Assembly (NCBI GenBank): GCA_025360455.1
Contig: JANYCF010000126.1
Span: forward strand, 1-46,843
Source: Opitutaceae bacterium
Lineage (GTDB): Bacteria > Verrucomicrobiota > Verrucomicrobiia > Opitutales > Opitutaceae
Direction: 5' to 3'
Length of the DNA: 46,843 nucleotides
In this document: positions 1 through 46,843 of the stretch, one piece after another
How positions within the stretch are numbered: position 1 is the first letter of the stretch
How the letters are laid out: each line of letters starts with the position of its first letter
The notes under the pieces: generated by a model
Database searches by the model: none
Seen by the model: the letters and a program-made list of their open reading frames with translations, nothing else
What the model was told of the DNA's origin: nothing
Translations under genes and position numbers: made by a program

Positions 1-222
1 GATCTCACCAGCCACGGCCGGATCGCCCGCAGGGTTTGCTCCCAGGTCACCCAGAAAAAAATTTGGCGCGAGCGGTGATGATGAGAATGAAGAGGTAAAC
101 CGGGCGCTGAGCACGAGGTGCTGATGAAACCCGGTCCACGAGCGGCCTTCAATATGGTCGAAGCCGAGATCGTCTTTTGCGCGATGGAAGCATTGTTCGA
201 TATGCCAGTGACTGTGGCTAAG
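1..222 (-). pseudogene. IS701-like transposase, C-terminal remnant, frameshifted
   Basis: Read on the minus strand from about 222 downwards, the sequence encodes HSHWHIEQCFHRAKDDLG followed by FDHIEGRSWTGFHQHLVLSA. This is the conserved C-terminal region of DDE transposases of the IS701/IS4 type (the W-x-IE-x-x-F and EGRSW-x-G-x-H blocks, which include the catalytic Glu region). After LVLSA the natural continuation changes frame: VYLFILIITARAK sits in a second frame and FFWVTWEQTLRAIRPWLV in a third, so at least two indels are present. The upstream two thirds of the protein are missing. The reading ends where a MITE-like inverted repeat begins, and the remaining 3' end lies beyond the window edge. 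It is therefore a dead fragment. Assignment to the exact IS group is an inference from motif memory. Confidence 0.7.
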
Positions 223-344
223 ATCCTATCCGAATAACCCCTGTTTGCGTAGGTCAGTGCTTGCACGCGCCGCAACCCGCTTGGGCGCGACCAAGGTCGC
301 TGGCCTACGCCATCCCGGATCAGGGTTATTCGGATAGGCTCTTA
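219..344. mobile_element. 126-bp MITE-like element with nested hairpins
   Basis: The ends at 219-240 and 323-344 are inverted repeats of 22 bases with one mismatch, containing the perfect core CCTATCCGAATAACCC. Inside, GTAG at 249-252 and CTAC at 305-308 bound an inner unit. Its two halves each hold a small hairpin (GTGC-TT-GCAC, and GCGACC-AA-GGTCGC). No protein is encoded. The element directly abuts the transposase remnant, so it probably inserted there or formed at the junction. The inner GTAG-hairpin plan matches the other palindromic repeats in this window. Confidence 0.6.
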
Positions 345-425
345 AGCGGGAAGCGAAAGCGCGGTCTGCTGGCATGACCACGTTGTCGCTACGCTCCAAC
401 ACCACTACGCTCCAACCGAAACCAC
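345..425. other. Short gap between MITE-like element and dnaJ
   Basis: No gene, terminator or repeat could be recognised here. The transposase reading does not resume on this side of the MITE-like element, so either the insertion deleted sequence or the transposase was already truncated. Confidence 0.4.
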
Positions 426-1592
426 TCAAAAATACTTCCGGGCTTTTTCGAAGAAACTCTTGGAGACAGGTTCGTCGGCGTCACCGTTGGAACGGGCGAA
501 GTTTTCCAGGGCGGTGCGCTGTTCACTCGTGAGGGAGATCGGCACTTCCACCTGAACCCGAATAAGCTGATCGCCGTGAGCGCCGCCTCGCAGGTGCGGC
601 ATGCCGCGACCTTTGAGTCGGAACGTCGTGCCGGATTGCGTGCCGGCGGGAATTTTCAACGTCGCCTTGCCTTGCAGGGTCGGCACTTGAATCGTGCCGC
701 CGAGAGTCGCGAGCGTGAACTTGATGGGGATTTCCGTGAAAAGATCGTCGCCCTGCCGTTCGAAAATTTCGTGTTCCTTCACGTGAATGACAATGTAGAG
801 ATCGCCCGCGGTGCCGTTTTGCACCCCCGCCTCGCCATTGCCCGAGGAACGCAATTTTGAACCGGTATCAACCCCTGCCGGAATCCGGATATTAATCTTT
901 GCCGTCTCCTGCGTGCGGCATTCGCCTTTGCATTTCACGCAAAGTTTTTCAAATCGCGAACCCGAACCATGGCAAGTGGGACAAACTTGCCGGACATGAA
1001 AGAATCCGCGGGAAGTAGTGACCTGGCCTGCCCCACGGCAAGTCGGGCAAGTGCTGCTCTTGGAACCGGGCTCCGCCCCCGCGCCGTTGCAGTGTTGGCA
1101 CGAGCCAAGGCGACGGAACGTGATTTCTTTTTCGACGCCATGCGCGGCATCCTCGAGGGAAATTTCGAGATCATAACGCAGATCGGAACCGCGACCGGCA
1201 CCGCCACTGGAGCCGCCGCCATCGCTGAAAAAATCCTCGAAGCCGCCACCACCGCTACCCCCACCACCGCCACGTTGGCCGAACACTTCGCGGAAAATAT
1301 CGAAAGGATCGTGGAAGCCGCCGCCGCCGCCGGGGCCGCGCGCACCGGGGCCGCCTTGCTGAAACGCGGCGTGACCATAGCGATCATAAGCCGCGCGCTT
1401 ATCCGGATCCTTCAAGGCTTCGTAGGCTTCGGAGACTTTCTTGAAAGTTTCTTCCGCTTCCTTGTTACCGGGGTTTTTATCCGGGTGAAATTGCACGGCC
1501 TTCTTGCGATAGGCCTTCTTGAGCTCTTCCTCGGAGACACTCTTCTCCACCCCGAGCAATTCGTAGTAATCCTGTTTGGATGCGCTGGCCAT
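426..1592 (-). CDS. dnaJ: Chaperone protein DnaJ (Hsp40)
   Basis: This is the co-chaperone that stimulates DnaK ATPase and delivers unfolded substrates in the cytoplasm. All parts of a type I DnaJ are visible in 388 residues. The J domain spans residues 8-72 with HPD at 36-38. A very Gly-rich G/F region covers about 75-135. Four zinc motifs start at C165, C182, C204 and C218, followed by the two C-terminal substrate-binding domains. The first three motifs are canonical C-x-x-C-x-G-x-G. The fourth reads CVKCKGEC, with Cys replacing the last Gly; all zinc-binding Cys are kept. The ATG lies three bases after the grpE stop, so the two genes form one transcription unit. dnaK and hrcA are not in the window. 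Length and domain order are normal for the family. Confidence 0.97.
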
Positions 1593-1595
1593 GGG

Positions 1596-2177
1596 TTAGC
1601 TTTGTTCAGCTTGGGCGACGCCACTGGACACAATCACCGAAGCCGGACGGACCAGCCGGCCGTTGAGCGTATAACCCAACCGGACGACTTGCAGAACTTT
1701 TTCCTCGGGCACCGTGGCGCTGGCCTGGTGGGCGATGCTTTCGTGCAAATGATGATCAAAGGGCTGATCGACTGGATTCACTTCCTTGAGACCGTGCCGA
1801 GTGAGGATGCTCTTGAATTGCTCCAGCACGAGGCCGACGCCATCGACGACTGCTTTGATATCCGTCTGCTGCTTGGCTGCCACGGTGGCGAGGCCGAGAT
1901 TATCGATGATGGGAATAATATCTTCCACCACGCTGGCGGCGGCGTACTGCCGCAGCTCGTCTTTCTCCCGCAGCATGCGCTTGCGGTAATTTTCCAAATC
2001 CGCGACGGCGCGCAGATAACGCTCCTGACCGGAGGCGGCCTCTTTTTTCGCCGCAGCCAATTGCTCTTCCAAGCTGGGGGCAGCGGGAGTGGGCGCAGGA
2101 GCAGGCGTAGCGGCAGCCGGTTCAGGCGTAGCGGCTGAGTTGGTGTTACTGGAGTCGGTCTGAGTATTCTCGGTCAT
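1596..2177 (-). CDS. grpE: Nucleotide exchange factor GrpE
   Basis: GrpE releases ADP from DnaK and completes the DnaK-DnaJ cycle. The 193-residue protein has a Pro/Ala-rich disordered N-terminus (about 1-33), then a long helical dimerisation region containing RYLRAVADLENYRKRMLRE, the characteristic GrpE helix. The C-terminal beta domain ends with GYTLNGRLVRPASVIVSSG, the family signature. It lies between an AsmA-like gene (20-base gap upstream) and dnaJ (3-base gap downstream), so co-transcription is likely. No CIRCE-type inverted repeat was seen immediately upstream; if the operon is heat-regulated, the control site would lie before the AsmA-like gene. Confidence 0.96.
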   Translation of the reverse strand: MTENTQTDSSNTNSAATPEPAAATPAPAPTPAAPSLEEQLAAAKKEAASGQERYLRAVADLENYRKRMLREKDELRQYAAASVVEDIIPIIDNLGLATVAAKQQTDIKAVVDGVGLVLEQFKSILTRHGLKEVNPVDQPFDHHLHESIAHQASATVPEEKVLQVVRLGYTLNGRLVRPASVIVSSGVAQAEQS

Positions 2178-2197
2178 GCAAAGATGCGGACGCTACC

Positions 2198-2959
2198 TTA
2201 AGGTTTCTTCTTTTCAAGCGATTGAAAGAATTTCTTCACCGATTCTCCAGTTTTCTTTCCTGCTTGTTGTAAAGTATTTACCGCACCGCCCACCGAATCA
2301 GCGGTCACTCCCAATAAATTTCCGGTGGGCCCAAGCACGACTCCCAGGAAGGGATTGACCAATTTAGCGACACTATCCACGTCGTGCATATCACGTTCGA
2401 GCTGGAGGTCGTACTCTTTAATCACAGGTTTTTTGCCCGAATAATCCGCCATAACCAGCCGGTCAAATTTCATGACCAAGTGTCGGATGAGAAACTCTGT
2501 TTTCGCACCTGTCTTCTTGGATTGGGCAGGCTGAGCCTTCGCCTGGGTGAGGCCGTTACGAAAAGCGTCGGCATTCAACACTCCCGCCTGATTCCGAATC
2601 AGGGATAGCTTCGCGATATCGACGATCACTTCATCCGCCACCAAGCGGTGACTAAAAAGCGGGAGCAACTCAGCCTCCACCTTGAAGCGGCGCAGGGTGA
2701 TAAATTCGTGGGTCGGCCAACCGGCGGGATTTTCCACCACGGCGCCCTCGATATTTATTTTCCCACCGAATGGATTGATGGCTAATTGGTCGATCTTCAC
2801 CACGAATCCAGTGCGCGCCTGAATGGTCGAAACCAGAATGCCCGGCAACAACACGATCCACGCGGCCGCGAAGATAACGCCGAGGACGGCGAGCATCAGC
2901 AGACTGCGAATCAGGCAACCGCCACGTGCGGAAGATGGAATGCGGTCGTTCATGATCAA
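2198..2959 (-). CDS. AsmA-like single-pass envelope protein, function unknown
   Basis: The 253-residue product has an N-terminal transmembrane segment (about 17-42, RSLLMLAVLGVIFAAAWIVL). A periplasmic region follows, starting with IDQLAINPFGGKINIEGAVV and a pattern of alternating hydrophobic strands (RRFKVEAELLPLFSHRLVAD). This resembles the N-terminus of AsmA/DUF748 proteins, which are inner-membrane-anchored and have been linked to lipid transport to the outer membrane. It is much shorter than full AsmA proteins. The C-terminal part (about 205-253) is Gly/Lys-rich and low in complexity. It sits 20 bases upstream of grpE in the same direction, but no functional link to chaperones is evident. 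Family assignment is by pattern only. Confidence 0.6.
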   Translation of the reverse strand: MIMNDRIPSSARGGCLIRSLLMLAVLGVIFAAAWIVLLPGILVSTIQARTGFVVKIDQLAINPFGGKINIEGAVVENPAGWPTHEFITLRRFKVEAELLPLFSHRLVADEVIVDIAKLSLIRNQAGVLNADAFRNGLTQAKAQPAQSKKTGAKTEFLIRHLVMKFDRLVMADYSGKKPVIKEYDLQLERDMHDVDSVAKLVNPFLGVVLGPTGNLLGVTADSVGGAVNTLQQAGKKTGESVKKFFQSLEKKKP

Positions 2960-2976
2960 TCTACTTTCCGGTTCAT

Positions 2977-3032
2977 GTAGCCACGAGCGCCAGCGAGTGG
3001 TTTTCCTTCTGCTCGCTGGCGCTCGCAGCTAC
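2977..3032. repeat. Inverted GTAG-hairpin pair (BIME-like)
   Basis: GTAG at 2977-2980 is followed by CCACGAGCGCCAGCGAG, and the inverted partner CTCGCTGGCGCTCGCAG ends in CTAC at 3029-3032. The arms are imperfect inverted copies about 14 bases apart, and each can also fold on itself. It lies just upstream of the AsmA-like start codon. Confidence 0.65.
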
Positions 3033-3055
3033 CCCATCCAAGCCGACCTGCCTCG

Positions 3056-3078
3056 CGGGGTGAGGGCACCCCGCCCAC
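3056..3078 (-). repeat. Solo REP copy of the RAYT-associated family
   Basis: A perfect stem CGGGGTG / CACCCCG with loop AGGG is followed by CCCAC, so on the minus strand it begins GTGGG. It matches, base for base, the REP at 8139-8161 downstream of the RAYT gene, and differs by one base from the inverted copy at 7693-7715. Here no transposase is adjacent. Confidence 0.75.
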
Positions 3079-3123
3079 AAAATTACTCAGCACAAATAGC
3101 CGCATAGAATTAAAACTCACGGA

Positions 3124-4080
3124 TTAGTTGGCGGAAAACCCATCAGTTACGAGCACGACGGAATCAGCCGAAGCGGTGAACGAAAATTCGCCCGCGTAAG
3201 GCAGCACAACGTTGGCGCCGCGTGCGATCACGGTGCCGTCGGCCGCAGTCAACTGGCCCTCGACCACCGAGAAAATGCGGGCTTGCTCACCGGCTTTGAA
3301 AGCCAACTTGCCGCCACGGACCAACCGGTGCCGTGTGATGCGGAATTCCCGGCACTCGGCGAGCACCGCCATCGCTTCCGCCGTGCGCACGAGCTGCGGG
3401 GTGACTGCGGTGTTGGCCTCCAGCGAAGCGAGCGATTGCTCGATGTGGAGCGTACGCGGTTTGCCATCGAGACCGACGCGGCCCCAGTCGTAGACACGGT
3501 AAGTGGTGTCGGAGTTTTGCTGGATTTCGAGAATGAGATTACCCGCATCGATGGCATGCATGACGCCGCTGTGAATGAGCAGCGAATCTCCGGCCGTCGT
3601 GGGCAGGCGATACACGAGCGATTCCGCCGTGCCATCCTGCAACGCCGCCCGAAACCCCGCGCTATCGACGCCCGGCTTAAGACCGGCGAGCACTGCGGCA
3701 CCCGGTTCCGCTTGGGCCACGTACCAATTTTCCGTTTTGGGTTCACCGCCGAGTCCAGGGGCGATTGTTGCCGGGGGATGCACCTGCAAACTCAGCCGAT
3801 CGCTGCAATCCAGCCATTTGACTAAAATCGGAAAAGGCCGGTTCGCCGGCCACTTCGGCCCCATGATTTCTGCGGCATGGGTCGCGATCAGTTGTCGCAA
3901 GGTTTTACCGGCCCGCTCACCTCCGTCCACGACGGACTGAGCCTCCGGGCGATCGACGATCTCCCAGCTTTCGCCGATCGGACCGCCCGCTGGCAACGAG
4001 CGACCGAGATGCTTGGCCAAACCACGGCCACCCCACACCCGCTCTTGATAGAGCGGCGCAAATTGAAGATAGTTATTCAT
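3124..4080 (-). CDS. manA: Mannose-6-phosphate isomerase, class I (short form)
   Basis: The zinc enzyme interconverts mannose-6-phosphate and fructose-6-phosphate, feeding GDP-mannose for surface glycans. Metal and active-site signatures are present: LQVHPP (Gln/His ligands), EPKTENWY (Glu ligand region), GVMHAIDAG (His ligand) and NSDTTYRVYDWGR, the conserved substrate loop. At 318 residues it matches the short bacterial ManA type rather than the roughly 400-residue enterobacterial one. The start MNNYLQFAPLYQERVWGG fits the family N-terminus (the W-GG motif). It diverges from ftsK with a 92-base gap. There is no sugar nucleotide gene next to it. Confidence 0.92.
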   Translation of the reverse strand: MNNYLQFAPLYQERVWGGRGLAKHLGRSLPAGGPIGESWEIVDRPEAQSVVDGGERAGKTLRQLIATHAAEIMGPKWPANRPFPILVKWLDCSDRLSLQVHPPATIAPGLGGEPKTENWYVAQAEPGAAVLAGLKPGVDSAGFRAALQDGTAESLVYRLPTTAGDSLLIHSGVMHAIDAGNLILEIQQNSDTTYRVYDWGRVGLDGKPRTLHIEQSLASLEANTAVTPQLVRTAEAMAVLAECREFRITRHRLVRGGKLAFKAGEQARIFSVVEGQLTAADGTVIARGANVVLPYAGEFSFTASADSVVLVTDGFSAN

Positions 4081-4172
4081 GAGAGAAACATTTGATTAGG
4101 GTATATTGCGGTTCGGGGAATTTACATTGACCCCTCTGCCGATAAACTTGCTATTCAAGGAACCCAACTGAA

Positions 4173-6650
4173 ATGCCCAAAGCGGAGAATTCAAACTCAA
4201 AGGACGGTAATCCATCGTTCGAAAAACCGCGTTATCGCCGCCATTGGCTCGCGGCTGTCCTGTGGTTGGGTGGCGCCCTGTTATTAACGGTCGCCCTCGC
4301 CGATTTCATCCCGCAACAGAGCTACCAAAACACCACTTCCCCCGTGCCGAACGCCGTGGGGAAACTGGGTTCGGAATTTTGCTGGTGGTCCTACCATTTA
4401 ATCGGTGGGGCAACTTGGCTGGTCCCGATATTTTTGTACTGGATGACCTATATTAATCTCCGCACGGCCCGTCGGCTCGCCGCCATGCGCCTGCTCGCGA
4501 TGGGCTGCTGTATCGCCGCGCTGTCCACGCTGTTGTCGATGCAGACGACGATCTGCACCGATACTTCCGTCTACACAGACGGCCCCGGCGGTGCTCTCGG
4601 CAAATTGCTCTACGATGGGGTCTTGAATGATATCCTCGGCCTCTTCGGCACGGGACTCATCATGGTGACGATCTACTCCGTCGGCATGGTGTTTATCTTC
4701 ACCCACGATATCGGGATAGAATTCGGCAAACTCGTCCAAAGCTTCCACGACTGGCGCAAGCGCCGTGCCGACGAAAAATTTGCCATCACCGAGGATCGTC
4801 GCAAACAAATCGACAAAGCCGAAAAGGACAAAGTCGCCGCCGCCGCTCTTGCGGCCAAAACGGCGGCCGCCGCTCAAGCCGCCGCCGTGTTCAAGAAACC
4901 CACCGTGGTCGAGACCGCCACTGCGCCCGCAGCCGCCAGCCCACCGCCGAAAGCCGCAACGGCTACGCCCACGCCATCGCACATACCTCCTAAACCTACC
5001 ACCAGGCCGCCTTCGGAACCACCGGTCAGCAAGACCGCTCTTGACCCCAAACTACTGGCCGTCGCCGCGGGAAAGTTGGAACTCAATATCGTCAAGCCCG
5101 AGGAAACCAAAAAAGCCAAGGTCGTCCTTCCGCAGAGCGACGATAAAACCTACGAGTTTCCTCCGCTGAAGTTGATGAAGGAACAGGCGAAAATTTCCGC
5201 CGCCGACAGCGAAGAAGAACACCGCGGCAACGCCGAGAATCTCCTCCGCATCCTCAGCGAATTCGGCGTCGAGGTGAGCTTGGGCGAAATCCATGTCGGA
5301 CCGGTCATCACCCGCTACGAAGTGGTCCCTGCCCCCGGCGTACGCGTGGAGAAAATTTCCGGCTTGGACAAGAACATCGCCCTCGGCATGCGCGCGCAAT
5401 CCGTCCGCATCCTCGCCCCGATTCCCGGCAAGGCCGCCGTCGGCGTAGAAGTGCCGAATCAAATCCCCACCCCCGTCGGTATGCGTGAGATTCTTGAGAG
5501 CGAAGACTGGGCCAACGCCAAGGCCGAGCTCCCCATCGCGCTTGGCAAGGATGTTTCCGGCAAGCCCCTCGTTTCCGATCTCACCAAGATGCCCCACTTG
5601 CTCATCGCCGGCGCGACCGGTTCGGGCAAATCCGTCTGCATTAACTCGATCGTCGCCTCCATTCTTTATTCGAAGAGCCCCAAGGATGTCCGTCTGATCA
5701 TGGTCGACCCGAAGGTGGTGGAATTGAAAATCTTCAATTCCCTTCCGCACATGCTCATCCCGGTCGTCACCGAGGCCAAGAAAGTCCCGGGCGCGCTGAA
5801 ATGGCTGCTCAGCGAGATGGAGCAACGCTACCAGATTTTCGCCAAGGAAAATGTTCGTAACATCACCGGCTTCAATAACCGCAAGAAAGAGAAACCCGAG
5901 CCACCACCACCGGAATTCCAAGCTGAACTCGGCGGCCTCGAACCCGACATCGAAATCCCGGAGCGTTTGCCCTATATCGTGGCCATTATCGACGAACTCG
6001 CCGATCTCATGATGGTCGCACCCGCCGAAATTGAGACTAGTATCGCCCGCCTCGCCCAACTCGCCCGCGCCGCCGGCATCCACCTCATCATCGCAACCCA
6101 GCGCCCCTCGGTGAACGTCATCACCGGCGTCATCAAAGCCAATCTCCCCGCCCGTATCGCCTTCCAAGTCGCCTCCCAAATCGATTCCCGCACCATTCTC
6201 GACGGTAAAGGCGCCGAAACCCTCATCGGCCGCGGTGATATGCTTTTCACCCCGCCCGGCACATCCCGACTCGTTCGCGCCCAGGGCGCCTTCGTCGCCG
6301 ACGAAGAAATTCAAGCCATCGTCGATTTCCTCAAGCGCAACGGCCCACCCCAGTACGCCGTCGCCGTCCAGCAACATATTGATCGCGCCGCCCGCGAAGA
6401 TGACGAAGAAGGTGAGGGAGGCGGCGAGGACGGTGATTTGGGTGACGACGAAGCTTTGTTCCGCCAAGCACTGGACGTCTTGCGGTCCACCAAGCGCGCC
6501 TCCACTTCGATGATCCAGCGCCGGCTCCGCATCGGCTACAACCGCGCCGCCCGCATCATGGATGTGATGGAAGACAAAGGCATCATCGGCCCGGAAAATG
6601 GCTCCAGCCCCCGCGAAATCCTCGTCGATCTTGAAACCTACCGCCCCTAG
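4173..6650 (+). CDS. ftsK: DNA translocase FtsK
   Basis: FtsK is a division-site motor that pumps the chromosome termini through the septum. The 825-residue protein has an N-terminal membrane domain with about four helices (WLAAVLWLGGALLLTVALAD, then helices near 80, 110 and 155). A basic, Ala/Pro-rich linker covers about 195-330. The motor domain carries Walker A GATGSGKS at 480-487 and Walker B YIVAIIDELADLM with the DE pair at 607-608. The C-terminal winged-helix gamma domain (about 760-825, TSMIQRRLRIGYNRAARIMD) reads KOPS sites. The linker is short, as in SpoIIIE-like members. The ATG is preceded by AAGGAA at a suitable distance. No partner gene is adjacent upstream; rodZ-like follows after 289 bases of repeats. 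Confidence 0.97.
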   Translation: MPKAENSNSKDGNPSFEKPRYRRHWLAAVLWLGGALLLTVALADFIPQQSYQNTTSPVPNAVGKLGSEFCWWSYHLIGGATWLVPIFLYWMTYINLRTARRLAAMRLLAMGCCIAALSTLLSMQTTICTDTSVYTDGPGGALGKLLYDGVLNDILGLFGTGLIMVTIYSVGMVFIFTHDIGIEFGKLVQSFHDWRKRRADEKFAITEDRRKQIDKAEKDKVAAAALAAKTAAAAQAAAVFKKPTVVETATAPAAASPPPKAATATPTPSHIPPKPTTRPPSEPPVSKTALDPKLLAVAAGKLELNIVKPEETKKAKVVLPQSDDKTYEFPPLKLMKEQAKISAADSEEEHRGNAENLLRILSEFGVEVSLGEIHVGPVITRYEVVPAPGVRVEKISGLDKNIALGMRAQSVRILAPIPGKAAVGVEVPNQIPTPVGMREILESEDWANAKAELPIALGKDVSGKPLVSDLTKMPHLLIAGATGSGKSVCINSIVASILYSKSPKDVRLIMVDPKVVELKIFNSLPHMLIPVVTEAKKVPGALKWLLSEMEQRYQIFAKENVRNITGFNNRKKEKPEPPPPEFQAELGGLEPDIEIPERLPYIVAIIDELADLMMVAPAEIETSIARLAQLARAAGIHLIIATQRPSVNVITGVIKANLPARIAFQVASQIDSRTILDGKGAETLIGRGDMLFTPPGTSRLVRAQGAFVADEEIQAIVDFLKRNGPPQYAVAVQQHIDRAAREDDEEGEGGGEDGDLGDDEALFRQALDVLRSTKRASTSMIQRRLRIGYNRAARIMDVMEDKGIIGPENGSSPREILVDLETYRP

Positions 6651-6671
6651 GTAAACAGTCAGTCGCCTTGA

Positions 6672-6697
6672 GGTGGAACCCGGCCTCCGGACGGGTT
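6672..6697 (+). repeat. GTGG-type palindromic repeat, family 2 (solo)
   Basis: GGTGGAACCCGGCCTC is followed by CGGACGGGTT; the ends AACCCG and CGGGTT pair. The same unit recurs exactly at 16087-16112, and inverted with one mismatch at 16135-16160. Confidence 0.75.
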
Positions 6698-6713
6698 AGC
6701 CCCATGCCCTACG

Positions 6714-6791
6714 GTAGGAGGGGCTTTACGCCCCGATATTAAACGAGCGAGAAACTACGGTATGCGAATCGGGGCATAAAGCCCCTCCTAC
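6714..6791. repeat. Inverted GTAG-hairpin pair, family 3
   Basis: The left arm (6714-6737) reads GTAGGAGGGGCTTTACGCCC and the right arm (6768-6791) is its near-perfect inverted copy ending CCTCCTAC. Each arm contains its own GGGGC / GCCCC hairpin. It occupies most of the ftsK to rodZ-like gap. Confidence 0.8.
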
Positions 6792-6939
6792 AGTCGATTT
6801 CTTTCCGTCACGGGCACATCACATTTTCCGGTCGCAACTGCAACAATCCGGCCGAGCTTGAATACGACGGGGATCATTTTCGTATCTTTCTCATGTTTCG
6901 TGGTGACTTCTCAATCCTGACTCCCTAACTGATTCCCAC

Positions 6940-7668
6940 ATGCAGACCATTGGAGAACGACTGGAAGAAGCGCGCAAACGCAAAGGCATTTCCGTCCGCG
7001 AGGCCGCGGAAGCCACCAAAATTCGCAGTGACTACCTGCAGAAATTCGAGGCCAACGCCTTTGATCTCGATCTGCCCTCGCTTTATATTCGCGGATTCGT
7101 GCGCAACTACGCCCGCTTTCTCGAGCTCGACCAAGAGCGTTTCATTGCCGAATACGATTCCGTGGCCGTCACCGAAGGCCGCACCCCACGCCGCACCGAT
7201 TCGCGCGAGAATTACGGCCGCGTAGAATTCACGGAGAACAGCGAAGCCGGTGCCGGCAAACGCGGCGGAGTCGATCAAGCGATGCTGTTTAAATACGCTC
7301 TCTACGGCGGCGGGGCCCTCGCCGTGCTCGCCGTGATTGCGCTGATCATTAATTTCTTCTCCTCCAGCACACCGAGCAAACCTGCTCCTGCGGCACCGAC
7401 TGCGCAGACCGCCATTGTCCAACCGGCAGCAGACAGCGCACAAACCCTCACTCTCACGGCAGTTGAAAACACCAACATTAAAGTCGTTCAAGATTCCGAT
7501 AAACACGTCATCTTCGCGGGTGTTTTGGCGAAAGGCGAACTGCGCTCCTTCCGGAAGACCGGCAAAATTCTCATCACCACGGAAAAAGGCAGCAATCTCC
7601 GCATGGAAGTAAATGGCCGCAATTACCCCGTCCCCCTCGACGGCTACGGTCGCTTCGCCTTGGATTAA
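6940..7668 (+). CDS. rodZ: RodZ-like cytoskeletal membrane protein (HTH + DUF4115)
   Basis: RodZ links MreB filaments to the cell-wall elongation machinery. The 242-residue protein shows the typical order. A Xre-type HTH_25 domain covers residues 1-70 (MQTIGERLEEARKRKGISVR, then ATKIRSDYLQKFE). A disordered charged stretch follows, then one transmembrane helix at about 118-140 (LYGGGALAVLAVIALIINFF), a Pro/Ala linker and a C-terminal beta domain from about 165 (DUF4115 type, ending NYPVPLDGYGRFALD). It may be the last functional gene after ftsK on this strand. Members of this family without nearby mre genes are common, so the RodZ role is inferred from architecture. Confidence 0.85.
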   Translation: MQTIGERLEEARKRKGISVREAAEATKIRSDYLQKFEANAFDLDLPSLYIRGFVRNYARFLELDQERFIAEYDSVAVTEGRTPRRTDSRENYGRVEFTENSEAGAGKRGGVDQAMLFKYALYGGGALAVLAVIALIINFFSSSTPSKPAPAAPTAQTAIVQPAADSAQTLTLTAVENTNIKVVQDSDKHVIFAGVLAKGELRSFRKTGKILITTEKGSNLRMEVNGRNYPVPLDGYGRFALD

Positions 7669-7692
7669 GCATGAGCTGGTGGGTGTTTTCAT

Positions 7693-7715
7693 GTGGGCGG
7701 GGTGCCCCCACCCCG
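7693..7715 (-). repeat. REP copy upstream of RAYT (left flank)
   Basis: The unit is GTGGGCGGGGTG followed by CCCCCACCCCG, with stem CGGGGTG / CACCCCG and loop CCCC. It is the inverse of the copies at 3056 and 8139 (one base different) and ends about 10 bases before the RAYT start codon. Confidence 0.75.
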
Positions 7716-7724
7716 CAGCTCACC

Positions 7725-8393
7725 ATGCACCTGCCACACATCACTCCTTTCGCGAAGAATCCGCTCTATTTCTTCACCGCCAGTACTGAAGCCCGACGTC
7801 CTTTACTCGCCTGCCACTTAGCGTTTGATGAGCTCGTCGGAATCTGGACTCGTTCCACCACGAAAGACGGATGGTTTGTCGGCCGCTTTATGATCATGCC
7901 GGATCATGTGCATTTTTTCGCCATGGCCGCAGCTGGCTCCAGGCAGCGCGGTGAGTGGCACAAAATGGGGAAATCTGTTTCGGCGCGTACACTCTGCCGT
8001 GAGCTTAAAATCACCCCGCCCCTTTGGCAGACCGACACTTTCGACCATATTCTGAGGAGCAAAAATTCTTATGCCGAAAAATGGAAATATGTATGCGAGA
8101 ATCCGGTGCGAAAGGGATTGGTTCAAGTCGTTGCCTCACGGGGTGAGGGCACCCCGCCCACAAAAAAACCATTTCACCCTCACCGCAACGCCACCGGCGG
8201 GCCCAGCACTTCGCGCAAGACAAACGCCCGGCGCAACGCCTGTGGACTGCGGACATCCTCCAACAACACAGTACGCGCTTTTTGCAAAGCTGCGGGCTCT
8301 TTGTCCGCCGTCGACTCCTCGAATGTAACCCGCCGTTGCGCGGCAGCTTTCATCAATACCGCTTCCTGTAATTTTTCGGCCAGTGCTTTCTGA
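7725..8393 (+). CDS. rayt: REP-associated tyrosine transposase (RAYT, Y1/HUH)
   Basis: RAYTs are single-strand DNA endonucleases related to IS200/IS605 TnpA that cut at REP sequences. Catalytic residues are present: the HUH pair in MPDHVHFF (H61, H63) and the nucleophile Tyr122 in KWKYVCENPVRKGLV. The ATG at 7725 (MHLPHITPFAKNPLYFFTAS) is chosen over an upstream in-frame ATG at 7671, because the upstream stretch runs through a REP. Family members end soon after the ENPVRKGLV motif. Here codons from about residue 139 run through the right-hand REP and then about 215 bases antisense to the neighbouring gene, giving 222 residues. The C-terminal 84 residues look non-native, and the usual W-x-Y-x-G tail is lost. 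It may be active or recently damaged. Confidence 0.85.
   Translation: MHLPHITPFAKNPLYFFTASTEARRPLLACHLAFDELVGIWTRSTTKDGWFVGRFMIMPDHVHFFAMAAAGSRQRGEWHKMGKSVSARTLCRELKITPPLWQTDTFDHILRSKNSYAEKWKYVCENPVRKGLVQVVASRGEGTPPTKKPFHPHRNATGGPSTSRKTNARRNACGLRTSSNNTVRAFCKAAGSLSAVDSSNVTRRCAAAFINTASCNFSASAF
8139..8161 (+). repeat. REP copy at the 3' end of RAYT (right flank)
   Basis: The stem CGGGGTG / CACCCCG with loop AGGG is inverted relative to the copy at 7693-7715, so the RAYT gene is bracketed by a REP pair. It lies inside the RAYT reading frame. Confidence 0.75.
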
Positions 8394-8800
8394 CGTTCGG
8401 CCTCTTCCGCATGATTGCTCGTCAGTACCCGTCTTGAGGACGGCGCCACCGGCTCCGGCTTGGGCGGCATCACTTCACGAAAAACATCAGACAATGTCAG
8501 TGGCGGCGGTGTCGCTTCGGGCGAGCGCTCGATAGCCGCCGGGCGCACTTGCGCGGGCTGTGGCAACAGCGGCGGTGGTATATTTTGGCCACGCCGCTCG
8601 GCAATCTTGCGCTGGATTTCCTCCCGGATCTTGCGCGTGCGCTCCGCCAGCTCCGGATCATCGAATTCATATTCCTTGGCTGGCGCCGGTTGGTCACTCT
8701 CCGTCGTATCGCCTTTCTTGCGCTTAATCAAAACCCGCGCAATGACCGCCGCGATCGCGAGCAAAATGCCGATATGATCAAATATCCAATCGAGATCCAT
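8180..8800 (-). CDS. Hypothetical protein with one N-terminal membrane helix
   Basis: The 206-residue product was not recognised. It starts MDLDWIFDHIGILLAIAAVI, one transmembrane segment (about 8-24), then RVLIKRKKG as a positive-inside stop. The rest is charged, Pro/Ala/Glu-rich and probably disordered, with a possible coiled coil near ELAERTRKIREEIQRKIAER and another in EEAERQKALAEKLQEA. It follows floA on the same strand after a 73-base gap holding a palindromic repeat. It could be an accessory of the FloA/NfeD membrane-domain genes, but nothing in the sequence proves this. Its 3' end overlaps the RAYT frame on the other strand. Confidence 0.65.
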   Translation of the reverse strand: MDLDWIFDHIGILLAIAAVIARVLIKRKKGDTTESDQPAPAKEYEFDDPELAERTRKIREEIQRKIAERRGQNIPPPLLPQPAQVRPAAIERSPEATPPPLTLSDVFREVMPPKPEPVAPSSRRVLTSNHAEEAERQKALAEKLQEAVLMKAAAQRRVTFEESTADKEPAALQKARTVLLEDVRSPQALRRAFVLREVLGPPVALR

Positions 8801-8810
8801 GGTGAGAATT

Positions 8811-8865
8811 GGTAGGGCGAAGCCTCTGGATGAGCCGCAGCTCGTCAGGGACGACTCGCCCTACC
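8811..8865. repeat. Inverted GTAG-hairpin pair, family 4
   Basis: GGTAGGGCGA at 8811-8820 pairs with TCGCCCTACC at 8856-8865. Inside, TCGTC-CCT-GACGA-type pairing is possible in the right half. It lies in the floA to hypothetical-protein gap. Confidence 0.7.
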
Positions 8866-8873
8866 GTAATATA

Positions 8874-9872
8874 TTACTTCTTCCCCTCGGGATGAGCGAT
8901 CGAACCGCGCATCGCCGTATCGGCCTGGATGTTTTCCATCTTATAGTAATCCATCACGCCCAAGCGACCCGAGCGAAATGCCTCGGCCATCGCGAGCGGA
9001 ACCTGCGCCTGTGCCTCGACCACCTTCGCCTGCATCTCCTGCACGCGAGCTTTCATTTCCTGCTCGACGGCCACTGCGGCCGCACGGCGAATTTCCGCCT
9101 GCGCTTGCGCGATGCTCTTGTTCGCCTCGGCCTGCGCCTCTTGGAGTTTGGCCCCCACGTTTTCGCCCACATCGACGTCGGCGATATCAATGGAGAGAAT
9201 TTCGAACGCACTGCCCACATCGAGACCGCGCGCGAGCACCGTCTTGGAAATACTATCGGGAGACTCGAGCACGACCTTGTAGCTTTCGGCTGCGCCGATG
9301 GTGGAGACGATACCCTCGCCCACGCGGGCGATAATCGTCTCTTCCTTGGCACCACCAACGAAACGATCAAGATGCGTGCGAACCGTCACGCGCGCTTTCA
9401 CCTTCACCTGAATGCCATCCTTCGCCACACCGTCGATGGTCGTACGACCGCTCTCGGGGTTGGGACAGTCGATCACTTTCGGATCAACCGAGGTGCGCAC
9501 CGCTTCTATGACGCTCTTGTTCGAACCCTTCGTCGCGAGATCGATGGCACAGGCGCGATCCCAATCGAGCTCTATGCCGGCCTTCTTGGCCGCGACCAAA
9601 GCCTGTACTGTCGGAACAACGTTACCTCCGGCGAGGAAGTGCGCCGAAATTTTATCGGTGGAAACCTCGATGCCCGCTTTCACCGCCGTGATGCGCGCAT
9701 CGACGACCAAACTATAGGGCACGCCACCGAGACGCATGCCAAGCAGGTTAAGCATGCCGACGGGAGCGCCGTTAAGTTTCGCCTTCAGCCAGGTGCTGAA
9801 AAAAGAAAAAACGATGAAGAAGACGATCAGCGCCGGGACGCCAATGAGGACAAGGATAATGGTAGGATTCAT
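8874..9872 (-). CDS. floA: Flotillin-like protein FloA
   Basis: FloA is a bacterial flotillin that organises functional membrane microdomains. The 332-residue protein (the family is about 330) has an N-terminal hydrophobic hairpin or helix ([20 protein letters not shown]), then an SPFH domain (about 35-230, [20 protein letters not shown], and [20 protein letters not shown]). A long Ala/Glu/Gln-rich coiled coil follows (about 230-310, [20 protein letters not shown]). Its start is 3 bases after the stop of an nfeD gene, the pairing long known for NfeD and flotillin genes. It does not resemble the HflK/HflC subgroup. Confidence 0.93.
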
Positions 9873-9875
9873 GAT

Positions 9876-10343
9876 TCAGGATTTAGTTACGATGAGACGA
9901 AAATTATCGAGCCCGGAGACACGCAAGATTGCCCCTTTGGGCACATGACCGGACTGGGAAAAGGCTTCATAGCGCCGGCCTTCGACCAATACAAAGCCAC
10001 TGGGCACGAGCGCAGTCATCGCCTCGGCCGCTTTACCCACCACCGCTGCCTTATCCGCCAGTGGGGGCTGACTGGTGGCATCCACGGTGGCATGCACGAT
10101 GAGCTTCCGACCAAATCGGGTTTTCGGCAGCCAGACCAATTCAACGTACAACGTCAGACCGAGAAGCGCCAGTGCCACGACGGTGGCGAGCATGCCATAG
10201 CCCGTCCCGAGTTGGAGAAACGAAATAACGCAGCCGGCGAACATACTGATCGCACCAAGAATTCCGAGCACTGCGCCGGGCACAAATACTTCACCGGCCA
10301 ACAACACAACGCCTAACAAAAAGAGAATCAAAATCGCGTTCAT
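9876..10343 (-). CDS. NfeD family membrane protein (short type)
   Basis: The 155-residue protein has three to four hydrophobic segments (MNAILILFLLGVVLLAGEVF, SMFAGCVISFLQL, MLATVVALALLGLTLYVELV). A C-terminal OB-fold NfeD domain follows (about 95-155, GKAAEAMTALVPSGFVLVEG and the DNFRLIV end). Short NfeD proteins accompany flotillins and are thought to help them assemble. The ATGA overlap with the preceding long NfeD gene and the 3-base gap to floA indicate one operon with translational coupling. Confidence 0.85.
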   Translation of the reverse strand: MNAILILFLLGVVLLAGEVFVPGAVLGILGAISMFAGCVISFLQLGTGYGMLATVVALALLGLTLYVELVWLPKTRFGRKLIVHATVDATSQPPLADKAAVVGKAAEAMTALVPSGFVLVEGRRYEAFSQSGHVPKGAILRVSGLDNFRLIVTKS

Positions 10344-11887
10344 GAGTGGGTCCTTTCGACGATCAACGCGAAATCTTTCCGCCCACGGACCACGATGGCA
10401 TCGCCCGCATCCACCGCGCCTACTTCGACCGTTGCCTCATAACGCCGCCCTGCAATCTCGACTTGGCCGCTGGGCCGCAGCACCGTCATCGCCACGCCAC
10501 GCTGCCCAACAATCGTCGCCAATTCGTGAGCTGCGTCCGGTGAGACGCCGGCCATTTGCGCCGCCCCACCGATTGTCGTACCGACGATCATCTTGTCCCA
10601 CATCCACCCTTTCGGCAAAAAGCGCATCAAGGCCAGCGCGAGACCGACGGCCAAGACCAAGCCGAGACCGAGATTTTGCAGCGGGACAACAAAGACATCA
10701 CTGGACCACGCCGTGGTGAAAGGCACGCCCGGCCAAAGATCGGCCATAGCCCAGACCAGCGAACCAAGCATCATGACCAGACCGATCACCGCTACAATGG
10801 CCACGCCGGGAAACAGAAGGATTTCCAATGCAACTAGGATCAGGCCCACCGCAAAAAGCAGCAAAGGTTCATGCCCGGACAGCCCTGCCACGTAATTGCT
10901 GAGAAAAACAATGACCAGAAGCACGATGCCAGAAACTCCGAAAATCCCGAAGCCCGGCGTCTTGAATTCTATGAACAACGCCAGCAAACCGAGTCCGAGC
11001 AAGATGGGCGTTAGTTTATTCAGATACTGCGCCAATTCCTCCGACCAAGTAACCTGAAACTGCCTGATCGTATAGTTACCCGCGCCATATTTCTTGGTAA
11101 GAAGTTCTTCGATCGTATCGACTATCCCAACCGCCAGCAATGGCTCAGGGGGATTTCCGTATAGCTGAATCGCCTGACTTGCACGAAGGGACAGCGTTGA
11201 ATCTTTTTCTTTGATAATAACATCCCCGATCTTAAATTCGAATTTTGCATCCATCATTGCCCGTATGACATCGATTCGATATCGCCCCTTTCCCTCCGCA
11301 TAAGCACTGGCCTTAGCGCCATAGAAACTGGTGATTTTCATCTTCATTGATTCAGCAATTTCACTGCCATCGCTCTGAACCACTAATGCCGCACCCATCA
11401 CTGCCTTTGGCGCAAAGTATATCTCTTTCGTTGTACCCGCAATCACGGCACCGGCCGAACCCGCTTCATGATTAATGAAAGTTACTGTTTCTCCTCGATA
11501 CTGATCGAGAGCTTCCACGATGCCAAACATCGCATCTGTAGGGCCTCCACGTGTTTTCATATCAAGAACAACCGCATCTACTTTCTGGGCAATCGCCTCC
11601 TTCAGTCCTCTACGCACTATATATAGAATTGGATCACTGATCTCATCGCGCACGGGAATGACATAAACCACCACGTGCTTGGTCGGTGTCGCCGGAGTGA
11701 TCGCAGCGGGGGCAGAGGCGAGCACGGCTTGCGGCTGTACCGCGGCAATGGCCGCAGCCTGAGGTACTGGCGCAGCTTCCGCAGTGACCACACCCGGAGC
11801 TGCCGCGACAGCCGCCGGCGTCTCGGCCCGAACGAGCGTCAGCGCAGTGCACAAAAGCAGCAAAAGGGTAGCGGCTGGTTTCAACAT
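10340..11887 (-). CDS. NfeD-type membrane protein with ClpP-like serine protease domain
   Basis: This is the long NfeD1b-like form of 515 residues. A signal or anchor helix (MLKPAATLLLLLCTALTLVRA) and an Ala/Pro-rich stretch precede a ClpP/SppA-fold domain (about 70-265). It has VVLDMKTRGGPTDAMFGIVE (oxyanion region) and INHEAGSAGAVIA, where Ser of GSAG is the expected nucleophile. Several transmembrane helices follow (about 290-440), then an OB-fold NfeD domain at the end. The archaeal relative cleaves the C-terminus of a stomatin/flotillin partner. Operon context with nfeD and floA supports a similar role here, as an inference. The 3' end overlaps the next gene by ATGA. Confidence 0.88.
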   Translation of the reverse strand: MLKPAATLLLLLCTALTLVRAETPAAVAAAPGVVTAEAAPVPQAAAIAAVQPQAVLASAPAAITPATPTKHVVVYVIPVRDEISDPILYIVRRGLKEAIAQKVDAVVLDMKTRGGPTDAMFGIVEALDQYRGETVTFINHEAGSAGAVIAGTTKEIYFAPKAVMGAALVVQSDGSEIAESMKMKITSFYGAKASAYAEGKGRYRIDVIRAMMDAKFEFKIGDVIIKEKDSTLSLRASQAIQLYGNPPEPLLAVGIVDTIEELLTKKYGAGNYTIRQFQVTWSEELAQYLNKLTPILLGLGLLALFIEFKTPGFGIFGVSGIVLLVIVFLSNYVAGLSGHEPLLLFAVGLILVALEILLFPGVAIVAVIGLVMMLGSLVWAMADLWPGVPFTTAWSSDVFVVPLQNLGLGLVLAVGLALALMRFLPKGWMWDKMIVGTTIGGAAQMAGVSPDAAHELATIVGQRGVAMTVLRPSGQVEIAGRRYEATVEVGAVDAGDAIVVRGRKDFALIVERTHS

Positions 11888-12002
11888 CGAAGCCCACCAT
11901 AGAAATTACTTTCCACCATGCAAGCCCCGCCACGGTACAAATGATCGAGAAAATTCAAATGGTCTGATCCCACACCGATGAAGTACCGAGCGAATCATTG
12001 AC

Positions 12003-13016
12003 TCAACTCGTCGCCACTTCTCCGAGCAGATTCGCGAAGATCATCTTGCCGTTGCCGGTGGGGAGGGCGCCGATAATTTCCGCCAGCACCCGTTTGCCCA
12101 TGTAAGCGCGACCGTTGTTCACCACTACCAGGGAACCATCCGGCATATAGCCGACGGCCTGTCCGTCATCCTTGCCCGGTTTCACAAGCTCGAGTTCGAT
12201 GCTCTCGCCCACCACCAACTCGGGCCGGAGCGCTTTTTCCAACGCATGCAAATTCAGCCACTGCACTCCTTGAAATTGGGCCATCTTCGCGAGATTGACG
12301 TCGGTGGTCAGCAGTTTGGCCTTCATTGATTGCGCCAGAAAAACCAGCTTGGCCTCAATATCCTGACGGCGGGCGACCTCGCTCTGGTGAATGCGAATAT
12401 CAAGTCCTTGGATTTTGCGCAGCTCACTGAGCACTTCCAATCCACGCCGGCCGCGAGCCTGTTTCACCGGTTCAGGCGAATCCGCGATGATCTGGAGTTC
12501 AGTCAGCACGAAAGTCGGTATAACTAATCCGGAACCAAGAAAATGCGTCTCGCACACCCGCGCGATGCGACCATCAATCAAGGCACTCGTATCCACAATT
12601 ACCAGCGGCACATCCACCTCGTGCGGAACGAAGCGCACATAGGGAATCACGAAATTAAATTCATCTTTGCCCCGCAACGCGACCACCGTGGCCAGATACG
12701 GACAAATGATAAAAAGTGAAAGCCGGACGAGATAGATCACCTGCACATCGCCCTGTTCCAGCAATGGCGAAGCCCCTATAAACCACGCGATGACAACTCC
12801 AACACCCAAACCGAAAGTCAATGCACTCAATCCACGCAGGGAAAACCCCTTTAACATCACATCGACCAATACAATTAACACTCCAATCAATCCGCCAACC
12901 AGCACGGCGATCGTCCGAAAATGATCCCAATCTGTTATCGTGTAGCATAACAGCCAGCTGCCCATGATGCACATGCCGATGAATCCAATCCGAATGACGA
13001 GCAGGGTTTTATTCAT
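12003..13016 (-). CDS. PIN/TRAM domain membrane protein (YacL-like)
   Basis: The 337-residue protein carries four N-terminal membrane helices (about 4-130). A PIN nuclease-fold domain spans about 145-275, with acidic residues in IVDTSALIDGR, a Glu in VLTELQ and TTDVNLAKMA. A C-terminal TRAM domain spans about 275-335 (VVGESIELELVKPGKDDGQAVG). This architecture matches the YacL family, whose PIN active site is intact but whose biological substrate is not settled; RNA is likely because of TRAM. It starts 6 bases downstream of a small membrane protein gene, suggesting one transcript. Confidence 0.88.
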   Translation of the reverse strand: MNKTLLVIRIGFIGMCIMGSWLLCYTITDWDHFRTIAVLVGGLIGVLIVLVDVMLKGFSLRGLSALTFGLGVGVVIAWFIGASPLLEQGDVQVIYLVRLSLFIICPYLATVVALRGKDEFNFVIPYVRFVPHEVDVPLVIVDTSALIDGRIARVCETHFLGSGLVIPTFVLTELQIIADSPEPVKQARGRRGLEVLSELRKIQGLDIRIHQSEVARRQDIEAKLVFLAQSMKAKLLTTDVNLAKMAQFQGVQWLNLHALEKALRPELVVGESIELELVKPGKDDGQAVGYMPDGSLVVVNNGRAYMGKRVLAEIIGALPTGNGKMIFANLLGEVATS

Positions 13017-13022
13017 ATCAAG

Positions 13023-13157
13023 TCAGTTAAAAGCACCCCGCCGTTTCAGCCACAGGAGGATAAACGGCAGCACCGTAAAAAAAATCATGACACCATAAAG
13101 GATGAATTGCGCCCGTTGGGCTTTCTTCATCATCTCGGGGTTCTGTTCTTCCTGCAT
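13023..13157 (-). CDS. Small single-pass membrane protein
   Basis: A 44-residue product starts MQEEQNPEMMKKAQRAQFIL and has one transmembrane helix (ILYGVMIFFTVLPFILLWL) with a positive KRRG tail. The reading frame stays open upstream to 13223, but that part overlaps the EVE gene on the other strand. The Met at 13157 is preferred because it leaves the divergent start free. It precedes the PIN/TRAM gene by 6 bases, so it may be a small partner. No family was recognised, and the start is uncertain. Confidence 0.5.
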   Translation of the reverse strand: MQEEQNPEMMKKAQRAQFILYGVMIFFTVLPFILLWLKRRGAFN

Positions 13158-13185
13158 CACGCCAAGGAGAACCATCCCCCTACCC

Positions 13186-13602
13186 ATGACAACGCAATAT
13201 TGGTTGGTTAAAACAGAACCCACAGCCTACTCGTGGGACGACTTGGTCCGCGATGGCTCCACCGCGTGGACCGGCGTCCGCAATTACGCCGCCCGCCTTC
13301 ACCTCAAAAGCATGCAGCCGGGTGACGCCGTCCTCTTCTACCACAGCGTTGAGTCCAAATCCGTGGTCGGCCTCGCCCGGGTAACCAAGGCCGCCTTCCC
13401 CGATCCGACGGATAAAGACCAAGCAGGCTGGGTCGCGGTCGAACTTTTCCCCGTCGGGCCGTTGCCTGCGCCCGTCACTCTGGCCCAAATCAAAGCCGAA
13501 CCATCACTCAAGGATATTGCCTTGATCCGCCAAAGCCGACTTTCGGTGATGCCGCTGAAAGCCGCCGAGTTCGCCAAAATCAAGAAACTCGGGAAGGGCT
13601 GA
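13186..13602 (+). CDS. EVE domain protein
   Basis: The 138-residue protein begins MTTQYWLVKTEPTAYSWDDL, the typical EVE-domain opening (WL-x-K-x-EP). It continues with WTGVRNYAARLHLKSMQPGD and AVLFYHSVESKSVVGLARV, the PUA-like fold core. EVE proteins such as human THYN1 are thought to bind modified bases in nucleic acids; many bacterial copies are encoded alone. The start at 13186 is chosen because the family begins here and the upstream extension overlaps the opposite-strand gene. AAGGAG lies about 16 bases before it, further than usual. It diverges from the small membrane protein gene. Confidence 0.9.
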   Translation: MTTQYWLVKTEPTAYSWDDLVRDGSTAWTGVRNYAARLHLKSMQPGDAVLFYHSVESKSVVGLARVTKAAFPDPTDKDQAGWVAVELFPVGPLPAPVTLAQIKAEPSLKDIALIRQSRLSVMPLKAAEFAKIKKLGKG

Positions 13603-13603
13603 C

Positions 13604-13662
13604 GTAGCGCAGGCATCCTGCCTGCCCCCGAGAGGGAGAAGTAGGCTGGAAGCCTGTGCTAC
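13604..13662. repeat. Inverted GTAG-hairpin pair, family 5
   Basis: GTAG at 13604 followed by the hairpin GCAGGCA-TCC-TGCCTGC; the opposite end, read on the minus strand, is GTAG followed by AGGCT-TCC-AGCCT. It starts two bases after the EVE stop codon. Confidence 0.75.
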
Positions 13663-13723
13663 CTTCGGGTGCCCCCCTCCGTCTGGCTCGACAAGCTCCG
13701 GCTTTACGTTTTCGTCTTCAGGC

Positions 13724-14578
13724 GTGTCCGAAACCATCGCCATTCTCGCTCCCGGCCTTCTCGGCGGCTCCGTCGCCATGGCTGCCCGCCATTTCGGTGC
13801 GGCCAGTCGCACCACCCTCTGGGCGCGCCGTCCGGAAGTGCGGCTAAAACTCCGCGAGCAACCCTGGTGCGATGCCGTGGCCGACTCCCCTGAAGAGGCC
13901 GTCCGCGAAGCCTCCCTCGTGATCGTCTGTGCTCCCGTTGATCAAATCATTCCCCTCGTCCGCCAAATCGCTCCGGCCCTCAAAAACGGCGCCATCGTCA
14001 CCGATGTCGGCAGCGTGAAAGGCGAAATTTGCCGGCAAGGCACGGCCGCGATTCACGACAAAGCCCATTTCGTCGGCTCGCATCCCATGGCCGGTTCCGA
14101 AAAAACCGGCTGGGAACACGGTCGCGCGAACCTCTTTGCCGGTCGTACCACCTTCATCACTCCCCTGCCCGACACTGATCCCAAAATCGCAGAACGCGTC
14201 GCCGCCTTCTGGCACGCCCTCGGCTCCGAAGTCGCCACGGTCGCACCGGATATTCACGACGAAATTGTCGCGCACATCAGCCACCTGCCGCAGGTCATTG
14301 CCTCCACGCTTTGTGCCAGCCTCGCGAAGCGAAACGTCGGCTGGCGCAACTTCGCCGGCGGCGGTCTGCGCGATACGACCCGCATCGCCGGCAGCGATCC
14401 CAAACTCTGGAAAACCATCCTCGAACAAAACCGCGACGAAGTCCTGCGTGCCCTCCGCGCCTACCAGGAAGAACTTCACGGCATGGAACGCGCGCTCGCC
14501 AACCGCGACTGGTTCGAGGTGCAAGCCATCATGGAACGCGGCAAAGCCTACCGCGAACAGTTCCGCCCGATCCCTTAA
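13724..14578 (+). CDS. tyrA: Prephenate/arogenate dehydrogenase TyrA
   Basis: TyrA oxidatively decarboxylates prephenate (or arogenate) with NAD(P), the committed step to tyrosine. In 284 residues the N-terminal Rossmann motif is ILAPGLLGGSVA (about 7-18) and the substrate region is GSHPMAGSEKTGWEHGRANL. The C-terminal helical part includes NFAGGGLRDTTRIAGSDPKL. The first Gly of the usual G-x-G is replaced by Ala-Pro (APGLLGG), a modest variation. Translation appears to start with GTG at 13724; no ATG fits. There is no fused chorismate mutase or ACT domain. It heads the tyrA-aroA-cmk-plsC run. Confidence 0.93.
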   Translation: MSETIAILAPGLLGGSVAMAARHFGAASRTTLWARRPEVRLKLREQPWCDAVADSPEEAVREASLVIVCAPVDQIIPLVRQIAPALKNGAIVTDVGSVKGEICRQGTAAIHDKAHFVGSHPMAGSEKTGWEHGRANLFAGRTTFITPLPDTDPKIAERVAAFWHALGSEVATVAPDIHDEIVAHISHLPQVIASTLCASLAKRNVGWRNFAGGGLRDTTRIAGSDPKLWKTILEQNRDEVLRALRAYQEELHGMERALANRDWFEVQAIMERGKAYREQFRPIP

Positions 14579-14612
14579 AATGATTACGCTGATCGGCGGT
14601 TACTCGTATTCC

Positions 14613-14691
14613 ATTGTCATCGCGAGGTGCGCAAAGCGCGCCGTGGCGATCCCGCTGGATTGCTTTGTCGCTTCGCTCCGCGCAATGACAA
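14613..14691. repeat. Long palindromic repeat, family 6 (no GTAG head)
   Basis: ATTGTCATCGCG at 14613-14624 pairs with CGCAATGACAA at 14681-14691. The inside is rich in GCGAAGCGAC-like words. It lacks the GTRG tetranucleotide seen in the other families, and resembles the widespread intergenic repeats with TTGTCATTGCGAG ends. Confidence 0.65.
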
Positions 14692-14719
14692 CACCTTTCT
14701 ATTTGGCCCTGGGTATTCT

Positions 14720-14743
14720 GTAGGAGCTTGCTTGCAAGCGACC
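14720..14743 (+). repeat. Solo GTAG-hairpin repeat, family 7
   Basis: GTAG followed by GAGCTTGCTTGCAAGCGACC; the stem is GCTTGC-TT-GCAAGC. It is related to the unit near 42177-42196, which on the minus strand is GTGG followed by GAGCGAGCTTGCTCGCGAC. Both look much like the best known Pseudomonas REP. Confidence 0.65.
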
Positions 14744-14773
14744 CACCGTGGCCGATTCACTCTTACTTCCGCG

Positions 14774-16027
14774 ATGCCTTCCCTTCCGCCTCTCCTCCCC
14801 ATCCCACCCTTCACCCGGCCTGTGCGCGGCAGCGTGACCCTGCCCGGTTCGAAAAGCATCACCAATCGCGCGTTGATCCTCGCGGCACTGGGGACGAATG
14901 CCGTCACCCTTACCGGTGCGCTCTTCAGCCGCGATACCTTGATCATGATCGCCGCGTTGCGCGCCTTGGGTTTCAAGGTCGAACCGGACGAAAAAGCCCT
15001 GACCATTTTCATCGAAGGCCGCGGCGGCGAAATCCCCGTGCGCGAAACCAAAATCGAAGTAGGCAACGCCGGCACCGCCGCACGTTTTCTCACCGCCTTC
15101 GTCTGCCTTCGTCCGGATGGCATCTATCATTTCGATGGCGACGAAGCCATGCGTCGACGTCCAATCGGGGCGCTGCTCGAAGCTCTCGAAACCCAAGGTG
15201 CCAAAGCCAGTGCGCGTGCTTTCCCTTTCACGCTCCGCACCGCCGGCCTGCCCGGCGGCACGGTGGAACTCGATGCCTCGGAAAGTTCGCAGTTGCTCTC
15301 CGCATTGCTGATGGCCGCCCCGCACGCCCGCACGCCGCTGACAGTGCGACTCAAAGGCGAAACCGTTTCCCGCCCCTTCGTCGAAATGACCAACCGCATG
15401 GTCGCTCAGTTCGCCGCGAAACCCATCACCTACGCCATCGAAGGCGATGCGACCGCCGCCAGTTATTTTGCCACGCTGGCGATGGTTACCCGCGGTTCGC
15501 TCCGCGTCGACGGCTTGAATCTCGCAGCAGACGCGCTGCAAGGCGACGCTGAGTTCTGTCGCTTGCTGGCCAAAGTTAATCTGCTCAAGATCGACGGGCA
15601 AACTCTCTCCGCCGGTTCGACTCATCAAGGACTGAAGGTGGATTTCAATGCCTTCTCCGATACGTTTCTCTCACTCGCCGCCTTCGCTCCGCTGTTCTCC
15701 AGCCCGACTAAAATCACCGGTATCGCCCACACGCGAAAGCAAGAGACCGATCGCGTCGCCGGCATGGCCCGTGAATTAAAAAAGCTCGGCCAGCATGTGA
15801 TCGAGGCAGAGGATTCGCTGGAGATTCATCCGCGTCCGCTCGTCGCCGGCGTCGAGATCGAAACCTATCACGATCATCGCTTCGCCATGAGTTTTGGCAT
15901 TCTCGGCTGCTTTGATCTGCTGAAAACGGGCGAACCCTGGCTCACGATCAAAGACCCGGCGTGCTGCTCCAAAACTTTTCCTCACTTCTTTGACTTGCTG
16001 GCCAGCCTGCGCGCTGCCTCTCATTGA
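14774..16027 (+). CDS. aroA: 3-phosphoshikimate 1-carboxyvinyltransferase (EPSP synthase)
   Basis: AroA transfers enolpyruvate from PEP to shikimate-3-phosphate in the chorismate pathway. The 417-residue protein has the PEP/S3P motifs LPGSKSITNRALILAALG (about 18-35) and EVGNAGTAARFLTAF (GNAGTA). The C-terminal half carries EGDATAASYFATLA, HTRKQETDRVAGMA and TYHDHRFAMSFGI, all typical. The ATG at 14774 (MPSLPPLLPIPPF) is preferred; the frame is open back to 14627, but that part runs through repeats. It follows tyrA after 195 bases occupied by two palindromic repeats, and precedes cmk, a common aroA-cmk neighbourhood. Confidence 0.95.
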   Translation: MPSLPPLLPIPPFTRPVRGSVTLPGSKSITNRALILAALGTNAVTLTGALFSRDTLIMIAALRALGFKVEPDEKALTIFIEGRGGEIPVRETKIEVGNAGTAARFLTAFVCLRPDGIYHFDGDEAMRRRPIGALLEALETQGAKASARAFPFTLRTAGLPGGTVELDASESSQLLSALLMAAPHARTPLTVRLKGETVSRPFVEMTNRMVAQFAAKPITYAIEGDATAASYFATLAMVTRGSLRVDGLNLAADALQGDAEFCRLLAKVNLLKIDGQTLSAGSTHQGLKVDFNAFSDTFLSLAAFAPLFSSPTKITGIAHTRKQETDRVAGMARELKKLGQHVIEAEDSLEIHPRPLVAGVEIETYHDHRFAMSFGILGCFDLLKTGEPWLTIKDPACCSKTFPHFFDLLASLRAASH

Positions 16028-16086
16028 GCGAACATGCACTCATGCAGCTGAACAATCACACTCCCACCATAGGGCCTGCTCCGAAA

Positions 16087-16160
16087 GGTGGAACCCGGCC
16101 TCCGGACGGGTTTGTTAGGCGCACATGGGAAGAAAACCCGTCCAGAGGCCGGGTTCCACC
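16087..16160. repeat. Inverted pair of family 2 GTGG repeats
   Basis: The left unit 16087-16112 is identical to 6672-6697. The right unit 16135-16160 is its inverted copy with one mismatch. The pair sits in the 253-base aroA to cmk gap. Confidence 0.8.
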
Positions 16161-16280
16161 CAAGGCAACGGCTCGGATACAATTGAGTGAATGCTATGCG
16201 GCAAATTACTTCCGTTTGGTTTCCACTCGCGGATTGGCCTCTCAACTCTCAGCTCTCAGCTGAATTCACCCAGCCACGCC

Positions 16281-16946
16281 ATGGGCACACCTCCCTTCAT
16301 TATTGTCGCTATCGATGGCGGTGCCGCCTCTGGAAAATCCTCCACGTCGCGCCTGCTCGCCGAACGTTTCAATCTGCTCCACGTCGACACCGGTTCTTTC
16401 TACCGACAGCTCACCTCCGAGCTACTGCGTTGCAGCGTTGCCTACACCGATATTACCGCCATCCAATCCGCGCTGACCAATCTTCAACTCACCACGCGCC
16501 TGAACGGCCGCTCCGCCCAGATGCTCATTGGTGGCCAGCCCGCCGGAGATGAAATTCGCGGCCAGCAGATCAACGCAAACGTCTCCCACTACGCCGCCAT
16601 TCCCGCTGTGCGCGCCGCACTCCTTGCTTATCAACGCGGTCAAGTGGACGTGGCCAAGCAACACGGATTTCGCGGCCTGGTGATGGAAGGCCGCGACATC
16701 GGCTCTGTGATTTTCCCCGACGCTGATTTTCGTTTCTTCCTGCACGCCGATCCGATCGAGCGCGCCAAACGCCGCGCCGCCGAGGGCCGGCAAGATTCCA
16801 TCGCCGAGCGCGACCGCCTCGACACCTCGCGCAAAAACGCTCCCCTCGTAGTCCCGTCCGGCGCCACCGATATCGACTCAACGTTTCTCACGCTCGAGCA
16901 AGTCGTCGAGAAACTCGCCGCCTTGATCGCAGCGAAGATAACCTAG
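16281..16946 (+). CDS. cmk: Cytidylate kinase
   Basis: Cmk phosphorylates CMP/dCMP with ATP. The 221-residue product has the P-loop IDGGAASGKSSTSRLLAE (about 11-28), VDTGSFYRQLT (CMP-binding region, DTG-x-x-YR-like) and the LID/base segment VMEGRDIGSVIFPDADFRFF. ERAKRRAAEG then DRLDTSRKNAPL follow, typical of the C-terminus. The Tyr of the usual DTGAMYR is replaced by Phe (DTGSFYR). ATG at 16281 was chosen over an upstream in-frame Met at 16191, which would add about 30 residues of non-family sequence. It lies between aroA and plsC. Confidence 0.94.
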   Translation: MGTPPFIIVAIDGGAASGKSSTSRLLAERFNLLHVDTGSFYRQLTSELLRCSVAYTDITAIQSALTNLQLTTRLNGRSAQMLIGGQPAGDEIRGQQINANVSHYAAIPAVRAALLAYQRGQVDVAKQHGFRGLVMEGRDIGSVIFPDADFRFFLHADPIERAKRRAAEGRQDSIAERDRLDTSRKNAPLVVPSGATDIDSTFLTLEQVVEKLAALIAAKIT

Positions 16947-16991
16947 CCCAAGCTTTCCTCTTAAAGCTTATTGCTTACCGCTCAATCACCC

Positions 16992-17651
16992 ATGCCCCGC
17001 ACGACCGACCACCTCCAGATGACGCCGATCTACGGCTTCTTCCACTATCTTTCCAAAGGCGTGTATGATGCCTTCTTTCGCGGCGAAGTAGTCGGCACGG
17101 AAAATTTCCCGACGAGCGGCCCATTCCTCATCGCGTCCAACCACGCCAGCCATCTCGATCCGCCCATTGTCGGCAGCCAGATCAGCCGCCAGATGCGTTT
17201 CTTCGCCAGGAAAACCCTTTGGAACAGCCGGATCTCCAGCTGGTGGCTCGACAAGGTTGAAACCATTCCCGTCGACCGCGACAGCGGTGACGTCGCTGCG
17301 ATCCGCCGCGTCTTGCAGGCGCTGCAGGAAGATCGGGCTGTCGTGCTTTTCCCCGAAGGCACCCGTTCGGAAGACGGGCACCTGCAAAAACCCAAGGCCG
17401 GCGTCGGCCTGATGGCCTGCAAAGCCGCCGCGGCGGTGGTACCCTGCCGGGTGTTCGGCTCATTCGAAGCCTTTGGCAAAGGCGCGAAGTTTCCCCGCTT
17501 CGGCACGCCCGTGACCGTGGTTTTCGGTCCGCCCATCACCGCCGCCGAGTACGACCTCCCCGGCTCCGGCAAAGAACGCTACCAGATCGCCTCGCAGCGA
17601 ATCATGGACCGCATCGCCGCCTTGCAGATGCCGCAGTATCCGGTGATTTGA
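16992..17651 (+). CDS. plsC: 1-acyl-sn-glycerol-3-phosphate acyltransferase (PlsC-like)
   Basis: The 219-residue protein belongs to the LPLAT family that makes phosphatidic acid at the inner membrane. Motif I is NHASHLD (catalytic His/Asp), followed by FARKTLWNSRISSWWLDKVE (motif II region with IPVDRD) and motif III FPEGTRS. The motif IV region is AAAAVVPCRVFGSFEAFGKG. A start at 16992 (MPRTTDHLQMTPIYGFFHYL) is preferred; Met at the MTPIYGFF position is an alternative. It follows cmk after 45 bases, as in the frequent cmk-plsC pair. No upstream transmembrane helix is evident, which is normal for this family. Confidence 0.9.
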   Translation: MPRTTDHLQMTPIYGFFHYLSKGVYDAFFRGEVVGTENFPTSGPFLIASNHASHLDPPIVGSQISRQMRFFARKTLWNSRISSWWLDKVETIPVDRDSGDVAAIRRVLQALQEDRAVVLFPEGTRSEDGHLQKPKAGVGLMACKAAAAVVPCRVFGSFEAFGKGAKFPRFGTPVTVVFGPPITAAEYDLPGSGKERYQIASQRIMDRIAALQMPQYPVI

Positions 17652-17702
17652 GATGTTGGTATCAGCATTAAAGTCGGTACCACACCTCATACGGGCCGCG
17701 TG

Positions 17703-17752
17703 GTAGGTGGCGTGCTTGCCACGCCACGTTGCGCGACAAGCGCGCAACCTAC
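17703..17752. repeat. Inverted GTAG-hairpin pair, family 9
   Basis: GTAG then the perfect hairpin GTGGCGTG-CTTGC-CACGCCAC. The other half, read on the minus strand, is GTAG then GTTGCGCG-CTTGT-CGCGCAAC. Both halves have 8-bp stems and 5-base loops. It lies between the converging plsC and trpS genes and could also act as a transcription barrier. Confidence 0.8.
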
Positions 17753-17777
17753 GAAATCACAGCCAAGTCCGTGTCCA

Positions 17778-18749
17778 TCACCTCAACCCACACGCCTTCC
17801 GGGCGCGGGTCATCGTTTTATTTGCCACGGCTCGAGCGCGGTCGGCTCCGTCTTTCAAAACTTTCTCCACGTAGTCGGGATTCGCGACCAGCTCGGCGCG
17901 CTTCGCGCGATAAGGGGCGAAATAATTCCAGTAGTGCTCGAAGAGGGCTTTTTTCAGATCGCCGTAGCCGAGACCGCCGGCCCGGAGCCGGTTTTCGAAA
18001 TCAACCGCGACATCCTTCGGCGCGACGAGGCGAAGAAGCTGGATCGCAAGATTCTTCTCGGCGTCGGGCTTGGGCTCGGCGGGTGTGCGCGAGTCCATGA
18101 CGATGCCCATGATTTTTTTGCGGAGCGCTTTCTCGTCGCCGAAAATCTCGATCGTGTTGCCGTAGCTCTTGGACATTTTTTGGCCGTCGAGGCCGGGAAC
18201 CACCGCGACGTCTTCCTGAATTTTCTCCTCGGGCACCACGAACGTGCCTTCGCCGTAGGTGAGGTTGAACTTGATGGCGATGTCGCGCGTCATCTCGAGA
18301 TGCTGCTTCTGGTCGCGACCGACGGGAACGACGTGGGTATCGTAGAGCAGAATGTCCGCAGCCATGAGCGTCGGATAGGCGAAGAGGCCGAAGTTTGGCG
18401 AAATACCTTTGGCGGTCTTGTCTTTGTAGCTATGGGCGCGCTCGAGCAGGCCCATCGGCGTGAGCGAGCCGATCAGCCACATGAGTTCGCAGACTTCGGG
18501 CACATCGCTCTGACGCCAGAAAACAGCCTTGGCCGGATCGAGACCGCAGGCGAGCCAGTCGAGGGCGATGCCTTGGGTAAAACCGCGACGCTCGGCGGCA
18601 TCAGTGATCACCGTCATCGAATGGTAGTCGGCGATGAAGTAGTAGGCGTCGCCGCCAGCCTGAAGCTCGATGGCGGGGCGCATCGCGCCAAAATAATTGC
18701 CGATGTGAAGGGTGCCGGATGGCGTGATGCCGGTGAGGATGCGGGGCAT
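17778..18749 (-). CDS. trpS: Tryptophan--tRNA ligase
   Basis: This is a class I aminoacyl-tRNA synthetase charging tRNA-Trp. In 323 residues the HIGH-type motif is GTLHIGNYFGAM (about 12-23), the KMSKS motif is GQKMSKSYGN, and the tryptophan pocket includes DYHSMTV. LPVGRDQKQHLE is represented as VVPVGRDQKQHLEMTRDIA. Length agrees with bacterial TrpS (about 330). The ATG opens MPRILTGITPSGTLHIGNYF. It is convergent with plsC and lies downstream of the GlmU-like gene after 116 bases. Confidence 0.96.
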   Translation of the reverse strand: MPRILTGITPSGTLHIGNYFGAMRPAIELQAGGDAYYFIADYHSMTVITDAAERRGFTQGIALDWLACGLDPAKAVFWRQSDVPEVCELMWLIGSLTPMGLLERAHSYKDKTAKGISPNFGLFAYPTLMAADILLYDTHVVPVGRDQKQHLEMTRDIAIKFNLTYGEGTFVVPEEKIQEDVAVVPGLDGQKMSKSYGNTIEIFGDEKALRKKIMGIVMDSRTPAEPKPDAEKNLAIQLLRLVAPKDVAVDFENRLRAGGLGYGDLKKALFEHYWNYFAPYRAKRAELVANPDYVEKVLKDGADRARAVANKTMTRARKACGLR

Positions 18750-18865
18750 GAGGAAAGGCGAAATCGGGGTTTAGGCTTTAGGGTCTTGGTTCTGGGGAAA
18801 TTCACATGTTTCGTGCTTAGTGCCCCAGTTCGTGTAGTCCGTAGTCTGTAATCTTGTCGTCAATT

Positions 18866-19546
18866 TTAATCCCGGCGCGAGATGGTCGTAATTGTCTGGC
18901 GAGTGCGGGCGATGGTGTCGGGTGGCAGATAACCGCCGAAGGCCATGCTCGGCATGACGAGGGCGCGCGGGCCGAGGAGCGTGCCGGGGTTGAGTACAGC
19001 ATTGCAGCCGACCTCCGCTTTATCTCCGAGGATCGCCCCGAATTTGCGCAGGCCGCTGCCGACTACACCGGTGGGCAATTTAACGGTGACCTCGCCCTGG
19101 TCGAGTCGAAGATTGGAGCAGATCGCGCCGGCGCCGAGGTGGGCTCCATTGCCGAGGATGGAATCGCCGACGTAGTTATAATGCGGTGCCTGCACTTTAT
19201 CGAGGAGCAGGCAGTTCTTAAACTCACTCGCGTTCCCCAGCACGCAACCTTCGCCGACGATGACATTGCCGCGAATAAAAGCACCGGGGCGAAGCTCGGT
19301 TTTGGCTCCGATGTACGCGGGGCCGATGATGGTGGCGTAAGCAGGAAGTTTGACGGTGGGATGAAGATAAACCCGGCCCTCGAGATAGACGCCGGGCGGG
19401 ATCACCAACTCATTCGGGCCAAATTCAGTAGCTTCCAGGGCGGCGCCAATTTTTTTCAACCACAGCCAAGGGGCGATTTCAGCCGGGAAAAACGGGGCAA
19501 ACCGGACCAAGGAGGCAGGCAGGGCAAAGAAGTCGGAGGCTTTCAC
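18866..19546 (-). CDS. Stand-alone GlmU C-terminal-like acyltransferase (left-handed beta helix)
   Basis: A 226-residue hexapeptide-repeat protein. After about 40 N-terminal residues comes a run of LbetaH coils: IPPGVYLEGRVYLHPTVKLP, then IGPAYIGAKTELRPGAFIRG. The segment QAPHYNYVGDSILGNGAHLG followed by AGAICSNLRL aligns with the acetyltransferase part of GlmU (its AGHLTYLGDA region), including the catalytic His. There is no nucleotidyltransferase domain, so it may acetylate or transfer acyl groups to a sugar, or be a degraded GlmU domain. Proteins like this are often mislabelled UDP-GlcNAc pyrophosphorylase. The start is taken as GTG at 19546, because the frame continues upstream through a terminator and into the tRNA gene. 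Confidence 0.75.
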   Translation of the reverse strand: MKASDFFALPASLVRFAPFFPAEIAPWLWLKKIGAALEATEFGPNELVIPPGVYLEGRVYLHPTVKLPAYATIIGPAYIGAKTELRPGAFIRGNVIVGEGCVLGNASEFKNCLLLDKVQAPHYNYVGDSILGNGAHLGAGAICSNLRLDQGEVTVKLPTGVVGSGLRKFGAILGDKAEVGCNAVLNPGTLLGPRALVMPSMAFGGYLPPDTIARTRQTITTISRRD

Positions 19547-19561
19547 GGTAGCAGTGATAAC

Positions 19562-19591
19562 AAAAAAAACCGCTGAGGAACAGCGGTTTTT
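19562..19591 (-). terminator. Intrinsic terminator after tRNA-Gly
   Basis: On the minus strand AAAAACCGCTG-TTCCT-CAGCGGTTTTT forms an 11-bp stem and is followed by more T residues. It separates the tRNA from the GlmU-like gene 16 bases further on. Confidence 0.8.
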
Positions 19592-19596
19592 GAAAT

Positions 19597-19672
<76 letters not shown>

Positions 19673-19684
19673 AGAGAAGGGCCG

Positions 19685-19712
19685 ACTATTGGGCGGACTT
19701 TACCGCCGTCAA
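19685..19712 (-). promoter_or_regulatory. Candidate sigma-70 promoter of tRNA-Gly
   Basis: On the minus strand TTGACG (19712-19707), a 16-base spacer, and AATAGT (19690-19685, four of six consensus matches) lie 12 bases upstream of the tRNA 5' end. Spacing is right for transcription starting a few bases before the tRNA. Confidence 0.5.
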
Positions 19713-19877
19713 CTGGAATTTTCTTTGAAGCCTGCCGTGAGGCAAAAAATATATTTCTTCTCCCCTAAACCATAACTCTCAGAACCAGCATGCCTTACCT
19801 TCCTCTCGCGAAAAAAGTCTATGAGCAAAAGCAAAAACAATTCTTGGTCATGTCATAAAGTAACGTAAGAATTCATC

Positions 19878-22800
19878 CTAAGTGAGACCCGAATTCTTGA
19901 CCGACTTGCTCTGATTCATGACCTGACTGAGAGCGTGGGCGAGGTCCTCTCCGCTGAAGGGTTTTTGGAGCAAAATACAGTGAGACATTTGAGCGAGTTT
20001 TTTCCTCATCAACTCCCGTCCATATCCCGTCAACACCACGACGGGCAGAACCGGACGCAGAGGACGCAACTGAGTGATCAGTTCAAGTCCGGTAAGTTGC
20101 GGCATGGTTAAATCAGTCACGATGGCAGCGAAACGCTCAGGAGCATAGATGAAGGCTGCGATGGCCAACTGCGGATCATTAAAGGTGACGGGGCGATAGC
20201 CGAAGTGCTGCAACCGGGACGAGGCAAAGTCAGCGACGGAAGGTTCATCGTCCACCACCATGATTTCCTGGCCGGCACCACGAGACGGAGCGTGAGTCGG
20301 CGACGGGTTTGATTCTCTTTCCTCCGTTCGGGGAAAATAGAGATCAAAGGTGCTACCATGATTCAACCGGCTGCTGACTTGCAGGGCTCCGCCATGGCTG
20401 AGCACCACCCCTTGGACAATCGACAGGCCCAATCCGGTCCCTTCACCTTGAATTTTGGTGGTAAAGAATGGATCGAAGATGCGCTCCAAAGTGGCTTGAT
20501 CCATCCCCTGCCCATTATCCGCTACCGTCAGGCGCAAACAGGGACCAGGATTGAGATTCGGCGTCTCGGCGGCGAGCTGTGGATCCACCGTGATTGGCTG
20601 AACCGTGATTTCGAGTCGTCCCGGTTGGTCGCGCATCGCATGCACCGCATTCGTGCAGAGATTCACCACGATCTGATGAATCTGGGTGGCGTCGGCGAGA
20701 ATAGTCCCAGACTCCAACTTCTGAATAATTTCGATTGTGGCCGGAGTTGATGCCCGGATGAGCTTGATGGCCTCACCCACGGGACGGGACAAATCAAGCG
20801 GGAGACGACTAGCGCTACTTTGTCGGGAAAAAGTCAGGATCTGCATGACAAGATCCTTCGCCCGCAGACCGGCGGCACGGATCTGCTCCAATTCGGGCCG
20901 GACGTCAGCTTGTTCAGCAGCGGACATATTAGCCAACTCGCAATAGCCGAGGATGCCGGTGAGAATATTATTGAAATCATGGGCGATGCCACCGGCAAGA
21001 GTGCCAATGCTTTCCATTTTTTGCGCTTGGTTTAACTGGGCTTCCAGACGACGGTGGCGTTGCTGATCAGCCAGCCATACCGTGATGTCTTCTTCCAAGA
21101 TGAGCAGATGCCGCGTCTGGCCATCCGGCCCTGAGATGGGCGAAATAGTGGAACGTACCTGAACGAGCTGGCCGTCGCGATGGCGATTCACCAGTTGGCC
21201 ACTCCATGATTCTCCTTGGGCAAGGGTCGCGGTAATTTCCTCAAACGTCTGCGGTGTTACCTCGGGCGAACGAAGCTCGCGCAGGTTCGAGCCAATGAGC
21301 TGGAGCGCAGTCAGGCCGGTGAGATCGCTGCTGCGGGGATTGATGAACTCGATGGTTCCGTCCGGTGTGGTGATGAAAACAGCAATCGGGCTTTGGATGA
21401 TCGCGCGAGTCAGGATGCGGATTTCCTCCACCTGATTGGCCAGTTGCAGATTGGATTGGCTGAGTTCACCGGTGCGTTCGGCGACGAGGTGTTCAAGGCG
21501 GGCGTTCTCCCGGCGTTCGAGCAAGGTCGACAACCACACGGCCAGCAGCACGAAGCCCAGGGCAGAAAGACTGTATGTGACATAGGCAATCGTGGTGCGA
21601 TACCACGGAGGGAGAATCGAAAAGGCGAGCGTCGCCTCGGCCCCAATTTCCGTGCCAGCTCGCGGTCTGACATGCAGGACATAGTGGCCTTCCTTGAGAT
21701 GACTGAAGGCGGCAGACCCGGCGCTGCCAGCGGAAATCCATTCCGAGGCCGAGCCTTCAAGTTGAACTTCAAACGTGATCGGAGTCGTGAAAGAATTCCC
21801 ACTCGCTACAAAATGAGCGATGAGTGAATTCTCCGAATAATTGAGCGCGGGTAATTCGCGATCCACGGTGAAGAGGGAGCGATTGCTGGTAGCCACATTG
21901 ACGTGAGTGATCAGAGCACGCAATGGCAGCGGTGGGATTTCCATCGTCGCAGGATCATAGCGAGCGAGGCGATGCAAGGCATGCATCCAGACCACGCCCT
22001 CTGCCTCAAAGGTAAAATGATAGGGCTGAAAACCCATCGCCCAAGGCGGCGACTTTGCCTGCCATTGGCCGGCTTCCTTTTCCAAAATATGAACCAAGCC
22101 ATGCGCGGTGAGCCAAAGCCGGCCGCGGGCATCCAAGCCTGGCCGGCCAATGATACTGGTGATGCCCGGGAGGGATTGGGTGAAATCATCATCAGGGACG
22201 AAGCGCCGGAGCGCGTCATCAAAGCGCACGATGTGCTCCGCAAAATTAAAATGGACCGTGCCATCGAGCACGAAAATCTGCCCCCAATTTTTGGGCGTCG
22301 CTTCAGCTTCGGCCAAGATTTCCAACGCGGGATTGCCGTGTTCGAAATGTATCCGGCCAATCTTGCCACTGCCTAACTCCAACCAAATTCGTCCCTGTCG
22401 GTCAGACACGGCATTATAGATTTTGCTGAGCCCGGGAACAGGGATCGACTGGACGATTTCGATTCGGTTCTCAATCAGCTGCAGCCAGCCCAGTTCATTT
22501 TTAGCTCCATAAAGCCAGCGACGGTTGACGGGGACAGGATCAAGCAGGTACAGATTTTTTGCGGCCGGAGCAAAGGGCAGCCACCCGGACGCCGACCGAT
22601 AATAAGCGCCTTGCTCCGTTCCGGCAATCGGCAGGCCCGTCGCCGTGGAAAAAGCCCCCACGTAGAGTTGGTCGGGAGAATCGGGCTCTATGCGGGTGAG
22701 CCGGCCGTCGGCATCGTAATTACCCGTGTAGATTTTGCCATCGGCGATCATCCAGAGTCGGCCATTCAAACGATACGGATGAATGGTGGTTATGCCCGTT

Positions 22801-23885
22801 CCCATCAGGGGTTCAAAGTGCGAAATTCTGGCGGGATATTTAATGCGCAGCACACTTCCATCCAACAAGGCCCAGATAACACCTCCGGGGGCCGGCAGCA
22901 ATCGCTTCACCTCGGAGAGACGCTGATCAAGGGATCGGTCAAGGACCTGAACAATACTGCCGTCGCGGGTAAAAAACACGACCCCATAGTTATCGAGAGC
23001 GGCGGCAAACAACCCGTCGGCTATGGTGCAAAGATCGTTTATCCGAATGCCTTTGGACAATAAATTTCCGGCGGGAAAAGGCCGCAGGCTCAGGCCATCA
23101 AAAAGCTGCAAGCCCATCCCGTAGGTGCCCACCAGCATAAAGTTTTTATCGAAAGGCTGGGCGCAAGTAATGGCCGATAACGTCCCTTGCGCCAGCACCG
23201 GCTCCATCTTCCCGTCGTGCAGGCGGGAGAGACGGCCCTCACTGCGATCGCTGAGATATAAAGCACCGGCATATTGAAAAACGTGTTCGAACGTATCCAC
23301 CTGCCCGACCGTTCGGGGCTTTTGCCCGGGTCGCCACGACACAATCAGCCCACTGGTACTGTGCCAGATCCATTCGTTGCCCGTTTCGGTTACCATTTGT
23401 CGCGTCGATTGACCGGAAGTATTTTCAGTGAGTACAGCCGCAGACTTCAGCAAACGCCATAAACCATCTTCGCCAAAAACCACCCGTGCTCCACCCCCTG
23501 GAACACCAAAATAAATCTGGCCATCGCGATCAACGATGCCGCCGGGACTGGACAAAACGGGGTCGGTGGGATCATGCCGGTAAACTTCCCAACGGATGCC
23601 GTCACCCAGGGCCAGCTGCTGGGCGGCCATGATCAATAACCTGCCATCGGGGAGCAGATGAAAATCGGTAGGCGGTGAATCCAGTCCCAAGGATTCTGCA
23701 TTCAAAACCACAAACGAAGGGGCTCCGGTTTCCACCAAACCAAGAGTGGCGGAAGGTATCCGATGCGCCTGCGCTTGTGCGGACAATTGCAGCAAACCCA
23801 ATACCACCGTCAGAGCCAGGAACCGTGGCCCCAATAAACTGACGACCACAGTTAAGCGGTCCGAAAACACCGGGAAAAAACGCAT
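19878..23885 (-). CDS. Hybrid sensor histidine kinase with beta-propeller periplasmic sensor
   Basis: A 1335-residue membrane kinase. After a hydrophobic signal segment (LALTVVLGLLQLSAQAQA) comes a large sensor of propeller-type repeats (about 45-690, for example LWMIADGKIYTG, IWLELGSGKIGRIHF). A Y_Y_Y-like Ig module follows (about 700-755), then one transmembrane helix (about 762-785) and a PAS domain (about 825-940, AVFITTPDGTIEFINPRSSD). HisKA has phospho-His969 in GGIAHDFNN, HATPase_c has DNGQGMD and GEGTGLGLSIVQ, and a REC domain has Asp1258 in IVTDLTMP. There is no separate DNA-binding output. The two-component propeller layout is usually tied to glycan sensing. The sole gene between the tRNA and the glycosylation operon; its partner is not visible. 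Confidence 0.92.
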   Translation of the reverse strand: MRFFPVFSDRLTVVVSLLGPRFLALTVVLGLLQLSAQAQAHRIPSATLGLVETGAPSFVVLNAESLGLDSPPTDFHLLPDGRLLIMAAQQLALGDGIRWEVYRHDPTDPVLSSPGGIVDRDGQIYFGVPGGGARVVFGEDGLWRLLKSAAVLTENTSGQSTRQMVTETGNEWIWHSTSGLIVSWRPGQKPRTVGQVDTFEHVFQYAGALYLSDRSEGRLSRLHDGKMEPVLAQGTLSAITCAQPFDKNFMLVGTYGMGLQLFDGLSLRPFPAGNLLSKGIRINDLCTIADGLFAAALDNYGVVFFTRDGSIVQVLDRSLDQRLSEVKRLLPAPGGVIWALLDGSVLRIKYPARISHFEPLMGTGITTIHPYRLNGRLWMIADGKIYTGNYDADGRLTRIEPDSPDQLYVGAFSTATGLPIAGTEQGAYYRSASGWLPFAPAAKNLYLLDPVPVNRRWLYGAKNELGWLQLIENRIEIVQSIPVPGLSKIYNAVSDRQGRIWLELGSGKIGRIHFEHGNPALEILAEAEATPKNWGQIFVLDGTVHFNFAEHIVRFDDALRRFVPDDDFTQSLPGITSIIGRPGLDARGRLWLTAHGLVHILEKEAGQWQAKSPPWAMGFQPYHFTFEAEGVVWMHALHRLARYDPATMEIPPLPLRALITHVNVATSNRSLFTVDRELPALNYSENSLIAHFVASGNSFTTPITFEVQLEGSASEWISAGSAGSAAFSHLKEGHYVLHVRPRAGTEIGAEATLAFSILPPWYRTTIAYVTYSLSALGFVLLAVWLSTLLERRENARLEHLVAERTGELSQSNLQLANQVEEIRILTRAIIQSPIAVFITTPDGTIEFINPRSSDLTGLTALQLIGSNLRELRSPEVTPQTFEEITATLAQGESWSGQLVNRHRDGQLVQVRSTISPISGPDGQTRHLLILEEDITVWLADQQRHRRLEAQLNQAQKMESIGTLAGGIAHDFNNILTGILGYCELANMSAAEQADVRPELEQIRAAGLRAKDLVMQILTFSRQSSASRLPLDLSRPVGEAIKLIRASTPATIEIIQKLESGTILADATQIHQIVVNLCTNAVHAMRDQPGRLEITVQPITVDPQLAAETPNLNPGPCLRLTVADNGQGMDQATLERIFDPFFTTKIQGEGTGLGLSIVQGVVLSHGGALQVSSRLNHGSTFDLYFPRTEERESNPSPTHAPSRGAGQEIMVVDDEPSVADFASSRLQHFGYRPVTFNDPQLAIAAFIYAPERFAAIVTDLTMPQLTGLELITQLRPLRPVLPVVVLTGYGRELMRKKLAQMSHCILLQKPFSGEDLAHALSQVMNQSKSVKNSGLT

Positions 23886-24019
23886 AAAAAACCAGCGGCA
23901 AATATTACTTAACGAGGTGAATCAGCGACGGATGATTAAGCTGATTGCGAGCCGGATAAACAAGCAGAGAACATATTTATGATTACAGCAAAAAGCGAGC
24001 GGCGAGAGTTTCCTTTAGC

Positions 24020-25180
24020 TCAAGGGTGAACCACCTGCTCCGGCCCATGGCTGATGGTTTTCAACCCTGCCGCGACCACCGCACTGATTGTTTCGTGGCG
24101 GTTGAAATGCTCGTAGATGCGGCGGCGGGCTTCGGCGCTGCACTCCAGGGCACGTTCGCAGGTTTCGCCGAGTGCTTTCAAATCTCCGTGCGGATAACGC
24201 AGAATCAGGCCCGCTTGATGCAACTCCTCGAGTCGGCCGCCTAGCTTCGAATTCTCGCTGACCGGTACCAAGCCCAACGTCCCCGCCCAAAAGGGACGAT
24301 CCGTGTGCGTCCGGTGCATCGACGGCGTGGTGAATTTCCGACCTTCCGGACAGAAGCCGACCTGAAAACGCGACAGACTCGTCCGCCCGGCCACCGACAA
24401 CGAGTGATCACAGATCGCAGTGAATTTATCGCGGAATTTTTTGGCCAGAAAATCTATCTGGCGTTGGCGATGAACGGTCAGACCGAGCTGGGAGCCGAGA
24501 AAAATTATTTTATTTTCCGGAGCTTCCACAAACGGTGAAGCGAACGGGACGAGATTCGCCACCCAACTCCGGTGCAGTTTCACGCAGTCGGCGCGCAACT
24601 GCGACTGAATGGACGGTGCCAGCGGATGCTCATCGTGGATGAGGACATCCAGATGGCGGGCGATCTCGGAAAAGGCGGGCATGCTGCGACTGGCATCATC
24701 AAAGGCGTAATATAAGATACGCACTCCCTGCAGGGCCAAGAGCTGCATGACCTTGCCGATCATTCCCACCATCATCTGCGGATGCTGGCCGGTGAGGACG
24801 AGCCACCATTCTTCGTCCGCGGGCTTGGTTGCCACCATCAGATCGGCGAGTCCGGATTTTCCAATCGCGCGTACGGGAAGAAACTCAATGTCGGCGGTCG
24901 CCGCCGCACCGAGCGCGCGGATGTTTTCGCCGTGCCAATCGCAATCGAGCCGCGCCATTTGCACGAGGGCCGGGTCGTCGGGCTTCGTGACCCGTTTCGC
25001 CACGTCGAGCGCCGGCAACCCGCGCAAATACTCGGCGCCATCCTGCAAACGATCCGCCCACGGACTGAACACAAACAACTTCACCCGGCGCAATGTCTTC
25101 GCAGCCGCACTTTTTTCCACCGGAACATTTCCCTGCGGATGCGCGGAATTTGGCGAAGGAGATTCGAGCACCGGGGTCAT
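24020..25180 (-). CDS. Uncharacterised protein, possible glycosyltransferase, in GT41 operon
   Basis: The 386-residue protein was not recognised with certainty. The segment VLIHDEHPLAPSIQSQLRAD suggests a GT-B-like Rossmann N-half. ENKIIFLGSQLGLTVHRQRQ, then VGFCPEGRKFTTPSMHRTHT and GTLGLVPVSENSKL, then LHQAGLILRYPHGDLKALGE and a C-terminal helix (RRIYEHFNRHETISAVVAAG), resemble the C-half of GT4/CgeB-like transferases (the glycan-side 'H-R-D' arrangement). There is no signal peptide or membrane helix. Its start overlaps the stop of the upstream GT41 gene by ATGA, so translation is coupled and it probably acts in the same glycosylation pathway. The function is inferred from context. Confidence 0.6.
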   Translation of the reverse strand: MTPVLESPSPNSAHPQGNVPVEKSAAAKTLRRVKLFVFSPWADRLQDGAEYLRGLPALDVAKRVTKPDDPALVQMARLDCDWHGENIRALGAAATADIEFLPVRAIGKSGLADLMVATKPADEEWWLVLTGQHPQMMVGMIGKVMQLLALQGVRILYYAFDDASRSMPAFSEIARHLDVLIHDEHPLAPSIQSQLRADCVKLHRSWVANLVPFASPFVEAPENKIIFLGSQLGLTVHRQRQIDFLAKKFRDKFTAICDHSLSVAGRTSLSRFQVGFCPEGRKFTTPSMHRTHTDRPFWAGTLGLVPVSENSKLGGRLEELHQAGLILRYPHGDLKALGETCERALECSAEARRRIYEHFNRHETISAVVAAGLKTISHGPEQVVHP

Positions 25181-27201
25181 GCGTGAAGAATGGCTTCAGG
25201 TTGCGCCACGGAGTGATGAGTAAGAGCGGGCGCCCGATCGCGACACCACTGTTGCCAACATGCGCGAACTGCGGCGCCGAATCGCGCGGCCTGTCCGACA
25301 TGATCGAGCAACGCACTGTGTTGCATCTCGCCGCGCAAAGATTGCCGCACCTCGACGCGCTTGACCGTATCATTGGCCAAAGCCACCGCGATGGCGACGT
25401 AGTCGACCCAATCTTGCGCGATCCATTCGCGACGACCGATGGCCGTGAGCAAACTCACTCCCACGCGTGAGGCATGGCGGTCGCCGGCCAGAGTCACCAC
25501 GGGCACACCCATCCAAAGCGCTTCACACGTGGTCGTGGTGCCATGGTAGGGAAAGGTATCAAGCGCCACATCCACTCGCGCGTAGAGTCCGAGATGCTCG
25601 GCCACGCCCGTCGTTCGCCCCAAAAGTTCGATGCGCTCCTGCTCCACGCCCAGCAAGACGAGTCGGGCACGCAACGCCGCAGCGAGCGCAGGCTCGGCGA
25701 GGCCGTGGCCTTTGAGCAACAAACGGGAGTGCGGTACGGCGGCGAGAATCTGGGCCCAGCCGCGCAAGGTGGAGTCGCTGACTTTGGCGAAATTATTGAA
25801 GCAGCCAAAAGTAACGGGGCCACCCGCCGCGCTCGGGACGGGGGCAGATTCGGGTGCATCCAACGGTGCTTGATAAGTCCAGGCGGTCGGAGCGTAGCGG
25901 ACGAGTTGCTCCGTGTGAAACGGCTCGGCTTCGCCGACGGGATCAGTGATCGCATCAACGAAACGATAATCCATCGTCCGCAATCCCGTGGTGTCGGGAT
26001 AGCCCAGCCAGGTAATTTGCACCGGTGCCAAGCGCCGAGCGTAGAGCGGCAATCGGTTGATACCGGTGTGGCCGGCCAAATCAATGAGCACATCGGGTGC
26101 ATCCGCCCGAATGACTGCTTCAATCGTCGCCAAATTTTGACCGTTAAAATTTCGCCACACTGCGGCGTGAGTGCGCAAACGCTCCGACATATCGTCCACC
26201 TGCGGGTGATCGTGATAGAGATAAATTTCACACTCCTTCAGATCGAAATGCGCGAGCAGCGGAGCCAAAAAATAGGCGACCGAATGCCGGCGCAGATCGG
26301 CAGAGAGAAAAGCAATCCGCAGTCGGCGCGTGGGCTCAGGCAGATTGGGAAAAACGGTTTGAACCGGTCCGGCACAGCTCTCGCCAAAGGCCACGTGCTC
26401 GGCAAACAAATCGGCGCGATCCACGTCGTCGAGATAATGGAGAGTCAACAAGCGCCCGCTGCGCGCTTCGTAATTTTTCGGATACAGCGCCAGCACGGCA
26501 CCATAGCCCGCCACCGCTTCCGGCAAACGATAAGTCAGTTGCCACGCCAAGGCGCGGGCAGTGAGGGCAAGCGCGTGCATCGGCGCGAGAGCGAGCGCAC
26601 GTTCGAAACAGAAAAAAGATTCTTCCAATCCGCCCGATTGCGCGAGCGAGGTGCCGAGATTGGCCCAACCCGTGGCATCATCCGGTTGAAGGGCGGTGAC
26701 GCGTCGATAGGCAGGAACGGCGGCGGCGAACCCACCGGTCTGACACGCGAGAGCACCCATCCGGTCATAGGCTTCGACGTAATCGGGCTTCAGCTTGACA
26801 GCTTGTTCATAGCCAGAGCGCGCCTCGGTTGTTTTGCCTTGGACGCCGAGAGTGATGGCGAGTTGGCACCACGCCTCCGCAAGACTGGCATCAAGTTTGA
26901 GTGCCGCGCGCAGATGGCGCTCCGACAAAACAAAATCCCGGAGCGCCGTGCAGGCCATGCCGAGTCGCATCGCACAGACAGCCGAGGAAGGATTCAGTTT
27001 AAGAGCGCGACCGAGCAACGCGGCGGCATCGCTGTGCCGGCCTTGTTGATAGGCGACGAGTCCTGAGAGATGCAGGGCATCGAAATTCTTCGGATCAGCG
27101 GCGCGCAAACGCAGATAAATAATCTCCGCTTCCTTCAGTCGGTTAGCCCGGTGGTGCGCCACCGCCTGTTGCAACTGGGACTGAAATTGGTTCGGCGACA
27201 T
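25177..27201 (-). CDS. TPR-containing O-linked N-acetylglucosamine transferase (GT41), copy 2
   Basis: The 674-residue cytoplasmic enzyme moves a sugar, probably GlcNAc, from UDP to Ser/Thr of proteins. Seven or so TPRs (about 1-250) precede a SPINDLY/OGT catalytic part. The catalytic-His region is FLSADLRRHSVAYFLAPLL (His306), GHTG is at 377-380 with LAPVQITWLGYPDTTGL, and LLLKG is at 494-498 (UDP-contacting Lys). LDTFPYHGTTTTCEALWMG follows, then LAGDRHASRVGVSLL. The ATG at 27201 (MSPNQFQSQL) is used; a longer in-frame reading to 27270 overlaps copy 1. It follows copy 1 as TGA-C-ATG and differs from it by one extra TPR at residues 174-208. Confidence 0.9.
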   Translation of the reverse strand: MSPNQFQSQLQQAVAHHRANRLKEAEIIYLRLRAADPKNFDALHLSGLVAYQQGRHSDAAALLGRALKLNPSSAVCAMRLGMACTALRDFVLSERHLRAALKLDASLAEAWCQLAITLGVQGKTTEARSGYEQAVKLKPDYVEAYDRMGALACQTGGFAAAVPAYRRVTALQPDDATGWANLGTSLAQSGGLEESFFCFERALALAPMHALALTARALAWQLTYRLPEAVAGYGAVLALYPKNYEARSGRLLTLHYLDDVDRADLFAEHVAFGESCAGPVQTVFPNLPEPTRRLRIAFLSADLRRHSVAYFLAPLLAHFDLKECEIYLYHDHPQVDDMSERLRTHAAVWRNFNGQNLATIEAVIRADAPDVLIDLAGHTGINRLPLYARRLAPVQITWLGYPDTTGLRTMDYRFVDAITDPVGEAEPFHTEQLVRYAPTAWTYQAPLDAPESAPVPSAAGGPVTFGCFNNFAKVSDSTLRGWAQILAAVPHSRLLLKGHGLAEPALAAALRARLVLLGVEQERIELLGRTTGVAEHLGLYARVDVALDTFPYHGTTTTCEALWMGVPVVTLAGDRHASRVGVSLLTAIGRREWIAQDWVDYVAIAVALANDTVKRVEVRQSLRGEMQHSALLDHVGQAARFGAAVRACWQQWCRDRAPALTHHSVAQPEAILHA

Positions 27202-27202
27202 G

Positions 27203-29092
27203 TCAGACGACGGCGAGCGCCGTAGAGCGGCAACAATAACTGCGCCAGCACTGGCGCAGAGCGGACCCAAAGCGGGCCGCCTGACCCTCGTAATCGAACA
27301 CCGTGCTGGCTTTCAATTCCGCGCGTAGACCGGCGCGCAGGCGAGTAAGTTTTCCGCGGTCGCCCGCCAACTCGGTCGCGAGCCGCACGTATTCTTCGGC
27401 GGAGTGCGCGATCCATTCCGGATGACCTGCCGCGGTGAGCAAACTGGCGCTGACGCGCGAGGCATGACGATCCCCGCGCAGGGTGACTACGGGCACGCCC
27501 ATCCAGAGCGATTCGCATGTCGTGGTCGTGCCGTGATAGGGAAATGTATCGAGGGAAATATCGACGCGGTGATAATGATAAAGATGTTCGCCTACTTCAG
27601 CGGTGCGTTCGCACAAATCAATGCGGTCGGCGGGCAAACCTGCCGCCGTAAAGCGCGCGAAGTATTGCTGGCGAGTGGCTTCTTCGGCGAGGCCCCAGCC
27701 TTTCAACAACAAACGTGAAGCGGGCACCGCCGCCATGACCCGGGCCCAGAGCGCCAGAGTGGCATCGTTAATTTTGGCGAGATTGTTGAAGCAACCAAAA
27801 GTAACCGGACGATCGTTGCCACTCGGCAGCGTATTGATTTCCGGCGTAACGTCAGGCGGCTGATAAACCCAGGCGGTGGAAGAAAAGCGCACGAGAGCTT
27901 CGGTAGCGAAGGCCTCGGAGTCGCCGGGCGGATCCGCGAGCGCATCCGTGAAGCGATAGTGCATGGCCGACAATCCGGTGGTATTGGGATAGCCAAGATA
28001 ATTGATCTGCACCGGAGCCAGGTGCCGGGCAAAAATTGAGAGCCGGGTGGTCATGCCGGTGTGGCCGGCCAGATCGATGATGATATCGGGTTCATCCGCG
28101 CGAATGGTTTGTTCGATCACAGGGTTGGGCTGACCGACAAAATTCCGCCAAACGGCAGCGTGCTCCTTGAAGCGTTGGGACACGGCGTCTTCACGGAAAT
28201 GATCGTGATACAGGTAGAGCTCGAATTGCTCCTGATCGAGATGGCGCACCAACGGCTCCAGAAAATATGCCACGGAGTGAGCCCGCAGATCAGGCGAAAG
28301 AATCGCCACGCGCAGGCGACGATTTGGTTCAGAGGACTGGCGAAATTCCGGCACAGGATAATCGCCCACCGCTGCGTTGAACTTCACATGCTCGGCAAAG
28401 AGCTGCTCGCGGGTGAGAGTATCGAGGTTGTTGAGGGCGAGCAGCCGATAACTGCGGGCTTCATGGCAGCCCGGCTCGAGCAGCAGAAAACGTTCGTAAG
28501 CCGCGATGGCCTCGGGAATGCGATACGATAACTGCAAGGCCTGCGCCCGACCATAATGACCTTTCGCATAGGATGGATCGGCGGCAAGTGCGCGATCATA
28601 CGCGCGCAAGGCTTCCACAAAGCGTCCGAAAATATTCAGGGTCAGCCCATAGTTATACCAGCCCATGGCGAAATCCGGCTTAAGCGTAAGGGCGCGATGG
28701 TGGCAATCGATGGCTTCGCGCAAGCGATCCTGTGACTTGAGGCAGGTCGCGAGATTGGACCAACCTTCGGCGTAATTCGGATCGATCTGCACGGCCCGCC
28801 GGCTGAAATACTCCGCCTCGCCGGCCCGACCGCACGCCGTGAGAGCGACTCCGAGCCGCATCGCGCAGACCGCCGACTTGGGTTCGATCTTGAGGGCGCG
28901 CTCGAGAAATTTCACCGCTTCAGCCGGGCGATTTTGCTGAAGCTCGATGACGCCGGAAAGTTGAACAGCATCAAAATTATTGGGCAAGATCAGCCGTACC
29001 CGGCGATAAAGCTCGGCGGCTTGTTCCAATCGACCGGCACGGTGGTGCGCCACCGCATCTTGAATCAGGCGTTGGAGCTGGGGCGGGGTCAT
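27203..29092 (-). CDS. TPR-containing O-linked N-acetylglucosamine transferase (GT41), copy 1
   Basis: A 629-residue paralogue of the downstream gene. TPRs fill about 1-225, with the shared SAVCAMRLG block at 74-82 in both proteins. The catalytic half has His272 (LRAHSVAYFLEPLV), GHTG at 343-346, LLLKG at 461-465, DTFPYHGTTTTCESLWMG (515-532) and DRHASRVSASLL. Relative to copy 2 every catalytic landmark is shifted by 33-34 residues, one TPR. It is the first gene of a three-gene operon whose likely acceptor is a surface protein, since bacterial OGTs mostly modify flagellins or pilins, but no such gene lies nearby. Sugar and acceptor remain inference. Confidence 0.92.
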   Translation of the reverse strand: MTPPQLQRLIQDAVAHHRAGRLEQAAELYRRVRLILPNNFDAVQLSGVIELQQNRPAEAVKFLERALKIEPKSAVCAMRLGVALTACGRAGEAEYFSRRAVQIDPNYAEGWSNLATCLKSQDRLREAIDCHHRALTLKPDFAMGWYNYGLTLNIFGRFVEALRAYDRALAADPSYAKGHYGRAQALQLSYRIPEAIAAYERFLLLEPGCHEARSYRLLALNNLDTLTREQLFAEHVKFNAAVGDYPVPEFRQSSEPNRRLRVAILSPDLRAHSVAYFLEPLVRHLDQEQFELYLYHDHFREDAVSQRFKEHAAVWRNFVGQPNPVIEQTIRADEPDIIIDLAGHTGMTTRLSIFARHLAPVQINYLGYPNTTGLSAMHYRFTDALADPPGDSEAFATEALVRFSSTAWVYQPPDVTPEINTLPSGNDRPVTFGCFNNLAKINDATLALWARVMAAVPASRLLLKGWGLAEEATRQQYFARFTAAGLPADRIDLCERTAEVGEHLYHYHRVDISLDTFPYHGTTTTCESLWMGVPVVTLRGDRHASRVSASLLTAAGHPEWIAHSAEEYVRLATELAGDRGKLTRLRAGLRAELKASTVFDYEGQAARFGSALRQCWRSYCCRSTALAVV

Positions 29093-29345
29093 AAGGGAGC
29101 CGGCGACAGTCCCCGCGGAAAGGAGTTTCCACCCGGGCCGCCGAAGGCAACGTCGGTGAGGACAGATTCGCTGGCCAGTTTATCGACGCGTTGTGAGGGT
29201 GACTTTAGCGAAATTTCTATCGGCAGACTTCAGCGTAAAAATCGGGAACTGCACTCAAGTTGCGTCCCAGTCCGCCGATGAAGAGATGTCCCTCCTTTCG
29301 CCCGCAAATTGCTGCGCGAGTGGGACCCAGACCGAATTTCCAGAG

Positions 29346-30254
29346 ATGACCACCACCCTCGTAATGCCAGACCAGGAGCAGATTATTCGCAAACGCATTG
29401 ATGCGTGCCCGAAGCTGGCTTCCTTGCAGAGCAACAACCGGGCATTGAGCGATTTGGTGAAATCGGATTTCAGTGTGACTTCGCAAATTGCCGATATCAT
29501 CCGCCGTGATCCTTCGTTGTCGGCGCGCTTGCTCCGCATGGTGAACTCCGTGTATTTCAGCTTGTCCGCCCGAGTGAATAATATCGAGGAAGCTGTCTTT
29601 TTTCTGGGGTTGCGCCAAATTCGTGAGCTCTCGATGGCCACGCCCGTCATCGAGGAACTCGAACGGTTGAAATCCGCCACCAAGGTCCCACTCCCCTGGA
29701 AAGATCTTTGGTCGCACAGTATCGCTTCCGCCATGCTGACGCGGGAAATCTTGCAAGCGACCTCGCTCTCGATCGACGACGATACGGATTACCTCGTCGG
29801 TTTGCTGCATAATGTCGGCAAAGTCGTCATGGCGAATGCCTATCCCGCCGAACTGGAAGAAGTGCAACGCACCAGGCATCGGACGCCCTTGGATATTTGC
29901 GCGCAGGAACAGAAACTCATCGGCTGGGATCATGCGCAAATTGGGGCATACTTCTTAGAGCGACATCAGGTCGCCGAGGAAATCGTGTTCGCCGTTAAAT
30001 ATCATAATAACCCGGGCGAAGCCCCGCGCCATGGATTATTTGCAGCGGCCGTTCAGGTGGCGGATCGGCTTGTACGGCACGCAGGATTTTCCGGTGGCTT
30101 TGAAAAAATCGATCCGATCGCGGCAGAGTCCTGGTTAAAACTCGAAGGCTGGACGATTCTGTTTGGGGAAAGTGCAGCCGAATCAGCGGCGGCTCAGGCA
30201 CACATCGCCAGCGCCTTGAAGCGGCTACCCGCGATGTTGAGCGGCCTGACGTAG
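29346..30254 (+). CDS. HDOD domain signalling protein
   Basis: HDOD is a degenerate HD-type phosphohydrolase domain common in bacterial signal transduction. In 302 residues the opening CPKLASLQSNNRALSDLV is followed by SDFSVTSQIADIIRRDPSLS and ARLLRMVNSVYFSLSARVNN, the family hallmark. IEEAVFFLGLRQIRELSM comes next, and later YLVGLLHNVGKVVMANA (HN instead of the HD pair). HAQIGAYFLERHQVAEEIV ends the core. The ATG at 29346 (MTTTLVMPDQEQ) fits the family start; the upstream in-frame extension to 29193 does not. It diverges from the GT41 operon and precedes a PAS hybrid kinase on the same strand after 120 bases. Confidence 0.9.
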   Translation: MTTTLVMPDQEQIIRKRIDACPKLASLQSNNRALSDLVKSDFSVTSQIADIIRRDPSLSARLLRMVNSVYFSLSARVNNIEEAVFFLGLRQIRELSMATPVIEELERLKSATKVPLPWKDLWSHSIASAMLTREILQATSLSIDDDTDYLVGLLHNVGKVVMANAYPAELEEVQRTRHRTPLDICAQEQKLIGWDHAQIGAYFLERHQVAEEIVFAVKYHNNPGEAPRHGLFAAAVQVADRLVRHAGFSGGFEKIDPIAAESWLKLEGWTILFGESAAESAAAQAHIASALKRLPAMLSGLT

Positions 30255-30374
30255 CGGGAACGGCGCTCACTGGCGTCCATCCGCCCGCAGACGAAATTAG
30301 TTTCTTGGCCGAAGTTCCATTCCGGCAAGGACGGTCCTTAAGTTTACAGGTATTTGCGCCGATGAAGAGTGAGC

Positions 30375-32294
30375 ATGTCTGTCGTGAGCTGTGATCCCAT
30401 CACGGGTACTAGTGTGTACCCAAAATCTGAAGTATTACTCGGCGCCTGGGCCGGAAGTGCTGCCTTAGTCTATTGCCGTGATTGGCAAGGACGGATGCTG
30501 GCCGCCAATCATTCCTTTGCGCGGAAGTTCGGTTGCAACGTCGCCGAGATGGCGGGCCGCCCTCTCGCCTCGCTCATGCATCAAGACGATGCTTCCGCAC
30601 TCACGACGGCAGATTTGGAATTGCAGCAAAGTCCGAAAAGGGTGGCGCGCGAAAGTCGTTGGCTGACGCCGCAGGGCTGGCGTTGGATCTCGTGGGAAGA
30701 AAACACTTTGTTGGATGAAAAATCCGCCCCGATCGGGGTGCGCGCCGTCGGTCACGACATCACCCGCCAACGGGTGGCCGAAGAGCAGTACTTCAAACTC
30801 TCCAGTGCCGTGGAACAGTCTCCGATTGCGATGGCGATCACGGATGCGACGGGCCAAGTGCAATACGTGAATGCCAAGTTTACGGAAGCCACGGGCTACA
30901 CGTTGGAACAAATGCTCGATAATCATCTTCAGGTTTTGCGCGAAGGCCATCCCGACGAAGCGTCTTATCAAAAGTTTTGGGAAACCGTCCGGTCAGGGCG
31001 CGAATGGCGCGGCGATCTGGCGCGGGAACGACACGACGGCAAACGCATCTGGGAGTCGGTCCAAGTTTCCTGCCTGCGTAATACCAGCGGAGAAATTACC
31101 AATCTGCTCTGTTTACGGGAGGACATTTCCGAAAGAAAAATCCTCGAGGATCAACTGCGCCAAGCCCAAAAAATGGAAAGTCTCGGCACCTTGGCCGGTG
31201 GGATCGCCCACGATTTCAACAATATCATCGCCGTCATCAACGGCTACGCGGAGTTCGCCATGCTCAACGCGGGGGATGTCGACTCTCTGCAAAAGAGCGT
31301 GCGCGAGATCAAACGCGCGGCCCAGCGCGCCAGCGGGTTGGTGCGGCAAATCCTCACCTTCAGCCGCAAAGCCGAGGTCTCGTTCTCCGCCTTGGATCTT
31401 AACCAACAGGCCAAAGATTTGGTCACCTTGCTTGCCGAAACTTTCCCCCGGAATGTCACCTTTCAACTCGCCCTGGATAAAACGTTGCCTCCCCTGCTGG
31501 CCGATCAAAACCAGCTGCAACAAATCGTGCTGAATTTATGCGTCAATGCCCGCGATGCCATGCCCTCCGGCGGCACCATCACCCTCACCACCTCGACGGT
31601 GGAAGGCACGGCCCTGCCGATCTCAGTACAAACCGGCCGACCTTACGCCTGTCTGGCGGTCAGCGATACCGGCACCGGGATGTCACCCGAAGTACGCGCG
31701 CGCATTTTCGAACCTTTTTATACGACAAAACCGATCAATCAAGGCACCGGCCTCGGCCTCTCTGTGGTTTATGGCATCGTCGCGAGTCATGAAGGTACCA
31801 TTGAGGTGAACAGTACACTGGGCGCCGGCAGTACTTTTAAGATTTACCTGCCACTGGTGGAGAACACCATCATCGCCCCCGTGGCCGCCAAAGCCACGAA
31901 TTTCCCCGGCGGCACCGAATCCCTCCTCGTCGTCGATGATGAAGCTCCCCTTCGATTATTGCTTGAAGCTGCTTTTATCAGAAAAGGCTACAAAGTCTCC
32001 AGCGCCTATGATGGCCTGAATGCGATCGAGAAAATCGCCGATCCCGAGCATCAGATCGACGCCGTGCTCCTTGACCTGAACATGCCTGGTGCCAACGGAG
32101 TCGAAGTCCTACGGGTGATCAAGGCGACCCGACCCCACATCAAAGTGATGATTCTGACCGGTCATTTGACGCCTGCGGCACACAAAGAATTTGAGAAGCT
32201 AGGCCAGAAGCACTTCGTCAAAAAACCCTACACGCTCGACGAGCTCGGGCGCTATCTCCGTGAAGTGTTGGATGGGACCGAAACAGTCTCCTGA
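30375..32294 (+). CDS. Cytoplasmic PAS-PAS hybrid histidine kinase with C-terminal REC
   Basis: The 639-residue kinase has no membrane segment. A first PAS domain covers about 20-145 (ANHSFARKFGCNVAEMAGRP) and a second about 148-268 (YVNAKFTEATGYTLEQML). HisKA follows with His279 in GGIAHDFNN, then HATPase_c (CVNARDAMPSGGTI, DTGTGMSP, GTGLGLSVVYGIV) and a REC domain with Asp567 in LLDLNMPGANG and Lys in FVKKPYT. The receiver has no output domain, so the phosphate is expected to pass to another protein, or the REC autoregulates the kinase. ATG at 30375; a GTG six bases upstream is an alternative. It lies just after an HDOD gene, which could be a functional neighbour. Confidence 0.93.
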   Translation: MSVVSCDPITGTSVYPKSEVLLGAWAGSAALVYCRDWQGRMLAANHSFARKFGCNVAEMAGRPLASLMHQDDASALTTADLELQQSPKRVARESRWLTPQGWRWISWEENTLLDEKSAPIGVRAVGHDITRQRVAEEQYFKLSSAVEQSPIAMAITDATGQVQYVNAKFTEATGYTLEQMLDNHLQVLREGHPDEASYQKFWETVRSGREWRGDLARERHDGKRIWESVQVSCLRNTSGEITNLLCLREDISERKILEDQLRQAQKMESLGTLAGGIAHDFNNIIAVINGYAEFAMLNAGDVDSLQKSVREIKRAAQRASGLVRQILTFSRKAEVSFSALDLNQQAKDLVTLLAETFPRNVTFQLALDKTLPPLLADQNQLQQIVLNLCVNARDAMPSGGTITLTTSTVEGTALPISVQTGRPYACLAVSDTGTGMSPEVRARIFEPFYTTKPINQGTGLGLSVVYGIVASHEGTIEVNSTLGAGSTFKIYLPLVENTIIAPVAAKATNFPGGTESLLVVDDEAPLRLLLEAAFIRKGYKVSSAYDGLNAIEKIADPEHQIDAVLLDLNMPGANGVEVLRVIKATRPHIKVMILTGHLTPAAHKEFEKLGQKHFVKKPYTLDELGRYLREVLDGTETVS

Positions 32295-32536
32295 TTCAAC
32301 CATTCACCAGCTGAGGACGAGACGGAGTACGCTAGCAGACGAACCGAGACCAGCAGGCTGCCCATGGAAATCGCCCAAAGAAAAGTCAGGTCGCGAACCT
32401 GATTTCATTGATCGCCCGGCAGCGTAACACCGCACTGATCAAATAGTATGCGAAAGGATTTCAGTAGAATGCTTTTGGGCCGATTAATGGTGAAGCGAAC
32501 CAGACCGATCCACTTATATGGACCGTTATAAAGTAC

Positions 32537-33088
32537 ATGAATTCTCGTGCACAACCGCCGCGCACGGCCGGTGGGTGTGGGGTGGGCTTACGTCTCCTGT
32601 TAGGGCTGATACCCTGCCTGGCAGCCGCCACGCCTCCTCGCGCTCCCGATCCGAGCTGGCCGGCACGCTCCCGTCCCTACTTGGCCGTATTGGGTTCTTC
32701 GACCCTCCGCATCCAAGCAGCGACGCCTCCTCCCGATCTGAACGCTCATCTGCCGGCCGGGGCTCCACCCCAGCCAGCACCAGCGGCAATCGTATCACCG
32801 ATGGCCCTGTCGCCTCCCGTCCCCAGTTCTGCTCCGGCAGAACCAACGCCCGAGTCGATAACGCCTACCACGGAAAGTACGCCTGCTCCAGTATCCGAGG
32901 AAAAACCGGCCAAAACATTCAAATCCATCTTGCCCGACGACACCCGACAAAAGGTGCGCGCAGAGGATTTCCTGCCCTTTTTTCAACCACCCGGAGCGAA
33001 TCCGAATCCTAACGACGTCACCGTCGTGCCGACTCCACCCGCTCCAGGCATTCAGCCACCCAGCTCCGCAACCTATCGACAGCAATGA
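32537..33088 (+). CDS. Pro/Ala-rich exported protein, unknown
   Basis: The 183-residue protein shows a probable signal peptide (GVGLRLLLGLIPCLAAA), then PSWPARSRPYLAVLGSSTLR, followed by a long Pro/Ala/Thr-rich disordered stretch. A more ordered tail, KTFKSILPDDTRQKVRAEDF with LPFFQPPG, comes near the end. No family was recognised. Its stop overlaps the next gene's ATG (ATGA at 33085), which supports it being a true gene, translated with the TPR protein. It could be a periplasmic or outer-envelope spacer. Codon use is more repetitive than its neighbours, and the reality of the N-terminus is less certain. Confidence 0.55.
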   Translation: MNSRAQPPRTAGGCGVGLRLLLGLIPCLAAATPPRAPDPSWPARSRPYLAVLGSSTLRIQAATPPPDLNAHLPAGAPPQPAPAAIVSPMALSPPVPSSAPAEPTPESITPTTESTPAPVSEEKPAKTFKSILPDDTRQKVRAEDFLPFFQPPGANPNPNDVTVVPTPPAPGIQPPSSATYRQQ

Positions 33089-34398
33089 GCCATCCTATTC
33101 CCTCGCTCCGCGCCGCGCACCTCTTGAGTTTAACACTCTCACTGTGCACGGTGCTCGCGGTGCGAGGGAATGAGGAAGCGGCACCAACCGAACCGGTACC
33201 CGAAGTTAAAAAAGAGGCCCCTCCTCAAGCAGAACACCACAAAGAGAAGAGTAACATTCTCGCCCCCATACCCCCCAAGGAAGAAAAGGTCCATGAATCC
33301 AAAGGACTGCTCGTCCTCGGCACCAGTCTCACTGATCGCGGCGACTATCAAGCCGCGGAAATCGCTTTCCGCCGCGTCCTCAGCACGCGCGAATACGGTA
33401 CCCCTGCCCAAAAAGACGCCTTGCTCGGTATCGCCCGTATGTATCGCCGATCGGGCAACTTTACCAAAGCAGCCGCGATCTACGAAAAATTCCTCAAGAC
33501 CTTCCCCGAAGAAAGCCGCGTGCCCGATGCCTTGCTTGATCTTGGCCGCACTTTACGCGACATGGGCGCCTACCGACTCGCACTCGGCCGGTTTTACAAC
33601 GTCATCAACTCCGCCCTCAAATTACCCCCCGATGGGTTTGAGCACTATCAACTCCTGGCGAAGACGGCTCAATTTGAAATCGCGGAAACCCATTTTTCCG
33701 CCGGAAATTTCGCCGAAGCCGGGAAATATTTCTCCCGCCTACGCCGGCTTGATCTCGCCCCCACGGATCGGTCTCGGGCTCATTTCAAGTCCGCCTATGC
33801 CCAAATCCTCGCCGGCGAAAAGGAAAATGCGATCAACACGCTCCGCGATTTTTTAGCGCAGTCGCCCGAAAATGAAAATGTACCGGAAGCCCGTCACCTT
33901 TTAGCCACGACCTTGCGCCAACTCAATCGGACCGAGGAAGCCATGAACGCCACGCTCACCCTGCTCCGCAGCGAACAGGCCCATTCCGAAGCCGACCCCA
34001 AGCGCTGGATCTACTGGCAACGCCGCACCGGGAATCAATTAGCGAACGAGTTTTTTGAAAATGGCGACACCATGTACGCGCTCACCATCTATCAAGGCTT
34101 GGCCGCCCTCTCGCCCGAACCGGTCTGGCGCCTCCCCGTCACCTATCAAATTGCTCTTTGCTACGAACGCCTGCGGTTGTTGGATCGAGCACGAACCTCC
34201 TACAAGTCGATCGTCGATGCCGTCGCCACCGCGACGCCCGCCAGCACCCCGGAAATGCAGGAATTGTCTAAAATGGCGAGTTGGCGTCTGACTCATCTGG
34301 AGTGGAGCGAGCAAACTGAACGCCAGTTAACCGTATTTTTCTCCACCACCACGGGGCAACCTCACGCTGCACCCACCCCACCAGCCTTACCCCAATGA
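33085..34398 (+). CDS. Secreted tetratricopeptide repeat protein
   Basis: A 437-residue envelope protein with a signal peptide (LLSLTLSLCTVLAVRG), an acidic and basic linker (about 30-70, rich in Glu, Lys and Pro), and then TPR units. Visible units include LLVLGTSLTDRGDYQAAEIA, ALLGIARMYRRSGNFTKAAA, IAETHFSAGNFAEAGKYFSR, LAGEKENAINTLRDFLAQ and YALTIYQGLAALSPEP. It resembles YbgF/BamD-type scaffold proteins, without a lipobox. Located between a Pro-rich exported protein and a coiled-coil protein with ATGA overlaps on both sides, it is probably the centre of a small envelope complex. The partners are unknown. Confidence 0.75.
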   Translation: MSHPIPSLRAAHLLSLTLSLCTVLAVRGNEEAAPTEPVPEVKKEAPPQAEHHKEKSNILAPIPPKEEKVHESKGLLVLGTSLTDRGDYQAAEIAFRRVLSTREYGTPAQKDALLGIARMYRRSGNFTKAAAIYEKFLKTFPEESRVPDALLDLGRTLRDMGAYRLALGRFYNVINSALKLPPDGFEHYQLLAKTAQFEIAETHFSAGNFAEAGKYFSRLRRLDLAPTDRSRAHFKSAYAQILAGEKENAINTLRDFLAQSPENENVPEARHLLATTLRQLNRTEEAMNATLTLLRSEQAHSEADPKRWIYWQRRTGNQLANEFFENGDTMYALTIYQGLAALSPEPVWRLPVTYQIALCYERLRLLDRARTSYKSIVDAVATATPASTPEMQELSKMASWRLTHLEWSEQTERQLTVFFSTTTGQPHAAPTPPALPQ

Positions 34399-34775
34399 CA
34401 CCCATGGAAGCCCTGCAAAAACATCAGCAAGTTTGCGACGAATTACACGCTCTCGCGCTCGATGAAAATCGTCATCTCCAACAGCACCGACGTGCCCCCG
34501 ATGCCCCTCTTTTGGAACGCAAACGCACCCTGCTTTCGCGGCTCGATGATACGTTATTGGCTCTGCGGACCGCTTCTCGCGAAGGCGTCGGTGCCTCTGA
34601 TTTCCGCCAAGCCATAGAAAAGACGCGTTCACGTATCTTGCAAATTTTACAGTTGGATAAGGAAAATGAACAACTGCTGCTGAGGTTCAGCCTCGCCGGC
34701 AACCGGGCAAACGAAAACACCTCTCCCGCCGCGTCGCCCTCGCTTTTGCAAAAAATCTATCAGCGTCATAGCTGA
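34395..34775 (+). CDS. Small helical coiled-coil protein (FlgN-like?)
   Basis: The 126-residue protein is almost entirely helical. MTPMEALQKHQQVCDELHAL, then LERKRTLLSRLDDTLLAL, RQAIEKTRSRILQILQLDKE and NEQLLLRFSLAG form heptad-like amphipathic stretches, with a short disordered tail. The pattern of a long helix, an EK(R)-x-LL motif and a second helix with L-x-K-x-N-E-x-LL recalls FlgN-type secretion chaperones, but similarity is too weak to claim this. It overlaps the TPR gene by ATGA and is followed by an HDOD gene after 63 bases. No signal peptide, so it is cytoplasmic. Confidence 0.6.
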   Translation: MTPMEALQKHQQVCDELHALALDENRHLQQHRRAPDAPLLERKRTLLSRLDDTLLALRTASREGVGASDFRQAIEKTRSRILQILQLDKENEQLLLRFSLAGNRANENTSPAASPSLLQKIYQRHS

Positions 34776-34838
34776 ATTTTCATCGCCTGAGCTCGCGCGA
34801 AAGCAAAAGTTTATGGCCGTTGAGTCGATGGAGAGGGA

Positions 34839-35789
34839 ATGCACCCGCCACCCGCAGTGCCGAACGCTGAACAAGTGCTTACCCCCGATGAGGTGGTCCG
34901 GCAATTGCATCGCTTGCCCTCTGCGCCGCAAGTCTTGCCCCTCTTAAAAAAACTACTGGGTGATGGGAATTCCTCCTTATACGATATCGTCGCACTCATC
35001 AGATTGGATCAGGGCATAGCCGCCCGAGTACTCCAGATGGGAAACAGCGCCTACTTCAGTCACGGCACCCGCTGCTTCACGGTGGATGCAGCCGTCAATC
35101 GCGTCGGTTTCGATCAAGTCTACGAGCTCGTGCTCAATGCCGTATCCTCCCAAGTCTTGCTCCGCCCTCTCACGGTGTATGCCATTAGTGCCGATGAACT
35201 CTGGCGCATGTCAGTCACTTGTGCCCTGGCGGCGGAACTATTGGCCAAACGAATGAATCTCGATCCGGATATTGCTTATTCCGTCGGCCTCTTCCATGGG
35301 GTCGGACTGGTGGCAATCGATGAATGGGCCTATCTGAAGCAACCTGACCTGCGTTTCCTCGCCGGGCTACCCCCCCTTGAAGCGTGCGAGCTGGAGCGAA
35401 AAACTTTGGGCTTCCACAATGCCGAAGTAGGCGCCGCGCTGCTTCGTCTTTGGGATTTCCCGATCGTGATGTCTGAGCCGTTGCGCTGGCAATATCAGCC
35501 CCGGGGCACCTCCGCCCACTTGCCACTCGCCAGCTTGCTCCATGTCGCCAAATGGCTACGGACTGCGGTGTGCACCCACACGACCGATCTTCCCCTCCCC
35601 GCTCCCGCTCTGCTCCGTACCGTGCAGCTATCCCCGTCACAGCTAAAAGAGCTGATTGAAGACGTGGCCACCAGACTCGTTGCCGTGAATTCACTGCTTG
35701 AGATCGGACAACCAGAAAAAGCCTCTCCTGCATTGCTCAAAGAAGAACAAGTCCTGCCCCTCACTCCGGACCGCGGAAGTTTTATTTGA
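34839..35789 (+). CDS. HDOD domain signalling protein (second copy)
   Basis: A 316-residue HDOD protein. LHRLPSAPQVLPLLKKLLGD is followed by LYDIVALIRLDQGIAARVLQ, then MGNSAYFSHG, TVDAAVNRVGFDQVYELVLN, and later YSVGLFHGVGLVAIDEW, where the HD pair is reduced to HG. FHNAEVGAALLRLWDFP ends the core. The C-terminal part (about 240-316) is extended and not recognised. It is only distantly similar to the HDOD gene at 29346. ATG at 34839 follows GAGAGGG, an acceptable ribosome site. It closes the Pro-rich/TPR/coiled-coil run. HDOD proteins often connect to c-di-GMP or motility control; here this is a guess. Confidence 0.88.
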   Translation: MHPPPAVPNAEQVLTPDEVVRQLHRLPSAPQVLPLLKKLLGDGNSSLYDIVALIRLDQGIAARVLQMGNSAYFSHGTRCFTVDAAVNRVGFDQVYELVLNAVSSQVLLRPLTVYAISADELWRMSVTCALAAELLAKRMNLDPDIAYSVGLFHGVGLVAIDEWAYLKQPDLRFLAGLPPLEACELERKTLGFHNAEVGAALLRLWDFPIVMSEPLRWQYQPRGTSAHLPLASLLHVAKWLRTAVCTHTTDLPLPAPALLRTVQLSPSQLKELIEDVATRLVAVNSLLEIGQPEKASPALLKEEQVLPLTPDRGSFI

Positions 35790-36362
35790 GTCATAGCGAG
35801 CGACCAGATCAGAGCGCGACAGGAAATAGCTTAGCTCGATCAAGTCACCCCAAGTGCCCCATGGCAGATCACAGACCTGAAATGGTTTGGACGCGCATGA
35901 TAGCCATCGCTCCAAAAAATCAGATCTGCGCTATTTCAAAAAATGATCGATGACGGGCATTCGTATTCGCGCCCAATTGAGGCACGGCAATCGCAAGCTG
36001 AGCATGAAATATCACGGCTACCCCACTGTTTTTCTGACTTGTTGCAGTCGATTATTGTCATCGGCCATACCGATAATAAGGAAAACAGTCCTTGGTCTTG
36101 ATAGGCTCAAAAACGCGCGAACCAGCCGAAAAATAGGACAATAAATCCAATCAATATAAATCGATTCCAATTTAAACGTTACCAATATAGCTCTATTTAT
36201 TGACGGAAATGGAGCTATATTTAAATATTTTTACTTATTTTAACAAAGATTATCATAAAAAGGAACTCTATAGTTGCTTGATCGATTCAAAGTTATTTTG
36301 AACACCATCTACACATAAGAGACTATCGTTTAACCCGACCCTAACTCAACCAAGGCCTCCCG
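35790..36362. other. 573-base intergenic region, AT-rich in its second half
   Basis: No gene is supported; the longest plus-strand reading frame (64 codons near 35950) has no family pattern. From about 36120 to 36330 the sequence becomes strikingly AT-rich compared with the window. It contains a perfect palindrome at 36184-36221 (listed separately) and the repeated word ATCGATTC. Around 36053-36077 a weak hairpin (ATCGG-CCATA-CCGAT) is seen. It is presumably the leader and promoter region of the acc genes. Confidence 0.6.
36184..36229 (+). promoter_or_regulatory. Candidate promoter with overlapping operator palindrome upstream of accB
   Basis: The arms AATATAGCTC (36184-36193) and GAGCTATATT (36212-36221) are a perfect 10-bp inverted repeat with an 18-base centre. 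Inside, TTGACG at 36200-36205 followed after 18 bases by AATATT gives a plausible sigma-70 promoter. A factor bound to the palindrome would then cover the -35 region. The leader to the accB start would be about 130 bases. This is suggestive only. Confidence 0.4.
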
Positions 36363-36845
36363 TTGGACCTCAAGCAAATCAAGTTGATCATAGATTTAAT
36401 GAAGCGCTCAGACCTCTCCGAATTCGAGGTCGAGGAAGAAGGCTTTAAAATCAAAATTAAGCGCGGCTTAGGCGATCAGCCTATTGTCAGCCACCAGACG
36501 GCTCACCCGTATCAGCAAATTGCTGCACCAGCTGATTTGTCTGCTCGGGCTCCGGTCTCCGCCCCAGCGGTGGCAGCCCCAGTGTCAACCAATGATGACG
36601 CGGGATTCACCTACATCAAGTCCCCCATGGTCGGCACCTTTTATCGCAGTGGTTCACCGGATAGCCCTCCTTTCGCGGACATTAACACCAAGGTAGAAGA
36701 AAAGTCTGTGGCCTGCATTATTGAGGCCATGAAAATCATGAATGAAATTCAGGCCGAAACCAAGGGAACCATCGTCGAGGTGCTAGTCGAAAACGGCCAA
36801 CCTGTCGAATACGGTCAACGTCTATTCAAGGTTAAGTCAGCCTAA
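36363..36845 (+). CDS. accB: Biotin carboxyl carrier protein of acetyl-CoA carboxylase
   Basis: BCCP carries the biotin that shuttles CO2 to acetyl-CoA, the first step of fatty acid synthesis. The 160-residue protein begins [20 protein letters not shown], the usual N-terminal dimer/thumb region. A Pro/Ala linker follows, then the biotinyl domain, with the target Lys in [17 protein letters not shown] and a preceding [18 protein letters not shown]. The Met-Lys context is AMKIM rather than AMKM. Translation seems to begin with TTG at 36363, preceded by AAGG. It is followed by accC after 53 bases containing a terminator-like hairpin. Confidence 0.93.
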
Positions 36846-36861
36846 ACCAATCACTTTCACC

Positions 36862-36894
36862 AGCCGGACAGACACCTGTCCGGCTTTATTTTTC
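36862..36894 (+). terminator. Intrinsic terminator between accB and accC
   Basis: AGCCGGACAG-ACAC-CTGTCCGGCT forms a perfect 10-bp stem, immediately followed by TTATTTTTC. The accC ATG (36899) comes only four bases after. It may reduce accC expression relative to accB or act as an attenuator. Confidence 0.75.
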
Positions 36895-36898
36895 TACC

Positions 36899-38260
<1,362 letters not shown>

Positions 38261-38290
38261 GTCGCCAAGCTTCACACTTAAAACTTATTT

Positions 38291-38323
38291 AACCGCGTTT
38301 TATCCCAACGCGGTTATTTTTTT
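38291..38323 (+). terminator. Intrinsic terminator after accC
   Basis: AACCGCGTT-TTATCCC-AACGCGGTT pairs perfectly over 9 bp and runs into ATTTTTTT. The next gene's ATG is at 38328, four bases beyond the T-tract. Confidence 0.8.
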
Positions 38324-38327
38324 GCCC

Positions 38328-39440
38328 ATGACCCGAATCGCTTTCTGGCTGACGCTGTTCTGTTTCACAGTCTTGGTCGTCGCCAAGTTTGACCCTCAAG
38401 CAGGATTCGCGAGACTGATCCGTTTCGGTGAAACCTTTCAAAGCCGTCAACTGCCATCACTCCAAGCCTTGTCGGTCCCAGTCGTCGCCCATTCTTCCGG
38501 CTACGACGGCCAATTTTATGCCCAGGTCGCGCTCGATCCTCTGTTGGGCAACCCCAATCTGGCGACGGCGCTCGACTCACCCGCTTACCGCGCCAGACGC
38601 ATTCTTGTTCCGGCCACCGCCGCGTTATTAGGTTTCGGCCAGCCTTGGTGGATTATTCAGCTCTACGCCTTGCTTAATGTCGGCGCTTGGTTCGCCTTTG
38701 CCTGGCTGCTAAAAAAAGAGCTGCCGATTGTAGACTGGATCTCGTTCGCCCGTTGGTTTGGCTGTGTTTTCAGCATGGGAGTGCTCGAAAGCGTAAGGCA
38801 ATCTTTGGTCGATTTACCCGCTGTGCTATTACTCGTAATGGCGGTGAGATCAAACGGCAGAAGCTCTGCCAAACCCACGACACTCTGGCTGGCCCTGGGA
38901 AATCTCACCAAGGAATCCAGCTTACTCGCGGCTACTGCACTGGCGGCGTATCGTCCCCACTTCCTCCGTCGCGGGCTACGCTATATCGTGGTGGCGGCCT
39001 TACCCGCCGTGGTCTGGTGGATCTATGTCTCAAGGCATTTCCCCTCAACCTCGATCAATTCCAGCGGATTCGGCAACTTCACCTGGCCTTTGCTTGGCTT
39101 AATCGATGAGACCATTCTTTCAACGCGCGCCATTCTTTCCGGCAACTTTGATAGCCGCTACACCTTCGCCCTAATCGGCATTGCCGGAATGATCATCCAA
39201 AGCACCATACTCTGGCGCAATCGGCAGCCCGACTCCCCTTGGTGGCGAATTGGCGCCGCCTATTCAATCCTGCTCCTTGTCCTTGGCCCCTGGGTCTGGG
39301 GTGGTTACTGGGCCGTCTGTCGGACCGTGCTACCCCTGACGATTGCCTTTAATCTCCTGCTCCCAGCCAATCGCATTTTTTGGCCGGTCTGGATCGGCGG
39401 TAATCTCACGATACTCCACGCGGTCTGGCGTTTTCTTTAA
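38328..39440 (+). CDS. Polytopic membrane protein, GT-C-like
   Basis: The 370-residue protein has about nine hydrophobic segments (for example MTRIAFWLTLFCFTVLVVAK, WWIIQLYALLNVGAWFAFAW, YIVVAALPAVVWWIYV, AAYSILLLVLGPWVWGGYWA). In the first loop GYDGQFYAQVALDPLLG is followed by YRARRILVPATAALL. The DGQFY and RRIL-x-P words recur in membrane glycosyltransferases of GT-C/mannosyltransferase type, and the loop Asp could be catalytic. Without more motifs it remains an uncharacterised GT-C candidate. It may be independent of the acc genes, since a terminator ends four bases before its ATG. Its end is four bases from the convergent prmA. Confidence 0.6.
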   Translation: MTRIAFWLTLFCFTVLVVAKFDPQAGFARLIRFGETFQSRQLPSLQALSVPVVAHSSGYDGQFYAQVALDPLLGNPNLATALDSPAYRARRILVPATAALLGFGQPWWIIQLYALLNVGAWFAFAWLLKKELPIVDWISFARWFGCVFSMGVLESVRQSLVDLPAVLLLVMAVRSNGRSSAKPTTLWLALGNLTKESSLLAATALAAYRPHFLRRGLRYIVVAALPAVVWWIYVSRHFPSTSINSSGFGNFTWPLLGLIDETILSTRAILSGNFDSRYTFALIGIAGMIIQSTILWRNRQPDSPWWRIGAAYSILLLVLGPWVWGGYWAVCRTVLPLTIAFNLLLPANRIFWPVWIGGNLTILHAVWRFL

Positions 39441-39444
39441 AGGC

Positions 39445-40320
39445 TCAACGCCTCCTGACCAGCACCAGATCGCTCCATTCACCCATCACGCGCGAATCCA
39501 CCGTCCAACCCGGAGCCGCCGTCGCGAAAGTTTCCCTGATCTGTGCCAGCTCTTGCGCAAGAATTCCGCTCAAAACCAACACGCCCGCTGGAGCCACGGC
39601 GCCCAATAATTCGGTTTTAAAGCGCATCAGCACATCCGATTGGATATTCGCCAGCACGAGCTCGGCCTGTCGTCCCGCGAGGCCCGACACCAGATCGCCC
39701 GTGAAAAAATCAACCCGGTTCGCCAATTGATTCATCTCCGCGTTCTCCTTACTCACGTCCACCGCCACCGGATCATTATCAAAAGCCGCAATAGCAGAGT
39801 AGCCCAGCTTCGCGGCTGAAAGCGCCAAAATTCCTGAGCCGCAGCCGGCATCAATGACTCGGCCTTTGTTGCCTCGCTCAGCCGTCAGCTTCGCCAATCG
39901 TTCCACCACGAGCCGTGTTGTCTCATGATTCCCCGTACCAAAAGCCATGCCCGGATCCAGCCAAAGCACTTGATCGCCCGCTGGCAGTTTAAAAGCCTCC
40001 CGCTCCCACACCGGCACCCAGTGCAACGACCCAAATTGCCATGCCTTGAAATGGGCCTTGTAGCTTTCCTTCCAATCCACATCTGCCAGTTCGTGCACTT
40101 CCGGTTCGGTCGCCAACCATTCGGCATCAATGCACGCGGCAAAATCTGTCCACGCCAGTTGTGCCTCACTCCGGGATTCGAAATATCCGGTCAACCAAGC
40201 CCGACCCGCGGGTTTATCCTCCAACACCATCAGCCGTTGTTCCTCGCGTTCGGCCAGCAAGTCCTCAATCGCCGGCACGGCTCCCAAGGCCACTTCAATT
40301 TTCAGTTCAAAAACAGGCAT
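39445..40320 (-). CDS. prmA: Ribosomal protein L11 methyltransferase
   Basis: PrmA methylates lysines and the N-terminus of ribosomal protein L11 with S-adenosylmethionine. In 291 residues the N-terminal L11-binding domain (about 1-95) includes AWLTGYFESRSEAQLAWTDF. A SAM-fold follows with PGMAFGTGNHETTRLVVERL (the GTG-x-H-x-T hallmark), VIDAGCGSGILALSAAKLG (motif I) and LVLANIQSDVLMRF in the motif IV position, which replaces the common NI-x-A-x-PL by NIQSDVL. It starts 3 bases from the stop of purN upstream on the minus strand, so they are co-transcribed. Confidence 0.93.
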   Translation of the reverse strand: MPVFELKIEVALGAVPAIEDLLAEREEQRLMVLEDKPAGRAWLTGYFESRSEAQLAWTDFAACIDAEWLATEPEVHELADVDWKESYKAHFKAWQFGSLHWVPVWEREAFKLPAGDQVLWLDPGMAFGTGNHETTRLVVERLAKLTAERGNKGRVIDAGCGSGILALSAAKLGYSAIAAFDNDPVAVDVSKENAEMNQLANRVDFFTGDLVSGLAGRQAELVLANIQSDVLMRFKTELLGAVAPAGVLVLSGILAQELAQIRETFATAAPGWTVDSRVMGEWSDLVLVRRR

Positions 40321-40322
40321 AA

Positions 40323-40901
40323 TTATTTCGCTCCTTCACTCAGTCGCGCGATCACCCTCGGCAGCAACTCATGTTCGGCTGCGTGCATTTTCGCGGAGAG
40401 TGATTCCAGCGTGTCGTCCGCCTCGATCCGCACCACTGCCTGATCGATGATCGGACCGCCATCCACTTCCGCCGTCACACCGTGAACCGTGCAACCCGTC
40501 ACCTTCACCCCGCGCCGCCACGCCTGCCCGATGCCATCAAGTCCCGGGAAACTCGGCAGCAAACTCGGGTGCAAATTAATAATCTTCCCGGCAAACGCAT
40601 TCAGAAAACCCGGTTTCACCACGCGCATGAAACCCGCGAGCACCACGAGATCGGGTTGAGCGGCTTGCACGGCCGCGATGAAACGCTCTTCGCCCACCCC
40701 TTCCAGCTTCGTCTTGAACGGCGCTGGATCAATGAAAGCCACCGGCACACCAAAACGTGCGCCCAACGCGAGAATCCCCGCATTCGGTTGATCCGATAAA
40801 ATCTGCACCACCCGCGCCGCACCCAAGTGCCCACGCTGCTGCGCCTCGAGGATCGCCTCGGCATTACTCCCCCGGCCTGAACCTAAAATGACAACTCGCA
40901 T
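40323..40901 (-). CDS. purN: Phosphoribosylglycinamide formyltransferase (GART)
   Basis: PurN transfers a formyl group from 10-formyl-THF to glycinamide ribonucleotide in purine synthesis. The 192-residue enzyme shows the folate/GAR loop VILGSGRGSNAEAI at the start and LVVLAGFMRVVKPGFL. The catalytic Asn/His/Asp set lies in INLHPSLLPSFPG and GCTVHGVTAEVDGGPII. Compared with the standard PurN the usual PGLHA-x-x-QA stretch reads PGLDGIGQAW, so the residue after PGL differs; key catalytic residues are kept. It precedes prmA by 2 bases. Confidence 0.95.
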   Translation of the reverse strand: MRVVILGSGRGSNAEAILEAQQRGHLGAARVVQILSDQPNAGILALGARFGVPVAFIDPAPFKTKLEGVGEERFIAAVQAAQPDLVVLAGFMRVVKPGFLNAFAGKIINLHPSLLPSFPGLDGIGQAWRRGVKVTGCTVHGVTAEVDGGPIIDQAVVRIEADDTLESLSAKMHAAEHELLPRVIARLSEGAK

Positions 40902-41074
40902 TGCCCCCAGTTAGTGGAAGGCCGCATCCGGAAGCACGCCAAATTTAAGCCTGCCGAAACTAAAAACGTAAGTCTTGTCCTTCGTTTCATCGCACCTAAA
41001 TCAATTCAGCCGCACACCCAACAAGTGCGATTCTCCCCTTGCACCACGAGATTTCTAAACCGAAACTAGCCGCC

Positions 41075-42142
41075 ATGACCGACTATCAAGCTCCGGAATT
41101 TCTCGTCGAGTTGCTCAAAGCCAAATCGCCCTCGGGCGCGGAAGCACAGGCCCAAGCCGTTTACGACCGATTCGTCAAATCACACGCCGACGCCTATGCC
41201 AACGATGCGCTCGGTTGCCGGCTGGCGACCCTGAACGCCAAGGGCGGACCCACCGTCATGTTCTCCGGCCACATGGATGAACTCGGTCTCATTATTACCT
41301 ACGTCAACAAGGACGGCTTCATCTATTTCGATACCATCGGCGGCCACGATCGCATCATGATCCCCGGTCGTCGCGTCATCGTGCAGACTGCCGCAGGTCC
41401 GATCAAAGGCGTCACTGGTAAACGCGCGGTTCATTTGATGGACGAAGCCGATCGCAAGAAAGTGCCGGAGATTCACGAAATCTGGATCGATATCGGAGCC
41501 AAAACCAAAGAAGAAGCACTCAAACGCGTGGCCATTGGCGACGTCGCGACCTACGACCATGAATTCGAATTAATCCATGGCAGCATCGGCACCGCCCGCG
41601 CCTTCGACAATAAAGTCGGTGCCTACATCGTCGGTGAAACCCTCATTCGCCTCGCCAAAGCCAAGGCCAAATTGAATGCAAAGATTGTCTCTGTGGCCAC
41701 GACACAGGAAGAAATCGGTGTGCGCGGCGCGACCACTTCCGCTTTCGCGGTCAATCCACATGTAGCGCTGGCCGTCGATGTTGGCCACGCAACGGATCAC
41801 CCCGATTGCGACAACCGTAAGTTCGGCGAAACGAAACTCGGCGGCGGTCCGATCATCTGCCGTGGTCCGAACATCAATCCCAAGGTTTTTGAGCGTCTGC
41901 TCGCTTGCGCGAAGAAGGCAAAGATCGTGATCCAGATCGATGCCGACCCACGCCCGACCGGGACAGACGCGCGGGCGATTCAAATGGCGCGTGGAGGTGT
42001 GGCCTGCGGCTTGGTTTCCATCCCGCTCCGTTATATGCATACCCCAAGCGAAGTCGTCGATTTACAGGATGTGGAGAATTGCGTGAAACTTTTCGTCGAA
42101 TTCGCCAAGTCGATCAGCAAAGACGAATCGTTTAATTGGTGA
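41075..42142 (+). CDS. M42 family metallopeptidase (glutamyl aminopeptidase/endoglucanase-like)
   Basis: Tetrahedral-type aminopeptidases of this family trim peptides with two metal ions. The 355-residue protein carries VMFSGHMDELGLIITYVNKD (His ligand and Asp), TARAFDNKVGAYIVGETLIR (Asp ligand) and VATTQEEIGVRGATTSA (catalytic Glu pair). AVDVGHATDHPDCDNRKFGE follows, and HTPSEVVDLQDVENC (His ligand) near the end. Start at 41075 (MTDYQAPEFLVELLKAKSPS) fits the family opening; a longer frame back to 41039 would need TTG. The gene stands alone between purN and the convergent clp operon, 154 bases from its terminator. Confidence 0.93.
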   Translation: MTDYQAPEFLVELLKAKSPSGAEAQAQAVYDRFVKSHADAYANDALGCRLATLNAKGGPTVMFSGHMDELGLIITYVNKDGFIYFDTIGGHDRIMIPGRRVIVQTAAGPIKGVTGKRAVHLMDEADRKKVPEIHEIWIDIGAKTKEEALKRVAIGDVATYDHEFELIHGSIGTARAFDNKVGAYIVGETLIRLAKAKAKLNAKIVSVATTQEEIGVRGATTSAFAVNPHVALAVDVGHATDHPDCDNRKFGETKLGGGPIICRGPNINPKVFERLLACAKKAKIVIQIDADPRPTGTDARAIQMARGGVACGLVSIPLRYMHTPSEVVDLQDVENCVKLFVEFAKSISKDESFNW

Positions 42143-42150
42143 GATAGCTC

Positions 42151-42196
42151 TGCTCGCGACTCGTTTGTCCAACGTCGCGAGCAAGCTCGCTCCCAC
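42151..42196. repeat. GTGG-hairpin repeat (family 7-like) with inverted arm
   Basis: TGCTCGCGAC at 42151-42160 pairs with GTCGCGAGCA at 42174-42183. Read on the minus strand from 42196 the unit is GTGG, then GAGCGAGCTTGCTCGCGAC with stem GCGAGC-TT-GCTCGC. This is nearly the common Pseudomonas REP. Confidence 0.7.
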
Positions 42197-42234
42197 ATGT
42201 TCAAGCCCAGCATCAGGATTGTGGGCCCACTGTG

Positions 42235-42262
42235 AATAAAAAGGCGCGGCTTTCGCCGCGCC
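42235..42262 (-). terminator. Intrinsic terminator of the tig-clpP-clpX operon
   Basis: On the minus strand GGCGCGGC-GAAA-GCCGCGCC is followed by TTTTTATT: an 8-bp GC-only stem with a GNRA-like loop, 35 bases after the clpX stop. Confidence 0.85.
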
Positions 42263-42296
42263 TGATTTGGCTAACCGCTAAAATTATTTCTGTTTC

Positions 42297-43601
42297 TTAA
42301 GCAGCGTCTTTATCGCTGCTCGCCCGGGCAATCGTCTTCTTCAGCATCGGCTTCTTGCGGCCTTCGACGACCGCCTGATCAATGACGACCTCGGCGATAT
42401 CATCGCGCTGCGGCAACTCGTACATGACTTCGAGCATGAGTTTTTCGAGAATAGCCCGGAGTGCACGCGCGCCGGTTTTGAGCTCGATGGCTTTCTTGGC
42501 GATCGCCACCACGGCATCGCGGGTGAAACGAAGTTGCACGCCATCCATCGCGAAGAGCTTGGAATATTGCTTCACCATCGCGTTCTTGGTCAGAAGCAAA
42601 ATCTTTTCCAGATCCTCCACCCGAAGCTGATCCAACACGGAGACGACCGGCAAGCGGCCAATAAACTCGGGAATCATGCCGAAACGGATCAAATCCTCGG
42701 GAGCGACTGCGCGCATCATCTCGTCAGGGGTGAGCTCGTGGTCCTTGGCGTTGACATGAAAGCCCAGCGAACTCTGACCCAGGCGCTTCTTAATCACCGT
42801 ATCAAGTCCGACAAAGGCGCCGCCGCAGATAAAGAGAATGTTCGAGGTATTAACCTGAATGTATTCCTGATTCGGGTGCTTGCGGCCACCTTGGGGAGGA
42901 ACATTGCAGGTGGTGCCTTCAAGAATCTTCAACAGAGCCTGCTGCACACCTTCACCTGAAACGTCACGCGTGATGGACACATTCTCAGTGGTGCGACGGA
43001 TCTTATCAATTTCGTCGATGTAGATGATGCCACATTCGGCTTTCTTCACATCGTAATTGGCGGATTGCAAAAGACGAAGAACGACATTTTCCACATCCTC
43101 GCCCACATAACCGGCCTCAGTCAGCGTGGTGGCATCAGATATCGCGAAAGGAACATCAAGCGTCTTGGCGAGCGTGCGTGCGAGCAAAGTTTTGCCCGAA
43201 CCAGTGGGGCCGACGAGCATGATATTGCTCTTCTCGACTTCGACTTCGCTGAATTCGGCCGGCATCGAAGAGGCATCGCGATTATTGCCCGAGCCGGCAT
43301 CGAAATTGAGGCGCTTGTAGTGATTATAAACCGCAACCGAGAGCACCTTTTTGGCGTGATCCTGACCGATCACGAAATCGTCGAGGATTTTTTTGATCTC
43401 TGATGGCTTGATAAGCCGGAAAGCGGGTTTGCCGTTAGCCGTATCCGTGGGCTGGGCCTTTACTTCACGATCAATGATCGTCTTGCAGACATTAACGCAG
43501 GCGTCACAAATATAAACGCCCGGTCCCGCAATGATTTTGCGGACTTCTGCCTGCGATTTTCCGCAGAACGAGCACAGGGTCATGCGTGAGGATTTAGCCA
43601 T
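42297..43601 (-). CDS. clpX: ATP-dependent Clp protease ATP-binding subunit ClpX
   Basis: ClpX is the AAA+ unfoldase feeding ClpP. In 434 residues the N-terminal zinc domain has Cys at 10, 13, 32 and 35. Then come the Walker [21 protein letters not shown], Walker [13 protein letters not shown], and the pore-loop-type sequence [18 protein letters not shown] (GYVG). The [20 protein letters not shown] sequence and an IGF-type loop region follow. The sensor 2 helix includes [20 protein letters not shown]. It follows clpP after 75 bases on the same strand, standard order tig-clpP-clpX. A terminator closes the operon. Confidence 0.97.
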
Positions 43602-43676
43602 GATTATCTTATATCGGCCGCAAAGGCCGGTTAGTCGAGGGATATTTTTGAACTTTAACTAACGCGCAAAGCCGTG

Positions 43677-44297
43677 TCAGGCTGCGCTTTGCCCGGCGAT
43701 TTTCTGAACATCGCGCGTGGAGGCAACGACATGATCAACAATACCGTAGGCCTTAGCCTCTTCTGCACTCATGTAATAGTCGCGGTCCGAATCTTTTTCG
43801 ATCTGCGCGGCAGTCTTACCCGTGTGCTTGGCAATGGTTTCGTTGAGCGTTTTGCGCCAGCGCAGGATTTCCCGGGCGGCAATTGCGATGTCGGCCGTCT
43901 GACCGCCCGCTCCACCGCTCGGTTGATGAATCATCATGCGGCTATTAGGCAGAGCGTGGCGCTTCCCCTTGGCCCCAGCGGCCAAAAGCACCGTGCTCAT
44001 GCTGGCGGCCATACCGATGCAGTAAGTGACCACATCGCATTGGAGAAAATTCATCGTGTCGTAGATGGCCATGCCACCGGTCACGACGCCGCCGGGTGAA
44101 TTGATATAAAGATGGATGTCCTTTTTGGGGTCTTCCATCTGCAGATACAACAACTGGGCAATCACGAGGTTTGCCACCACATCATCAATCGGCGTGCCGA
44201 TAAAAATGATGCGATCCTTCAACAGGCGGCTGTAAATATCCATGGACCGCTCGCCGCGGCCGGTATTTTCGAGAACGATAGGTACGTAGTAGCTCAT
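43677..44297 (-). CDS. clpP: ATP-dependent Clp protease proteolytic subunit ClpP
   Basis: The 206-residue serine peptidase has the catalytic triad Ser99 ([16 protein letters not shown]), His124 ([10 protein letters not shown]) and Asp173 ([18 protein letters not shown]). The oxyanion region is [20 protein letters not shown]-terminal [20 protein letters not shown] is the propeptide/axial region. It forms a 14-mer barrel docking ClpX. The start ATG overlaps the tig stop (ATGA at 44294-44297), so translation is coupled to trigger factor. Confidence 0.97.
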
Positions 44298-45616
44298 ACT
44301 TTGGCTTGCGCCGTCTTCAAGGTAGCCTTGGCGACCAAGAAATCAAGGGCCTTGTCAAAAAGGATCTGTTGCTGGATGGCGCGCAGTTGATCGCGGTCCT
44401 TGCCGAGTTCCTTGGCAAATTTATCCGGCTTTTGCCCGGAACGCATGGCCTCGCGCATGAGCCAGCTGTTGAGATCTTTCTCGTCGACCTTAATTTTCTC
44501 GTTTTCTGCAATCTTGACGAGCATGAGCTGCATCTTGATGCGGGCCACGGCGGCCTTCGATGCGCTGTCATGGAGCTCTTTCTTGCTCTTCTCAAATTCT
44601 TCCTGCGGTACGCCACGACGCATATTTTCCTCGATGAACTGACGAAGTACATTGTCGCGCTCGTTAGCCACCAGACTTTCGGGAGCATTGAAATTAGCCT
44701 TGGCCAGCAGTGCGTCGGTGATCTGACGACGTTGGGCGTTACGATTTTCGTAGTCCTTGCGGCTACCAAGAGTCTGCTTCACCTGCGTCTTGAGTGCATC
44801 GAGTGTCTCAACCTGGTTGGCCTTGAAGAAGGCTTCGTCCAACGGCGGCAACGCGCGCTCGCGTACTTCCTGCACCTCGATGGCGTACACTACGCTCTTG
44901 CCGGCCAGAGCGGGAACCGCGGCGAAATCCGCCGGGAAAGTCACATTGACAGGTTTCTTGTCGCCCGCTTTCAGACCGGAAATTTGCACAGCCACACCCG
45001 GGAGCAGGCCTTCGTTCGCCCCTTCCACTTCTTCCCAAGTCTGGGGAGCTTTCGCATAGATAGCTTTGTCGCCCACCATCTCAGTCAGCGATTGGCCATC
45101 GAGCGTCCCTTCATAACCAAAGCGAACGTAGTCGCCCTTGGCTGCGGCGCGATCAGCAACCTTAAAGTCAGCCCGTTCTGCCCGGAGACTCTCGATCACC
45201 GCGTCGATTTCGGCATCAGTCGGCTCCGTGGACAATACCTCGGTTTCCAGACCGATATATTCGGGCAAAACAAATTCAGGACGGACATCAACGGTGATCT
45301 TGATGGCTGCAGAGAGACCGGCCTCAACCGTCCCTTCTTCCACATCCACGAGTGAGAGCACTTCGAGTTTCGACTGCTCCAAACCATCACGGTAGGCCTT
45401 GCCGATCACGCGATTCTTAAACTCCTCTTTCAACTCCTTGCCAAAACGCTTTTCCACGAGATTCGCAGGAGCTTTGCCGGGACGGAAGCCGGGAATATTC
45501 ACCTGTTGGGAGAATTGCCCTAGGATGGTCTTATATTCACCATCGACCTCACTCTTGTCTAGAGTGACGGTCAGCGTTTTGCGGGTATCGTTGATTTCGG
45601 TTATTTGGACGTTCAC
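44294..45616 (-). CDS. tig: Trigger factor (ribosome-associated chaperone)
   Basis: Trigger factor holds nascent chains at the ribosome exit and has FKBP-type prolyl isomerase activity. The 440-residue protein has the N-terminal ribosome-binding signature [19 protein letters not shown], with F-R-x-G-K-x-P. The central PPIase domain spans about 150-240 ([20 protein letters not shown]), and the C-terminal helical arm domain follows to the end. Length is normal. It starts the tig-clpP-clpX operon, and no upstream gene on this strand shares the transcript in the window. Confidence 0.96.
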
Positions 45617-45759
45617 GGATTAAATTCGGATGGATTTCTAGGTGGAAAAGAGGCCGAGGTAAGTCGTCTGGAGCAGCCCGGTCAAGGCCTCATTCTTCAC
45701 GATATGAGGCTTAATCCCGCTTGGATTTATCGCCGACCCCACCCAAGCTGCCGGTCGGA

Positions 45760-46443
45760 ATGGCTACCCTCGCCCAACTCATTGCCCATCACGGCTGTAT
45801 CCTCGTCCTCGACGCCGCCTCCACCACGGTGCAGGTCGGACTCCTGCGCGCGGGCACTGATTCGCTTTGGCGCACCTCCACGGAAGAGTCGGGTCAATCG
45901 CTCTTCACCTGCACCGACGCCTGCTTACGTGCTGCTGGCTTAACGATGCGCGACGTGCAGGCGTTCGTCTTCTGCGCAGGCCCAGGCTCGATGCTCGGCG
46001 TCCGCACCACCGCGATGGCGATCCGCACCTGGCAAAGCGAAATCCCCCGCCCCGCCTACAGTTTTCAAAGTCTGGCTGTGGCGGCTCATTTCGCTTGGAC
46101 GCAAAAAAACGGACAACGCTTTGCCGTGATCGCCGATGCTCGCCGCGAAACTTGGCATTGCCAAGTGGTCGAAAGCGACGGCCGTATGCCCGCCCTGCAG
46201 CGCGTGCCACTCGCCGAGTTGCCACAACTTGAATTGCTCATGCCGGAAAATTTCCGTCGCTGGTCCGTTCTTCCCCCCGCCGTCACTTCTGCCAGCTACG
46301 AATTGGAGAAGATTTTCGCCGCAGCTTTCGATTCTGATTATTTTCACCTCACAGACGCGCCCGACGCTTTTCAACACGAAGCTCCTGACTATAAGAAGTG
46401 GTCTGCCCAGACGCATAGTGCCGTCACCGCCCCCCAACGTTAA
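45760..46443 (+). CDS. tsaB: tRNA threonylcarbamoyladenosine biosynthesis protein TsaB
   Basis: TsaB is the inactive ASKHA partner of TsaD in making t6A37 in ANN-decoding tRNAs. The 227-residue product starts MATLAQLIAHHGCILVLDAA with the ASKHA phosphate-1-like LDAASTTVQVGLLRAG. The core motif FVFCAGPGSMLGVRTTAMAI (the G-P-GS/GR-x-G signature of TsaB) is present, and the C-terminus is variable. It lacks the HxxxH metal motif of TsaD, as expected. ATG at 45760 is preferred over a TTG at 45721. It diverges from tig with 143 bases between and precedes alr. Confidence 0.88.
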   Translation: MATLAQLIAHHGCILVLDAASTTVQVGLLRAGTDSLWRTSTEESGQSLFTCTDACLRAAGLTMRDVQAFVFCAGPGSMLGVRTTAMAIRTWQSEIPRPAYSFQSLAVAAHFAWTQKNGQRFAVIADARRETWHCQVVESDGRMPALQRVPLAELPQLELLMPENFRRWSVLPPAVTSASYELEKIFAAAFDSDYFHLTDAPDAFQHEAPDYKKWSAQTHSAVTAPQR

Positions 46444-46504
46444 TGAATCTCTCTGCTGCATTCCTCTTCGTTAATATCACCGAAGTCATCTCCATGAAAC
46501 GCTC

Positions 46505-46843
46505 ATGAGTGCCTCCGCCCAACTTCCACTGCGTTGCTGGGCCGAGATCGATCTCGCCGCGCTGGAACGCAATCTGAAGCTCATCCGCGCTTCCCTACCA
46601 GCGCGCATCAAGTACGTCGCGGTGGTCAAGGCCGACGCCTACGGACACGGTCTGCCACAAACGGCCGCGCGCTTGATGCATGCTGGGGCGGATTTATTCG
46701 GTGTCGCCAATATCGCCGAAGCCATTGCGATTCGCGAGCTGAGCGCCGACTGGCCGGTGTTGCTGCTCAGTCCGGTGCTGCCCGACGAAGACAAGTATCT
46801 CGCCGAATATTCACTCGCCGCCACTGTTTCGTCGCCCGACGAA
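46505..46843 (+). CDS. alr: Alanine racemase, 5' part (truncated by window end)
   Basis: Alr converts L- to D-alanine for peptidoglycan with pyridoxal phosphate. The 113 visible residues open MSASAQLPLRCWAEIDLAAL, then NLKLIRASLP, and contain the PLP lysine in VAVVKADAYGHGLPQTAARL, with GADLFGVANIAEAIAIREL following. The remaining two thirds (including the catalytic Tyr) lie outside the window. It follows tsaB after 61 bases on the same strand. Confidence 0.95.
   Translation, partial: MSASAQLPLRCWAEIDLAALERNLKLIRASLPARIKYVAVVKADAYGHGLPQTAARLMHAGADLFGVANIAEAIAIRELSADWPVLLLSPVLPDEDKYLAEYSLAATVSSPDE

What the first reader, a model, noticed from the sequence alone, without database searches (positions are those of the whole stretch)
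2977..42196. Many unrelated palindromes share a GTAG/GTGG head: a multi-family REP/BIME landscape
Seen: gaps at 2977, 6672, 6714, 8811, 13604, 14720, 16087, 17703 and 42177 hold short hairpins whose stems do not match between families, yet nearly all start with GTAG or GTGG, often in inverted pairs ending CTAC. The MITE core at 249-308 follows the same plan. Known: RAYT transposases recognise a short tetranucleotide plus a hairpin in REP/BIME elements. Inference: several RAYT lineages, or one with relaxed stem specificity, have spread different REP families through this genome. Such diversity packed into 40 kb looks unusual.
Basis: partly seen in the sequence, partly recalled or inferred. Interest (0 to 1): 0.75.

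Follow-up and report, generated by a model that had tools for sequence, protein, structure and literature searches.

The report
Many RAYT transposases, each with REPs
This stretch of a bacterial chromosome carries about eleven families of tiny repeated DNA hairpins, most of them matched with their own helper-enzyme gene in the same genome; the kind of system is known, but this genome holds more of these enzyme genes than any of the 56 related genomes searched.

Summary
All nine listed places and the MITE core hold GTAG/GTGG-headed hairpins, and so do four unlisted places. The eight families counted over the whole assembly have 28 to 222 copies; reversed-pattern controls give 0 or 1. The assembly has 18 RAYT-type genes. 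Fourteen have GTRG-headed REPs in their flanks, of 13 families (two RAYTs share one; one RAYT is seen on one side only). Nine of the window's eleven families have their RAYT in this assembly. H has its RAYT in a same-genus relative. For A none was found. So 'several RAYT lineages' is supported over 'one relaxed RAYT'. Across RAYT loci of relatives, REP similarity follows the RAYT tree, and stems change mostly by compensatory pairs. REP/RAYT systems, several GTAG families per genome and repeat-specific REPtrons are already published, Opitutus terrae included. What is added is the number of co-resident pairs, a natural table of RAYT-REP pairs, and GGAG-headed REPs in some relatives' RAYT clades. 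New member of a known kind.

The parts
222..345 (.). 124-bp MITE with terminal inverted repeats, carrying two inverted REPs of family P
   Evidence: 12 matches including itself at 81-100% identity and E 3.3e-16 or better, some partial; alignment; its left end (query 7-50, 87%) recurs just upstream of the RAYT of contig C164
249..308 (.). REP family P, head-to-head pair (GTAG at 249-252, CTAC at 305-308)
   Evidence: 285-308 minus, 3 mismatches, 0 in shuffles; RAYT of C164 (L008/L077) is flanked by GTAGGTCAGCGWGCTTGCWCGCGC on both sides
378..408 (-).
   Evidence: same type flanks RAYTs of C346 (L093) and C281 (L094)
2977..3000 (+). REP family A: GTAG-CCAC-GA-GC-GCCA-GC-GA-GTGG (tandem G.A mismatches in the stem)
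   Evidence: (16+16 copies); no RAYT found
3009..3032 (-). REP family A partner with compensatory stem CTGC/GCAG
3056..3078 (-). REP family O, a dispersed copy of the REP of the window's own RAYT
   Evidence: (25+18 copies)
6673..6697 (+). REP family B, GTGG head
   Evidence: 69+68 copies
6714..6737 (+). REP family C, GTAG head
   Evidence: 46+46 copies
6768..6791 (-). REP family C partner (inverted)
7693..7715 (+). REP family O, upstream flank of the RAYT
7671..8393 (+). RAYT gene (open frame; likely start ATG 7725, by eye; HMM match 7755-8132); HxH (MPDHVH) and Y..NP (YVCENP) present; the frame reads on through the downstream REP
   Evidence: NF047646 E 4.8e-20 (71.9 bits, below the curated cut-off of 80); PDB 4er8 TnpA-REP E 0.0013
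8139..8161 (-). REP family O, downstream flank of the RAYT, inside its open frame
8812..8864 (.). REP family D head-to-head pair (somewhat degenerate copy)
   Evidence: 25+18 copies of the core pattern; only the plus half of this pair matches it, with 1 mismatch
13604..13625 (+). REP family E
   Evidence: 40+34 copies
13641..13662 (-). REP family E partner (inverted)
14720..14742 (+). REP family F
   Evidence: 109+113 copies
16088..16112 (+). REP family B
16135..16159 (-). REP family B partner (inverted)
17703..17752 (.). REP family G head-to-head pair of two unlike halves (17703-17727 plus; 17728-17752 minus)
   Evidence: RAYT of C37 (L009) has both halves in its flanks
42174..42196 (-). REP family H, GTGG head
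   Evidence: 10+18 copies; exact copies flank a RAYT on both sides in the same-genus genome G001 (L141)

Best explanation
The palindromes are REP elements of at least eleven families. Each family is served, or was once served, by its own REP-associated tyrosine transposase (RAYT/TnpA-REP). The enzyme most likely folds onto single-stranded REP DNA, reads the 5' GTAG/GTGG tetranucleotide plus the loop and stem irregularities, and cleaves and rejoins next to it. That spreads copies of its own hairpin, often as inverted pairs, mainly between genes. The stem drifts by compensatory changes because shape matters more than stem letters. Shown here: multi-copy families; fourteen RAYT genes with REP-type flanks (one truncated at a contig end, so seen on one side only); REP similarity following the RAYT tree; stem covariation. 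Inferred from published work on other RAYTs: single-strand recognition, cleavage, mobilisation, and the role of head and loop.
For: Copies and controls. RAYTs: 18 NF047646 matches in the assembly, one in the window; H, H and Tyr invariant in the nine aligned; PDB 4er8 TnpA-REP matched at 1.8e-7 by the family-E RAYT and 0.0013 by the window's RAYT. Pairing: upstream flank against reverse-complemented downstream flank gives 33-56 on the diagonal for 9 of 18 RAYTs; off the diagonal only L093 x L094, which share family K, reaches 37, the next being 28. E is added with a wider flank (46). G, K (twice) and B were assigned by reading the flanks. Relatives: 77 of 105 usable RAYT loci have a matching inverted hairpin on both sides. 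Co-evolution, on the 52 RAYTs with the same head on both sides: Mantel rho 0.344, or 0.355 with the head removed, reached in 0 of 2000 permutations; the nearest RAYT of another genome has the nearest REP in 23 of 52 cases against a permuted mean of 1.1 and maximum of 5; 8 head changes on the tree against a shuffled minimum of 12. Covariation: 38 compensatory against 10 one-sided or broken among 401 stem pairs; in family D, 29 of the 31 exact-core copies have complementary 4-nt arms although the pattern left them free (counted by eye).
Against: Nine of 18 RAYTs do not pass the diagonal test. Four of these were assigned by reading (G, K twice, B) and one by a wider flank (E). The other four have no GTRG REP seen: C27 and C94 have long terminal inverted repeats on both sides, C357 the same repeat on the one side that the contig holds, and C187:437 is cut by a contig end downstream. 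Families A and H have no RAYT in the 92.9%-complete assembly. B's RAYT is cut by a contig end and has an in-frame TGA. Of 77 hairpin pairs, 19 did not show a GTRG/GGAG head on both sides at the expected place. In the E-type set across phyla 22 of 55 upstream copies showed none, partly because the script can read the wrong strand. The head agreement (0 of 180 positions differing) is partly forced, because rows were chosen for a head on both sides in register. Vertical inheritance of a RAYT together with its flanks would also give the tree signal. Nothing here shows movement or binding.
Confidence: 0.9

Rival explanations
1. One or two RAYTs with relaxed stem specificity spread all families, and the RAYT-flank matches are chance landings.
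For: The shared GTRG head; within families stems vary by compensatory changes; two RAYTs share family K.
Against: Flank REPs match within and, but for family K, not between RAYTs; REP similarity follows the RAYT tree; exact H units flank a RAYT on both sides in another genome.
Confidence: 0.04
2. A compatible side claim: some families (A, H, perhaps B) are relics. Their RAYT was lost or broken and the copies persist as inert DNA.
For: No RAYT for A or H found in the assembly; B's RAYT has an in-frame TGA; a RAYT with H on both sides is in same-genus G001 (L141, no stop inside). Nunvar et al. 2013 (PMC3686654, passages read) report REP classes whose cognate RAYT is absent from the strain but present in relatives.
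Against: The assembly is in 405 contigs and 92.9% complete, so the genes may lie in gaps; several RAYTs sit near contig ends. B still has 38 identical copies.
Confidence: 0.4
3. The hairpins are ordinary transcription terminators or RNA-stability hairpins kept by function, and the shared heads are incidental.
For: Most lie between genes; hairpins can act as terminators. REP roles in termination and RNA stability are named as hypotheses in the abstract of PMC3733652.
Against: Near-identical copies of 22-25 nt at dozens of places, often in inverted pairs starting about 45-55 nt apart; a copy inside the RAYT reading frame (8139-8161); the only Rfam family over its threshold in the window is the tRNA; terminators do not, to my knowledge, share a fixed 5' tetranucleotide.
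Confidence: 0.04

Closest known systems
GTAG-tagged REP super-family and repeat-specific REPtrons (Di Nocera et al. 2013, PMC3733652; abstract, sections 5, 14, 16 and passages read)
   Same: GTAG/GTGG head plus hairpin, dimers with unlike halves, several families per genome, RAYTs flanked by their own repeat, Opitutus terrae (Verrucomicrobia) highly enriched in them and mostly GTGG in one of its families, a 'plethora' of such genes with flanking repeats noted for P. fluorescens, R. baltica and S. maltophilia, RAYT-like genes with long TIRs as well
   Different: Here 14 REP-flanked RAYTs of 13 families in one draft genome; GGAG heads in some relatives' RAYT clades (GGAG does not occur at a word start in that paper's main text)
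RAYT/REP pairs of Pseudomonas and Stenotrophomonas (Nunvar et al. 2010 PMC2817692 and 2013 PMC3686654; passages read)
   Same: GT(A/G)G head, inverted REPs on both sides of the gene, flanking REPs of orthologous genes that differ yet stay palindromic, cognate RAYT missing for some families
   Different: The 2013 paper reports two to three RAYTs per strain on average and a maximum of four in the strains studied; here 18 RAYT-type genes, 14 with REPs
E. coli TnpA-REP and group 2/3 duos (PMC8266576; introduction and passages read)
   Same: GTAG, loop and stem bulge as recognition features; HuH and Tyr; families A and D have tandem G.A mismatches that may play the part of the bulge
   Different: No biochemistry here; the proteins are distant (4er8 match E 0.0013 to 1.8e-7)
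TIR-associated tyrosine transposases (TIRYT) of PMC3733652
   Same: RAYT-like genes of C27, C357 and C94 have long terminal inverted repeats instead of REPs, by eye (C357 on one side only, contig end)
   Different: Not in the window; side finding

Membership tests
GTAG-type REP elements | 20-40 nt palindrome with GTAG/GTRG tag at one end | tested here: met
   the listed elements A, C and D fail the stem threshold and the window's D copy does not fold better than shuffles
GTAG-type REP elements | High copy number, dispersed | tested here: met
   28-222 copies for the eight families counted genome-wide, reversed-pattern controls 0-1; G, P and K only in a sample
GTAG-type REP elements | Often in inverted dimers | tested here: met
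   window pairs of A, B (one of two places), C, D, E, G, P; plus/minus listings; F and H are single in the window by these patterns
GTAG-type REP elements | Cognate RAYT flanked by the same repeat | tested here: met
   9 of the window's 11 families in this assembly, B on one side only; H only in a relative (L141); A not found, so not met for A
RAYT / TnpA-REP (window gene 7671-8393) | REP_Tyr_transpos profile NF047646 | tested here: inconclusive
   E 4.8e-20 but 71.9 bits, below the curated cut-off of 80; 6 of the 18 genes of the assembly exceed it
RAYT / TnpA-REP (window gene 7671-8393) | HuH motif and catalytic Tyr | tested here: met
   MPDHVH and YVCENP in the translation; in nine other RAYTs of the assembly H, H and Y are invariant
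RAYT / TnpA-REP (window gene 7671-8393) | Inverted REPs on both sides | tested here: met
   7693-7715 and 8139-8161
RAYT / TnpA-REP (window gene 7671-8393) | Cleaves and joins cognate single-stranded REP | not testable with these tools
   needs biochemistry

The most novel reading that the evidence does not exclude
One genome keeps at least thirteen RAYT-REP families apart by a readable code: the head (GTAG, GTGG and, in related clades, GGAG) plus loop and stem irregularities name the enzyme, while stem letters are free. The RAYT family then forms a natural table from which the specificity rules, including a GGAG guide that I did not find in print, could be read and tested.
Probability: 0.45. 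Interest if true: 0.65.

Novelty: new member of a known kind. Interest (0 to 1): 0.45.

Why it matters
How RAYTs choose their REPs has been studied with three enzyme/REP duos (PMC8266576, abstract and passages read). A genome with 14 REP-flanked RAYTs and 13 REP families, and relatives in which REP and RAYT change together, gives a large ready-made set for finding which residues read which head or loop, and for asking how so many selfish hairpin families coexist without cross-mobilisation.

Tried and rejected
Relaxed single RAYT: rejected by the flank matrix and the tree tests.

Rfam origin of the hairpins: only the tRNA at 19600-19672 reached threshold.

De novo 15-mer repeat discovery in 273.7 kb (window plus 20 stretches) gave three repeat seeds besides runs of N, because copies are dispersed and divergent; patterns were used instead.

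First hairpin scan of the flanks was too strict and found REPs at 3 of 18 loci; replaced. The null has a maximum of 526, presumably from near-identical loci, so I used its 99th percentile (38).

Residues that might read the head: the position after WQxxF is W in 7 of 8 GGAG and 0 of 44 GTRG RAYTs. But TnpA-REP 4er8 also has W there (alignment); that it is the E. coli protein is recalled, that E. coli REPs have GTAG is in PMC8266576. So I make no claim.

Finding a RAYT for family A among 187 RAYT loci (18 own, 89 relatives, 80 across phyla): none flanked by it. L132 has an A pair beyond its E repeats. The REPs of L126/L148 (GGAG-GGCC-GA-GC-TCCC-GC-GA-GGCC) share A's layout, which is only a lead.

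CGTC-type element at about 14,605-14,690: one weak sample match for one half, none for the other, inconclusive; the CGTC label is my guess.

Taxon: not determined. The closest RAYT-E relatives are mostly Verrucomicrobia MAGs, and the tool says that records of the window's own genome may be left out there.
Full report
What was checked. The window is the whole contig C251 of a 405-contig, 4.85-Mb draft, 92.9% complete. I name the families A (2977), B (6673, 16088), C (6714), D (8812), E (13604), F (14720), G (17703), H (42174-42196, minus strand) and P (MITE core). Four more places were not listed: O at 3056, 7693 and 8139, and K at 378.

Are they repeats? Yes. Counts over the assembly, both strands, were A 32, B 137, C 92, D 43 (core pattern), E 74, F 222, H 28 and O 43, with 0 for the reversed pattern except 1 for E. 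G, P and K were counted only in a 221.5-kb sample of 20 contigs (G 2+2, P 2, K 2-3 hits; control 0). GTRG-headed hairpins exceed dinucleotide shuffles in 22 hand-picked, mostly intergenic stretches: 15 against a mean of 1.31 and maximum of 5. Those 15 include repeated readings of one element, one in a tRNA gene and one that is not a REP. GTAG alone is not among the 12 top tetranucleotides there, though GTGG is first.

Which enzymes? NF047646 (REP-associated tyrosine transposase) has 18 matches in the assembly, the most of the 57 genomes searched (own plus 56 relatives; 42 of 57 have any at E 1e-8 or better, and the next highest has 13). Pfam PF01797 found 14, a partly different set. One of the 18 lies in the window, 7755-8132 in the frame 7671-8393, with HxH and the Tyr motif and a weak match to solved TnpA-REP. 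Its score is under the curated cut-off.

Pairing. Comparing each RAYT's upstream flank with the reverse complement of every downstream flank gives 33-56 on the diagonal for nine of 18 RAYTs: P, D, F, J, M, C, O, N and I. Off the diagonal only L093 x L094 reaches 37, and those two share family K; the next is 28. With a wider flank E is added. G, both K loci and B (downstream side only, contig end, in-frame TGA) were read from the flanks. So 14 of 18 RAYTs have GTRG-headed REPs, of 13 families. Of the other four, C27 and C94 have long terminal inverted repeats, whose downstream copies lie outside the flanks compared; C357 has the same repeat on the one side present; and C187:437 is cut by a contig end. 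Of the window's eleven families nine have their RAYT in this assembly. H has exact copies on both sides of a RAYT in same-genus G001 (L141). A has no RAYT among the 187 RAYT loci looked at.

Across relatives. For 107 RAYT loci (18 own, 89 from relatives), 69 score above the 99th percentile of mismatched flank pairs. By the hairpin method, 77 of the 105 with usable flanks have a matching inverted hairpin on both sides, and 58 of these show a GTAG, GTGG or GGAG head on both, 19 not. In the 49 that could be compared in register, stems differ in 48 of 401 pairs, 38 of them by compensatory change. Loop positions differ in 21 of 178 and positions outside the unit in 92 of 186 and 46 of 98. Heads differ in 0 of 180, but rows were chosen for having heads. 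Conservation begins one base before the head (30 of 33 pairs alike for GTAG) and drops at the next base out (12 of 32).

Co-evolution. On 52 RAYTs with the same head on both sides, REP distance follows RAYT tree distance: rho 0.344, 0.355 without the head, 0 of 2000 permutations. The nearest RAYT of another genome has the nearest REP in 23 of 52, against a permuted mean of 1.1 and maximum of 5. Head type changes 8 times on the tree, against at least 12 in 2000 shuffles. The 107-row tree groups RAYTs of window families with relatives that carry the same or a very similar REP: E with L132, P with L142 and L146, F with L157 and L134, C with L140 and L116 (weakly supported), D with L144, L136, L114 and L135. 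This fits recognition of each REP by its own RAYT, but common descent of gene and flanks would also give it.

Across phyla. A scan with the family-E RAYT gave 319 relatives, 80 kept. Of the 65 that I analysed, 55 have inverted hairpins on both sides. REPs very like E (GTAGCGCAGGCWTCCWGCCTGC) flank RAYTs in a planctomycete, a Brocadia and Opitutaceae, and a similar one in a betaproteobacterium. Eleven have GGAG heads and 22 show no head by the script.

The MITE. The 124-bp element at 222-345 has 12 matches including itself at E 3.3e-16 or better. Its REP pair is family P, and its left end recurs upstream of the P-family RAYT (L008/L077), so it may be a deletion derivative of a RAYT-bearing element. 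The right end was not seen there.

How it most likely works. By analogy with published TnpA-REP work (PMC8266576), each RAYT binds its own folded single-stranded REP through the tetranucleotide, loop and stem irregularity, and cuts and joins beside it. Families A and D have tandem G.A mismatches flanked by stems that covary (29 of 31 exact-core copies in D; in A 5 of 9 units in six loci had perfectly complementary arms), which may serve as such an irregularity. That part is inference.

What is known. GTAG/GTGG REPs, unlike-half dimers, several families per genome, repeat-specific REPtrons, the richness of Opitutus terrae and a 'plethora' of such genes in three other species are in PMC3733652 (abstract, sections 5, 14, 16 and passages read). 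In Pseudomonas and Stenotrophomonas strains at most four RAYTs per genome were found (PMC3686654, passage read). More than five copies of one subclass occur in some Chromatiales and Alteromonadales, and genes of two subclasses are flanked by REPs with GT[AG]G tetranucleotides (PMC6006769, section 14 and passages read). RepRanger (PMC12306157) has no mention of RAYT or Verrucomicrobia in its main text. Searches for RAYT with Verrucomicrobia, REPIN or Opitut- (listings, most papers not opened) showed no other title or abstract that describes such a many-pair genome. A whole-word search with GGAG listed nine REP/RAYT papers, none holding the word. The library lacks most subscription journals; Bertels et al. 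2017 I know only through PMC6006769.

Verdict. Real, multi-copy and RAYT-linked: a rich example of a known kind.

Noticed in passing
window 7671-8393: An unlisted RAYT gene whose open frame runs on through its own downstream REP, so the REP codes for part of the C-terminus or the natural stop has been lost.
   Followed up: partly
L104, L108, L139, L154, L163, L165, L172, L177 (relatives); 11 loci such as L224, L238, L248, L263, L274: REPs with a GGAG head instead of GTAG/GTGG, in several RAYT clades; GGAG as a REP tag was not found in the papers searched.
   Followed up: partly
L003, L004, L005 (contigs C94, C357, C27): RAYT-like genes of the HVINRGNYR type with terminal inverted repeats of about 23-26 bp by eye (TIRYT type; C357 seen on one side only); the C27 and C357 copies are very similar, so this one may move as a unit.
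   Followed up: partly
window 1-221: The contig seems to begin inside a broken transposase-like gene next to the MITE (judged by eye only, not searched).
   Followed up: no
window 14605-14690: A long palindrome of the TTGTCATCGCGAGG...GCAATGACAA type, perhaps of the CGTC class (my guess); one weak match in the sample.
   Followed up: partly
window 25177-29092: Two neighbouring minus-strand genes share 76-80% identical stretches 1.99 kb apart (D1 and D2), probably a tandem gene duplication.
   Followed up: no
L084 (contig C208:34-351): The RAYT next to a family-B REP has an in-frame TGA although B is one of the most abundant families counted (137 copies, 38 identical).
   Followed up: partly
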